A DNA stretch of 40,172 nucleotides, from positions 1 to 40,172 of IMG/VR virus record IMGVR_UViG_3300012359_000032. The stretch is one strand, 5' to 3'. Both the position numbers and the translations under genes were made by a program. The notes beneath the pieces were generated by a model. It did no database searches. It worked only from the letters and a program-made list of their open reading frames with translations, and was not told where the DNA came from. Below, one piece after another: positions 1 through 40,172 of this stretch; position 1 is the first letter of the stretch; every line of letters begins with the position of its first letter. The stretch comes from a virus.

Positions 1-71
1 GCCCAGGGCGATGTCGGCCAACAGCGCTTTCAACTCGGTGATGCGTTCGTCGTCGGTGCGCACGATAATCG
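1..71. repeat. 71-bp exact direct repeat, copy 1
   Basis: These bases match 38073-38143 exactly in the same orientation. After one mismatch at base 72 the match continues for six more bases and then the two copies diverge. Both copies lie in the same reading frame of a leftward gene whose product shares the segment IIVRTDDERITELKALLADI. The repeat starts at the first base of the window, so its true left limit is unknown. It looks like the point where one genome path splits into two alternative immunity cassettes. Confidence 0.97.
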
Positions 72-165
72 CGGGGATCGTGACTTCGAGGTCATCGCGT
101 CTTTCGGCCTCGCGCTCCTCGATGTCGATCTGTTCTAGGGCGTCGTAATCCAGCTCGGTGGGCAT
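1..165 (-). CDS. Truncated early protein, paralogue or allele of the 38288 gene (partial)
   Basis: Leftward frame open from ATG at 165 to the window edge: 55 codons, no stop seen. The N-terminus (MPTELDYDALEQIDIEERE) differs from the full-length gene at 37974-38288, but from residue about 33 the two proteins are identical to the edge. The start has a GAGGAG ribosome-binding site about 9 bases upstream, inside a 20-bp stretch also shared with the other copy. Function is unknown; the N-terminus is acidic. It is the first gene of the leftward early operon in cassette A. In cassette B a 38-codon gene sits in front of the corresponding gene. Confidence 0.75.
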   Translation of the reverse strand, partial: MPTELDYDALEQIDIEEREAERRDDLEVTIPAIIVRTDDERITELKALLADIALG

Positions 166-173
166 CGGGGTCT

Positions 174-193
174 CGCTCCTCAAGTGACTGTGG
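174..193. repeat. 20-bp repeat carrying the early-operon ribosome-binding site
   Basis: Exact match to 38405-38424, same orientation. Read leftward it ends in TTGAGGAGCG, the ribosome-binding site for the first early gene in each cassette. It is the last shared sequence before the operators, which differ completely between the two cassettes. Confidence 0.85.
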
Positions 194-200
194 AGCGTAG

Positions 201-240
201 GTTAGCGCCGCTAAGTTATCATTGCAATAGCGGGACTAAG
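201..240. promoter_or_regulatory. Cassette A left operators (two 15-bp palindromes)
   Basis: Two sites, GTTAGCGCCGCTAAG (201-215) and AATAGCGGGACTAAG (226-240), follow a TTAG-N5-CTAAG consensus with start-to-start spacing of 25 bp. A third full site, CTTAGGAACGCTAAG, lies at 768-782 between the divergent repressor and cro genes, and the bases CGCTAAGTTAT are shared by 209-219 and 776-786. The position in front of the leftward early operon matches an OL-type operator. Binding by the adjacent repressor is inferred. Confidence 0.72.
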
Positions 241-261
241 GTTTTTGTAGAAATGTGAGAA

Positions 262-765
262 TTAGTTCCGGTCGGGCGCTACGGGAAGCCCCGACAGCGC
301 GCGAATCATGTTGGACACGGCAACCTGAGCGGGCGGGGGCAATAGCGTCCACATGGTGGCTATACAGATCGCCTCGGGCGGAAGATCCCCGGGCGCTAGG
401 GAGGCAAATTCAAAGTCCGGCCAGATCTCAAGCACCGGCTTATTCAGGAAGCGGGCAAAGCGCAGTTTCGCGCCCACATTGAGCTTGATATGCCCATTTA
501 GATACTGCGTGATGTTCGAGGCGTTGACGCCCCATTCGAGGGCCATCACCTTCTGCGAGATCCTGCCGCGGCCCAGACGCAGTTTCTCGGCGTCCCACAC
601 CGCGCGCAGCCGGCGCCAGTCGGTTTCGTCTATGTCCTGCACCGCGGAATCGGTAACAAGTTCTCCCGGGGTCTGGGCATCGTCGGTTCGCATAAGCAGC
701 ACTAAGGGTGCCTCGGCCATTTCCTGGCCGCGCGCAAATATCCTTAGCCGCCCTGTTGCATTCAT
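262..765 (-). CDS. CI-like repressor, cassette A
   Basis: A 167-residue protein with a helix-turn-helix around residues 68-95 (ISQKVMALEWGVNASNITQY then LNG), the classic phage repressor fold. It is divergent from the Cro-like gene at 792 with an operator between them, as in lambdoid switches. There is no visible S24 peptidase half (no Ser/Lys autocleavage dyad), so induction by RecA-style cleavage is not evident. The start is uncertain: ATG 765 abuts the operator and has no ribosome-binding site, while ATG 720 (residue 16) follows AGGAA too closely. It is unrelated in sequence to the second repressor at 38866-39216. Role: maintains lysogeny by closing the two early promoters (inferred from position and fold). 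Confidence 0.82.
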   Translation of the reverse strand: MNATGRLRIFARGQEMAEAPLVLLMRTDDAQTPGELVTDSAVQDIDETDWRRLRAVWDAEKLRLGRGRISQKVMALEWGVNASNITQYLNGHIKLNVGAKLRFARFLNKPVLEIWPDFEFASLAPGDLPPEAICIATMWTLLPPPAQVAVSNMIRALSGLPVAPDRN

Positions 766-784
766 AGCTTAGGAACGCTAAGTT
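743..784 (+). promoter_or_regulatory. Cassette A right operator and cro promoter
   Basis: Palindrome CTTAGGAACGCTAAG at 768-782 and a half-site CTTAG at 743-747, again 25 bp apart as at the left operators. A promoter-like pair lies across it: TTGCAT (756-761), 17 bp, TAAGTT (779-784). The predicted RNA start (about 791-792) coincides with the cro ATG at 792, which suggests a leaderless message. The -10 match is modest. Confidence 0.55.
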
Positions 785-791
785 ATGCGCC

Positions 792-1007
792 ATGGCGAAC
801 GCAACTCCAATGACCCGGCTTGAGCAGTGGCTCACAGAGAACGATGTGACATATGAGGAATTGGCGGAGCAGTTGGGTGTAAGTTCGCCGGCCATTTTCC
901 ATTACATTCGGGGGCGAAATCGGCCGACGGCGGACAACCTCGTGAAGCTCTCGGAGATCACGGGTATTCCCTGCAGCGAGCTGATTTCTAGCGAAGTCGC
1001 TGCGTGA
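792..1007 (+). CDS. Cro-like helix-turn-helix regulator, cassette A
   Basis: A 71-residue protein made almost entirely of an HTH_3/XRE domain: YEELAEQLGVSSPAIFHYIR at about residues 21-40 gives helices 2 and 3. The length and the divergent arrangement opposite the repressor fit Cro. There is no ribosome-binding site before ATG 792, and the operator ends only 9 bases upstream. Its stop overlaps the next start (GTGA at 1004). Expected role: turn down the repressor promoter and then the early promoters. The reading of domain and context is strong, but the exact regulatory circuit is inferred. Confidence 0.85.
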   Translation: MANATPMTRLEQWLTENDVTYEELAEQLGVSSPAIFHYIRGRNRPTADNLVKLSEITGIPCSELISSEVAA

Positions 1008-1393
1008 GCGCGGTGAAGCCTCGCTTTCGATATGACCACCGCCGCCGCTTCTGGCGGTGGAGCACTGGGCATCCCTTACGATACTGCGATATTTGCGCTG
1101 GGCCGCATATTCGCACAGGAACGTGCGGGAAATGCCAAAAGGCTAGGCGTGCGGAGATTGCCAAGGGGCGCGTGGCTTGGATGCGCTCGAAGGGTCGGCC
1201 TCGGGCTTACCCTGATTTGAGTCAAGGCGCTGTCAAATGCGTCGATTGCGCCAAGCGCGGCAGGGATCTTCCAGCAACCGAATGGGACCATCGGGATTGG
1301 CGCGAACCGCTCAAGGTAGAGCCTGTTTGCCGCCTACATAACTCCCATCGCGGCCGCGCCATGACTGCCTACGAAGCGTCGTTCGGCCAATGA
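1004..1393 (+). CDS. Putative HNH-type zinc endonuclease
   Basis: A 129-residue basic protein starting at GTG 1004, overlapping the cro stop by GTGA. It has three Cys pairs (CDIC, CGKC, then CVDC). They are followed by WDHRDWREPLKVEPVCRLHN, the pattern of the HNH/ββα-metal fold in many small phage nucleases (Asp-His, then Cys and His-Asn about 12-15 residues later). Position directly behind cro, in the first rightward transcript, fits an early role. The nuclease function is inferred from the motif; it could be a DNA-binding zinc protein without cleavage activity. It is followed convergently by a lipoprotein with an 8-bp gap. Confidence 0.6.
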   Translation: MSAVKPRFRYDHRRRFWRWSTGHPLRYCDICAGPHIRTGTCGKCQKARRAEIAKGRVAWMRSKGRPRAYPDLSQGAVKCVDCAKRGRDLPATEWDHRDWREPLKVEPVCRLHNSHRGRAMTAYEASFGQ

Positions 1394-1401
1394 CGCCTAA
1401 A

Positions 1402-1791
1402 TCACCGGTTCAGCGCCTTGGCGTATCCCTCGCATCCGACCGGACTGCCGTACCAGGTATAGCTTTTGATGGTGCCCGCATCATCGGTCGCGATTTGAAT
1501 CGTGCACTCGACCTGCACCGGCACCAGGTTCGTCGTGTTCGCCGTGCCGTAGTAGGGCGTTCCTACCACCGTCCCGTTGGCCGTGGTCATGGTGTTCACC
1601 GGCATGAATCCGCTGCCATGCACCGACCAGACGTACAGCGTATCGCCCATCGACACTCGCTGGCCGCTCGGATAGCCGAGGAAGCTCGTGGCGTCGCGAA
1701 TGTTGTGACCGATGAGGCCGTGCAGCCCCTTGTCCATGTTTTGCAGTACGCACCCCGTCAGAAGCATCACCGCCAAGATCAAGTATCGCAT
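1402..1791 (-). CDS. Small phage lipoprotein, cassette A
   Basis: A 129-residue protein with a short lipoprotein signal (MRYLILAVMLLTGC, lipobox LTGC, lipidated Cys14) and then a Thr/Gly-rich mature part. A ribosome-binding site GGGAGG precedes the ATG. It sits alone, convergent with the HNH-like gene. A lipoprotein beginning with the same MRYLI residues occupies the same place in cassette B (39751-40080), but the mature parts are unrelated. Envelope lipoproteins expressed from a lone gene next to the repressor are often lysogenic-conversion or superinfection-exclusion factors. That role is only inferred here. Confidence 0.78.
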   Translation of the reverse strand: MRYLILAVMLLTGCVLQNMDKGLHGLIGHNIRDATSFLGYPSGQRVSMGDTLYVWSVHGSGFMPVNTMTTANGTVVGTPYYGTANTTNLVPVQVECTIQIATDDAGTIKSYTWYGSPVGCEGYAKALNR

Positions 1792-1829
1792 CGCTCAACC
1801 TCCCTGTTTTTTGTGTGCCGCAACAACGC

Positions 1830-1835
1830 ATTATA
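1830..1835 (-). promoter_or_regulatory. Possible -10 box for lipoprotein A
   Basis: A perfect leftward TATAAT lies 39 bases upstream of the lipoprotein start. I see no good -35 at 16-18 bp; the leftward TTGACG at 1861-1866 is too far away (25 bp). A lone promoter would let the lipoprotein be expressed independently of the early operons. Confidence 0.35.
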
Positions 1836-1919
1836 TGCGAAACCGCATTCTGACTCTACGCGTCAAGTTGTCCGTGCGCTATCCCACAAATCCGGTAATT
1901 CGCGTCAGAAGGGGCCGAC

Positions 1920-2108
1920 ATGACGCCTGAAATCCATAGCAGCGATGACGAGCTCACCGAGTACCTGATCGACCATTGCTATAGGCACCTGCTGGCGGCC
2001 CCGACGCAAGCCGAGCAGTCGCGCTGGTTCGCGCGGATGGGCTATTACGTCGGCCGGCGGAGTCCGGAAAGAATTCGCGAAATGGAAATCAACAAAGGGC
2101 TCACATGA
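1920..2108 (+). CDS. Small acidic early protein, unknown function
   Basis: A 62-residue soluble protein beginning MTPEIHSSDDELTEYLIDHC, likely helical. Start ATG 1920 follows AGAAGGGGCC. Its end overlaps the ParB-domain gene by ATGA, so the two are translationally coupled and it belongs to the rightward replication operon. I recognise no family. Confidence 0.65.
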   Translation: MTPEIHSSDDELTEYLIDHCYRHLLAAPTQAEQSRWFARMGYYVGRRSPERIREMEINKGLT

Positions 2109-2908
2109 AATTTCACCGCTATTCGGAAATCTTCCCGTTGATCGAAGGCACCGCTCTTGATGAGTTGGTTGCGGATATCAAAGCCCATGGGCTACGCGAG
2201 AAGATTTGGCTGTACGAAGGAAAAATTCTCGACGGCCGCAATCGATTCCTTGCATGCCAGAAGGCGAAGATTGATCCGCACTATCGGAAATACACGGGCG
2301 ACGATCCGCTTGCGTTTGTCGTATCGCTGAACATTCAGCGTCGACATTTAAGCGAAAGTCAGAGAGCTATGGCAGCCTCCCGGTTCAAGGAAATGGCGAG
2401 TGCAAATTTGCACTCCGGTGATAAGACGGCAGCCGCCGCAGAAGCATTTAACGTTTCTCGCCGCAGCGTATTTCATGCGGATAAAGTGCTTGAGTCAGGG
2501 AGTAAGGCGCTTAAGCAAGCCGTGGAAAGTACTGAAATCTCAGTCTCAAAAGCCTCCACCGTCGTGAATCTGCCGAAGTCCGAGCAGCTCGCCGCCGCAA
2601 CCAAGAAGCCCGAGATGGAGTTTCCTCCGGAGACGTGGGAGCCCGACGCCGACGAAGAGGCGATGGCCGAAGAGTTCGAGAAGAATTACGCCGCCTCGCT
2701 CGACAAGATCTTAGGCGCCGACGATAAACTCGCCGCCGCTGCTGCGGAGATCAAACGTCAAGCCGCCGAGATCGCCGCGCTAAAAATGTCGCGCGACGGG
2801 TATATGAACGGGCGCAGCGAAATGGTGCGCCTCCTCAAGCGAGTACAGAACCGAAACCTGCGGCTCGAAAAGGAACTCGGGCAATTGCGCGGGATTCGCG
2901 CCGCATGA
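2105..2908 (+). CDS. ParB/Srx-domain DNA-binding protein
   Basis: A 267-residue protein. Residues about 5-100 carry a ParB N-terminal-like domain: DGRNRFLACQKA resembles the GERR-type nucleotide box, and NIQRRHLSESQRA is the following ParB-family signature. A helix-turn-helix follows (AAAEAFNVSRRSVFHADKVL), then an Ala/Glu-rich probable coiled coil from about 205 to the end. There is no ParA nearby, and the gene is coupled by ATGA to a helicase and then a primase, so a replication role is likelier than plasmid partition. The domain call is good; the role is inferred from neighbours. Confidence 0.82.
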   Translation: MKFHRYSEIFPLIEGTALDELVADIKAHGLREKIWLYEGKILDGRNRFLACQKAKIDPHYRKYTGDDPLAFVVSLNIQRRHLSESQRAMAASRFKEMASANLHSGDKTAAAAEAFNVSRRSVFHADKVLESGSKALKQAVESTEISVSKASTVVNLPKSEQLAAATKKPEMEFPPETWEPDADEEAMAEEFEKNYAASLDKILGADDKLAAAAAEIKRQAAEIAALKMSRDGYMNGRSEMVRLLKRVQNRNLRLEKELGQLRGIRAA

Positions 2909-4428
2909 ATGGCGATATGTTCATCGGTCAGGAGAAGCGCGATTTTCCCCCGCCGCGCGCATTCCAGGTGACGGCGCACGAAGCGCTGCGCAACGGCATC
3001 CGTGCGGGACATCGGCGGCAACTCTTGGTCGCGCCCACCGGCGCCGGCAAGACTTTTTTAGGATTGCGGGTCGCGCACGAAGCGCTCGCCAAAGGCAAGC
3101 GTGCGCTCTTCGTGTGTGACCGGACGGCGCTCATCAATCAAACGAGCGGGCGCGCGGATTCCTACGGGCTCACCGCGCACGGCATCGTCCAGGCGAATCA
3201 TTCGCGCCGCGATCCGTATCAGCCGCTGCAGATCGCGAGCATCCAGACCATTCAGGCGCGGGGGTATTGGCCCGACGCCGATGTGATCGTGATCGATGAG
3301 GCGCACACCCAATACACTGCGTGGAAAGATCACCTGAAAACCACGACCGCCGCCGTGGTGGGATTGACCGCAACCCCCTGTTCGCGGGGCTTAGGATTGC
3401 ATTTCACGCATATGGTCAATGCGGCGACCATGCATGACCTCACGGAGATTGGTGTGCTGGTACCGCTGCGGATCCTATCCTGCACGACGCCCGACATGAA
3501 AGGGGCGGAAACGAGCGGGGGAGAATGGACCGATCGGGCCGCCGCAGAACGGGAAACACAGATCATTGGCGATGTGGTGCAAGAGTGGGTCGCGCGCGCG
3601 GAGAATCGCAAGACCATCGCCTTTGGCGCGAGCATTGCCTATTGCGAGGAATTGGCGAGGCGGTTCAACGCCGCAGGGATCGTGGCGGATATTTTCACCT
3701 CGGAGACTCCACCGGCAGAACGGGAAGTGCTCTTGGCGGAATTTCGCAAGCCCGATTCGGCCATCCGGATCCTGATCAGCGTCGAAGCGTTGGCCAAAGG
3801 ATTCGATGTGGAGGACATCGGCTGCGTGATCGATGCGCGCCCCTTGCGTAAGTCCTTCTCCACCGCCGTGCAAATGTGGGGCCGGGGGCTTCGCTCCTCG
3901 CCTGACACCGGCAAACAGGACTGCTTGCTCCTCGATCACTCGGGCAACATCGTACGATTCTTGAAGGATTTTACGGACATTTACTTCAATGGCTTTCAGT
4001 CGCTCGACATGTCGGAGAAATTGGACGCGACCGCACGCACGGATGAAGGCGGAGAGGCGAGCGGGTGTCCCAAGTGTCACTACAAGCCCTTCTACAAGCG
4101 CTGCATGGCCTGCGGCTTTGAGACATCGGCCGAATCGATGGTGGACGAGGCGCCAGGTGAGATGCGTGAGATCCGCATTGGCAAGGCCGTCATCGCGACC
4201 GATAAGTACAATCTCTACCAGCAACTCTGCGCCTACGCGCGCGAGTCGAGCAAGACCGAGAAGCAAGCCGGCCGCGCGTGGCATCTGTACCAGGACATCA
4301 CCGGGGAGAAGCCCCCGAAAGCGTGGCGATTTGATTCCACGCCGAACACAGAGGTGACGCCCGGGACACTTCGCAAGATCAAATCGCTTCGTATCGCCTG
4401 GATCAAGGGCCGCAAGGTGGCCGCATGA
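2905..4428 (+). CDS. DEAH-type superfamily 2 DNA helicase
   Basis: 507 residues with all the main SF2 motifs: APTGAGKT (about 43-50, Walker A), DEAH (131-134), TAT (155-157), and QMWGRGLR (323-330, motif VI with arginine fingers). After the helicase core comes a four-Cys zinc ribbon at 388-403 (CPKC, then CMAC) and a C-terminal domain of about 100 residues. It overlaps the ParB-domain gene upstream and the primase gene downstream by ATGA. The family unwinds DNA with ATP. Here it is the likely replicative or replication-initiation helicase of the phage. Confidence 0.92.
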   Translation: MNGDMFIGQEKRDFPPPRAFQVTAHEALRNGIRAGHRRQLLVAPTGAGKTFLGLRVAHEALAKGKRALFVCDRTALINQTSGRADSYGLTAHGIVQANHSRRDPYQPLQIASIQTIQARGYWPDADVIVIDEAHTQYTAWKDHLKTTTAAVVGLTATPCSRGLGLHFTHMVNAATMHDLTEIGVLVPLRILSCTTPDMKGAETSGGEWTDRAAAERETQIIGDVVQEWVARAENRKTIAFGASIAYCEELARRFNAAGIVADIFTSETPPAEREVLLAEFRKPDSAIRILISVEALAKGFDVEDIGCVIDARPLRKSFSTAVQMWGRGLRSSPDTGKQDCLLLDHSGNIVRFLKDFTDIYFNGFQSLDMSEKLDATARTDEGGEASGCPKCHYKPFYKRCMACGFETSAESMVDEAPGEMREIRIGKAVIATDKYNLYQQLCAYARESSKTEKQAGRAWHLYQDITGEKPPKAWRFDSTPNTEVTPGTLRKIKSLRIAWIKGRKVAA

Positions 4429-5249
4429 CCCTCACCGATACGTTGGCCGCAGAAGGGATGATACCGCCCAACCGGATCATACCCGGGCGCTGGCTGCGCT
4501 TCCCGGGAGTGGGGAAGTCCAAATCCAATCGTTCGGGGTGGTGTCGGATGATTACCGAGACGCTCGCGATCTACGGCGATTGGTCAAGCGGGCTCACGGG
4601 ACAGTGGCGTGATGATGCGCACCGCGACGATGAGACGACCGCGCGATTGTTGCAAGAAGCCCGGGCGCGAGAACGGCAATTCGCCGCCGACCAGCGCCGG
4701 CACCAGCAAGAGGGCGCACGGCGCGCGCACGAGCTCTTGGAGGCGGCCATGCCGCTCACCCATCCCTATCTGCAGAGGAAAGGATTTTCGGCGCTCACCG
4801 GCCTTGTCTTTGGCGAACACCTACTCATTCCGGTGAGGGATGCGCGCACTCAACAATTGATCAGCCTTCAGCAGATCAGCCCGGACGGCGAGAAGCGATT
4901 CTTACATGGCGCCCGCGCTCGAGGCGGCATCCATCGCTTGGGTTCCGGACCGAAGAGCTTTTTATGTGAGGGCTATGCCACAGGAATGAGCTTGTACGAG
5001 GCGGCTCGCCGACTGCACACCGGACCTTCCGTGATCGTGTGCTTTAGCGCCGGCAACATTGAGATCGTTGCTCCCTTATTCCCTGGCGCGCTTGTTTGTG
5101 CCGATCACGATGCATCGGGGACGGGCGAGCGAATCGCGCGAAAGACCGGACTACCGTGGGTGATGCCGCCACAAGTGGATACGGACTTCAACGATCTGCA
5201 CCGAACCGAAGGGCTGCATGCCGTGGTGGGGGTGCTGCGCGGGAAGTGA
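4425..5249 (+). CDS. Toprim-domain primase-like protein
   Basis: 274 residues. The C-terminal Toprim fold has the catalytic Glu in FLCEGYATGMSL (E182) and the metal-binding pair in CADHDASG (D227, D229), followed by TDFNDLH. The N-terminal part is short, with a Trp-rich region and a charged helix; it lacks the CHC2 zinc finger of DnaG-type primases. This resembles phage and plasmid Toprim proteins that work beside a separate helicase. ATGA overlap with the helicase gene supports joint function in RNA primer synthesis. Activity without a clear zinc domain is inferred. Confidence 0.85.
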   Translation: MTLTDTLAAEGMIPPNRIIPGRWLRFPGVGKSKSNRSGWCRMITETLAIYGDWSSGLTGQWRDDAHRDDETTARLLQEARARERQFAADQRRHQQEGARRAHELLEAAMPLTHPYLQRKGFSALTGLVFGEHLLIPVRDARTQQLISLQQISPDGEKRFLHGARARGGIHRLGSGPKSFLCEGYATGMSLYEAARRLHTGPSVIVCFSAGNIEIVAPLFPGALVCADHDASGTGERIARKTGLPWVMPPQVDTDFNDLHRTEGLHAVVGVLRGK

Positions 5250-5475
5250 ATATTCAAGCACTCGGGCGGATGGACATTGTTTAACGCTTGCGCCCGAGGA
5301 AGACCCCCTACAAGTGGATCAGATCTGAAACAGGGGAAAGGGCGGCGAAGCTAGCACCCTTGATCGAACGGCTGGCGGGTCATGCGGCTCCGGCAGGCAT
5401 GTGAAGGCAGACCGGTTCATCTGGGGATGGGCTAGGTCTGCCCACCAACAGGCATGACAGAACTGAGACGCATGA
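5250..5475. other. Structured non-coding stretch in the replication operon
   Basis: This 226-bp gap has no convincing gene. It holds two clean inverted repeats. One is CTCGGGCG (5261-5268) with CGCCCGAG (5291-5298), loop 22. The other is GCAGACC (5407-5413) with GGTCTGC (5435-5441), loop 21. Neither is followed by a T-run, so they are not ordinary terminators. The stretch follows the primase gene and could hold an origin, an attenuator or a small RNA; sequence alone does not decide. Confidence 0.5.
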
Positions 5476-5697
5476 ATGAAGGTGGATTTGAAAAATGAAT
5501 GGTGGTTAGCCAAACGGATCTACGGAACTGAACTTTGTACGCTGTTTTATGGAATTTCAGATATGCCGACCAGGAGGGCTCGAATGCGCGCAATGATTAT
5601 CAAACGAGGGATGCAAGAAGCGATGGTTTCTAAGACGACGACATTTGCGCAGGGTTTTGAGCGCCTTTATGGTGAAGCGTTGGTGCCGCGTGCATGA
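5476..5697 (+). CDS. Small protein of unknown function
   Basis: 73 residues, basic, Trp-rich at the start and then an Arg/Lys-rich helix. The ATG at 5476 has only a weak ribosome-binding site. The internal ATG at 5584 has a strong GGAGGG at the right distance and would give 37 residues, so the true start may be internal. It overlaps the start region of the nuclease gene. No family recognised. Confidence 0.5.
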   Translation: MKVDLKNEWWLAKRIYGTELCTLFYGISDMPTRRARMRAMIIKRGMQEAMVSKTTTFAQGFERLYGEALVPRA

Positions 5698-6145
5698 CGT
5701 GAGCCTCCCCGCCCGTGCGATCGCCCTGTCCTTGACCGGGACCCCGAGGACTCAGATCGCCGAACGTCTCGGCGTGTCGCTGCACACGGTGCGCAACTGG
5801 CTCCGAGCCCAAGCCAAGCCCGTCGGCAACGAATGGGAGCGCACGCTCGCCTTTCAGTGCCGAGTCGACCAACTGCCGCCGTTCGTGCAGAACTACCGCT
5901 TTCACCCCGAGCGCCGGTTCGAGATCGACATGGCATTCGTTCCTCAAAAGATCGGCGTTGAGATCAACGGCGGGGTGTTCAACCAAAAAGCCCACGGCTC
6001 GATCAAGGGCATTTTGCGGGATATGGAAAAATCGAACCTGTTGATCATGACGGGGTGGATGGTGCTTCGGTACACGCCGGCCGAAGTGCATGAGGGCGTG
6101 GCGATTGCGGGACTCAAAGCGTTGCTAGGAGAGCATCATGGATAG
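5669..6145 (+). CDS. PD-(D/E)XK-like nuclease with N-terminal helix-turn-helix
   Basis: 158 residues from ATG 5669; GTG 5699 is an equally plausible start, one base after the previous stop. A helix-turn-helix (TQIAERLGVSLHTVRNWL) lies near residues 29-46. It is followed by a DUF559/Vsr-like core: FEIDMAF (Asp about 87) and VEINGG (Glu about 98), the spaced acid pair of the PD-(D/E)XK fold, with an upstream Glu in NEWERTLAF. Such proteins cut DNA; the fused DNA-reading domain suggests a site- or structure-directed enzyme. It could act as a junction resolvase or nicking enzyme beside the replication genes. Fold fairly sure, substrate unknown. Confidence 0.68.
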   Translation: MVKRWCRVHDVSLPARAIALSLTGTPRTQIAERLGVSLHTVRNWLRAQAKPVGNEWERTLAFQCRVDQLPPFVQNYRFHPERRFEIDMAFVPQKIGVEINGGVFNQKAHGSIKGILRDMEKSNLLIMTGWMVLRYTPAEVHEGVAIAGLKALLGEHHG

Positions 6146-6272
6146 GAACGAGCATTTATCCCCGGCGGGCAAGGACCAGATGCCCGGAGAACGGTGCGTG
6201 AACTGGCCATTTGTGGCGCTGTCGGGCGGGGCGATCGTATTTTGGGTGGCCGTTTGGCTGGTGTGGCATTGA
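6138..6272 (+). CDS. 44-residue single-pass membrane protein
   Basis: Starts at ATG 6138, with AGGAG seven bases upstream, and overlaps the nuclease gene end by 8 bases. It runs to TGA at 6272, which overlaps the next ATG as TGATG. The N-terminal half is polar and the C-terminal half is one hydrophobic helix (FVALSGGAIVFWVAVWLVWH). The tight overlaps on both sides argue that it is a real gene. Function unknown. Confidence 0.6.
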   Translation: MDRNEHLSPAGKDQMPGERCVNWPFVALSGGAIVFWVAVWLVWH

Positions 6273-6514
6273 TGACCTTCGAGATCAGCCAGCGTGCCCG
6301 CATTCTCGCTGATCTCCTTGAGCGGCGCCGCATCTTCGCCGAAGCCAAGCAGTTGCGTCATCGCCTGCGCGCCCTGACCATTCAGCGTCGCGCCTTCGCC
6401 GCGCAGGTGATCGCCCAGCGCTATCAGGCGAAGCTGCGCCAGGTCAATGCCATCGCTGCGACGCTCGACGGCGAATTCGATCCCATCGACGAAAAATACT
6501 TGTTAGAACCTTAA
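6272..6514 (+). CDS. Small helical basic protein
   Basis: 80 residues from ATG 6272 (TGATG overlap with the previous stop). Rich in Arg, Ala, Leu and Gln with a heptad-like pattern (ILADLLERRRIFAEAKQLRH), so a long amphipathic helix or coiled coil is likely. It is the last gene before the late block; a promoter-like sequence follows. No family recognised. Confidence 0.65.
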   Translation: MTFEISQRARILADLLERRRIFAEAKQLRHRLRALTIQRRAFAAQVIAQRYQAKLRQVNAIAATLDGEFDPIDEKYLLEP

Positions 6515-6518
6515 ACTA

Positions 6519-6549
6519 TTGACATTGGCGCGTCTTTTTCGTGTGTAGT
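6519..6549 (+). promoter_or_regulatory. Candidate late promoter
   Basis: A perfect TTGACA at 6519-6524 is followed, 17-19 bases on, by TGTGTAGT (6542-6549), a weak -10. It lies in the 58-bp gap between the early-middle genes and the terminase, the usual place for a late promoter. I see no antiterminator binding site. Confidence 0.4.
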
Positions 6550-6572
6550 CTAGCGATCCATGGTGCAACGCC

Positions 6573-7181
6573 GTGGGTAGACCGAGTGAGTTCAGTCAAG
6601 AGATCGCTCTAACCATCTGCGATCGACTCTCTGACGGCGAGTCTTTGCGTTCCATCTGCCGCGATGAGCAGATGCCAGAAAAACGTACTGTGCTCAAGTG
6701 GTTGGCGAGTCTGCCCGAGTTCGTGACCCAATACGCGCACGCGCGCGAGGCTCAAGCCGACGCCTATGCCGATGAAATCGCTGAGATTGCGGACGACGGC
6801 AAGCGCGATTACACGGTCGATGCGGACGGCGTGGCATTCGTCGACCACGACCACATTGCCCGCGCTCGCCTTCGCGTCGATGCGCGCAAGTGGATTGCAT
6901 CCAAGCTCAAACCGAAGAAATACGGCGACAAGCTCACCGCCGAACTGAGTGGCCCGAACGGTGGCCCTATCGAGACCAAATCCAGTGTCACAACTCCCGG
7001 AAGTGAAGCGCTTCTACGACGACTTAGAGCGCGACTTGATCGAAGCGCCGCAATCGGAACGCCAGAAGGGGATGCGGCAGTTGATCCGGACGGATCTGTA
7101 CTACCTGCTGAGGTACGTGCTGGGTCGGACGGACATGGAGCATCCCTGGATGCTCGCCCGGATTCGGGAAGTGCAGCGTGA
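6573..7181 (+). CDS. Terminase small subunit
   Basis: 202 residues from GTG 6573. The N-terminal part (GRPSEFSQEIALTICDRLSD, then a second helix pair around LRSICRDEQMPEKRTVLKWL) is the DNA-recognition helix-turn-helix of phage small terminases. The middle is a helical oligomerisation region ending in KLKPKKYGDKL, where the family usually stops. Here the frame runs on about 85 more residues, mostly over the start of the large subunit gene. It recognises the packaging site and loads the large subunit. Confidence 0.85.
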   Translation: MGRPSEFSQEIALTICDRLSDGESLRSICRDEQMPEKRTVLKWLASLPEFVTQYAHAREAQADAYADEIAEIADDGKRDYTVDADGVAFVDHDHIARARLRVDARKWIASKLKPKKYGDKLTAELSGPNGGPIETKSSVTTPGSEALLRRLRARLDRSAAIGTPEGDAAVDPDGSVLPAEVRAGSDGHGASLDARPDSGSAA

Positions 7182-8517
7182 ACCGGATGGCTTCATCGAT
7201 CTATGGGGTCGCGACCATCGCAAGTCGACCATCATTACGTTCGGCAAGACGCTGCAGGACATTCTCGCGAGTCACGGCGATGATCCGCTCCCGGCTTGGG
7301 GTGGACGAGAACCGACTTTCGGTATTTTCAGCCACACACGCCCGATCGCCAAAGCGTTCCTGCGCCAGATCAAGCACGAACTCGAATCGAACGATGAGCT
7401 GCGCAGTTGGTTCCCTGACATCCTGTGGGCGAACAGCGAGCGCGAGGCGCCGACTTGGAGTCAGGACGATGGGATCGTCGTCCGGCGCAAATCCAACCCC
7501 AAGGAAGCCACGGTGGAGGCTTGGGGCGTGGTCGACGGCCAGCCCACGGGCAAGCATTTCGATGTCCTGGTCGACGATGACATCGTCACCTTGGGCAGCA
7601 TTGGCTCGCCCGACATGATTCAGAAAACCACCGACGCCTGGGCGCTGCATCTGAATCTCGGCACGGTCGAGACTCGACTGCGGGTGATTGGTACTCGCTA
7701 CCATCATGCCGATACCTATCGGGCCATGATCGAGCGCGGCGCGGTCAAGCAGCGGATCAGGCCGGCAACCGACGACGGCACGCTGACCGGAAATGCGGTT
7801 TATCTGACTCAGGATCAGTTCGAGAAGAAAGTTCGCGATATGGGGCCGTATGTGGCGAGTGCCCAGCTGCTCCAAAATCCCACCGTCGACAGTAAGCAGG
7901 CGTTCTTGCGTGAATGGCTGCGCCACTACGATGAGGCTAAGAACTGGCGCGGCATGAATCGAGCGCTGATCTGCGATCCGGCCAATTCGAAGAAGAAAAC
8001 CTCCGACTACACGACCATGGCCGTGATCGGTCAGGGGCCGGATGAGAACTACTACCTGCTCGACTACATCCGTGACCGGTTGGATCTTGAGGAGCGCGCG
8101 CAGAAGTTCATCGAATTGCATCGCAAGTGGGACAAGCCCAAAGCCGGTTACGAGAAATACGGCAAGGACTCAGACATCTCCGCGATCGCACGCATCCAGG
8201 GGGATGAGAACTACCGATTCGACATCATGGAGTTGGGTGGGTCACTGTCGAAGATCGACCGCATCAACCGGCTCATGCCGGTGTTCTCCGCCAATCGGTT
8301 CTACATGCCGCATCGGCTGATGTATACGCCGCATGACGGCAAAACCCTTGACCTGATTCACACGCTCATCGAGGAAGAGATGATGGCGTGGCCGGTGCCG
8401 GTGCATGACGACGGCCTGGATGTGATCGCCCGCATCTTCGACATGGGGCTCGCGTGGCCGAAGATCGTCAAGCCCAAACGCGAGCGCTCATACGCTGGCG
8501 GGAGTTGGGCATCGTGA
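6985..8517 (+). CDS. Terminase large subunit
   Basis: About 510 residues from GTG 6985; GTG 6949 (522 residues) and GTG 7003 are alternatives. Numbered from 6949, it has a variant Walker A WGRDHRKST (86-94), Walker B FDVLVDDD (204-211), the coupling motif VIGTRYHHADTY (246-257), and a C-terminal nuclease with ALICDPANSKKKTSDY (Asp 343) and HDDGLD near the end. It is the ATP-driven packaging motor that also cuts the concatemer. It overlaps the small subunit by about 200 bases in another frame, and its end overlaps the GNAT start by GTGA. Confidence 0.93.
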   Translation: MSQLPEVKRFYDDLERDLIEAPQSERQKGMRQLIRTDLYYLLRYVLGRTDMEHPWMLARIREVQREPDGFIDLWGRDHRKSTIITFGKTLQDILASHGDDPLPAWGGREPTFGIFSHTRPIAKAFLRQIKHELESNDELRSWFPDILWANSEREAPTWSQDDGIVVRRKSNPKEATVEAWGVVDGQPTGKHFDVLVDDDIVTLGSIGSPDMIQKTTDAWALHLNLGTVETRLRVIGTRYHHADTYRAMIERGAVKQRIRPATDDGTLTGNAVYLTQDQFEKKVRDMGPYVASAQLLQNPTVDSKQAFLREWLRHYDEAKNWRGMNRALICDPANSKKKTSDYTTMAVIGQGPDENYYLLDYIRDRLDLEERAQKFIELHRKWDKPKAGYEKYGKDSDISAIARIQGDENYRFDIMELGGSLSKIDRINRLMPVFSANRFYMPHRLMYTPHDGKTLDLIHTLIEEEMMAWPVPVHDDGLDVIARIFDMGLAWPKIVKPKRERSYAGGSWAS

Positions 8518-8924
8518 AAGCCGTCCACCTCAACGGCGAGATTCCGCACGGCATGCGCCCCGGTAGGCGTGAGCTAGGCGTCGCCTCGGTGAAGATTTCC
8601 ATCTCGGATGCTGTGCCGGTGCACATGAAAGGCGCGATACGCGAAGTGAGCCACCTGCACGTTCCCACCGAACACCGGCGCAAGCATTTGGGGACTGCGC
8701 TCCTAAATCTGATCTGCCAGGAAGCGGACGCGAATAGGGTCACGCTGCTGCTGATCGTCCAGCCCTTCGATGAGGGCGGACCAGATGAAGATCAACTGAT
8801 CGACTGGTACACGCTCTTCGGCTTCAAGACGCTCCAGGACAGCCCGACAGGGACAGTGATGGCAAGGCAAGTCCAGATTCCCAATCGCGTCAAGCGCGCT
8901 GTCTCCTTGGCCCTGGTGCACTGA
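8514..8924 (+). CDS. GNAT-family acetyltransferase
   Basis: 136 residues from GTG 8514 (GTGA overlap with the terminase stop). The acetyl-CoA loop is visible as VPTEHRRKHLGTALLNL (the R/Q-x-x-G-x-G/A motif A), followed by a late beta strand and FGFKTL, typical of GNAT enzymes. It lies between the terminase and portal genes and overlaps the portal start as TGATG, so it is expressed with the packaging genes. It could acetylate a virion or host protein; the target is unknown. Confidence 0.82.
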   Translation: MKAVHLNGEIPHGMRPGRRELGVASVKISISDAVPVHMKGAIREVSHLHVPTEHRRKHLGTALLNLICQEADANRVTLLLIVQPFDEGGPDEDQLIDWYTLFGFKTLQDSPTGTVMARQVQIPNRVKRAVSLALVH

Positions 8925-11044
8925 TGGAGGATAAGGACAAACCGGCAAGCGGGACCGACAAGGACGCGCTGATCAAGGAAGCGAAGGCGTATTTGGAACT
9001 CGTCTCCAAGGTCGATGGCGATAATCGCGATCAAGGCCTGGATGACCTGCGCAAGCTCGCCGGGGACCATTGGGACGACAAGGACAAGCGTCAGCGGCAG
9101 ATCGGCCGCCGGCCGTGCCTCACCATCAACAAGCTGCCGACGTTTTTGCACCAGGTGACGAACGATCAGCGGCAGAACGTGCCCTCGATCAAGGTCTCGC
9201 CGGTCGACAGCCATGCGGACATCGAGACGGCCGAAACCATTCAGGGAATGATTCGCCATATCGAGTATTCGAGTAACGCCGATGTGGCCTATGACACGGC
9301 GGTGAACAGCGCAGCCGCGATCGGCTTTGGCTATTTCCGGCTGATCACGGACTTCTGCACGCCCACGAGCTGGGATCAGGACATTCGCTTCCGGCGTATC
9401 CGCAATCCGTTCACGGTCTACATGGACCCGATGAGCGAGGAGCCGGACGGGTCGGATCAGAAGCGCTGCATGATCACGTCCAAAGAGGCGCGTACCGATT
9501 TCAAGCGCGAGAATCCGGACGCCGAAGCCTCGAACGAAGGCTTTGCGCTGGGCTTGGGCGATGCGTCGAACTCCGATTGGCTGGGCGAGGACTTTGTCCG
9601 CGTGGCTGAGTACTACCGCATCGAACAGACTGCGGCCACTGCAGTGCAACTCTCGAACGGCGAGACCGGATGGGAAGACGAGTTGGTCCAGATGCCGCCC
9701 GGGGTGACGATCAAGGCCAAGCGCAAGTCCTTTCGCCCGAAGACGATGCTCTACAAGATCACCGCCTTGGATATCTTGGAATCGACCGAGATCAAGTGCC
9801 AATGGATTCCGGTATTCCCGGTCTATGGCGATGAGATCGACTTGGACGGCAAGGTGATTCGCTCAGGGATCTTGAGGAACGCCAAAGACCCGTCGTTGAT
9901 GTATGACTACTGGATGACCGCGGCGACTGAGGAAGTCGCGATGCGCACCCGCACGCCGGTCGTCGGCGCCGAGGGTCAGTTCGAAGGGTACGAGGATGAC
10001 TGGGAAACGGCGAACGTCCGCAATATCCCCTATCTTGAGTACAAGATGACGGCCTTGGACGGCCAATTGGCGCCCCCGCCGCAACGTCAGCCGATGATCG
10101 ACATCCCGCAAGGCGTGCTCACCATGGCGATGCACGCCAACGACAACATCAAGGCCACCACGGGGTTATTCGATTCGAGCCTGGGTGCATTGGGCAACGC
10201 CCGCTCAGGGACCCAGGAACGCAGCCAGCAGCGCCAGGGCGACATGGCGAACTTCCACTTCTCGGACAACCTGAACCGCACGGTCAGGCATGTGGGCCGC
10301 TGCATCATCTCCATGCTCCCCGGTTACTACGACGCGCCGCGAATTGTCCGCATCATGGGTGAGGATGATTCGATCAAGCCGGCGCAGGTGAATCAGCCAA
10401 TCCCGCCGGAGCAGCAGCAGCAAGATCCCGAGACGGGCGCGATCAAGACGATCTTGAATGACTTGACCGTGGGTGAGTACGACGTGACGGTCTCCGCCGG
10501 TCCGTCCTACTCGACCTTACGCCAAGAAGCCGCGGACTCGATGATTCAGTTCGGCAAGTCCTGGCCGAAGCTCATGGACATTGCCGGCGATAAGGTCGTC
10601 AAGGCGATGGACTGGCCCGGTGCGACCGAGATTGCCGAGCGCATCGCCAAGACCATCCCGCCGCAGATTCGCGGGGACGACGACGAGGACAAGAACGCCC
10701 CGGTCGTCAATACGCCCAAGGGCCCGATCCCGGTCGATCAGGCCGCGCAGATGTTGGAGGAGATGGATCAGCACATCCAGCAGCTCAGCCAAGAGCTGCA
10801 AGCAGCGCAGAGCGGCATCACCAAGGCGAATATCGATGCCGAGTCGCGCGAGAACGTGGCTCAAATCAACGCCCAAGCCAAGTTGGAGTTAGGCGAGCTC
10901 ACCGGCCTGGTGCAACTGCTCATCGCCCGCATTCCCCCGCCGCCCTCCTTGGGCGACGCCGTCGCCGCTGATTTGGCTTATCGCCCCGAGCCTGGGTCCG
11001 GCTCGGCGAATGGCGCCACCGACCCATCAGGAGCCGCTCCATGA
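8924..11044 (+). CDS. Portal protein, P22 gp1 type
   Basis: 706 residues, the usual size for the P22 portal (about 725). The start has the family pattern of a helical N-terminus followed by RRPCLTINKLPTFLHQVTND and the RQNVPSIKVSPVDS segment. The C-terminal 120 residues are a Gln/Ala-rich helix (the barrel) with a Pro-rich tail. Twelve copies would form the ring through which DNA enters and leaves. It overlaps the scaffold start by ATGA. Confidence 0.93.
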   Translation: MEDKDKPASGTDKDALIKEAKAYLELVSKVDGDNRDQGLDDLRKLAGDHWDDKDKRQRQIGRRPCLTINKLPTFLHQVTNDQRQNVPSIKVSPVDSHADIETAETIQGMIRHIEYSSNADVAYDTAVNSAAAIGFGYFRLITDFCTPTSWDQDIRFRRIRNPFTVYMDPMSEEPDGSDQKRCMITSKEARTDFKRENPDAEASNEGFALGLGDASNSDWLGEDFVRVAEYYRIEQTAATAVQLSNGETGWEDELVQMPPGVTIKAKRKSFRPKTMLYKITALDILESTEIKCQWIPVFPVYGDEIDLDGKVIRSGILRNAKDPSLMYDYWMTAATEEVAMRTRTPVVGAEGQFEGYEDDWETANVRNIPYLEYKMTALDGQLAPPPQRQPMIDIPQGVLTMAMHANDNIKATTGLFDSSLGALGNARSGTQERSQQRQGDMANFHFSDNLNRTVRHVGRCIISMLPGYYDAPRIVRIMGEDDSIKPAQVNQPIPPEQQQQDPETGAIKTILNDLTVGEYDVTVSAGPSYSTLRQEAADSMIQFGKSWPKLMDIAGDKVVKAMDWPGATEIAERIAKTIPPQIRGDDDEDKNAPVVNTPKGPIPVDQAAQMLEEMDQHIQQLSQELQAAQSGITKANIDAESRENVAQINAQAKLELGELTGLVQLLIARIPPPPSLGDAVAADLAYRPEPGSGSANGATDPSGAAP

Positions 11045-11865
11045 GCGTTGAAGAAACCGTAGTTGAGCCGGTGGCCGCCGCCGTTGAAACCCCGCCGGCG
11101 CCGGCCGACGCGCCTATAGTTGAAGTTCAGCCAAAAACCACCGATCGCGATGAGCAAGGACGCTTTCGCAATCCCGTCCAGCCGCGCATCGATGAACTCA
11201 CCCGCAAGGTGCGCGAGAACGAACGCGAAGCCGCATTCTGGCGTGCGCGCGCCGAAGCGGCCGAGAAACCACCGGCGCCGCCGGCGGTCAAGCCGACGCC
11301 CGACAAGTTCGATGACTACGGCGCGTATGTCGAAGCGCTGACCGAGTTCAAGGCGGACGAAAAGGTCAAGACGGCGCTCGATACGCGCGAGAAAGCGCAA
11401 GCCGAGAAGCAGCAGACCGAAACACGTCAGAGCACCTGGCAGACGCGCAAGGCCGAAGCGGCCAAGAGCATTCCCGACTTGGACGCCGTGCTGTCCGCCT
11501 CCGAAGTGCCGCTCTCGGCGGACGTCCAGGCCGAATTACTGGACTCAGAGTTTGGTCCGCAGATCGCCTATCACTTGGACAAGCACCCGGAGCTCGCTGA
11601 AAAGCTCAATGGCATGACCGACAAGCAGGTGGCGCGCGAGATCGGCCGGCTGGAGGCGACAATGGTGAAGGCGCCGGTAGCAGATCCCGATCCGCCCGCA
11701 GATCCCGACCCTGCGCCGGTCGTCGAAGCGAAGACCACCAAAGCCCCACCCCCCGTCAAACCCATCGGCCAGGGCCGCTCGACCGCGGTCGATCTCTCCA
11801 AAGCGAGCATGGACGACTACGTGAAAGCGCGGGTCGCTCAGGGCGCGAGTTGGGCGAGGCGATAA
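11041..11865 (+). CDS. Scaffolding protein
   Basis: 274 residues, highly charged, with a Pro/Ala-rich start, a central coiled-coil stretch (residues about 60-150) and a basic C-terminal end. It has no enzyme motif. Position between portal and coat, low complexity and size fit the P22 gp8 scaffold (303 residues). It guides coat assembly and is then released. The call rests more on position and composition than on sequence. Confidence 0.8.
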   Translation: MSVEETVVEPVAAAVETPPAPADAPIVEVQPKTTDRDEQGRFRNPVQPRIDELTRKVRENEREAAFWRARAEAAEKPPAPPAVKPTPDKFDDYGAYVEALTEFKADEKVKTALDTREKAQAEKQQTETRQSTWQTRKAEAAKSIPDLDAVLSASEVPLSADVQAELLDSEFGPQIAYHLDKHPELAEKLNGMTDKQVAREIGRLEATMVKAPVADPDPPADPDPAPVVEAKTTKAPPPVKPIGQGRSTAVDLSKASMDDYVKARVAQGASWARR

Positions 11866-11874
11866 GGACACCTC

Positions 11875-13185
11875 ATGCGAGTCACCATAGCCAAGCCGAA
11901 CGTTTTCAACTCTTACGGCATTCTGTTGGCTCAAGGGTCGATCCAGACCGTCGACAACACTTTCGGTCAATCCTTGGTGTATTCGCTCCAGGCGACCGAT
12001 ACGGACGGCGTGCTGCCGTTCGCCGCGAACAGTCCCTTCTCCAACAGCGCAAGCGTTGCGGCTTTAGCCCAGAGCGGCATCAGCAATCTAACGCCGCAGA
12101 ACACTGGGCATGTTCGCGCCGCCGTTGCGCGAGTACTGGCTGGAACGGGCATCTGCAAAGTCGCCTGCATCGGCGATTCGATCGCTCTCGGTGCCTTCGC
12201 GAACGGCGTCGTCTATGCCGGCAATAAACCCTTGGGCTATCCCGCGCAGCTCGCCAAGATCTTAACCGCGCGCGGGCTCCCGGCGACGAACGACAGTTGG
12301 TTTGGCAGCGGCAACGTCGCCCCCGCCACCGCCGCGGGGTATACCGCTTACAACGCGGCCGTAACCTTCCCCGTCGCAGGCTTCGCCCCTGGCGCAATAG
12401 CGGGCCTTGGTGCCTTCGCAATGGCATCGACCACGAATGGCGCGACCCTTGCATTTACGCCGACGATCGCCTTCGACACCATCGATATCTATTACCTCGG
12501 CGGCACGGGTGGAGCGTTCAACGTCAATGTGGATGGCGGCGCGACGCTGCAGACCATCACGCCGAGCGGCACACATCTCCCCTTTGTCGCGACAATTACC
12601 GGGGTGGCACTTGCCACTCACACCATCAACATCGTGACCAATAGCGCGACGGGGGTATTTATCGCGGGCATGGCGGTGCGCGCCTCCGCGACTCCGCGGG
12701 TCGAGGTCTATAACTGCGGCTGGTCGGCCGCGCTCGTCTCCACCTATGCGCAGCCGACCAACAGTACCTTTCAATATAACTACTTCGTCGCATTGCCGGC
12801 GATGGCGCCGGATCTCACCGTCATTAACCTCACCGTCAACGATATCGACCAACAGCCGACCACGGTGGTTGCCTATCAAACGGCGCTGCAGAGCATGATC
12901 GCTCAAGCACTGGTATCGGGAGATTGCGCCCTGATGGTCGGGAACCCCGGCAACAAGGCGAGTTGGACCACGAATCCGGGTGTCGCCGCCGCCTATCAAG
13001 CGGCGGTGGCGAACCTCGCTTCTGCCGCCGGTATCCCGCTCATCGATATCACGCAGCGCTGGACCTCCTACGCGGTGACGAATCCCGTGATGCCCTACGG
13101 CGATCCTGGCGTGACTGCGCTGCATCCGGGCCAATCCGGGCATGCCGATATTGCGAAGGTCATTGCGGGACTCTGTGCCGCATGA
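11875..13185 (+). CDS. SGNH/GDSL-type hydrolase in the head cluster
   Basis: 436 residues. Residues 1-75 form a separate small domain, and the SGNH fold follows: IGDSIALG with Ser102 (block I), LTVNDID with Asn322 (block III), and LHPGQSGHADIAK with His417 (block V). Between blocks I and III lies a Thr/Ala/Gly-rich beta insert (about 145-275) that looks like a jelly roll. The usual DxxH acid three residues before the His is Thr414, so the triad acid is missing or replaced (Asp410 is near). The family includes carbohydrate esterases and deacetylases. Its place between scaffold and coat suggests a virion-associated enzyme, possibly acting on host surface sugar. Confidence 0.82.
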   Translation: MRVTIAKPNVFNSYGILLAQGSIQTVDNTFGQSLVYSLQATDTDGVLPFAANSPFSNSASVAALAQSGISNLTPQNTGHVRAAVARVLAGTGICKVACIGDSIALGAFANGVVYAGNKPLGYPAQLAKILTARGLPATNDSWFGSGNVAPATAAGYTAYNAAVTFPVAGFAPGAIAGLGAFAMASTTNGATLAFTPTIAFDTIDIYYLGGTGGAFNVNVDGGATLQTITPSGTHLPFVATITGVALATHTINIVTNSATGVFIAGMAVRASATPRVEVYNCGWSAALVSTYAQPTNSTFQYNYFVALPAMAPDLTVINLTVNDIDQQPTTVVAYQTALQSMIAQALVSGDCALMVGNPGNKASWTTNPGVAAAYQAAVANLASAAGIPLIDITQRWTSYAVTNPVMPYGDPGVTALHPGQSGHADIAKVIAGLCAA

Positions 13186-13350
13186 ACGCCTCATTCATTT
13201 TTCTCATCGCCCCATGAGCGCAGCCGCTCGTGGATTTTGGCGCAAGTTGGCTACGGCGCAACCGATGCCGAAAATCGGGCTCAATTTCGTGCTCACGCAC
13301 GCCCTCACGAGATTTCTTTCCACCTACCCATTTTAATTTCAGAGGGCATC

Positions 13351-14562
13351 ATGAGTAATACATTAGCCACTTGCAGCATTCTTGCAAAAGAAGCGCTGGC
13401 AGTCCTTGAAAACATGCTGACTTTCTCGACCAATATCAATCGAGACTGGCAGGATGAGTTCAAGTCCAATCAGGCACGGGGATATTCTCCCGGCGCCACC
13501 ATCAACATCAAAAAGCCGCCGCGGTATCAGTACCGTTCCGGTCGCGTCGCGGTCCCGCAAGGCACGGTCGAGACGACCATTCCGCTCACCCTGTCTCAGG
13601 GCGGATGCGATCTCAACTTCACCGGCTTCGAGCGCACGTTGTCCGTGCAGCAAATGGAAGGAAAGCTGAAAGCTGCGATGGCGACCGTCGCGAACGAAAT
13701 CGATCGGCAGGGATTGAACCTGGCGCGCTTGGCGACGTTCAACACCATCGGCACACCAGGTACGCTCCCGACCACGCAGGCACTCGCGCTTGCGGCGATC
13801 ACGGGCCTCAATCAGCGGTTGGATGAAATGGGGGCGCCGCGCGACCGTGAGCGCTCGCTCATCATGAACCCGGCGTTGAATGCATCGACCATTCAGGGAT
13901 TCGCGGGACTGTTCAACGGACAGACCACCCTCACCAAGCAATTCCAGCAGGGAATGATGGTCGATTCGTTGGGCCTTGCGTATGCGATGGATCAGAACGT
14001 GGACACGCACACGAACGGGACTGCGGTTGTCGGTACGAACACGGTGAACGGTGCGGGCCAGCAGGGCTCGACCATCACGGTGAACGCGCTGAACGGCACC
14101 ATCACGAAGGGCAGCAAAATCACCTTCGCGAGCGTCTTTGCGGTCAATCCACAATCGCGCACCTCGACCGGGACCTTGGCTCAGTTCACGCTCACCGCGG
14201 ATGCGGCGAACGCGGCGACCACGATTTCGATCAGTCCCGCCATCGTCAACAGCGGTGCATTCCAGAACGTGAGTGTGTCTCCGGCCAACGCGGCAACGAT
14301 CACGATTTTCGGCACGGCCTCAGGCAGCTTCGGCGCGAATGTCGCCTTCCACAAAGATGCGTTCACGTTGGCGATGGTGCCGATGTATGCGCCGCCGAGT
14401 GGCAAGGGCGTGATCGATGTAGCGCAGGAAAGCTACAAAGGCATGAGCATAAAACTGACCGAGTTTTATGACGGCGTAAATGACAATTATATTTTACGCT
14501 TCGATGTCCTTTTTGGTTTCGCCGCGACCTATCCGGAACTCGCGTGCTTGTACGCCACCTGA
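13351..14562 (+). CDS. Major capsid (coat) protein, P22 gp5 type
   Basis: 403 residues from ATG 13351, which has AGAGGG upstream; the frame is open further upstream but without family resemblance. The N-terminal arm, the FERTLSVQQMEGKLKAAMAT segment and the RERSLIMNPALNASTIQG segment fit the P22 coat family (P22 gp5 is 430). A Thr/Ala/Ser-rich stretch (about 225-330) would be the inserted I-domain. A 165-bp leader separates it from the hydrolase gene, the largest gap in the head block. Confidence 0.92.
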   Translation: MSNTLATCSILAKEALAVLENMLTFSTNINRDWQDEFKSNQARGYSPGATINIKKPPRYQYRSGRVAVPQGTVETTIPLTLSQGGCDLNFTGFERTLSVQQMEGKLKAAMATVANEIDRQGLNLARLATFNTIGTPGTLPTTQALALAAITGLNQRLDEMGAPRDRERSLIMNPALNASTIQGFAGLFNGQTTLTKQFQQGMMVDSLGLAYAMDQNVDTHTNGTAVVGTNTVNGAGQQGSTITVNALNGTITKGSKITFASVFAVNPQSRTSTGTLAQFTLTADAANAATTISISPAIVNSGAFQNVSVSPANAATITIFGTASGSFGANVAFHKDAFTLAMVPMYAPPSGKGVIDVAQESYKGMSIKLTEFYDGVNDNYILRFDVLFGFAATYPELACLYAT

Positions 14563-14593
14563 TCTAACCCCCTAAGCAACTGAGGACATTCTC

Positions 14594-14986
14594 ATGATTT
14601 TACTTGGACGAGCATATCGGGGGTATCTGGCAGGCACCATTGTGCAGCTGCAATCCTCCATGGAAGCGGCGCTGATTGCACAAGGATTGGCGGCCTCTTC
14701 CGCAGGCCCCGTGACACCGGGCGCAGTCTCAACCGACTTGACGACAGGTCGTCTCGGGATTGCAGCCGCGGGCACGAGCGTGGTTCTCACCAACCCCAAC
14801 CTCACCACGGAATCGAAGGTCAATGCGTATCTGTCGAACGCAGCGGCCGACGGTACGGCGCTCTACATCACGCGCATCACTCCAGCGGCGGGATCGGTCA
14901 CGTTCACCTTGAACGCGGCAGCGACGGCGGCGGTATCGATCGACTGGTCGATTGCCTTCTTCGCCGGAGAACTCCCCACCAATTGA
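14594..14986 (+). CDS. Small structural protein, possibly capsid decoration
   Basis: 130 residues, Ala/Thr-rich, beta-type (GSVTFTLNAAATAAVSIDWS) with no charged core, preceded by GAGGA. It lies directly after the coat gene, where decoration or head-fibre proteins often sit. I do not recognise a family, so the role is an inference from position and composition. Confidence 0.6.
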   Translation: MILLGRAYRGYLAGTIVQLQSSMEAALIAQGLAASSAGPVTPGAVSTDLTTGRLGIAAAGTSVVLTNPNLTTESKVNAYLSNAAADGTALYITRITPAAGSVTFTLNAAATAAVSIDWSIAFFAGELPTN

Positions 14987-15041
14987 GGTAACCCAACCCG
15001 GCGTGCCCGCGGCGCCGGTTTCTTTTAAAGGAGCGATTTGA

Positions 15042-15275
15042 ATGGATCGAGAAACTGAAGAGCGGGTCAATCGGCCGATTCCGTATCAGGAATTCCCGAA
15101 GATGAAACATCACCCGGACGGCCGCACGGCGATCGTCGACGACGATAAGGCCGAAAGCGCACTGGGCGGCGAGTGGATGCCGAATCCCACCGAAGCGGCG
15201 AAGGTCAAAGCGCAACGCGATGAAGCCGATGAGAAACGTCAGGCTGCGCAGATTGCGAAGGGCAAGGGACTCTAA
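15042..15275 (+). CDS. Small charged protein in the head cluster
   Basis: 77 residues, start with a strong AAGGAG. It begins MDRETEERVNRPIPYQEFPK, and the C-terminal third is an Ala/Lys/Glu helix (EAAKVKAQRDEADEKRQAAQ). Its stop abuts the next ATG directly. Function unknown; similar short proteins occur before the neck genes of P22-type phages. Confidence 0.68.
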   Translation: MDRETEERVNRPIPYQEFPKMKHHPDGRTAIVDDDKAESALGGEWMPNPTEAAKVKAQRDEADEKRQAAQIAKGKGL

Positions 15276-15983
15276 ATGCCAAGTCCTTCGACGGCCGGTG
15301 TGTTGGTTCGTTCGAGTTTGCGCTTGATCGGCGCGATCGCGACGGGCGAGACGCCGACGGCGGATGAGATGAACGATGGGTTGAGTTCGCTCAATGACCT
15401 CTTGGAGATCCTCTCGACCTCGAACCTCGCTGTCTATGGCTCGGCGGTCGAAACCTTCGCGACTGTGGCGACACAGGCGCTCTATACCATCGGTCCCGGA
15501 GGCAATTGGAACACGGCGCGGCCGGTGCGCATCGCCGGCGATGCGACCTGCACCTTCAATGGCGTTGATTTCCCGGTGGAGCAGATAGGGCAGGGTGAGT
15601 ACGACGCGATCGGCCTAAAGACGCAGCAGCAGCCGATCGTCGAGAAGCTGCTGTACGTGAACGATAACCCGTTGGGGCGAATCACGCTCTGGCCGGTCCC
15701 CTCCGGCATCGTCAATATCACGTTGAACACCGATCGGGTGTTGACCGCGGTGACCGATGTCAATACCGCAATGATCTTTCCGCCCGGCTACCTGTTGATG
15801 ATGCGTTATGCGCTCGCGATCCTAATGGCGCCTGATTATGGCATTGCGGTGAGCCCTGAGATTTCGAGTGTCGCGGCTTCCTCGCTCGCCTCGATCAAGC
15901 GCGCGAACAAGGTCAAGCGGCAGTCGACCTTTGACGGGGCATTGGTCGATAGCGGACCCGCGATCTGGGAAACCGGCGTATGA
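15276..15983 (+). CDS. Tail accessory / head-closure protein, P22 gp4 type
   Basis: 235 residues. The N-terminal helices (VRSSLRLIGAIATGETPTAD, then EMNDGLSSLNDLLEILSTSN) are the signature of the gp4-like adaptor family that docks below the portal and keeps packaged DNA in. P22 gp4 is 166 residues; this protein has an extra middle and C-terminal part. It overlaps the gp10-like gene by ATGA, as neck genes usually do. Confidence 0.85.
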   Translation: MPSPSTAGVLVRSSLRLIGAIATGETPTADEMNDGLSSLNDLLEILSTSNLAVYGSAVETFATVATQALYTIGPGGNWNTARPVRIAGDATCTFNGVDFPVEQIGQGEYDAIGLKTQQQPIVEKLLYVNDNPLGRITLWPVPSGIVNITLNTDRVLTAVTDVNTAMIFPPGYLLMMRYALAILMAPDYGIAVSPEISSVAASSLASIKRANKVKRQSTFDGALVDSGPAIWETGV

Positions 15984-17422
15984 ACCCAATCGCGTTCATT
16001 GGCGGCACGTATCTCTCACGGTCGCGTAATTTCGATGCGTCGAGGGCCATCAATCTTTACCCCGAAGCCTCCGGCTCCGGTCAGAGCAAATCAATTGCCA
16101 TGCTCGTGGGCACTCCCGGCCTCGTGCTGTTCTCAGCCCTCGCCGGCGGCGGGGTGCGCGGGTGTCTTCGCTTCACCGCGACGCAATCTATCGTGGTCGT
16201 CGGCGGGAATGTCTACAACGTCGATCCCAACGGCGTAGGGACGCTCATCGGCACCATCGTCAATCGTACGACCCCGGTCGATATGGCCTCGAACGGCCTC
16301 ACGGTCATGCTGGTGACGGGCGCGGAAGGCTACGTCGTCACGCCGAATGTCATCCTCGCGCTCTCGACCGTCGTGCAGATCACCAATCCCGCCTTCACCG
16401 GCGCGGATAAGGTCGATTATGCCGACGGCTATTTTGTGTTCAATAAACCAGGGACGGGGCAATTCCAGATCACCGGATTGCTCGCCAATACGATCGACCC
16501 CTTGGACTTTGCGACTGCCGAAGGCTCTCCGGATCTGCTCATCTCGCTCCTCGTGAACTTGCGCGAGATCTGGCTTTTTGGCAGCAACAGCACGGAAGTG
16601 TTTTTCGACAGCGGCAATGCGGATTTTCCCTTCGAACGCATTCAAGGCGCCTTCATCGAGCAAGGCTGCGCGGCGAAGAACTCGGTCGCGAAATTGAATG
16701 AAACCGTGGCATGGCTCTCATCCGATGATCGCGGACAGGGGATAGCGGTCATGGCGAATGGCTACCGGCCGACGCGCATCTCGACCCATGCCGAGGAATT
16801 CGCATGGAGTCAGTACGAACGGATCGATGATGCGATCGGCTACACCTACCAGCAGGAAGGGCACGTCTTCTATGTGCTCACCTTCCCTATGGGAAATGCC
16901 ACCTGGGTCTATGACGCCTCGACGCAGCTCTGGCACGAACGCGCGTGGCGAAATCCCGCCGATGCCTCGCTCAATCGTCATCGCTCGAACTGCCAGATGG
17001 CCTTTGGCGGAAAAATCATCGTCGGCGATTGGGAGAATGGCAATCTCTATTCGCTCGACCTCGACACCTACACCGACAATGGCGCAATTCTGCCCGCGAT
17101 CCGTCAGGCGCCGCACTATTCGAGCGGCGATAACACGTGGATGATCTTCGATCGCTTCTGGCTCGATCTCGAAACAGGCATAGGGTTAGCCACGGGTCAA
17201 GGCTCAGACCCCATGGTGATGATTGCCTGGTCGGATGATGGCGGTCACACCTTCCCGAACGAAGTCATGGTACCGGCAGGCAAGGTGGGCGAATACCGCC
17301 GCCGAGCCGTTGTGCGCCGTGCAGGCAAGTCACGGGATCGAGTGTGGCGGGTGACCATCACGGACCCCGTCAAACGCATCCTGATCGGTGCAGGGGCGAC
17401 CACGCGCCAGTGTGCGGCATGA
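15980..17422 (+). CDS. Packaged-DNA stabilisation protein, P22 gp10 type
   Basis: 480 residues (P22 gp10 is 472). It opens with the family signature FIGGTYLSRSRNFDASRAIN then LYPE, and continues as a repeated beta-rich (propeller-like) protein with the phrases EIWLFGSNSTEVFFDSGN and FPFERIQGAFIEQGC typical of the family. It forms the hexameric neck plug between gp4 and the tail needle or spikes. Overlaps by ATGA at both ends. Confidence 0.92.
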   Translation: MNPIAFIGGTYLSRSRNFDASRAINLYPEASGSGQSKSIAMLVGTPGLVLFSALAGGGVRGCLRFTATQSIVVVGGNVYNVDPNGVGTLIGTIVNRTTPVDMASNGLTVMLVTGAEGYVVTPNVILALSTVVQITNPAFTGADKVDYADGYFVFNKPGTGQFQITGLLANTIDPLDFATAEGSPDLLISLLVNLREIWLFGSNSTEVFFDSGNADFPFERIQGAFIEQGCAAKNSVAKLNETVAWLSSDDRGQGIAVMANGYRPTRISTHAEEFAWSQYERIDDAIGYTYQQEGHVFYVLTFPMGNATWVYDASTQLWHERAWRNPADASLNRHRSNCQMAFGGKIIVGDWENGNLYSLDLDTYTDNGAILPAIRQAPHYSSGDNTWMIFDRFWLDLETGIGLATGQGSDPMVMIAWSDDGGHTFPNEVMVPAGKVGEYRRRAVVRRAGKSRDRVWRVTITDPVKRILIGAGATTRQCAA

Positions 17423-17763
17423 GCAAGCCCATCTACTTTGCGCCCTTAAGAGTCCCCTTCGTGGACTTGAAAACCGGACTCATCAGTCACGAGTGGCAAT
17501 TACTGCTGCAAGCCATGTTCAACCGCATGGGCGGCACGAGCGGGCAGAGCAATGACGATATTTTGCAGGGTGTACCGAACGAATTGGGCGCCGCTGAACT
17601 CCTCGCGCTGCAATCAACTGCGGCAGATGCGGCAGGGCAAGTGCCGGTCTCGATTCCATCCGCCACCTTCGATGACATCCTGGGCGAGTTGCGCGAGACG
17701 CGGGAATTGGTCGCTGAACTCACCAAATCACTTCAAGGCTTGCAACAAGGGACGGTAACGTAA
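17419..17763 (+). CDS. Small virion-cluster protein with C-terminal coiled coil
   Basis: 114 residues from ATG 17419 (ATGA overlap). It begins MSKPIYFAPLRVPFVDLKTG, then SHEWQLLLQAMFNRMGG, a phrase common in small podovirus neck-region proteins. It ends in a leucine-heptad helix (ILGELRETRELVAELTKSLQ). A trimeric coiled coil could make it a tail needle-like or fibre-linking part, but it is far shorter than P22 gp26 (233). Role uncertain. Confidence 0.65.
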   Translation: MSKPIYFAPLRVPFVDLKTGLISHEWQLLLQAMFNRMGGTSGQSNDDILQGVPNELGAAELLALQSTAADAAGQVPVSIPSATFDDILGELRETRELVAELTKSLQGLQQGTVT

Positions 17764-18102
17764 ATGTCTGTCACAGCCCGATCACTCTTTGCCCCCAATC
17801 AGGCGGCCAATGCCACGACCATGCAGTACACCGCGACGGGCGTGCGCACGATCATCGACAAGTTCACCGGCACCAATACGACCGCGGGGGCAGTGACCTT
17901 GACCGTGTTTCTCGTGCCGAATGCCGGCGCCGCCGGGGTGACGAATACCATCGTCTCGGCTCGATCTCTCGCAGCAGGGGAGTGCTACACCTTCCCGGAG
18001 ATCGTCGGGCACGTGCTCAATAATGGTGATTTCTTGGCCACCCTCGCGAGTGCGGCGGCGTCGATCACGATCCGCGGCAGTGGGCGCGAGGTCACGGGAT
18101 GA
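17764..18102 (+). CDS. Small beta-rich structural protein
   Basis: 112 residues, start abutting the previous stop. It is a beta-sandwich-like sequence (ATTMQYTATGVRTIIDKFTG, then TVFLVPNAGAAG and ASITIRGSGREV) with little charge, common in phage particle proteins. It overlaps the SET-domain gene by ATGA. No family named. Confidence 0.68.
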   Translation: MSVTARSLFAPNQAANATTMQYTATGVRTIIDKFTGTNTTAGAVTLTVFLVPNAGAAGVTNTIVSARSLAAGECYTFPEIVGHVLNNGDFLATLASAAASITIRGSGREVTG

Positions 18103-18911
18103 ACCTCTCGTTGGCATCGATAAAGCGACTGGAATCAGCGCTGCTCACGATGCCGCAGGCCGACATCGTCACGATGCATGCGTTCCCGCCGGGGAAGTAT
18201 GAGCGAAAAATCATCATTCCGCCCTGGACCGTCTTGACCGGTGCGGAGCATAAAACCGCCTATGTCGTTCGCTTGGAGCGGGGAACCATCGCGGTTAATT
18301 CGGACAATGGGATCAAGATTCTCACCGCTCCCTGTGAATTCTCGGTACCCGCCGGCATGCAGCGCATCGGGCGCGTGTTCGAAGATGAGGTGATTTGGGT
18401 CGACATCTATGACAACCCGGATAATTGCGAGGACATCGCGACCTTAGAAGCGCGGCTCTATGTCATTCCCGAATGCGGGTTGGGTGAGAATCGTCTGATC
18501 GCTCGACTGGAGGCGGATCGGCAGGATTACGGCCGTTTCGTCGAGCAGCTGGGGATTTCGCAGCAAGCGATTGATGTCATGGTCAACACGGATGATTTGA
18601 TTCCGATGCCGCCGGGATTTGATGTGGAGGTGCGGCTCTCGCGCATTCACGGGCTTGGGCTATTCGCGTCGCGCGCTTTTGAGCCGGGTGAGTTCATTTG
18701 TCCCGGCCGCATCGATGGCCATCGAACCCCCGCAGGCCGTTACATCAATCATTCAGCGAATCCCAATGCCACCTCGGTCAAAAGCGGCGATGACATCGGC
18801 GCCGTGGCACTGCGAACCATTCAAGCGGGTGAGGAAATTCTCATCAGTTATCGAACCTCGGTCAAAGTCAATTTCGGTATCGAACTGGAGCCATCATGTC
18901 TGGATGGGTAG
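18099..18911 (+). CDS. SET-domain protein with cupin-like N-terminus
   Basis: 270 residues. Residues about 25-110 form a small beta domain (PPGKYERKIIIPPWTVLTGA and GTIAVNSDNGIKILTAP) resembling a cupin. Residues 179-253 are a compact SET domain with its three cofactor/knot motifs: GLGLFA (185-190), RYINHSANPN (214-223) and GEEILISY (244-251). The family transfers methyl groups from SAM to protein lysines. The domain is short (about 75 residues), with no post-SET zinc cysteines. It lies in the virion operon, overlapping both neighbours, so a phage structural or ejected host protein may be the substrate (inferred). Confidence 0.85.
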   Translation: MNLSLASIKRLESALLTMPQADIVTMHAFPPGKYERKIIIPPWTVLTGAEHKTAYVVRLERGTIAVNSDNGIKILTAPCEFSVPAGMQRIGRVFEDEVIWVDIYDNPDNCEDIATLEARLYVIPECGLGENRLIARLEADRQDYGRFVEQLGISQQAIDVMVNTDDLIPMPPGFDVEVRLSRIHGLGLFASRAFEPGEFICPGRIDGHRTPAGRYINHSANPNATSVKSGDDIGAVALRTIQAGEEILISYRTSVKVNFGIELEPSCLDG

Positions 18912-19588
18912 CAGGAGCGGTAGTCGTCGGCGGTGTTGTCGGTGCGGTGGCATCGAGTAGTGCCGCCAGTAAAGCAGCGCACGCGCAAGAGAATGCGGCA
19001 AATACCGCCTCTCAGACGCAATTGCAAATGTACAACCAGACGCGCGATGACCAGGCGCCCTGGCGTACGGCGGGTGGTACGGCCATCGGGCAACTGAGCG
19101 CGGGCACTGCGCCTGGTGCCGAGTTCAACCGCAATTTCACCATGAAGGATTTCAACGCGGACCCCGGCTATCAGTTCCGCATGGATCAGGGGAGCCGGGC
19201 GCTCCAAGCGAGTGCGGCCGCGCGGGGCGGATTGCTGAGTGGTGGCACGTTGAAAGCGCTGGATCGCTATGGCCAGGACTTTGCATCAAACGAATATTCG
19301 AATGCGTACAACCGCTTCAACAACAATCAGACGACGCGCTTCAATCGCTTGTCCACTATCGCAGGCCTAGGGCAGACCTCGGTCGGGCAGACCGGTGCGC
19401 AAGGCACGGCAGTGGGCGGCCAGATTGGTAGCAATTATATCGGCGCGGGTAATGCGCAGGCCGCGGGCTACGTCGGTCAAGCCAATGCGGTGAATAGCGG
19501 TATCTCATCGCTCGGCAACTTCTATCTGCAGCAGCAATATCTGAACAAAATTCCGTCCACCCCCTCTAGTGGCACGACGTGGGTATAA
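18896..19588 (+). CDS. DNA ejection protein, P22 gp7-like
   Basis: 230 residues. A Gly/Ala/Val hydrophobic start (WVAGAVVVGGVVGAVASSSA) is followed by a Gln/Asn/Gly-rich body with the phrase DPGYQFRMDQGSRALQASAA and ARGGLLSGGTLKAL, typical of gp7-like DNA-transfer proteins. It is packaged in the head and leaves through the neck to help DNA cross the envelope. Starts 16 bases before the SET gene ends. Good family and position match. Confidence 0.85.
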   Translation: MSGWVAGAVVVGGVVGAVASSSAASKAAHAQENAANTASQTQLQMYNQTRDDQAPWRTAGGTAIGQLSAGTAPGAEFNRNFTMKDFNADPGYQFRMDQGSRALQASAAARGGLLSGGTLKALDRYGQDFASNEYSNAYNRFNNNQTTRFNRLSTIAGLGQTSVGQTGAQGTAVGGQIGSNYIGAGNAQAAGYVGQANAVNSGISSLGNFYLQQQYLNKIPSTPSSGTTWV

Positions 19589-19597
19589 GGAATCACT

Positions 19598-21007
19598 ATG
19601 AGTGAAGTTGATCCGTCAATTGCCCTCGGAGTGCGCCCGGTCCAGTTCGCCAATCCCATGGAGTTGGCCTCCAATGCGATGCAACTGCGCAACTTAGGAC
19701 TCCAAGGGCAGAATCAGCAAATCACGCTTGAGCAGAATCAACGCGTGCTCAAGGATCAAAAGACCATCGCTGATTTGTATCGCGCGAATGTGCAACCCGA
19801 TGGCTCGGTGAATCATGCTGGCGTCGTGCAGGGCCTTGCGCAAGCCGGCCTTGGCGACAAAATCCCGGCCTATCAGCAGCAAGTCGCTACAGCATCGAAG
19901 GATACGACCGCCGCATCAAGCGCGGATTACGAGTTGCAGCAGAAAAAACTCACTGACATCGGCAACCGCCTCGCTTCACTGGTCTCCAAGCCAGACCTGT
20001 CCCGCCAGGATGTCATTGACCAAGTCAATCAGTTGGTCGACCAGCATTCTCTCAATCCGGATCAGCGCGATCAGATGCTTGCGCGCATTCCGCAAGATCC
20101 GAAGCAACTCAAGGATTTTCTAGTTCGCGCCGGGATGCAAAACCTAACCTTGCAGCAGCAGATCGCGACGCAGCTGTCCACCGCCCCGAAGTACAACGAA
20201 CAGGACACCGGCGGCGTCATCAACGAGGGCACGGTCGACCCGATGACCGGCGTGCGCACGGCGGGCACCACGAATGTCGTCAAGACGATGACGCCGGATC
20301 AGGCGGCCAAGATTGCGCTCCAGAAAAGCGGTGCGCTCACCGACGATACCAAGCAGTTCATGGCGGAGCGCTTGCTCAATGGCGAGAAGGCATCCGCTGT
20401 ACTTGGCAACTTGGGGCGTGGCGCACAAGGCGCGGCAGACTTGCGGGACGTGCAAAACCTGCTCCCGACGCTTGCCAAGCAAAAGGGCATTGGCGCCGCT
20501 CAACTCGCCAACATCATGCAGAACACCGCGGCCGATGCTCGAACCCTGACCGAGTTGGGCGCACGCGAAGGCAAGATCGCCCCGCGGGTACAGGAGGCCA
20601 TCAACTTTGGCGACATCGCCAAGCAGGCGAGCGCGGATGTTCCACGTGGAGGCTTCGTCCCCTGGAACCGGCTCTCGCAGACCGCAGACTCTGCGCTCTC
20701 AGATCCCAAACTCGCCAAGCTCAAGGCGGCGACCAATTCGCTCATCAATGCCTATGCGGCGGCCGTCGGCGGCGGCTCCCCCACGGTCCACGACAAGGAG
20801 GCGGCAGAGCACATGCTCTCCACCGCGCAGAGCCCGGAGGCTTACAACGCGGTAGTGGATCAGTTGATCCTGGAGAGTCAGAAGGCCTTGGATGCGCCCG
20901 GCCAGGTCCGTGCTCGCTTGAATGCCGGGGCAGGGCGTACCGCTGCTCCTGACGCCTCCCTTCCCCCTGATGTGGCGGCGGCCCTCGCGAAGCATGGGGC
21001 CCGATAA
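19598..21007 (+). CDS. DNA ejection protein (gp20-like position)
   Basis: 469 residues, Gln/Ala/Leu-rich, largely alpha-helical with no membrane segment and no enzyme motif. It lies between gp7-like and the large ejection protein, so its order matches P22 gp7-gp20-gp16 (gp20 is 471). The start ATG 19598 follows AGGAATC. The sequence itself diverges, so the assignment rests on order, length and composition. Confidence 0.75.
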   Translation: MSEVDPSIALGVRPVQFANPMELASNAMQLRNLGLQGQNQQITLEQNQRVLKDQKTIADLYRANVQPDGSVNHAGVVQGLAQAGLGDKIPAYQQQVATASKDTTAASSADYELQQKKLTDIGNRLASLVSKPDLSRQDVIDQVNQLVDQHSLNPDQRDQMLARIPQDPKQLKDFLVRAGMQNLTLQQQIATQLSTAPKYNEQDTGGVINEGTVDPMTGVRTAGTTNVVKTMTPDQAAKIALQKSGALTDDTKQFMAERLLNGEKASAVLGNLGRGAQGAADLRDVQNLLPTLAKQKGIGAAQLANIMQNTAADARTLTELGAREGKIAPRVQEAINFGDIAKQASADVPRGGFVPWNRLSQTADSALSDPKLAKLKAATNSLINAYAAAVGGGSPTVHDKEAAEHMLSTAQSPEAYNAVVDQLILESQKALDAPGQVRARLNAGAGRTAAPDASLPPDVAAALAKHGAR

Positions 21008-22743
21008 TGGCCACCCGCGAGGAAATCTACACCGCGATCCGCAACGCCGACAAGGCGGGCGATTCTGCGGCCGTGCGCACGCTCGGGGATTATCTCAAGA
21101 CGATGCCTGCCGACGATGCTGCAGCACCGAAGCCCATCGATGCGAGTTCGACGCATGAGATGGCAACGCATGAGGCAACGCTACTCGATAAGGTCAAACA
21201 GCAAACCGGAAATGTCGTGGCTGGCGCGGTACGCGGCGCAGGCAGCATCGGCGCCACCCTATTGACTCCCATCGACGCGGCGGCCCGCGCGGTCGGCATT
21301 CAAAACGACTATATCGGCCGTACCGATCGACGCGAGGCCATGGACGCGGGATTGAAGGCCCTCGGCGCCGATCCCAACTCCATCGCCTACAAGACGGGAA
21401 AGATTGGGGCAGAAATCGCAGGCACAGCTGGCGCAGGCGGCGCACTGGTCAGGGGCGCGACACTCATCCCTGGAGTCGCCCGCGCAGCTCCTGCGCTCTT
21501 AGATGCGATTGGGTCGGCTGGATTTAAGGCAGGCACCACGACGGGGGCGGCGAACCTGGCAACCCGGGTCGCGGGCGGCGCCATTTCGGGCGGCGCACAA
21601 GCGGGGCTCGTGGACCCCAATGATGCGGCGACCGGTGCTGCGGTGGGCGGCGCGCTCCCGGGCGTCGTCAAGCTGGCGGGCGCCGCCGGGAGTGCCGTAG
21701 GCACGGCCTTGGGCGGTAAGGCGCAAACGGCAGAGCAGCTCGCCAATGTGAACGCAGCCAGGGCCTCCGGGTATGTCGTGCCCCCGACGCAGGCCAAACC
21801 CTCCATCGTGAACAAAATCCTGGAGGGGTTCTCCGGCAAGATCACCACCGCGCAGAACGCCAGCGCGGCCAATCAGACGGTGACCAATGGTTTGGCGGCG
21901 AAAGCCTTGGGCTTGGCTCCCGATGTCAAGATCACGCCGGATCTCTTGCAGGACATTCGCAAGAAGGCCGGGGAGGCTTACGCGGATATTGGTACATCGG
22001 GCACCATTACGCCAGGACCGGAATATACTGAGGCGCTTGATAAAATCGCCGCTCCCGCCAAGAAAGCGGCTGAAGGATTCCCGAATGCGAAGCCGAGCCC
22101 TGTTATCGATCTCGTTGATTCGCTTCGCTCCCCTAGCTTTGACGCTTCGAGTGCCGTTGCCAAGATCAAAGAACTGCGCAGCGCGGCTGATGACGCATTT
22201 CGCACTGGCAATACTGACGTTGCTCGCGCTTCAAAAAGTGCTGCGACGGCTCTGGAAAATGCTCTAGAGACGCATCTCACCCAATCGGGGGATGCTCAAA
22301 AACTCGCTGACTTCCAAGACGCGCGCCAACTCATCGCGAAAACCTACAGCGTTGAGAAAGCGCTCAACCCGACGAGCGGCAATATCGATGCACGCAAACT
22401 CGCCGCACAGATTGCGAAAGGCAAGCCGCTCTCCGGTGAATTGAAAGACGCGGGCACCTTTGCCTCCAATTTCCCGAAAGCCGCCCAAACCCCGGAAGCG
22501 ATGGGCAGCCTGCCGCAATCGAGCCCCTTGGATTGGGCGATGGCGGGCGGGGTGGGGTTGGCGACGCATAACCCCCTGTCCCTGGTCGGTGTGGCCGCTC
22601 GTCCGATCGCAAGAACCGTCGCGCTCTCAAATCTCGTGCAAAACCGGCTGGGGACGACTCAGCCGGGGAAGCTCACGAAGATCAAGGATCTTTTGCAGCA
22701 GGGTTCTTTTCGTTCGGCGCCCGTCCTAGGGAGCGACCAGTGA
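21007..22743 (+). CDS. DNA ejection protein (gp16-like position)
   Basis: 578 residues (P22 gp16 is 609). The N-terminal helix (TREEIYTAIRNADKAGDSAA, VRTLGDYLKTM) is a recurring head-end motif of podovirus ejection proteins. A long Ala/Gly-rich, partly hydrophobic middle (about 65-240) could insert in membrane, and the C-terminus carries another hydrophobic patch. It would form part of the channel across the cell envelope. Role inferred from order and composition. Confidence 0.78.
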   Translation: MATREEIYTAIRNADKAGDSAAVRTLGDYLKTMPADDAAAPKPIDASSTHEMATHEATLLDKVKQQTGNVVAGAVRGAGSIGATLLTPIDAAARAVGIQNDYIGRTDRREAMDAGLKALGADPNSIAYKTGKIGAEIAGTAGAGGALVRGATLIPGVARAAPALLDAIGSAGFKAGTTTGAANLATRVAGGAISGGAQAGLVDPNDAATGAAVGGALPGVVKLAGAAGSAVGTALGGKAQTAEQLANVNAARASGYVVPPTQAKPSIVNKILEGFSGKITTAQNASAANQTVTNGLAAKALGLAPDVKITPDLLQDIRKKAGEAYADIGTSGTITPGPEYTEALDKIAAPAKKAAEGFPNAKPSPVIDLVDSLRSPSFDASSAVAKIKELRSAADDAFRTGNTDVARASKSAATALENALETHLTQSGDAQKLADFQDARQLIAKTYSVEKALNPTSGNIDARKLAAQIAKGKPLSGELKDAGTFASNFPKAAQTPEAMGSLPQSSPLDWAMAGGVGLATHNPLSLVGVAARPIARTVALSNLVQNRLGTTQPGKLTKIKDLLQQGSFRSAPVLGSDQ

Positions 22744-22877
22744 AGCCGCGATACAGGCCCCAAATGAATGCACACGCCACCACGAACGCGGCCCTCCAAA
22801 GCATGTACTGCGTGAAATGCATCGACGTTGATTATACGCGGGAAGCCCATTTCATCCAAATCAGGACGACCCTATGA
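22740..22877 (+). CDS. 45-codon linker ORF before the tailspike
   Basis: Reads from GTG 22740 to TGA 22877. It overlaps the ejection-protein stop as GTGA and the tailspike start as ATGA, closing the only gap in this part of the operon with no spare base. The peptide has two Cys (MYCVKC) and no clear fold. No good ribosome-binding site is seen, so translation by coupling is needed. It may be a real small gene or chance; the double overlap favours a gene. Confidence 0.4.
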   Translation: MKPRYRPQMNAHATTNAALQSMYCVKCIDVDYTREAHFIQIRTTL

Positions 22878-25000
22878 CCGCCGTCTTACTCCCGAACGGA
22901 AAACAGCAATTTTTCACCACCCCCGGTGTCCCGGCGGTGGGCTACAAGCTCATGACCTGGGCGGCCGGGACCTCAACGCCGCAAACGACCTGGGCCGATG
23001 CCTTAAAGATCGGCGCCAACCCCAACCCGATCATCTTGGATGCGCGCGGGGAGGCGGTGATCTTCTGGGATGGGGCCTACAAGATCCAATTGCAGGATGC
23101 GAGCGGAGCTCCCGTGTGGGCGCCGGTCGATAACGTCAGTTCGCTTCCCTCCTTCTCTGCATCGCTGATTCCGACCGCCGACAACTCCTTCACGCTCGGA
23201 AGCGCCGCCTTCTCATGGGAGAACCTGTATTTAGGGCCGGGCGATGCAGTCGCCTATGATTCGGTCAGCGGCAACATCGCCTATTTCAAGCGCACCGATG
23301 CCGAGATCGCGGCGGGTGTGACCCCCATTGCCTTTGGCTATCCCCCGGGAGACATTCGCCGCTTTTGCTTATTGAACGGCACCGATGAAACGGCCGGCGT
23401 GCAGAACTGGGCCAAGGTCGGCGGCAATTTGAGCTTCCCCGTGGCTCAGTCCGTCCTCATCACGGCACCCGTTCCTTTGGTGAGCAATACCACGATCACC
23501 GCCGTCGATGGGGCGATCATCCAGACGGCGACACCCGACATCAGCCTGTTCACGGCAGCCAGCAAGAATCATATCAGCATTCTCAATCTGCATTTCAAGC
23601 AGACGGTCGCATTAGCAGCGACCTCCATTGCTGGCGTATTTCTGGATGCCTGTAGCGATTGCGTCATCGAGGAGTGCGAGTTCGAGGGGATGCAATTCGC
23701 CGGCATCTTCGCTCAAGCCGTGCAGCGCTGCACCTTTCGCGGCAACTATTTTCACGATCCGTTGCTCGGGACCGGTACGCGGCAAAATAGCGCCGACATT
23801 TACTTGGCTTCAAGTCCCACCACCGGAGCCAATAATAACGTCATCGATGGGAACTTCTGCTACGGCTCGCTGTTTGAATTTGGAGTGGCGGTGTGGGACC
23901 CGTATGCGGGGGCGCTCCCGATCAACAACATTGTCATCAACAATCGCATCGGCGCGCATCAGGGCTATGGCATTCTGATTTACATGCCGGATGCCGGGGA
24001 TTCCTATAACCAGATCATCGGCAATCATGTGCAGGATATTTCCGCGCATTCGACCAACACTGATAGTGGGGCAGGTATTTATCTTGCCGGCGCCGGCATG
24101 GGCGGCACGCAAGTCATCGGCAACACGGTGCAGAACTGCTGCACCACGACCAGCACGACTTCACTGGCTCCCGCGGGCATCGGGGTCAATGCGGCTGGCT
24201 TGACGTTGGGCACTATGCCGATTGTCATTGCCAACAACATCATCGATGGCATGACCAAATATTACGGCATTCTGTTGACCGGTGTCTTAGGCGGCGCCTC
24301 AGTCACCGGCAATACCATCCGTCAGCCTGCAGGCAACACCACCGGGGATGCCTTGCGCGTAGTCAACTCCGATAACGTCACGGTCGCCAACAACACGATT
24401 TTGCAAGCGAATTCGACCACCAACCAGGAATGCATCGTATTCGCCGCTTTAGGGGTGAACTGCACCAACTGCGCATGTGTCGGCAACACCATCCGCGGCG
24501 GCCACCACAGCCAGATCCGGTGCTTGCAGAGCGGTGGGTTCCAGGTGCAAGAGCTGACGATCACGGGCAATGTCTGCTCGGGCGGCGATGGCTCCTGCGT
24601 GCCCCTGATTCTGGATACCGCCGCCGCCGCCGATGTCATGGTCGCTTCCAATGTATTTTCTTCTGGTGCCTCCGCAGCCGTACAGCAGAACGCCTGCACC
24701 TCGGTGCGTTACACGGGTAATCGGCTGCGCAGCACCGGCGCGACCGTATTTGCGACGACTGGCGCCAATACCTCGAGCTACTTCGACAAGACCAATACCG
24801 GCGTCGGGATTGGCGTGGGCATCTCCAATGGCGGCACGCTGCTATTGATCGAGCAGCATGGCGCCGCGGCACCCGCCGCGGGTTTGTGGGCGGTGGGCGA
24901 TCGGATCGAACAATCAGTCCCGGTGGTCGGGAATCCGAAGGGCTGGCGCTGCACGGTCGCGGGAACGCCGGGAACGTTTGTCAGCGAAGGAAATCTATGA
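22874..25000 (+). CDS. Tailspike with right-handed beta-helix
   Basis: 708 residues (P22 gp9 is 667). Residues 1-95 form a capsid-binding head domain (LPNGKQQFFTTPGVPAVGYK then MTWAAGTSTPQT). Residues about 160-600 show parallel beta-helix repeats with the ladder of N-x-I/V and G-N phrases (VIDGNFCYGS, NIVINNRIG, QIIGNHVQD, VIGNTVQNC, VANNTILQA). The C-terminal 90 residues are a trimerisation/cap region. This is the receptor-binding protein and probably a polysaccharide lyase or hydrolase; its substrate (O-antigen or capsule) cannot be read from the sequence. Confidence 0.9.
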   Translation: MTAVLLPNGKQQFFTTPGVPAVGYKLMTWAAGTSTPQTTWADALKIGANPNPIILDARGEAVIFWDGAYKIQLQDASGAPVWAPVDNVSSLPSFSASLIPTADNSFTLGSAAFSWENLYLGPGDAVAYDSVSGNIAYFKRTDAEIAAGVTPIAFGYPPGDIRRFCLLNGTDETAGVQNWAKVGGNLSFPVAQSVLITAPVPLVSNTTITAVDGAIIQTATPDISLFTAASKNHISILNLHFKQTVALAATSIAGVFLDACSDCVIEECEFEGMQFAGIFAQAVQRCTFRGNYFHDPLLGTGTRQNSADIYLASSPTTGANNNVIDGNFCYGSLFEFGVAVWDPYAGALPINNIVINNRIGAHQGYGILIYMPDAGDSYNQIIGNHVQDISAHSTNTDSGAGIYLAGAGMGGTQVIGNTVQNCCTTTSTTSLAPAGIGVNAAGLTLGTMPIVIANNIIDGMTKYYGILLTGVLGGASVTGNTIRQPAGNTTGDALRVVNSDNVTVANNTILQANSTTNQECIVFAALGVNCTNCACVGNTIRGGHHSQIRCLQSGGFQVQELTITGNVCSGGDGSCVPLILDTAAAADVMVASNVFSSGASAAVQQNACTSVRYTGNRLRSTGATVFATTGANTSSYFDKTNTGVGIGVGISNGGTLLLIEQHGAAAPAAGLWAVGDRIEQSVPVVGNPKGWRCTVAGTPGTFVSEGNL

Positions 25001-25179
25001 GCGAATTCAAAACCGATATCGACCAGGTGATGGACGATGTTCAAGCAGTCGCGGACCGCCTGCGCGCCAAGATCGAGAGCGACGAAGCGGCGACGGCGGG
25101 CTTCATCCGTATCCCCATCGTGTGTATCGCCTGTGGAATCTGCCTGCTCTTTGGCTTTATCGCCGGGCACATTCAATGA
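24997..25179 (+). CDS. Small C-tail membrane protein (lysis cassette)
   Basis: 60 residues from ATG 24997 (ATGA overlap with the tailspike stop). A charged amphipathic helix (MSEFKTDIDQVMDDVQAVAD) is followed by one membrane segment (RIPIVCIACGICLLFGFIAG). It opens the lysis cassette and could be a pinholin-like or antiholin protein; the main holin candidate is at 25949. Function inferred only from size, topology and position. Confidence 0.68.
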   Translation: MSEFKTDIDQVMDDVQAVADRLRAKIESDEAATAGFIRIPIVCIACGICLLFGFIAGHIQ

Positions 25180-25188
25180 GTACCCATT

Positions 25189-25545
25189 ATGAACGACATG
25201 ACGCTTCCCATTGACCCGACTCCGGCATGGCTCTCCTGGGTGGTTCCCGTGCTTGCGATCGTAGGCGCTTTGGGGGCTGCCTTGATCTGGGTGGGGCGCG
25301 TCATCTTGCTCCCCGGGATCAAGAAGGAGCTGGAGGCGATGCTCGCGGACAAATTTGAGGAGGCCAGGCGCGATGTGGAAGCGAGGCATCTGCAGAACAA
25401 TCTGCAATTCACCCAATTGAAGAAGCAACTCGATGCGAGTGCGAGGGATCGGGCGCTGCTGCACGAGGATTTGAGCGAAGTCAAAGAAGACATGGCGTAT
25501 CTGCGCGGGAAGTCCTCGGGAACCTTCAAGAGGCCGCCGGAATGA
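25189..25545 (+). CDS. Membrane-anchored coiled-coil protein (lysis cassette)
   Basis: 118 residues: one N-terminal membrane helix (SWVVPVLAIVGALGAALIWV) and then a long charged helix to the end (about 45-110), giving an N-in anchored rod. This resembles the inner-membrane spanin layout, although no outer-membrane partner with a lipobox is seen beside it. It overlaps the lysozyme start by ATGA. Alternative: a holin-associated accessory protein. Confidence 0.7.
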   Translation: MNDMTLPIDPTPAWLSWVVPVLAIVGALGAALIWVGRVILLPGIKKELEAMLADKFEEARRDVEARHLQNNLQFTQLKKQLDASARDRALLHEDLSEVKEDMAYLRGKSSGTFKRPPE

Positions 25546-25952
25546 ACGCTGTCGACCTGGCCCTGCCGCGATTGAAGACCGAAGAGGGCTTTCGCGCACG
25601 TGCCTACAAGGATACCAACGGCTTCACCACCATAGGCTATGGTTTCAATGTCGATGCCGGAATTACCCCGTATGCCGCCGCCGCGCTCCTTCGAGCGCAA
25701 GCAGAGGAGCTACAACAGGCGCTCATCCGGTACCCCTGGTACGCGGCGCTCGACGCTCCCCGTCAGTCCGTGTGCCTCGATATCGCGGTGAATGAGGGAT
25801 TGGGTGGCTTGCTCAAGTTCCCTCACATGATTGCTGCGCTCGCGAAGCAGGACTGGCCGACCGCCGCGCAAGAGTGCCAAGTCCAAGATCCCAAGCTGGC
25901 GGGCCGCTATAGCGCGCTCGCGCAGATTCTACTGACAGGAGTCATTCTATGA
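25542..25952 (+). CDS. GH24 lysozyme (endolysin), T4-type muramidase
   Basis: 136 residues, the normal size for phage GH24 enzymes. The catalytic Glu-8aa-Asp-5aa-Thr set is present as E15, D24 and T30 in EEGFRARAYKDTNGFTTIGY. No N-terminal signal or anchor is visible, so release should depend on a holin. It cuts the MurNAc-GlcNAc bond of peptidoglycan at the end of infection. ATGA overlaps join it to the rod protein before and the holin after. Confidence 0.93.
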   Translation: MNAVDLALPRLKTEEGFRARAYKDTNGFTTIGYGFNVDAGITPYAAAALLRAQAEELQQALIRYPWYAALDAPRQSVCLDIAVNEGLGGLLKFPHMIAALAKQDWPTAAQECQVQDPKLAGRYSALAQILLTGVIL

Positions 25953-26380
25953 GTGCAGTAATGAATTTTCTCGGCGGCGGGATACTCAAAGAGATCAATG
26001 CCGCGATCGATCATTTCACCCTCTCGGCAGACGCCAAGGCGGCGCTGCAGACCGCAGCGGTCAATGCGCAGATCCAGCAGGCGACCCAGGAGTTGGGGTA
26101 TCAGCAGCAACTCATGGAAGCGCAGGCAAAGGTCATCACGGCGGAAGCGTCGAGCGGTAGCTGGCTTACCCAGAATTGGCGACCGATCACGATGCTGACC
26201 TTCCTAGTGCTGGTGGTAGTGAGCTGGTTTCACGGGCCGCCGCCCAACATGCCGGCCGACATGGTCATGAAACTCTTCGACATCATTCAACTGGGATTGG
26301 GCGGGTATGTCATCGGCCGCAGTGTCGAAAAGACCGTGCCGGCGATCACCCAGGCGATTGCTGCGGCGGTGAAGAAATGA
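25949..26380 (+). CDS. Holin of the 3-TM type
   Basis: 143 residues: an amphipathic, Gln/Ala-rich N-terminal half, then SWLTQNWRPITMLTFLVLVV (the diagnostic phrase of the GTA/phage 3-TM holin family), a second hydrophobic segment and LGLGGYVIGRSVEK near the end. It would form membrane lesions that free the lysozyme. It is placed right after the lysozyme, overlapping by ATGA on both sides. Confidence 0.85.
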   Translation: MSAVMNFLGGGILKEINAAIDHFTLSADAKAALQTAAVNAQIQQATQELGYQQQLMEAQAKVITAEASSGSWLTQNWRPITMLTFLVLVVVSWFHGPPPNMPADMVMKLFDIIQLGLGGYVIGRSVEKTVPAITQAIAAAVKK

Positions 26381-26628
26381 AGAATTACGCCTACAAGGCG
26401 CTGCTCTTCCTCGACATCTTCATCTGTTCGCTCCTCTTTCGCGATCCCGATGTGACAATTAGTGCCGAGACGGGCCTCGCCATGCAGCGCGCCCAGCCGC
26501 CGCTGTGGGCGGAACTGCTCAACGACTTCCTGAACCTGATCCACAAAGGCCATTGTGCGCAGGCGATTATCGATGATATCGCGCGGGCTAAAACCGCCAT
26601 CGCGTACCTGAAAACCAAACAACCATGA
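26377..26628 (+). CDS. Small protein with hydrophobic N-terminus
   Basis: 83 residues from ATG 26377 (ATGA overlap with the holin stop). A short hydrophobic stretch (ALLFLDIFICSLLF) is followed by a soluble helical part with two His/Cys residues (HKGHC). It could be a signal-anchor protein helping lysis; no lipobox is seen, so it is not an obvious outer spanin. No family name is certain. Confidence 0.65.
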   Translation: MKNYAYKALLFLDIFICSLLFRDPDVTISAETGLAMQRAQPPLWAELLNDFLNLIHKGHCAQAIIDDIARAKTAIAYLKTKQP

Positions 26629-26870
26629 CCTGGCGCGAGGCGTACAACGAGTTCGGCCGGCGCTACTGGAGCGAGTTGATGGCCGATGTCAACGCCAATG
26701 TCATCGAAATGGCGCGCGTGGCCCGCTGCCGCCGCACGCTCGTGTATCGCAAACTGCACCGCTTCGGCCTGACCTTGCCGGCATTTCGCCCCGCGAATAA
26801 TCCGGGCTTACGCTGGCCGCTCGGGCGCTTGCGGCTCGCCCGCAAACCGAAACCGCGGGGCGTGCTATGA
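26625..26870 (+). CDS. Fis-type helix-turn-helix protein
   Basis: 81 residues, very basic. Residues about 10-48 (GRRYWSELMADVNANVIEMA, then RVARCRRTLVYRKLHRFGL) match the C-terminal Fis/NtrC-type helix-turn-helix: a long helix, the N-V-x-x-A turn and the xLYRKLxxxGL recognition helix. The last 30 residues are Arg/Pro/Lys-rich. It is coupled by ATGA to the lysis genes on both sides. A transcription factor here is unusual; it may be a late regulator or a DNA-bridging protein. Confidence 0.7.
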   Translation: MTWREAYNEFGRRYWSELMADVNANVIEMARVARCRRTLVYRKLHRFGLTLPAFRPANNPGLRWPLGRLRLARKPKPRGVL

Positions 26871-26938
26871 AATATCTCTACGTCCTGTGGCTGCTCTTGA
26901 CCCGCCGACTCACGATTCACCTTCGCAAACGCCCGTAA
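26867..26938 (+). CDS. 23-residue hydrophobic micropeptide
   Basis: ATG 26867 overlaps the previous stop as ATGA and the frame ends at TAA 26938, nine bases before the next ATG. The peptide MKYLYVLWLLLTRRLTIHLR has a hydrophobic N-terminal half and a basic end, like small phage membrane peptides. It is too short for gene finders. Its overlap and composition support it, but expression is unproven. Confidence 0.4.
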   Translation: MKYLYVLWLLLTRRLTIHLRKRP

Positions 26939-26947
26939 GGAAAACCG

Positions 26948-27943
26948 ATGGATATCACTGGAACTTTGACGATTGACGGCGTGCCCGTGCCGTTCACGGG
27001 AACCGCACCCGACCCGGCGCCCACGCCGACCGCTGCGGAGGTCGCCGCCGCGATGCCGCCGGTACCCACTGCTGCGGAGGTTGCCGCCGCGTACCTCGCG
27101 CTATCGCCGCCGCCCTCACCCATAGTGCCAACCCCCGCAGCCCAAGCCGGACTCATGGTGCAGACCTTGGGCTCTCGACTCGAACTCGGCCGCACCTGGT
27201 TCGATCACAATTTCTACCGCCTCCCAGTGCCGGGGCAGTCCATCCAAAATGGCGATGGCACGATGTACCTGCCGAACGCGGGGAACGGTTACGGCATCTG
27301 CACCGCGCGGCAAGTGAACGCCAAATTGGGCACTTGGCAGGGGAGTGCCTTCAAACCGCCGTTCTACATTGAAGCTCTGATCTCCTTCGCGCCGGCGGTT
27401 GCCGCGATCGGTGTGCGCACGTGGCCGTCGTTTTGGGCGAACGACATCGAAGGGATGTCGACGGTTAACGCGGCCGCCGGGAGCGGCGATCAGTGGGTCG
27501 GGCAGGCACCGGGGTATTTGACCGCGGTCGAGCTCGATTTCCTGGAGCAGCAAACCTCGCTCGCCTACTACGGTATGGGAATGCACCACTGGTACGGCCC
27601 CCGCGGCGGCGGGCTGCAAATCCACACCGCGCAGCCGGCGTCGAATATCGCCCCATGGACGTTCGATAAACCCTTTCGAGTCGGGTTTCGGATTCTGCCC
27701 GCAACTCCGACGACTCCCGGCGAGGCGCGGTGGTATCTGCAAGGCGTACAGCAAGGGCCGGCGAAGACATGGCTGCCGTACGACGCGACACTGCTGCCGC
27801 CGCCCCAGGACGGTACCAGCGCATTCGCCGTGGCCGAAACGCGCCATTATTCGCTCATCATCAGTACGGGCGACCCGAGCCCAATGACGGTCCACGCGGT
27901 GTCGGTGTGGCAGCGCTCGACGGCGGGGAATCTGTATCAGTGA
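26948..27943 (+). CDS. Putative GH16-like (concanavalin fold) virion protein
   Basis: 331 residues. Residues 1-20 form a small strand pair, then a linker holding a duplicated PTAAEVAAA unit (27-35 and 40-48). The rest looks like a jelly-roll glycanase: WPSFWAND (159-166) and, at 195-200, ELDFLE, which fits the GH16 catalytic ExDxxE motif, followed by YYGMGMHHWYG. This could be a second sugar-degrading tail protein or a lectin. It is the last rightward gene, with AAGGAAAA before the ATG. The fold is likely, the enzyme role is inferred. Confidence 0.6.
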   Translation: MDITGTLTIDGVPVPFTGTAPDPAPTPTAAEVAAAMPPVPTAAEVAAAYLALSPPPSPIVPTPAAQAGLMVQTLGSRLELGRTWFDHNFYRLPVPGQSIQNGDGTMYLPNAGNGYGICTARQVNAKLGTWQGSAFKPPFYIEALISFAPAVAAIGVRTWPSFWANDIEGMSTVNAAAGSGDQWVGQAPGYLTAVELDFLEQQTSLAYYGMGMHHWYGPRGGGLQIHTAQPASNIAPWTFDKPFRVGFRILPATPTTPGEARWYLQGVQQGPAKTWLPYDATLLPPPQDGTSAFAVAETRHYSLIISTGDPSPMTVHAVSVWQRSTAGNLYQ

Positions 27944-27965
27944 TTTTGATACATCAAGAAATCGC
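27944..27965. terminator. Weak candidate bidirectional terminator between converging operons
   Basis: The 21-bp gap between the two converging operons is AT-rich and holds GATTTTGAT facing ATCAAGAAATC, an imperfect stem of about nine pairs with a two-base loop. The stem is weak and T-runs are short, so the call rests mainly on its position. Confidence 0.25.
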
Positions 27966-28339
27966 TATGCCAGCTTCTCGAACACCCACTCGGGCCATGC
28001 CTCGGGGACGGGCTGCTCTTGTATCAAAAGGAACTCCGCGCGCAGACGCCTCAATTCGACCTCGTAGGCGGCAATCTGCTGGCGCAAGAGAGGTACGATC
28101 ATCACTTGCCCACGGGCGATCCGCCAACCCTCGGGCGAGATCAAATCTTGATCCTTCAAACGCCAGCCGCTCCATTCGGGGCTGAAGCAACCGAGGTCGG
28201 CACCTATCAAAAGTAGCGCGCTTTTGGGCGGGCACCGTGCTCCGCGCTTCCAGCGTCGCGCCGTGGTCAAATCGACATGGCATATCCGCGCTATCTCCTT
28301 GATAGGTATGCCATACAATGGATCAGAAGGGTGTGCCAC
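27965..28339 (-). CDS. DUF3653-type helix-turn-helix protein
   Basis: 124 residues. The N-terminal helix-turn-helix (IPIKEIARICHVDLTTARRW) and the C-terminal phrase LISPEGWRIARGQVMIVPLL then RQQIAAY are those of the DUF3653 phage family, often seen in Xanthomonadales prophages. It is separated from the early operon by 85 AT-rich bases and seems to have its own leftward promoter region (TATACA/CATTAT around 28365-28380). Probably a DNA-binding regulator; its target is unknown. Palindrome GTATGCCATAC lies inside its 5' end. Confidence 0.78.
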   Translation of the reverse strand: MAHPSDPLYGIPIKEIARICHVDLTTARRWKRGARCPPKSALLLIGADLGCFSPEWSGWRLKDQDLISPEGWRIARGQVMIVPLLRQQIAAYEVELRRLRAEFLLIQEQPVPEAWPEWVFEKLA

Positions 28340-28424
28340 ATACCCATGTTACCCATTGATTTACTTCGCATAATGTATAAACAGTCGCATTGACGATGCG
28401 TATCATAAGTCTAGGACGTTTTGT

Positions 28425-28652
28425 TCACGTAGAATCTCTTAGAGAATTGATACGCTCTCGAAACTCGCGGGCAGCTGGCTCGATCTGCTCATCGAAGCGG
28501 CGAAATTTCGCGATGATGCGATTCGCGGTCGGCACCGACACGCGGAAGAAGGACGCGCACGTCTTGATCGCGAGGCCGGACTTGCGATAGCAATAGAGCT
28601 CGAACTCGTCGGCGTGCGACAAGCGAGGCGGCCGGCCCATACGATCAGCCAT
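28425..28652 (-). CDS. Small helix-turn-helix protein
   Basis: 75 residues from ATG 28652, chosen because GGAG lies six bases upstream and the start overlaps the previous gene's stop by 8 bases; the frame is open further back. MGRPPRLSHADEFELYCYRK then SGLAIKTCASFFRVSVPTAN gives a resolvase-like helix-turn-helix. It is the last gene of the leftward early operon. Likely DNA-binding, role unknown. Confidence 0.68.
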   Translation of the reverse strand: MADRMGRPPRLSHADEFELYCYRKSGLAIKTCASFFRVSVPTANRIIAKFRRFDEQIEPAAREFRERINSLRDST

Positions 28653-28803
28653 GCACATCTCCGGCATCCGTGCGCTGAGACTCGGGTTTAAGCCTCCCCT
28701 CGCTATCCCACAACCGCGAATCAAATTGGCCGTGGCACGTCGGGCAATATTCATTGGCCGCGTGTTTGCTTCCGTCCTGAAATGGCTCGTGTGGTTTAAT
28801 CAT
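28645..28803 (-). CDS. 52-residue protein with CxxC motif
   Basis: ATG 28803 overlaps the preceding gene's stop codon region, and TGA at 28645-28647 overlaps the following start. It begins MIKPHEPFQDGSKHAANEYC and contains one CPTCH knuckle, reminiscent of half a zinc ribbon. Tight packing on both sides supports it as real. Function unknown. Confidence 0.55.
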   Translation of the reverse strand: MIKPHEPFQDGSKHAANEYCPTCHGQFDSRLWDSEGRLKPESQRTDAGDVHG

Positions 28804-28933
28804 TCTTGACTCCTGCGGCATCACGGGCTTTATAAAACCATCTGAATAAATCCTGGCAGGCGCTTACCACGCCATAGGTGGCAAAAATAAATAAAAAAGT
28901 CACCGTTAACCATTCGTCGAACGTGAATTTCAT
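28796..28933 (-). CDS. 45-residue single-pass membrane protein
   Basis: ATG 28933 has GGAGAG ten bases upstream and overlaps the previous stop as ATGA. MKFTFDEWLTVTFLFIFATY begins the protein, followed by GVVSACQDLF, one membrane helix and then a basic tail. Small early membrane proteins of this type often act on the host envelope; nothing more specific can be said. Confidence 0.6.
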   Translation of the reverse strand: MKFTFDEWLTVTFLFIFATYGVVSACQDLFRWFYKARDAAGVKND

Positions 28934-29157
28934 GTTTGCTTCTCTCCGGCATCATTCGTAGAGCCTGGCGTGAAGCCAACAGCTTCCTGGTGCTCGTAAT
29001 GGCATCGCTTGCAGTAGAAAATCTCCCAATATCTGGCGGCCCGTAGTGTTGGTGTTCCTGGCTGCGCAGCGCTTACGGGCACATGCACGGGCAAACGGTG
29101 GGATGACAGCCCAAAGTCGTGCTTGCCGAAGCGATGCAGGCATTCTTCTGGTGTCAT
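28930..29157 (-). CDS. Small Cys/His protein
   Basis: 75 residues from ATG 29157 (ATGA overlap). It contains EECLHRFGKHDF and, later, YCKRCHYEHQE; the two Cys pairs could bind one zinc. Ends in a short Gly/Asn/Thr tail that overlaps the next gene. Unknown function. Confidence 0.65.
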   Translation of the reverse strand: MTPEECLHRFGKHDFGLSSHRLPVHVPVSAAQPGTPTLRAARYWEIFYCKRCHYEHQEAVGFTPGSTNDAGEKQT

Positions 29158-29402
29158 TCCGCACTCCTATCAGACTGTGATGTTCGCACCCAGCCGAATT
29201 GCTTCCAGCGGCACAGCCCGCGCTTCTCCAATCGCCTGAGGATTCTGGACGCGGCGGCGCCAGCGCCTTGTGCCTTCATAGAATGGCCGGGCCAAATGCA
29301 ATCCGCCACATAGGAGGCATAGGCACGGCCAGCGGACAGGCACTGCATGGCGCGCGCCTCAGCCACATCTAGCGTGACCCGTTGCTCAGGCTTGAGGCGC
29401 AC
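29154..29402 (-). CDS. Winged-helix-like small protein
   Basis: 82 residues from GTG 29402, ATGA overlap at its end. The C-terminal half (GAAASRILRRLEKRGLCRWK) looks like the recognition helix and wing of a MarR/winged-helix domain, preceded by a helical region with LDVAEARAMQCLSAGRAYAS. A phage transcriptional modulator is possible; this is inferred from pattern only. Confidence 0.62.
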   Translation of the reverse strand: MRLKPEQRVTLDVAEARAMQCLSAGRAYASYVADCIWPGHSMKAQGAGAAASRILRRLEKRGLCRWKQFGWVRTSQSDRSAE

Positions 29403-29580
29403 GGGTATTCCAGCTTCGAGCGGCCAGCCGTGAATTCGAGCCAGTGACTTGCGGGTTCACCATGCAGTTGTCCTCGATACAACTGATCATGCGCTTTGCC
29501 GGGCCGCCGCCATGCCACGGCTCAATATGGGGCGGCTTGCCGCAGAACGGACATGCCAGCAATTTGAGCTTAGTCTCCAT
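29386..29580 (-). CDS. Lar-like restriction-alleviation / zinc-ribbon protein
   Basis: 64 residues from ATG 29580. It follows the Lar-family pattern: LLACPFCGKPPHIEP, then a Cys pair (CIEDNC), NPQVTG, and the C-terminal AARSWNTRA. Lar-like phage proteins have been linked to weakening of type I restriction. Many members are simply annotated by similarity, so activity here is unproven. It lies in a run of small zinc proteins. Confidence 0.75.
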   Translation of the reverse strand: METKLKLLACPFCGKPPHIEPWHGGGPAKRMISCIEDNCMVNPQVTGSNSRLAARSWNTRAPQA

Positions 29581-29848
29581 GCTTAACCCCTCCGCTGTCC
29601 GTTGAGCGCGGTTCGCCATCGACGCGCATATGGTCTTCTGGCGTCTCAGGCAGCCACATCGACCCTTCTTCGGGGTAGTCAGCGCACCAGACGTAATAGC
29701 CAGGCGGCATCATCTCGCCGGGGCTGCTGAGGTCCTCGCGTTCGTCCGCGCAGTAAGAAATACAGACCTCGGTCTCGTCCTCCCCGTCGACGAAATCCAT
29801 AAGGCGCTTGATCTGGTAGCCGTTCAGTCGAATGATGTCCTCACTCAT
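29570..29848 (-). CDS. Acidic small protein, unknown function
   Basis: 92 residues from ATG 29848, with GGAGG nine bases upstream. MSEDIIRLNGYQIKRLMDFV begins the protein, followed by a strongly acidic middle (DGEDETEVCISY) and W-x-x-x-TPED near the end. The last residues (STDSGG) are encoded by a short DNA repeat that also carries the next gene's ribosome-binding site. No family recognised. Confidence 0.7.
   Translation of the reverse strand: MSEDIIRLNGYQIKRLMDFVDGEDETEVCISYCADEREDLSSPGEMMPPGYYVWCADYPEEGSMWLPETPEDHMRVDGEPRSTDSGGVKHGD
29589..29602. repeat. 14-bp gene-boundary repeat, copy 1
   Basis: CCTCCGCTGTCCGT here and again at 29857-29870. Read leftward it gives ACGGACAGCGGAGG, which encodes the TDSGG tail of one protein and supplies the ribosome-binding site of the next. 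It marks a module boundary in the early operon. Confidence 0.8.
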
Positions 29849-30176
29849 GCTCTGATCCTCCGCTGTCCGTAGATGGCTGGTGGTGCATCCACTTGCTGAC
29901 GTGGTCCAATTTGTACGCGGCCCACGAGTGCACATGGTCCTTCTTGATGTCGCCGGCATTGCAAAGCAGGATCATGGCGGCGCGCACGTCGCCCATTTCT
30001 TTCGCCAGAGCCTCGCGATTGATGATGCGGTCTGCGATAGGCAACGTCGGATCGAATGAGTTATAGCCGTGGCGCAGGATCTTGCCGACGGCGACGATGA
30101 CCTCGCCGCATTCCTCGGCCAGCAGCGCCAGCCGCTCGGCTTCGTCGGGGCTCAGATTGTTGAAGTGATCAGCCAT
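29841..30176 (-). CDS. MazG-like all-alpha NTP pyrophosphatase
   Basis: 111 residues from ATG 30176 (GAGGA upstream). The metal-binding EExxE motif is EECGE at 21-25 and the matching ExxD is EMGD at 60-63 within REALAKEMGDVRAA, the layout of all-alpha NTP pyrophosphatases. Such enzymes hydrolyse nucleoside triphosphates, and phage versions may balance the nucleotide pool or blunt host stringent signalling. Motif evidence is good; substrate unknown. Confidence 0.75.
   Translation of the reverse strand: MADHFNNLSPDEAERLALLAEECGEVIVAVGKILRHGYNSFDPTLPIADRIINREALAKEMGDVRAAMILLCNAGDIKKDHVHSWAAYKLDHVSKWMHHQPSTDSGGSEHE
29857..29870. repeat. 14-bp gene-boundary repeat, copy 2
   Basis: Second copy of CCTCCGCTGTCCGT. 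It encodes the STDSGG tail of the MazG-like protein and the ribosome-binding site of the 29848 gene. Confidence 0.8.
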
Positions 30177-30516
30177 GCTCAGTTCCTCCATCGGCAGGAA
30201 AATAATGGTGATATTTGGCGTTCGGATACGGGCTGATCAGTTTTCGAATCTCGACCGGCTTAATCTCAACTAGCCTGCCGTCCGTGAATTTCGCAACCCA
30301 TTCCCACCAAATATTGGTCTTCGTGTCGAAGTGATGGAAGTGCAGCATTCCGTGAAAACTGACGGGATCGCCGTCGAGCAGTAATTTGCCGTCCTCGGTA
30401 ATGACATATTTATCCAGGCAGCACTCGCGATCCTTGGTTTGGAAATGGCGCGTGCCGGGATCTGGGCCGACGGTTGGCAACTCCGCCCTGCATTCGATGT
30501 CGTCAAACATCCCCAT
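30169..30516 (-). CDS. Small conserved phage protein, unknown function
   Basis: 115 residues from ATG 30516; ATG 30510 is equally possible given GGAGAG at 30521-30526. It begins MGMFDDIECRAELP, a common opening of small phage proteins, followed by LLLDGDPVSFHGMLHFHHF and a C-terminal HHYFPADGG tail. Rich in His and Asp. Overlaps neighbours on both sides. No known activity. Confidence 0.7.
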   Translation of the reverse strand: MGMFDDIECRAELPTVGPDPGTRHFQTKDRECCLDKYVITEDGKLLLDGDPVSFHGMLHFHHFDTKTNIWWEWVAKFTDGRLVEIKPVEIRKLISPYPNAKYHHYFPADGGTEHG

Positions 30517-30715
30517 GCTTCTCTCCTGTGTCGATTTCGGAGTAAGTCTCGCCGATATCAAAGACCAGATCGCGGTAATTACCTAGCGTAAATAAGCCGC
30601 AACGTCTGCAAAGTTTCCCAGGTTGCTGCCGATATCGAGAGAAGCGAACATTGCCCTCGTCCTCGTGATTTATATAGGTGACATGGCTAGGCTTAAAATC
30701 ATGTTCGCAGGCCAT
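30503..30715 (-). CDS. Small zinc-knuckle protein
   Basis: 70 residues from ATG 30715 (TGATG overlap with the previous stop). It has Cys4-His6 (CEHDF) and CRRCG in the middle, together enough for one zinc site. The rest is mixed and acidic. Unknown function. Confidence 0.65.
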   Translation of the reverse strand: MACEHDFKPSHVTYINHEDEGNVRFSRYRQQPGKLCRRCGLFTLGNYRDLVFDIGETYSEIDTGEKHGDV

Positions 30716-30984
30716 CACTTCACCTCTGTTTCAGCAGGGAACGAGACTTCGTAAATCGTAGTTTTGTGGACCGGCAACAGCCTTGCGGCCTTCAGTTTTT
30801 CAGTGTCGTAAGATCCCTTATAGGTCAAGTCTGTCGGCTGGTGGCAGTACTTAGGATCGGCAATCCTGGCGTTCTCAATCGGGCCGAAGTCGTAAGCAGT
30901 GCTTTGCCCGTCCTCGTACTGAACACCCCAAAACAAGCCGCCAAATTCAGCTACCACGCCAGTTTCGTATTTCTTGTGGATCAC
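30715..30984 (-). CDS. Small beta-rich protein, unknown function
   Basis: 89 residues from ATG 30984, overlapping the previous gene by ATGA. Starts MIHKKYETGVVAEFGGLFWG and alternates beta strands with charged turns; ends in EVSFPAETEVK. No motif recognised. Confidence 0.65.
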   Translation of the reverse strand: MIHKKYETGVVAEFGGLFWGVQYEDGQSTAYDFGPIENARIADPKYCHQPTDLTYKGSYDTEKLKAARLLPVHKTTIYEVSFPAETEVK

Positions 30985-31211
30985 TTCGGTTGTCCTTTTG
31001 GTTCAGCAGTTGGGTTGATTTCCATGTGCCACAGCCAAGGCAGCTTTTTACCTGGCTGGGTATTCTTTTTGATCCGGTCTCGGCACGCGACACACCACAC
31101 GGAATTTTCAAACTGCTGAACAAACCACGTCGGGTCTAGGATGCATCCGTTGCAACCACGGCAATGCACGTGCTTGTTATGATCTAGGGCGAATTCCTCG
31201 AACGTCGTCAT
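30981..31211 (-). CDS. Zinc-ribbon small protein
   Basis: 76 residues. CRGCNGC and then WCVACRDRI give a four-Cys zinc ribbon across residues about 18-43. The start follows GGCGAGAAGCA. Likely a nucleic-acid or protein binder; role unknown. Confidence 0.68.
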   Translation of the reverse strand: MTTFEEFALDHNKHVHCRGCNGCILDPTWFVQQFENSVWCVACRDRIKKNTQPGKKLPWLWHMEINPTAEPKGQPK

Positions 31212-31236
31212 TGCTTCTCGCCTGGATTATTCGATG

Positions 31237-31569
31237 TCACATGACCTCCGTCAGCAGTCGCCAGTCTTTGAGTACGTTGCCCTCAAAGGTCACTTCGACC
31301 GGCAGGCCGACCAAATCCTGAACGGCGTAGCGGTGCGCGACTTGGAGAAGCTTGGCAAGCTTCATGGCGGCCTTCCCGGCTTCCGTTAATCGATCAGCCT
31401 CCGTCCACTTGCAATGGTCACTGCGTTCGATGCCCCAGGCACCTTCGCCCGTTGAAACGCCCCACGATTCGCCACCGAGGGACAGCCATAGACCGATCTG
31501 GCATTCCTGATAGCCACCCATCCCGAAGGTCGCGGATTTGATCTTGCCGAGTTCTTTTCGCTCAGTCAT
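31237..31569 (-). CDS. Small phage protein, unknown function
   Basis: 110 residues from ATG 31569, overlapping the previous stop by ATGA. N-terminal KIKSATFGMGGYQECQIGLW, then a helix (TEAGKAAMKLAKLLQVAHRY) and LVGLPVEVTFEGNVLKDWRL, a phrase seen in other small phage proteins. Soluble, mixed fold. Function not known. Confidence 0.72.
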   Translation of the reverse strand: MTERKELGKIKSATFGMGGYQECQIGLWLSLGGESWGVSTGEGAWGIERSDHCKWTEADRLTEAGKAAMKLAKLLQVAHRYAVQDLVGLPVEVTFEGNVLKDWRLLTEVM

Positions 31570-31730
31570 TTCGATTGCTCCGAAGCGGATGTAGAGGCGT
31601 ATTCGATGACCTCAGCCAAGTTGGCCCGCACGATATCGCCATCGTTGCAGCCCCAGAACATCAGGCAGGCTGCATAAGGGTGGTACTCGGTCGGCTCGTT
31701 GCAAGCCATGCCGCATTGTTGGCAGATCAT
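31566..31730 (-). CDS. 54-residue Cys-rich protein
   Basis: ATG 31730 to TGA 31566, ending in an ATGA overlap with the next gene. MICQQCGMACNEPTEYHPYA then ACLMFWGC gives five Cys, four at knuckle spacing, so a zinc site is likely. CAGGGG lies 8 bases before the start. Function unknown. Confidence 0.62.
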   Translation of the reverse strand: MICQQCGMACNEPTEYHPYAACLMFWGCNDGDIVRANLAEVIEYASTSASEQSK

Positions 31731-31755
31731 TTGTCAGCCCCTGAAGTAGATTGTG

Positions 31756-32085
31756 TCACGCGATCAATCTCCGCTGACGTTGCGCCTTCGAGCAGGCCTC
31801 GTTGAACCATAGGACCTCGGTGACCGGCTTGCCGCGGTCCGCCATGGCATCGCAATCCCGGCGTTGCCAGTCGGCGTACAGCCGTTCGTAGAGCGCCGAG
31901 GGGTAGCCAGATATCACCACCATGCCCTCGGCACGCGCCTGCCTCCACGCCCGATATTCCTCCGCCACCGCCCACAGCAGCCCATTCGGTGCGTAGAGCG
32001 TCGGGGTGTCGATCTCGCCCTTGCGCTCCAATAGCTCGGTGGCCTCGGCCGGGTCGGTGACGCTGATCCATGCAGACTTGTCCAT
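31756..32085 (-). CDS. Small phage protein, unknown function
   Basis: 109 residues from ATG 32085, with GGAGA upstream; a TTG 12 bases earlier is a poorer start. MDKSAWISVTDPAEATELLE begins the protein, then AVAEEYRAWRQARAEGMVVI and a C-terminal basic helix. A longer overlapping frame in this region (31727-32221) has low-complexity Gly/Arg content and is a shadow. No function recognised. Confidence 0.65.
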   Translation of the reverse strand: MDKSAWISVTDPAEATELLERKGEIDTPTLYAPNGLLWAVAEEYRAWRQARAEGMVVISGYPSALYERLYADWQRRDCDAMADRGKPVTEVLWFNEACSKAQRQRRLIA

Positions 32086-32207
32086 CGGTGTCTCCAATTA
32101 TTGGGGACACCCATTCTCTACCACGATTCGCTTGCGGCGATTTGGAAGTAGAGCATGCGAGCGAAAATCGCTTGTTTTCCAGCCTCGCCGCGCGAACTAT
32201 TTGAACT

Positions 32208-32372
32208 TCAGCGATTGACATGATTTAGCTGTTCCCGAAACTTGAGCAGGTAGATGGTCAGATCAGCCATGGGCGTGTCGTAGCCCCAGTCGCCTGGCGC
32301 GTTCAAGAACTTGAGCAGATCGTTGAGGCGCAGTTCCAACGTGGCGCGCTCATGGGGCCTCAGGTCATTCAT
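32208..32372 (-). CDS. 54-residue helical protein
   Basis: ATG 32372 has GGAG six bases upstream. MNDLRPHERATLELRLNDLL then KFLNAPGDWGYDTP is helical with two Leu-rich amphipathic stretches. It stands between the ligase-like gene and a 122-bp gap in which I see no gene. Function unknown. Confidence 0.6.
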   Translation of the reverse strand: MNDLRPHERATLELRLNDLLKFLNAPGDWGYDTPMADLTIYLLKFREQLNHVNR

Positions 32373-32396
32373 GCTTCGCTCCGTCACTCGCCTGTG

Positions 32397-32933
32397 TCAC
32401 CACTTGAAACCGAAATCGCGACGTTTGATCTTCGCCATGCGGCCGTCAGGGTGATGCCAAACGAGACCCTCCATATGCTGGTCTTGCAGGTAGTCGTGGA
32501 TATCCTCGAACGTGCGGGGGTTGCCACGGATCGATTCGTTGCCATGACGCACCAGGACGTGCGCAGGGAAGCCGCCTTTATTCCCCTGGACCTTCGGTCC
32601 CATCAATTCGTAGGTACCGCTAGGCTGGCTGTGGAACGCCTCGCGATGCCATTGGTCCTCGGTGGACTCGGTGACAGGAACCCATCCAACCGTCTTACCG
32701 GTCTCGTCGTCAAAATCGGCTTGCTCGAAGTCTGCCGGCGCAGACTGACCGGGCTTCAACTCCCGACGCTTGAACAGTTTCCCATCACGGATCAGGCAGC
32801 ATGTGCCGTCGTTCTTGATCGTCGGCACGCCTTCACCGTCACGCACCCACTCGCAACCTGCCTTCCATTCTGGCGTAACTAGCGCAGGTTGTTTGGACAT
32901 GTCGCGCACGAAGATCGTTGGTATTTTCTTCAA
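32397..32933 (-). CDS. Ligase-like nucleotidyltransferase (DUF5565-like)
   Basis: 178 residues from a TTG start at 32933, supported by a TTGA overlap and by the conserved MKKIPTIFVRD opening. It carries the covalent nucleotidyltransferase motifs: TIKNDGT (KxDG, Lys40), YELMGPK (motif III), EGLVWHHPDG (motif IV) and AKIKRRDFG (motif V). The protein is only the adenylation core, with no OB domain. Such proteins join or cap nucleic acid ends, and RNA ligases of this compact kind repair tRNA cut by host defences. The specific substrate is not determined. Confidence 0.75.
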   Translation of the reverse strand: MKKIPTIFVRDMSKQPALVTPEWKAGCEWVRDGEGVPTIKNDGTCCLIRDGKLFKRRELKPGQSAPADFEQADFDDETGKTVGWVPVTESTEDQWHREAFHSQPSGTYELMGPKVQGNKGGFPAHVLVRHGNESIRGNPRTFEDIHDYLQDQHMEGLVWHHPDGRMAKIKRRDFGFKW

Positions 32934-33382
32934 GACTTTCCTCCCCGGTCATCCGTAGAGCATTCGTACTTGGCTTTGAGCCGCGCCAGTTCGGCACGCT
33001 CTATTCGCTCGAATTCCGCATCCCTGGCGCGGTTTCGCTCAGCCACTTCCGCTGCCCAGCCGTCCTGCTTGCTAGGGTCCATCGGCTCGCCGTCTGCCCA
33101 ATGAAACTGATCAAGATCGAAATGGGCGCCGCAAGTGCAGCAGAACGTGCCGCTGTAGAACCAGGGATTGCGCGCATAGGTCTCCGCGAGGGCGGTTCCC
33201 ATCGACGTCAGCGTGCCGCACTTCTCATGGATGTAGGATCGGCGCACCGGCTTGACGAAACCCTTGGCGCGCTCCTCCGGGCTCAGGACGATGTAGCCTT
33301 TCTGCTGGCCGTCGCCTCGGTCCTCGGTATGGCTGCGATCCTCGGGAACCGGGCTGCCATCGGTCAACTGTACCTTGCTCAT
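32930..33382 (-). CDS. Phage protein with zinc cysteines
   Basis: 150 residues from ATG 33382 (ATGA-type overlap). The middle holds HEKCGTLTS and FCCTCGAHFDL, a likely zinc site, and the last 45 residues are a charged helix (EVAERNRARDAEFERIERAE). It overlaps the ligase-like gene by TTGA. Similar proteins occur in early regions of tailed phages without assigned function. Confidence 0.7.
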   Translation of the reverse strand: MSKVQLTDGSPVPEDRSHTEDRGDGQQKGYIVLSPEERAKGFVKPVRRSYIHEKCGTLTSMGTALAETYARNPWFYSGTFCCTCGAHFDLDQFHWADGEPMDPSKQDGWAAEVAERNRARDAEFERIERAELARLKAKYECSTDDRGGKS

Positions 33383-33597
33383 GATTTCCCCTTCTTGAAC
33401 TTGGCGCACTCGCGTTGCGCGGCCTCTATGATCGGTTGCAATTCGTGCACCCATTCGTAGTGCACTTTCAAAATCAGTGTTTCTCCGTCAGTAGTGAGCG
33501 GCACCGGTTCCTCGTACTTGTAACCGGCCGCATCCAGATGCTTCCTGAATATCGGAAGCTTCCAGTCATCAATCCCAACTGCGGCCTTTTTGCTCAC
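33379..33597 (-). CDS. Small protein, unknown function
   Basis: 72 residues from GTG 33597, which overlaps the previous stop as GTGA; the frame is open further back but resembles a shadow. IDDWKLPIFRKHLDAAGYKY is followed by a C-terminal helix ending in AKFKKGKS. No family recognised. Confidence 0.62.
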   Translation of the reverse strand: MSKKAAVGIDDWKLPIFRKHLDAAGYKYEEPVPLTTDGETLILKVHYEWVHELQPIIEAAQRECAKFKKGKS

Positions 33598-34466
33598 GGT
33601 TTGACACCTGACGTTTCCCGTGCGGACGCTTCCGCGTTCTCGCAGCGCTTCATCAGTGCGACCGTGCGGGGATCGGTGGCCCACGCGCTGAAGCTTTTCT
33701 CCGATCCCCACACCCGGTCACGAGGATCATTGTCGCCAGCCGCCTCGTCGGCCTCGCGTTGCGCGATCTCCATGCCGGTGGGCTCTGGCGTTTCCGATTG
33801 ACTGCGGTCGCCGGCCAGATCGTCGTAATCTCCCGTATAGGGACCGGTGCGCTTTGAGGGATCGGACGTTTCCTCAGTAAGTCCCAGCACCACCCGCGCC
33901 CGCTTCACCCGCTCGGTGACGGCATCGGCGTCGACGTGCTTGGTGATGTCGGTGTAGTCGACCAGGTCGCGCAGCGCCGCCTCTAGCGCTCGGATGTGGT
34001 CTGCGGCCTCATCAATGCAAGCGACGTAGCCGTAATACTGGCCAATATCCGTATAGGCTTTCTCAAGACGTTCCGGCAAATCGCTCACTTGGCTACCTCT
34101 CTTTGCGCAGCGGAGTAAGCATCTTGCAGTCCCTTGATGCCGTCGGGATGCAGCGAAAAACAGCGCTTCTGTGCCTCGCTGCCACTCCCACATCGCGCGA
34201 TAGCCGGGATGCCCTTCCTTCTCGTAGCTATCGATTCCAGCCCACCACTCCCCCTCGTGAGCCATCTCGAACAGAACGCCGCCGCAATGTGGGCAGCATG
34301 GCAATGCGCCGCGCCCGATGCCTCCCGTTTCGTGGATGGAGCCAAACCAGGTGCAGGTTGCGCCGTAGCACAAGCGCGCGTCGCCTCCGCCATCCTTGTG
34401 TCGTCCGCCGAACGTGATGCCTTTCTCGGCCAGCGCGTCAAGAACTTCTTTCGGATATTCGCTCAT
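33594..34466 (-). CDS. Fused early protein as read; probably two genes joined by a +1-base frameshift
   Basis: As read, ATG 34466 gives 290 residues. The N-terminal half (MSEYPKEVLDALAEKGITFG, zinc-type CCPHCGG, then AMWEWQRG) is followed by a stretch unlike a protein core (residues about 101-126: AASRRHQGTARCLLRCAKRG). The C-terminal half is a helical protein starting VSDLPERLEKAYTDIGQYYG. A GTG at 34088 begins exactly that half and overlaps a TGA in the alternative frame (34085-34087) as GTGA, the normal junction of this operon. So the natural state is likely a 126-residue protein (34085-34466) plus a 164-residue one (33594-34088). Confidence 0.6.
   Translation of the reverse strand: MSEYPKEVLDALAEKGITFGGRHKDGGGDARLCYGATCTWFGSIHETGGIGRGALPCCPHCGGVLFEMAHEGEWWAGIDSYEKEGHPGYRAMWEWQRGTEALFFAASRRHQGTARCLLRCAKRGSQVSDLPERLEKAYTDIGQYYGYVACIDEAADHIRALEAALRDLVDYTDITKHVDADAVTERVKRARVVLGLTEETSDPSKRTGPYTGDYDDLAGDRSQSETPEPTGMEIAQREADEAAGDNDPRDRVWGSEKSFSAWATDPRTVALMKRCENAEASARETSGVKP
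34085..34160 (-). other. Out-of-frame C-terminal end of the frameshifted gene
   Basis: Removing one T from the five-T run (AAAAA at 34156-34160 on the + strand) shifts the upstream gene into SLHPDGIKGLQDAYSAAQRE and VAK-stop. This is a protein-like end that meets the next start as GTGA. It may be a sequencing or assembly error, or a real mutation. Confidence 0.55.
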
Positions 34467-34987
34467 GGGATGCCCTTCAGCCGCTTGACGATCCATCGGC
34501 GCATGCGCTGCCAGCGCTCTGCGGGTGTATCGCTGGTTCGGTATTTGCGCGTCTCACCGTATCGGACCCCGTGACATATGGTGCCGTCGTCCTCCCAGTG
34601 CCAGCGGTCGCCCTCGTCATTCTCGTACATGATCTCGCGCGCGAGCATGTCCTTGATCCCGAATAGCGGCCCCATGGCCTCGGCAAATTCATATTCGTCC
34701 GGTTCGTCATCCGGTGCGCCAGTGGTGCAGAACTCGGGCGGAATAGTCATGTTCCTGTGCACCGCCAATGCACCAAGGGAACAGACCGACCCGGTGCTGG
34801 TATCCAGGAGCGCGCCAGTCACGATCTCGCGGCTGGGGAGCGCCTCAAGTGCTTGGTAGAGTTCCCATAGGAGCGCCTGTCCCTGGCGACCCGCGATGCA
34901 GCGGCGGACGTTGGCTTGCCAGCCGTACACGCGCAACATGGCATCTGCGTCGCAATCGTCACCGTCGCTATAACCTGATCGGCTCAT
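34463..34987 (-). CDS. Acidic phage protein, unknown function
   Basis: 174 residues from ATG 34987 (AAAGGGA upstream); the frame is open further back without protein character. The N-terminus is acidic (SGYSDGDDCDADAMLR), and the C-terminal third has EGDRWHWEDDGTICHGVRYG and ends in a basic helix (WQRMRRWIVKRLKG). Overlaps the following gene by ATGA. No family recognised. Confidence 0.68.
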   Translation of the reverse strand: MSRSGYSDGDDCDADAMLRVYGWQANVRRCIAGRQGQALLWELYQALEALPSREIVTGALLDTSTGSVCSLGALAVHRNMTIPPEFCTTGAPDDEPDEYEFAEAMGPLFGIKDMLAREIMYENDEGDRWHWEDDGTICHGVRYGETRKYRTSDTPAERWQRMRRWIVKRLKGIP

Positions 34988-35012
34988 TTGGCTGTTCCCT
35001 TTGCAGACTGTG

Positions 35013-35495
35013 TCACGCGGCCTCCAAATCGAGCGCCGGCTGTATCGCGTCAGGCATCTCGGCCGGCAACATCTGAAAGGCGTATAAGCCACCCTTGGTG
35101 AACCCGACGTGGCGAAAGCCAGCCTTCCGGTAGCAGCGGCCCGGATCGCGCTTGCGGCGAGTTTTGGAGGCATCCACGAAGCTCACCATGCCAAGGTCGG
35201 GCACGGCAGGCCAGCACGCACGCGTCGCCGCCACGGCCTCCCTAATCAGTTCTGACGACAGTCCCGCGCCCTCATTGCGAAATAGACTGTTCACCCAGGC
35301 GCCCGGCCACGCGTGTTTGACGAACTCGGCGAACGGCCACGAGCTCGTCCATAACGCTTTGATGTCTCGTGTCTTGAGTACGATGCAGCGGCCGGGCGGC
35401 ACGAACTGCGGCGAGCCTACCTTGCGCCGGTTGTAATGGCGGTCGGCCAGAGGCAGAGCATCAGTGTCGAATCGATGTGACATTATCCATCTCAT
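35013..35495 (-). CDS. GNAT-like / Mom-like acyltransferase-type phage protein
   Basis: 160 residues from ATG 35495 (ATGA overlap with the previous stop; ATG 35483 also possible). The pattern ADRHYNRRKVGSPQFVPPGR, WVNSLFRNEGAGLSSELIRE, FVDASKTRRKRDPGRCYRKA and GFRHVGFTKGG is that of a widespread phage family with a GNAT-like fold. It is reminiscent of the Mom DNA-modification protein of Mu. If so, it might modify phage DNA bases against restriction. The family recognition is fair, the activity is inferred. Confidence 0.6.
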   Translation of the reverse strand: MRWIMSHRFDTDALPLADRHYNRRKVGSPQFVPPGRCIVLKTRDIKALWTSSWPFAEFVKHAWPGAWVNSLFRNEGAGLSSELIREAVAATRACWPAVPDLGMVSFVDASKTRRKRDPGRCYRKAGFRHVGFTKGGLYAFQMLPAEMPDAIQPALDLEAA

Positions 35496-35806
35496 GCTTT
35501 CAGGCTTTTCCCGATTCGAATGCACCCCGCCTCAAACCGCGCCGTGATCGTGCGTAGAACGCCCTCGGCGTGCGCCAAGCGAATCTCTTCCTTCGTGTAG
35601 CCCTCGATATGCGTTCGCCCATCGATCGCATCGTGGCAAGCGCTGCAGGCATCCGCACATAAGAGGTCATTCGGCTTGATGCCCATGCCGGCGCCTAGGC
35701 TTACAGAGCGGTAGTGAGCCGCGACCGTGGTCTCTGCGTTGCCGTTGCAGATAGGCAGCCGAACCCGACAGGGAGCGCCGCGGGCAGCTTCGGTCAAGAT
35801 GCTCAC
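35492..35806 (-). CDS. YbcO/DUF1364-type putative nuclease
   Basis: 104 residues from GTG 35806 (GTGA overlap). ARGAPCRVRLPICNGNAETT, VAAHYRS, then DACSACHDAIDGR and RLAHAEGVLRT are the diagnostic phrases of DUF1364, known from YbcO of the DLP12 prophage. The Cys/His set probably binds zinc in an HNH-like site. It sits beside the recombination genes bet and the DUF1367-like gene, as in lambdoid nin-type regions. Confidence 0.85.
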   Translation of the reverse strand: MSILTEAARGAPCRVRLPICNGNAETTVAAHYRSVSLGAGMGIKPNDLLCADACSACHDAIDGRTHIEGYTKEEIRLAHAEGVLRTITARFEAGCIRIGKSLKA

Positions 35807-36237
35807 GCGGCAAGCCCCACGATCTTCTGAATCTCGTATTCAACTTCGCGTCGCGTGATGCCCGGTAGAATATCCTCGGTCACCACATCGCACACGCGGG
35901 ACCAAAGTTCCTGGAATTCGGGCTCATCGAGCGAATCGAAATCGATGGAGTTCGCGACGTGGAATATCTCGCCCGTCTTTTGCGCGACGATTGAGGTGCT
36001 ATGGCCGGTGCGAATCTTGAGATAATCCGAGACTTGCTCCTTGCTGCGGAAAAGTTCCGTGTTGTCCCGGATCATTTCGCATAGCACCCAGTAGCGCCCC
36101 AAGGTCTTCTGCGAGCGCGGCCGAACCACTTCGGCGCGGTAAGTTTCGCCCACCTTGAAGCGCTTGGCCTTCTCGACGCTCATGTCGTCGGCCGGCGTGA
36201 AGCCGCCAAGAGTCTTGCGAAGGAGCATCTTAGCCAT
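35803..36237 (-). CDS. DUF1367-like recombination-region protein
   Basis: 144 residues from ATG 36237, which overlaps the bet stop by 8 bases. MAKMLLRKTLGGFTPADDMS, RSQKTLGRYWVLCEMIRDNT and the C-terminal TRREVEYEIQKIVG resemble DUF1367 phage proteins, usually found between recombination and replication genes. No catalytic motif is clear. The GTGA overlap with the YbcO-like gene supports joint expression. Confidence 0.72.
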   Translation of the reverse strand: MAKMLLRKTLGGFTPADDMSVEKAKRFKVGETYRAEVVRPRSQKTLGRYWVLCEMIRDNTELFRSKEQVSDYLKIRTGHSTSIVAQKTGEIFHVANSIDFDSLDEPEFQELWSRVCDVVTEDILPGITRREVEYEIQKIVGLAA

Positions 36238-37093
36238 CACTCGGCGCCTTGATGGCAAGGTACTTGCGATAGTTAGCCTTGCTGATGATTTTGTCATGCG
36301 CCAACTTATCGAGCACGACGGTGAAGAGTTCAGGGAACATGCTCAGTTCCGTATTGACCTCGCGAAGCTGCGCAGCGATCTCATGCTCTTCCTTGTCCTG
36401 GTTCAGCAAGTCGGTGAAGGTACCGATCCACTTGTTGACCAGATCGCTATCGACCTGCGAGGTATCGGGACGTGGTCCCAAGTCCACTTGACGCACCACT
36501 GTCTCATCGGACATCTGACCTTCCATCTCCTCCATCGTCGGCACGCCGCCGAGTTCATCCGGGAACGCCTCGCGAAGCCCTGCGGCCTCGGCGCATTTGG
36601 TGAGCATCTGCAAGGGCGCTTTCGACCAGCGCTGATTCGGCTTGCCCTCTTTCAGCGCGACATATTCGGTAAAGAGCACCTTGACCGGATATTCCGCCTT
36701 GACGTTCGCCACCGGATTCCAGCGATAGATAGTCATCTCGCAAAAGGCCGGCGCCGTGACGCCACCACAGTCGAACGCCTCGCCGTAGACCGGGACACTG
36801 TGCCCCAGGTATTGCCCCGTGCGATGCGCGGTGGTGCGGTACTCGTAGATACCGGGAAGCACTACATCACGCCACACGTAATCGGCGCCTTGCTTCACCT
36901 TCATCGGCACGATGTGGCAGGGCTTCTTCATCGGATCGAGCTTGCGGGCCAAGCAGTAGTCCCACACCATCAGCACCGATTCGCCCGTGGCGCCGGGGTA
37001 GAGATTGTTCATCAGCGTGCGCCACTGGCCTTCGCTGATATTGCGGCGGGCCACAGCGGGCGGCAGGTTGACCATTTCGACTACTGCGTTCAT
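36230..37093 (-). CDS. bet: Phage recombination protein Bet (RecT/Redβ annealase)
   Basis: 287 residues, close to lambda Bet (261). MVWDYCLARKLDPMKKPCHI, GIYEYRTTAHRTGQYLGHSV and APLQMLTKCAEAAGLREAFP then DELGG are hallmark phrases of the RecT/Bet family. It anneals complementary single strands in phage recombination and strand-annealing repair. No Exo partner is recognisable next to it; the early operon may use another nuclease. The last 100 residues, with acidic MSDETVV and helical DLLNQDKEEHEI, are less conserved. Confidence 0.92.
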   Translation of the reverse strand: MNAVVEMVNLPPAVARRNISEGQWRTLMNNLYPGATGESVLMVWDYCLARKLDPMKKPCHIVPMKVKQGADYVWRDVVLPGIYEYRTTAHRTGQYLGHSVPVYGEAFDCGGVTAPAFCEMTIYRWNPVANVKAEYPVKVLFTEYVALKEGKPNQRWSKAPLQMLTKCAEAAGLREAFPDELGGVPTMEEMEGQMSDETVVRQVDLGPRPDTSQVDSDLVNKWIGTFTDLLNQDKEEHEIAAQLREVNTELSMFPELFTVVLDKLAHDKIISKANYRKYLAIKAPSDG

Positions 37094-37272
37094 ATTTGCT
37101 TCCTCAAAAGGGCCGGTAGTTCATCGGCGGATAAATCGAACTGCGCTCGATCGGCGAGCTGCGAGCGCAAGCGCGCGTTATCCGCGGTGAGTTGGCGAAC
37201 ATGCCGACGGAGCTCGGGACTGGCCTTGGCGAGTTCGATGCTCGCGCGCAAGAGAGTCTCGGTCTCACTCAT
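37090..37272 (-). CDS. Small coiled-coil protein
   Basis: 60 residues from ATG 37272 (ATGA overlap). MSETETLLRASIELAKASPE then LRRHVRQLTADNARLRSQLA gives a heptad pattern over most of the length. It overlaps the bet start by ATGA. Unknown function. Confidence 0.65.
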   Translation of the reverse strand: MSETETLLRASIELAKASPELRRHVRQLTADNARLRSQLADRAQFDLSADELPALLRKQI

Positions 37273-37448
37273 AGCCGTAGTGCTCCCGCAGTGCGTTCGC
37301 TCACCATTCCCCATTTGCGCAAATTCGCATCCCGCACACGCATGGCTTTTCGATCGCGCCATTTGGCGTACGCCTCGCAGGCTTTGATGCCACCGACGAT
37401 GACCAGGCCGACGGCGAACGGGGAGAGCAGGGCGATCCAGGGGTTCAA
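37269..37448 (-). CDS. 59-residue membrane protein starting at TTG
   Basis: The TTG at 37448 overlaps the previous stop as TTGA, and the end overlaps the next start as ATGA. NPWIALLSPFAVGLVIVGGI is a membrane helix followed by a basic tail (WRDRKAMRVRDANLRKWG). The rare TTG start is supported by the overlap and by a good peptide. Function unknown. Confidence 0.6.
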   Translation of the reverse strand: MNPWIALLSPFAVGLVIVGGIKACEAYAKWRDRKAMRVRDANLRKWGMVSERTAGALRL

Positions 37449-37786
37449 GATTGCACCGCTTGCGCCGCCGCTTTAATCTGTGCATCGTTCATGATCTTGC
37501 CGTGCCAGCGTAGAGACTCGATCATCCAGTCGTAGCCGCAGAATCCCTTTGACGCTTTCACCAATTTGCGCTTCTCGCCTCCAGTGACTTCCCGGACGCT
37601 TACGCAAGCTGTCCAGCCGTCGCCGAAGTTGTAGTAGTGCTGAGCCTTGATCAGCGCCTCAAACTTGGCGCGTGTGGCTTTAGCGTCGCTCACAGTGAGA
37701 ACGCGCACATATTTGTTGCCATCGCCGGACCACCGGCCATTCCAAGAATTGTTGTTCGGCATCGACAATTCAAATGCTACGTGCAT
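37445..37786 (-). CDS. Conserved-looking phage protein, unknown function
   Basis: 113 residues from ATG 37786. MPNNNSWNGRWSGDGNKYVR, HYYNFGDGWTACVSVREVTG, then SKGFCGYDWMIESLRWHGKI is a pattern I have seen in early regions of other tailed phages. It has many aromatic residues and no enzyme motif. Overlaps the previous gene by 10 bases. Confidence 0.75.
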   Translation of the reverse strand: MHVAFELSMPNNNSWNGRWSGDGNKYVRVLTVSDAKATRAKFEALIKAQHYYNFGDGWTACVSVREVTGGEKRKLVKASKGFCGYDWMIESLRWHGKIMNDAQIKAAAQAVQS

Positions 37787-37977
37787 AGATGTCCCCTTCC
37801 CGCGTCCCGCAATTCCTGATTGAATTCCTCGCGCGATTGCTCATCGTCGATGACCTGATGGCGCGGGACGTACTTGAGGTACGTATAGGCTTGCTCTGCC
37901 TCGATCTGGCACGCATCACACAACCGGCCTTCATCGCCGCAAGGCTGGTGGTTGTCGAGCACGTTGGGGCAAATCAT
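37777..37977 (-). CDS. Zinc-finger small protein
   Basis: 66 residues from ATG 37977 (ATGA overlap). MICPNVLDNHQPCGDEGRLC then DACQIEAEQAY contains four Cys with zinc-ribbon spacing. The rest is an acidic helix. Likely a small nucleic-acid or protein adaptor; role unknown. Confidence 0.68.
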   Translation of the reverse strand: MICPNVLDNHQPCGDEGRLCDACQIEAEQAYTYLKYVPRHQVIDDEQSREEFNQELRDAGRGHLCT

Positions 37978-38288
37978 ATGCCCCGTCCCGCGCGCGCAAC
38001 ACGTCGAACTTCCCTGACGTAGCCGAGCATCGCACCGCGTAAGCCCAGCGCGGGCTCGAGCATCATGTCGGCGCCCAGGGCGATGTCGGCCAACAGCGCT
38101 TTCAACTCGGTGATGCGTTCGTCGTCGGTGCGCACGATAATCGGGGGGATGATCGGGGCGATCACGGTAGCCTCAAGGTCATCGCGCGCTTCGTCGGCGA
38201 GCATCGTGTTGATGTCCGCGTTATCGATGTCGCGCTCATAGGCTTCGTCGCGGTCGAACTCGCGCTCCTCCACGCCATCGGCGCTCAT
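37974..38288 (-). CDS. Acidic early protein (full-length copy of the partial gene at 1-165)
   Basis: 104 residues from ATG 38288. The N-terminal third is very acidic (VEEREFDRDEAYERDIDNAD), the middle is PIIPPIIVRTDDERITELKA, and the end is basic (VREVRRVARAGRG). From the IIVRTDDERIT segment the DNA is identical to the start of this window. The upstream part differs between the two copies. Function unknown; it heads the leftward operon after a 38-codon gene. Confidence 0.72.
   Translation of the reverse strand: MSADGVEEREFDRDEAYERDIDNADINTMLADEARDDLEATVIAPIIPPIIVRTDDERITELKALLADIALGADMMLEPALGLRGAMLGYVREVRRVARAGRGI
38073..38143. repeat. 71-bp exact direct repeat, copy 2
   Basis: Identical to bases 1-71, same orientation and same reading frame in the leftward gene. 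Cassette B continues to the right of this copy, cassette A to the right of copy 1. Confidence 0.97.
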
Positions 38289-38401
38289 CGCGCACCTTCC
38301 GCCACGTGCTTCGAGCGCATCGTCGGGACTTTCTGCCAGCGCTGCAGGCGTTGGGCCTTCGCTTTGCGGGCGGCGCGAATCTGTCGTTTGGCTTGCTTCA
38401 T
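38285..38401 (-). CDS. 38-residue very basic peptide
   Basis: ATG 38401 has GAGGAG at seven bases, inside the shared 20-bp element, and the stop overlaps the next start as ATGA. MKQAKRQIRAARKAKAQRLQ begins an almost purely Arg/Lys/Ala/Gln helix. It is the first gene of the leftward operon in cassette B and has no counterpart in cassette A. It could bind nucleic acid (N-antiterminator-like in size and charge), which is only a guess. Confidence 0.6.
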   Translation of the reverse strand: MKQAKRQIRAARKAKAQRLQRWQKVPTMRSKHVAEGAR

Positions 38402-38404
38402 GTT

Positions 38405-38424
38405 CGCTCCTCAAGTGACTGTGG
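38405..38424. repeat. 20-bp repeat carrying the early-operon ribosome-binding site, copy 2
   Basis: Exact match to 174-193. It carries the ribosome-binding site of the first leftward gene. Confidence 0.85.
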
Positions 38425-38471
38425 GGATAGTTTTCCCCACTTAGAGCGGCATGTCAAGGAATATTTTCCCC
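38423..38471 (-). promoter_or_regulatory. Cassette B left operators and leftward early promoter
   Basis: Two operator-like sites, GGGGATAGTTTTCCCC (38423-38438) and AAGGAATATTTTCCCC (38456-38471). A leftward TTGACA (38452-38457) lies between them, with a possible -10 AAACTA/AACTAT (38427-38433) inside the first site. Thus repressor bound here would cover the promoter. The same GGGGA-N6-TCCCC pattern recurs at 39217-39277 by the repressor gene. Confidence 0.7.
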
Positions 38472-38531
38472 ATGTAGGGCAAATGCTCGTATGATCGAGC
38501 CCGAGCCGATTTCCGGCCACAGGAGCGTCAG

Positions 38532-38678
38532 ATGTTGTTGAAACTACGGAATTGGATGCTGAGGGTACTGGCCGGCCGATCGCCGGTCATGTTGAATGTG
38601 TCGGTTCAGCAGGGAATTATCATCATCCCATCGGGGACCAAACGGGCGCTAATTTACGGGAACACAATTACGCCGTAG
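38532..38678 (+). CDS. 48-residue protein in cassette B
   Basis: ATG 38532 has AGGAG seven bases upstream and runs to TAG 38678. MLLKLRNWMLRVLAGRSPVM is amphipathic and basic, then SVQQGIIIIPSGTKRALIYG is beta-like. It is the only rightward gene in this part and overlaps the end of the leftward zinc-ribbon gene by 11 bases. A good ribosome-binding site supports it; function unknown. Confidence 0.5.
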   Translation: MLLKLRNWMLRVLAGRSPVMLNVSVQQGIIIIPSGTKRALIYGNTITP

Positions 38679-38850
38679 CCCAAGTCTCCGGCACCACGTC
38701 CTGCTTGTTCCATACATGCAGTTGATTGCATGCGGAGCAGCGCATCTGATTATTGCTGAGCGTCGCACTCTCGAATGAGCCTTTATCGAAGGCCATTCCG
38801 GTCGGTATGAGTTTCTGCGTCGTGGGACATTTGATCAGTAGCATGGGCAT
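38668..38850 (-). CDS. Zinc-ribbon protein
   Basis: 60 residues. MLLIKCPTTQKLIPTGMAFD opens a compact fold with CPTT and, later, MRCSACNQLHVW, giving a Cys set for one zinc; VVPETW closes it. This is a recognisable small family of bacterial and phage zinc-ribbon proteins of unknown role. Start ATG 38850 or 38844. It lies downstream of repressor B and may share its transcript in the lysogen. Confidence 0.75.
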   Translation of the reverse strand: MPMLLIKCPTTQKLIPTGMAFDKGSFESATLSNNQMRCSACNQLHVWNKQDVVPETWATA

Positions 38851-38865
38851 CGCTTACTCCTTGCG

Positions 38866-39216
38866 TTAACGATTGCTGTGCGCAGCCATTTCGGCCACTT
38901 CGAGAATGCTGTTGCGGCCCTTTTCGTTGGCTTTCTCCCAAAATTCTAAGAGCTTGGGGATATTTTGATCGGTCTTATCTGGCCGAAATGTCGGAGACAA
39001 TAATTCTTCAGCTGTGCGGTCAAAACCCTTGGCGATGGCCTCTACCTTGTCAGGGCGAGGGTCAGTCTGCCCCCGCAAATAGTTAGTCACTGTCTTGCGG
39101 TCAACGGGGGGTTTCGATTGTTTGGCGATTGCAGCCCCACTCAACCCGTATTTTGCCTTCAGCAATTTCAGGCTTTGAGCCAGAGTGTGACGGGGTAGTG
39201 GGCGTTTTTCGGCCAT
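38866..39216 (-). CDS. CI-like repressor, cassette B
   Basis: 116 residues from ATG 39216. An XRE helix-turn-helix spans about residues 14-60 (KLLKAKYGLSGAAIAKQSKP, VDRKTVTNYLRGQTDPRPDK), followed by a helical C-terminus (IPKLLEFWEKANEKGRNSIL). No peptidase half is present. An operator begins one base upstream of the start. It is divergent from Cro B. It is not homologous to repressor A in any segment I can align, so the two cassettes should have different immunity. Confidence 0.85.
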   Translation of the reverse strand: MAEKRPLPRHTLAQSLKLLKAKYGLSGAAIAKQSKPPVDRKTVTNYLRGQTDPRPDKVEAIAKGFDRTAEELLSPTFRPDKTDQNIPKLLEFWEKANEKGRNSILEVAEMAAHSNR

Positions 39217-39282
39217 AGGGAATTCTTTCCCATTTGGCGGGGAAAGTGCTCCTTGACAAATGGGGAAATATATCCCCAATAT
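39217..39282. promoter_or_regulatory. Cassette B right operators and cro promoter
   Basis: Three sites at 22-23 bp spacing: AGGGAATTCTTTCCCA (39217-39232), the half-conserved GGGGAAAGTGCTCCTT (39239-39254), and GGGGAAATATATCCCC (39262-39277). A rightward TTGACA (39253-39258) and CAATAT (39277-39282, spacing 18) form a promoter overlapping the last two sites. The predicted RNA start (about 39289-39290) falls at the ATG 39290. The three-site spacing resembles lambda OR1-OR3. Confidence 0.75.
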
Positions 39283-39289
39283 GTCGGGT

Positions 39290-39496
39290 ATGGCGCTACT
39301 CGAAACCACCAGGTCCCTATTGGCCGATATCACAAATTCAGGGACGAGCTTGCGTGCGATCGCGCTCGAATTCGAAGGAGAGATTGAATACGACTGGCTG
39401 AAACGGTTCGCGACCGGGGAAATTAAGGACCCCTCCGTGAATCGCGTGCAAGTGCTGCACGATTGCCTGCTCCGTAAGTCCCATACGGCCGCCTAG
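39290..39496 (+). CDS. Cro-like regulator, cassette B
   Basis: 68 residues from ATG 39290; ATG 39281 and 39260 are in frame but lie within the -10 or operator. SLRAIALEFEGEIEYDWLKR then FATGEIKDPSVNRVQVLHDC gives a small helix-turn-helix protein. Divergence from the repressor across a three-site operator supports Cro. No ribosome-binding site. Its TAG abuts the next start codon. Confidence 0.78.
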   Translation: MALLETTRSLLADITNSGTSLRAIALEFEGEIEYDWLKRFATGEIKDPSVNRVQVLHDCLLRKSHTAA

Positions 39497-39745
39497 GTGG
39501 CCAAACCCATCAAAGATTTCAGCCTGGCGCTCTCGGAGTCGATCCATGCTGCGCTTGAGGCTGAATCCGAAGCCTTCGGCAAAACCATGCAGGGTCTTGC
39601 GAGGGAAATTCTTCAGGACTGGGCGAATCGTAGAGCGCATGCCTACAAGGTATATGCCCGCCGGATAATCGCCAACGGGAACCAGACTGAACTCCCCGGT
39701 TTTGAGACAGGAGACGACGGGATGCGACGGGAAGGCCGCAAATGA
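39497..39745 (+). CDS. Ribbon-helix-helix-like regulator
   Basis: 82 residues from GTG 39497, immediately after the cro stop. KDFSLALSESIHAALEAESE (strand plus helix 1), then AFGKTMQGLAREILQDWANR (helix 2), resembles the Arc/MetJ ribbon-helix-helix fold; the C-terminus is basic. It takes the position that HNH-like 1004-1393 holds in cassette A and is convergent with a lipoprotein. Likely DNA-binding, possibly CII-like in role; uncertain. Confidence 0.65.
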   Translation: MAKPIKDFSLALSESIHAALEAESEAFGKTMQGLAREILQDWANRRAHAYKVYARRIIANGNQTELPGFETGDDGMRREGRK

Positions 39746-39750
39746 GCCTA

Positions 39751-40080
39751 TTAGCGCCGCTGATCCTCAATGATCGTAGTCGGATCGCGTCGCAGGTCCG
39801 GCCGTTTGTACTCCGGGTCATTCGCATCCAGGCAACTGAAGATCAGATTCATCGCCCGATAATCGAGGCTATAGCCGGTCTCCTCGCTGCGAATCGTCAT
39901 GTGCTTGCCGAGCTTGTCGCAATAGGCATTCGCCGCTTTCAATGCGGCAATGGCTTCTCCGGAATGGGTACCGCGCGCGGCCCCGGTGATCATGTAACTG
40001 TCTTTGCCGGCCGGGACTATCTCAGATGTGGTCACGCACGCAGCGAGGGTGAGGGCGGCGGCGTAGATCAGATATCGCAT
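39751..40080 (-). CDS. Small phage lipoprotein, cassette B
   Basis: 109 residues from ATG 40080. MRYLIYAAALTLAACVTTSE carries a lipoprotein signal with lipobox LAAC (Cys15). The mature part (AIAALKAANAYCDKLGKHMT) has one further Cys pair site (FSCLD). It is convergent with the ribbon-helix-helix gene, mirroring lipoprotein A. AGGAG lies before the start. Envelope function, possibly conversion or exclusion, is inferred from position only. Confidence 0.78.
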   Translation of the reverse strand: MRYLIYAAALTLAACVTTSEIVPAGKDSYMITGAARGTHSGEAIAALKAANAYCDKLGKHMTIRSEETGYSLDYRAMNLIFSCLDANDPEYKRPDLRRDPTTIIEDQRR

Positions 40081-40145
40081 CAGCGTCTCCTTGCTTGGAT
40101 TCGTCCTTGTGTCGGCTCGATCCGGCCGATCTTGAGGGGGTTTTT

Positions 40146-40172
40146 TGTGCGCTCGCACATGTCAAATTATAC
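40146..40172 (-). promoter_or_regulatory. Palindrome and -10 box at the right edge
   Basis: Perfect palindromic arms TGTGCG/CGCACA at 40146-40159 and a leftward TATAAT at 40166-40171 on the last bases. The -35 region would lie outside the window. This is the expected promoter region of lipoprotein B, equivalent to 1830-1860 in cassette A. Confidence 0.4.

Follow-up and report, generated by a model that had tools for sequence, protein, structure and literature searches.

The viral contig analysed here very probably holds two heteroimmune alleles of one immunity locus, brought together when the assembler followed one path through the graph of a P22/Sf6-like phage population assembled as a circle. 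The window, 40,172 bp long, is the entire IMG/VR virus record IMGVR_UViG_3300012359_000032, which is classed as linear; the ends of the window are consequently the ends of the contig. The path would lead through allele A (72-1836), a common backbone (about 1837-38143) and allele B (38144-40172). The population would then comprise a genome A of ~38.07 kb, in which position 38072 is joined to position 1, and a genome B of ~38.34 kb, in which position 40172 is joined to about 1837; we infer both the circularity and the right join at about 1837. No near nucleotide match to the window was found in phage nucleotide databases.

Phage type and common backbone

The genes for portal, scaffold, coat, connector and terminase are of the P22/Sf6-like podovirus type, and the homologous portal, scaffold and coat proteins place the phage in this group. 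The closest annotated portals (54-55%) are found in Manatee Spring phages, Rhodoferax phage P26218 and EBPR podovirus 1. The leftward arm, common to both alleles, encodes a RecT-type single-strand annealing protein (36230-37093, minus strand) and a NinB-like protein. The rightward arm begins with o1920 (1920-2108, plus strand), the first gene of the common backbone on the right-hand side of the cassette, and continues with a ParB-like protein, a helicase and a primase (2105-5249, plus strand).

No tyrosine or serine integrase or recombinase was recognised in the genome, an absence compatible as well with a plasmid prophage or with an enzyme that escaped recognition. The ParB-like protein (2105-2908, plus strand), encoded in a genome with no recognised integrase, makes a plasmid-prophage life style possible. 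Lysogeny itself is predicted solely from the repressor/cro anatomy. Three further genes of the minus strand deserve mention: an RNA ligase in the leftward early operon (32397-32933; phrog_14301, E 8e-54, with a Pfam RLIG1 match), possibly a counter-defence repair enzyme, a Lar-like restriction alleviation protein (phrog_599, 29386-29619) and a MazG-type pyrophosphohydrolase (29841-30191). In L007, a gene with long Gly/Ser/Tyr-Gly repeats (1447-2190) lies directly upstream of the gene for a RecT that shares 77% identity with that of the window.

Two cassettes of parallel order and unrelated parts

Both cassettes present a leftward repressor, a rightward cro-like gene, a small rightward gene and a leftward lipoprotein gene starting MRYLI, together with palindromic operators, an order that the original prediction had described correctly. 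The lambdoid type is recognisable in repressor and cro genes that diverge and encode HTH domains (only weakly so in repressor A) and in related candidate operator palindromes at the left promoter and in the repressor/cro gap of each cassette. The parallel holds for gene order and is broken by two short ORFs of cassette B: one of 60 aa, containing Cys, downstream of the repressor (38668-38850, minus strand), and one of 38 codons (MKQAKRQ...) that heads the left operon (38285-38401, minus strand). Both are missing from cassette A; an ORF similar to the second occurs in record L030 (IMGVR_UViG_3300036773_000258).

In cassette A, the candidate left operator is the palindrome TTAGCGCCGCTAA (202-214), accompanied by a second, weaker site at 227-239, and the candidate right operator TTAGGAACGCTAA (769-781) is placed between repressor and cro. 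A-type sites with at most 2 mismatches are more numerous than in shuffled sequences, yet 4 of the 6 fall outside the cassette. Repressor A (262-765, minus strand, 167 aa) has a weak Xre-type HTH match (PHROG 0.0013, Pfam below cut-off); no relatives were found in viral contigs, and a search of phages gave one weak match. The cro gene (792-1007, plus strand, 71 aa) carries an HTH_3 domain (E 3.7e-12) and is followed by a small Cys/His-rich gene (1004-1393, plus strand) that has a partial relative in L014. The convergent lipoprotein (1402-1791, minus strand) belongs to phrog_3716, with relatives of no known function in Yersinia and Rhizobium phages.

In cassette B, the candidate left operator GGGGATAGTTTTCCCC (38423-38438) has a weaker second site at 38456-38471, and the candidate right operator GGGGAAATATATCCCC (39262-39277), directly downstream of TTGACA, has a weaker second site at 39217-39232. 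Palindromes of this type with at most 3 mismatches are confined to cassette B, the window-wide count being weak when taken alone (17/100 shuffles reach 4). TTGACA -35 boxes of both the left and the right promoter adjoin the palindromes and are kept in L030, where all four operator positions are conserved and a fifth is present. Repressor B (38866-39216, minus strand, 116 aa) has an HTH_31/HTH_3 domain; among viral contigs it has one real relative (L030, found again as L124) and one distant one. The cro gene (39260-39496, plus strand, 78 aa; phrog_9425) is followed by a small gene with a weak ribbon-helix-helix (RHH) match (39497-39745, plus strand), for which L046 has a weak relative. No relatives were found for the convergent lipoprotein (39751-40080, minus strand).

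The claim that regulators and operators are unrelated between the cassettes withstood comparison, the repressors showing no significant similarity. Homology was likewise not detected between the small rightward genes (that of A has no library match, that of B the weak RHH match), and the lipoproteins did not align beyond their MRYLI start. Library searches found no peptidase domain in either repressor.

In the well-known lambdoid switch, repressor and cro have the roles proposed here. Each repressor would bind its own palindromic operators over the left early promoter and in the repressor/cro gap, thereby silencing both early operons in the lysogen and barring phages with the same operators; cro would oppose the repressor in each cassette. 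Since the operators and the DNA-binding proteins differ, we predict that A and B are heteroimmune; like repression itself, this is an expectation drawn from sequence. The apparent lack of a peptidase domain in both repressors makes induction by an antirepressor a possibility, by analogy with the Gifsy prophages (PMC3121763). The co-varying lipoprotein, whose gene has a minus-strand TATAAT box of its own in each cassette (1830-1835 and 40166-40171), is probably a surface factor expressed in the lysogen.

The contig ends and the proposed joining of the alleles

Bases 1-71 are an exact copy of 38073-38143, the sole long repeat in the 40,172 bp; when it is extended to 78/38150, 77 of 78 positions are identical. 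A 44-bp piece of the repeat, used as an exact probe, was found in no other viral contig. As had been proposed, both copies lie in frame within the same leftward gene. The first copy forms the contig start, inside the leftward gene of allele A that this start truncates (1-183, minus strand, ATG at 165). The second copy lies within the leftward gene that is intact in allele B (MSADGVEERE..., 37974-38287, minus strand, within the ORF 37974-38414), where it would belong to the common backbone and mark the branch point. When 38072 is joined to 1, positions 37974-38072 complete the frame of the truncated gene in one uninterrupted ORF, with a C-terminus exactly as in allele B.

Headful packaging, suggested by portal and scaffold genes of the P22/Sf6-like type, would speak for a single allele in one circularly permuted genome with ordinary terminal redundancy. 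We rejected this explanation, which we give next to no probability: terminal redundancy would yield identical copies, whereas the sequences that follow the two repeat copies are unrelated and the 40,172-bp contig has no end-to-end repeat.

The divergence that had been placed at base 72 holds for the nucleotides, where the match past the repeat is not above that of shuffled sequences (82/1000 as high), and not strictly for the two left proteins, which stay recognisably alike a little further (RDDLE.T...IIVRTDDER). After the 71-bp repeat, the next longest exact match between the cassettes is an element with the ribosome-binding site, CTTGAGGAGCGA, at 173-193 in A and 38404-38424 in B (both minus strand). 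The original prediction had rightly found it in both cassettes, with a length of 20 bp where we find 21.

The right flanks of both cassettes contain GTTTTTTGTG, found in the window solely at 1806 and 40140, and in both the TATAAT box of the lipoprotein gene follows. The contig ends 1 bp past the corresponding ATTATA, which starts 26 bases after GTTTTTTGTG and matches positions 1830-1835 of A. The similarity of the two right ends was equalled by 3/1000 shuffles. Because base 1 lies in the left gene with in-frame closure and the right ends match, the contig ends would be the points at which allele and backbone rejoin. To say that the locus documents exchange "at a defined boundary" goes too far, since the left edge falls inside a homologous gene and the right edge is one that we only infer.

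In simulations, assemblers break at branches and leave end overlaps equal to the largest k (PMC10914622). As with COBRA breakpoints (PMC10914622), one contig end here equals another stretch, at what would be a graph branch; unlike them, the window has the 71-bp overlap at its left end alone and none at its right. A two-circle de Bruijn model has its diverging node at base 1 and 38073 with k=71, a single parameter chosen to fit and not a common largest k, and takes the right join as an input. It is consistent with two alleles and is not proof of them. Against the two-allele reading stands the lack of a k-long overlap between the right end and the sequence from 1837 onward; under this reading one contig end must have been trimmed or dropped.

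The order of the cassettes could also be taken literally, as a true tandem in one genome in which B is followed by A after a short stretch missing from the assembly and a duplicated start of the left gene. Both cassettes do stand on one contig with intact reading frames, and assembly would break at a repeat of 71 bp or more in any case. We nevertheless consider a tandem unlikely, as it requires a second copy of the left gene, 100% identical in its known part and unseen in the remainder, as well as contig ends at matching places of both cassettes, and as the left operon of A would extend into B in antisense orientation. Furthermore, no examined relative has two cassettes at this slot. If a tandem were true, two complete, unrelated switches would give the lysogen simultaneous immunity to two groups.

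Relatives, significance and known systems

A search with a helicase profile found 61 loci whose helicase is more than 50% identical to that of the window. A leftward HTH repressor was found upstream of the helicase in 24 of them, mostly 1.2-2.8 kb away, and two cassettes in none. The custom HTH profile used for this detection is incomplete, failing to pick up the repressors known from L004, L005 and AP1, and was seeded with both window repressors, whose own scores are thus not independent. Annotation or reading frames reveal a single-cassette layout in Acidovorax phage AP1, MW202545, L004 and L005: in relatives, the leftward arm and the ParB-like/helicase arm are separated by one repressor/cro cassette. 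In L046, repressor, cro, RHH gene, o1920 homologue, ParB and helicase are contiguous, with the o1920 homologue adjoining the cro/RHH genes, the order that would be predicted for B joined at about 1837. In L042, a cro A-like gene lies directly upstream of ParB/helicase. This contig (1-5740), which encodes the closest helicase (74%), is assigned to a Gemmatimonadetes MAG and resembles a piece of phage DNA that was either binned with that MAG or is integrated in it.

L030 provides the closest comparison for cassette B. It shares with the window a P22-like portal (62% identical), the B-type repressor (53-59%), cro (75%) and operator set, and a left gene homologous at its C-terminus; unlike the window, it has a single cassette, different replication genes and no lipoprotein that we could see. 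No A cassette was present in the stretch of L030 that was read, and the whole record has one HTH_3 match. The B-type cassette beside another replication module indicates that the cassette occurs on different backbones. L030 thereby lends something to the view that the window is a chimera of two phage species with only the left gene segment in common, the B end deriving from the other backbone, as does the lack of overlap between the B right end and the backbone here. A chimera is nonetheless quite improbable, since the B right end matches that of A in the 10-mer GTTTTTTGTG and the TATAAT box, L046 predicts the join to o1920, and the known common segment amounts to 71 bp at 100%.

Two alleles of one locus, as the original prediction had preferred, is consequently the best-supported reading, through the in-frame closure, the homologous right ends, the single-cassette relatives and the occurrence of B alone in L030; the missing k-long overlap at the right end leaves it unproven. 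If it is true, the contig offers a culture-free snapshot of one phage population with one backbone and two immunity groups. Two such groups would be expected if rarity lets a phage superinfect the lysogens of its siblings. It would also be a caution for virus catalogues, in which contigs can hold both alleles of one locus and mimic double-immunity phages. The main value lies in this polymorphism within a population and in the assembly caution, the kind of variation being long known.

Immunity-cassette exchange itself is textbook biology and not new. The exchange of nonhomologous immunity segments among lambda, 434 and 21 is classical, with hybrids such as lambda imm434 and lambda imm21 (PMC9119081). 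As in the window, nonhomologous repressor/cro/operator segments of lambdoid phages swap at one locus of genomes otherwise held in common (PMC9119081). Unlike the lambdoid hybrids, the window would represent two alleles within one environmental P22/Sf6-like assembly, and it has a ParB-like/helicase/primase right arm and a linked lipoprotein slot. The Gifsy prophages, whose immunity regions vary from strain to strain, are siblings that are heteroimmune and have different operator sites (PMC3121763), as would hold for A and B; their repressors and antirepressors have been characterised, whereas the regulators of the window are known from sequence.

Follow-up and report, generated by a model that had tools for sequence, protein, structure and literature searches.

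The virus record analyzed here (i.e., an entire IMG/VR record of 40,172 bases, referred to as the window) encodes a 270-amino-acid (aa) protein in which an N-terminal cupin is fused to a compact SET domain (positions 18099 to 18911, plus strand; ORF with an ATG start). SET domains represent the kind of enzyme that is best known for protein methylation in eukaryotes. Both the architecture of the gene and its position are conserved across very diverse podoviruses, which upholds the initial annotation of a compact SET domain in a virion operon. The product is probably a genuine tool for protein modification, though not an indispensable one. Our preferred reading, which we hold tentatively, is that it acts as an accessory protein-lysine methyltransferase whose minimal SET core is held by a non-metal cupin at the site of tail/ejection assembly, where it would methylate a protein.

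Fold and active site of the SET domain

The SET domain, which has a reduced SET-I insert, occupies residues 170 to 255 (18606 to 18863, plus strand). It matched the Pfam SET profile (PF00856) with an E value of 5.9e-13 and a score of 49.6 bits (cut-off, 22.4), and the same profile was matched at E values of 0.001 or better by 41 of 43 relatives. The three signature motifs that had initially been read from the sequence are all present on the plus strand within 67 residues, namely, G185-x-G187 on the SAM side (G185-L-G187; 18651 to 18659), RYINHS for SAM binding and the knot (R214-Y-I-N217-H218-S; 18738 to 18755), and EEILISY (E246 to Y251, EILISY; 18834 to 18851). There is no variation at S181, G185, G187, G213, R214, N217, H218, E246, or Y251 among 168 distinct homologues, which extend down to about 30% identity, and Y251 stands in the place of the catalytic tyrosine.

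The SET fold, whose absence from a predicted structure the initial annotation had named as grounds for rejection, was present in the AlphaFold2 models. The model of the whole protein (40 homologues) had a mean pLDDT of 92.3 and a pTM of 0.60, at which the mutual placement of the cupin and the SET domain is uncertain. The SET domain is preceded by a helical linker (residues 128 to 174; 18480 to 18620, plus strand) with four nearly invariant residues (D143, G152, D166, and P171), and this linker also precedes SET in the cupin-less forms L104 and L105. Because the linker and the SET domain predicted alone gave the SET fold with a pLDDT of 93.2 and a pTM of 0.86, the linker helices and the SET domain are modeled as one unit. 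In a VIA-align comparison with the SET domain of MLL1 with SAH (7u5v), the SET model yielded a Z score of 10.5 and an rmsd of 1.5 Å over 78 residues with 37% identity. Both segments that would form the knot superposed on those of MLL1 (residues 170 to 252). The fold and the GxG, NHS, and E..Y motifs are the same as in the SET domains of MLL1 and MLL3 (KMT2).

The difference from MLL1 lies in size. Residues 170 to 252 of the window protein (83 residues) correspond to residues 3823 to 3945 of MLL1 (123 residues), i.e., the window domain is about 40 residues shorter and SET-I is nearly gone. Positions 1 to 18 of the Pfam profile correspond to residues 185 to 202 and positions 60 to 104 to residues 211 to 251, and eight residues (203 to 210) replace profile positions 19 to 59, i.e., SET-I. 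This insert is normally the substrate reader, and since it is missing, the usual peptide groove is removed. In each of the 167 distinct proteins that were measured, the Asn of N-H follows the second Gly of GxG at a distance of exactly 30 residues; in MLL2, the corresponding distance is 64 (by printed alignment). All 168 homologues have V, I, T, or L at position 249, which precedes the catalytic Tyr by two residues; we take this position to be the "F/Y switch" site, which is aromatic in many SET enzymes. The window protein has an aliphatic residue there (I249), not Tyr or Phe as in MLL1 and MLL3. The vSET protein of chlorella virus PBCV-1 (A612L; 3kma) is also a small viral SET methyltransferase (Z score of 9.2 and rmsd of 2.5 over 81 residues), but it uses 105 residues for the 81 that align; it is a stand-alone protein of a eukaryotic virus, whereas the window domain forms part of a cupin fusion encoded in the virion operon of a phage. 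Being more compact than vSET, the window domain may show the minimal size of a working SET enzyme and how a substrate can be found without SET-I. On the basis of the profile, the predicted fold, GxG, NH, and the catalytic Tyr, the domain is assigned to the SET-domain superfamily; it is not a canonical SET lysine methyltransferase, because SET-I is missing.

The near absence of SET-I and the short spacing between GxG and N-H would suit a SET fold that is structural or serves binding only (e.g., of a peptide or of SAM) and is inactive as a methyltransferase. We consider this improbable, as the full SAM-binding and catalytic set, including Y251 and the N217-H218 pair (invariant in 168 of 168), would be needless for structure. 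Purifying selection was evident in pairwise comparisons of close relatives (Nei-Gojobori), with median dN/dS values of 0.10 for the SET domain, 0.084 for the linker, and 0.055 for the cupin. To judge from these sequences, invariance of the SAM-site and catalytic residues would be surprising in an idle domain. We propose that the domain would be a catalytically competent, SAM-dependent SET protein-lysine methyltransferase, reduced to a minimal core and mounted on a non-metal cupin.

The cupin and its operon slot

The proposed fusion to a cupin-like domain was confirmed by structure comparison. About residues 20 to 120 (18156 to 18458, plus strand) are modeled as an RmlC-like jelly roll, whose double-stranded beta-helix barrel aligned with 4e2g (VIA-align; Z score of 10.5 and rmsd of 3.0 over 94 residues), and the domain matches phrog_12032 and phrog_24280. 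None of the ligand histidines of motifs 1 and 2 is conserved in the cupin alignment, and on these grounds a JmjC-like or metal-dependent cupin enzyme was ruled out. The "short tail fiber" cupins of PHA00672/phrog_12032 (BPP-1 Bbp23, BA3, and Vibrio phages) are homologous, and their genes likewise belong to the late operon, in which the ejection gene is usually the next one downstream; unlike the window protein, they have no SET domain. SET-less cupins are found in BPP-1 (Bbp23), Thalassomonas phage BA3, many Vibrio phages, Alteromonas phage H4/4, and Sphaerotilus phage R1. The short tail fiber or adhesin reading of the cupin comes only from the labels of phrog_12032 and phrog_24280, and the VvAW1 annotation of PHA00672 is that of a hypothetical phage protein (PMC3558961). 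In BPP-1, a separate GNAT acetyltransferase-like gene (bbp24; L106, 8444 to 8908) overlaps the cupin gene bbp23 and is a second type of group-transfer enzyme beside the same cupin.

Upstream of the cupin-SET gene, the plus strand carries genes for head closure protein Hc3 (P22 gp10-like; 15980 to 17422; phrog_578, 1.3e-127) and for a 112-aa protein (17764 to 18102; phrog_20100, 2.6e-6). The latter gene, which overlaps the cupin-SET gene by 4 nucleotides (nt), is conserved in many of the relatives' loci at 37 to 68% identity. At its 3' end, the cupin-SET gene overlaps by 16 nt the gene for a gp7-like DNA ejection protein (18896 to 19588, plus strand); the initial annotation had described this overlap, and the identity of the gp7-like protein is supported by phrog_598 ("DNA ejection"; 5.5e-48). 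Next on the same strand are a 469-aa gene at the gp20 position (19598 to 21007) and a 578-aa gene at the gp16 position (21007 to 22743). Their products matched no Pfam or PHROG family, and the labels "gp20-like" and "gp16-like" are given by position only; weak tblastn homologues of the 469-aa gene occur at the same place in relatives.

Other genes of the window were also characterized. A 708-aa tailspike-like protein (22874 to 25000, plus strand) has a right-handed beta helix; conservation among relatives is seen in its first 100 residues, the remainder being variable. A 436-aa gene (11875 to 13185, plus strand) is inserted between the scaffold and coat genes; it carries the GDS and LHPGQSGH motifs of SGNH esterases, and its matches in Arthrobacter and Gordonia phages are "esterase" or minor tail genes. 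Rhodoferax phage P26218 has no gene at this site. The early region encodes an RNA ligase-like protein (32397 to 32933, minus strand; phrog_14301, 8.4e-54).

In most cases, the gp7-like ejection gene comes directly after the cupin gene. The slot of the cupin gene is bounded upstream by Hc3 or the tail nozzle and downstream by gp7-like or internal virion proteins, and it recurs in P22-like, BA3/Vibrio, Zobellviridae, and Krylovirinae phages; the exceptions are BPP-1 and H4/4, in which the cupin gene precedes the portal gene. A gp7-family gene was present in 69 of 71 loci with SET and in 35 of 37 loci without it. T7 gene 13 (PF11090; "probable scaffold protein" in Pfam) occupies that same slot: it follows tail tube B and precedes gp14, the first internal virion protein. 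No sequence match between T7 gp13 and the cupin-SET protein was seen, and the likeness is one of position only; to our knowledge, gp13 is not known as a methyltransferase. By analogy, the shared position suggests an assembly role for the cupin protein. We propose that the cupin would be the conserved working part of the slot and would most likely bind the tail or ejection-protein assembly, as the product of T7 gene 13 is thought to do at the same place. The cupin would bring the SET module to this assembly, and SET would methylate one or more lysines of a protein bound to it late in infection; an ejection or tail protein would be the most likely target.

A possible, though doubtful, alternative is that the cupin is a structural or ejected protein of the virion that carries SET into the host at DNA entry, where a host protein would be methylated for takeover or counter-defense. 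It is favored by the overlap of the SET gene with the ejection gene and by the database labels that name the cupin a short tail fiber or adhesin. The proteome of T7-like phage phiPsa17 particles points the other way, as it lists gp14, gp15, and gp16 but not gp13, the protein of the T7 slot (PMC4517105).

The SET domain as an optional module

Within the family, it is the cupin that is constant; SET comes as an optional module. SET is present in 72 and absent from 37 of 109 untruncated close cupin relatives. A tree of the cupin only (63 rows) requires at least nine changes in SET state, at least six of which are forced by well-supported branches; as this tree alone does not distinguish gain from loss, the direction of change was taken from sister pairs. 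The flanks in these pairs are alignable at 66 to 95% identity, and the gap at the SET site corresponds to a clean in-frame excision. In L122, L127, and L147, a remnant of the SET C terminus persists and the catalytic Tyr is lost. Because of these gaps and remnants, the changes in SET state are considered to be mostly losses, via in-frame excision or decay. A search for PF00856 elsewhere in SET-less contigs (three of them 35 to 37 kb; all possibly incomplete) gave no match, and relocation of SET within these phages was rejected within that scope.

The repeated loss of SET argues against an essential role in virion assembly. According to our preferred reading, SET would be lost again and again with the cupin kept because methylation would be beneficial but not essential. 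The ease of this loss is equally compatible with a host-directed accessory factor and with a modifier of virions, and repeated loss with the cupin kept, combined with strong purifying selection where SET is present, is the pattern of a host-dependent accessory that would be expected of a SET domain carried into the host. The natural presence and absence of SET among close relatives, with at least six independent losses, provides a ready comparison for the benefit of the modification.

In a prophage of Paraburkholderia ferrariae (L102), the cupin (ORF at 7893 to 8393) and SET (ORF from 8393) are encoded by separate overlapping genes, and this natural split supports a function shared by the two. 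SET also occurs without the cupin in L104 and L105, and the SET-only gene of L104 is near genes resembling a tail or ejection module. These cupin-less forms, together with compact SET ORFs elsewhere in phages (e.g., beside nrdB in P-SSM7), are what one would expect if SET were a passenger gene (moron) of the operon that acts on something unrelated to virions. This explanation seems quite improbable to us, since the fusion and its position persist in relatives at about 30% identity and the split form still has cupin and SET side by side. The L102 pair (7893 to 9115) adjoins DnaB-like and small-terminase-like genes, not tail genes.

Candidate substrates and occurrence of the family

On the basis of gene position, an ejection or tail protein ranks first as the candidate substrate, and a host protein ranks close behind because of the repeated loss of SET. 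The initial annotation had suggested methylation of a virion protein or, alternatively, delivery of the enzyme itself to the host. We compared the lysines of eight neighboring gene families between relatives with and without SET. No lysine of the neighboring conserved proteins was convincingly kept with SET and lost without it, the gp20- and gp16-like alignments being poor; the single weak column was position 6 of the 112-aa protein, which is lost in two lineages. Lysine covariation, a weak form of evidence, thus gave no convincing substrate candidate in the eight families. The earlier interpretation is retained in part: the compact SET-cupin methyltransferase fold in the virion operon stands, while the methylation of a virion protein gained no support, as no lysine of the neighboring conserved proteins convincingly tracks SET. 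The same result would agree with delivery of SET into the host. A further form of that idea, namely, a widespread podovirus family whose ejection apparatus includes an optional SET lysine methyltransferase that is passed into bacteria at DNA entry and methylates a host protein there (i.e., a phage-injected SET effector), appears rather unlikely.

None of the neighboring gene families near the locus tracks the presence of SET. A comparison of three SET-less and four SET-carrying near-whole contigs revealed three small genes found only in the SET-less contigs and a difference in the replication module. Because one SET-carrying contig (G015) has the replication module of the SET-less type, this comparison is confounded, and seven contigs are too few. 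The three small genes (L273, 4183 to 4440, 5961 to 6407, and 8947 to 9201), which are common to the three SET-less contigs and absent from the four others, are a weak lead, confounded by replication type.

In IMG/VR, 386 stretches encode relatives (one SET pattern search), and the architecture occurs in hundreds of viral contigs. The window protein matched phrog_34170 over residues 3 to 259 (2.9e-37), i.e., over its whole length; this family contains the same cupin-SET protein of other phages and has no assigned function. Two members come from cultured phages: that of Pseudoalteromonas phage PH1 is labeled "hypothetical," and that of Rhodoferax phage P26218 carries no annotation beyond "similar to putative tail fiber protein." For a member from a Manatee Spring podovirus, the annotation reads "pbcV-1 histone H3-lys 27 methyltransferase structure," and uncultured phages are represented in UniProt by entries named "SET domain containing protein." Nine loci, Paraburkholderia among them, were found in bacterial genome assemblies. 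NCBIfam had no family match for the window protein or the SET relatives tried, and a cyanophage ORF gave only weak matches below the cut-off. In the open literature searched, we found no study on SET proteins of phages, no report of activity or SAM binding for a family member, and no virion proteomics for a cupin homologue; the P26218 paper has no mass spectrometry. The kind of enzyme and the "SET domain" annotation of some relatives were already known; what is new is how large the family is, that SET is optional on an operon protein that is itself constant, and how extremely compact the domain is. Protein-lysine methylation has been little studied in phages. Since this large and strongly conserved family has members in cultured phages (P26218 and PH1), the question is directly testable. 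Cyanophage P-RSM6 has a compact, SET-like ORF of 100 aa next to gp25 and baseplate wedge genes (L112, 3058 to 3357); it is perhaps an independent SET within a virion gene cluster.
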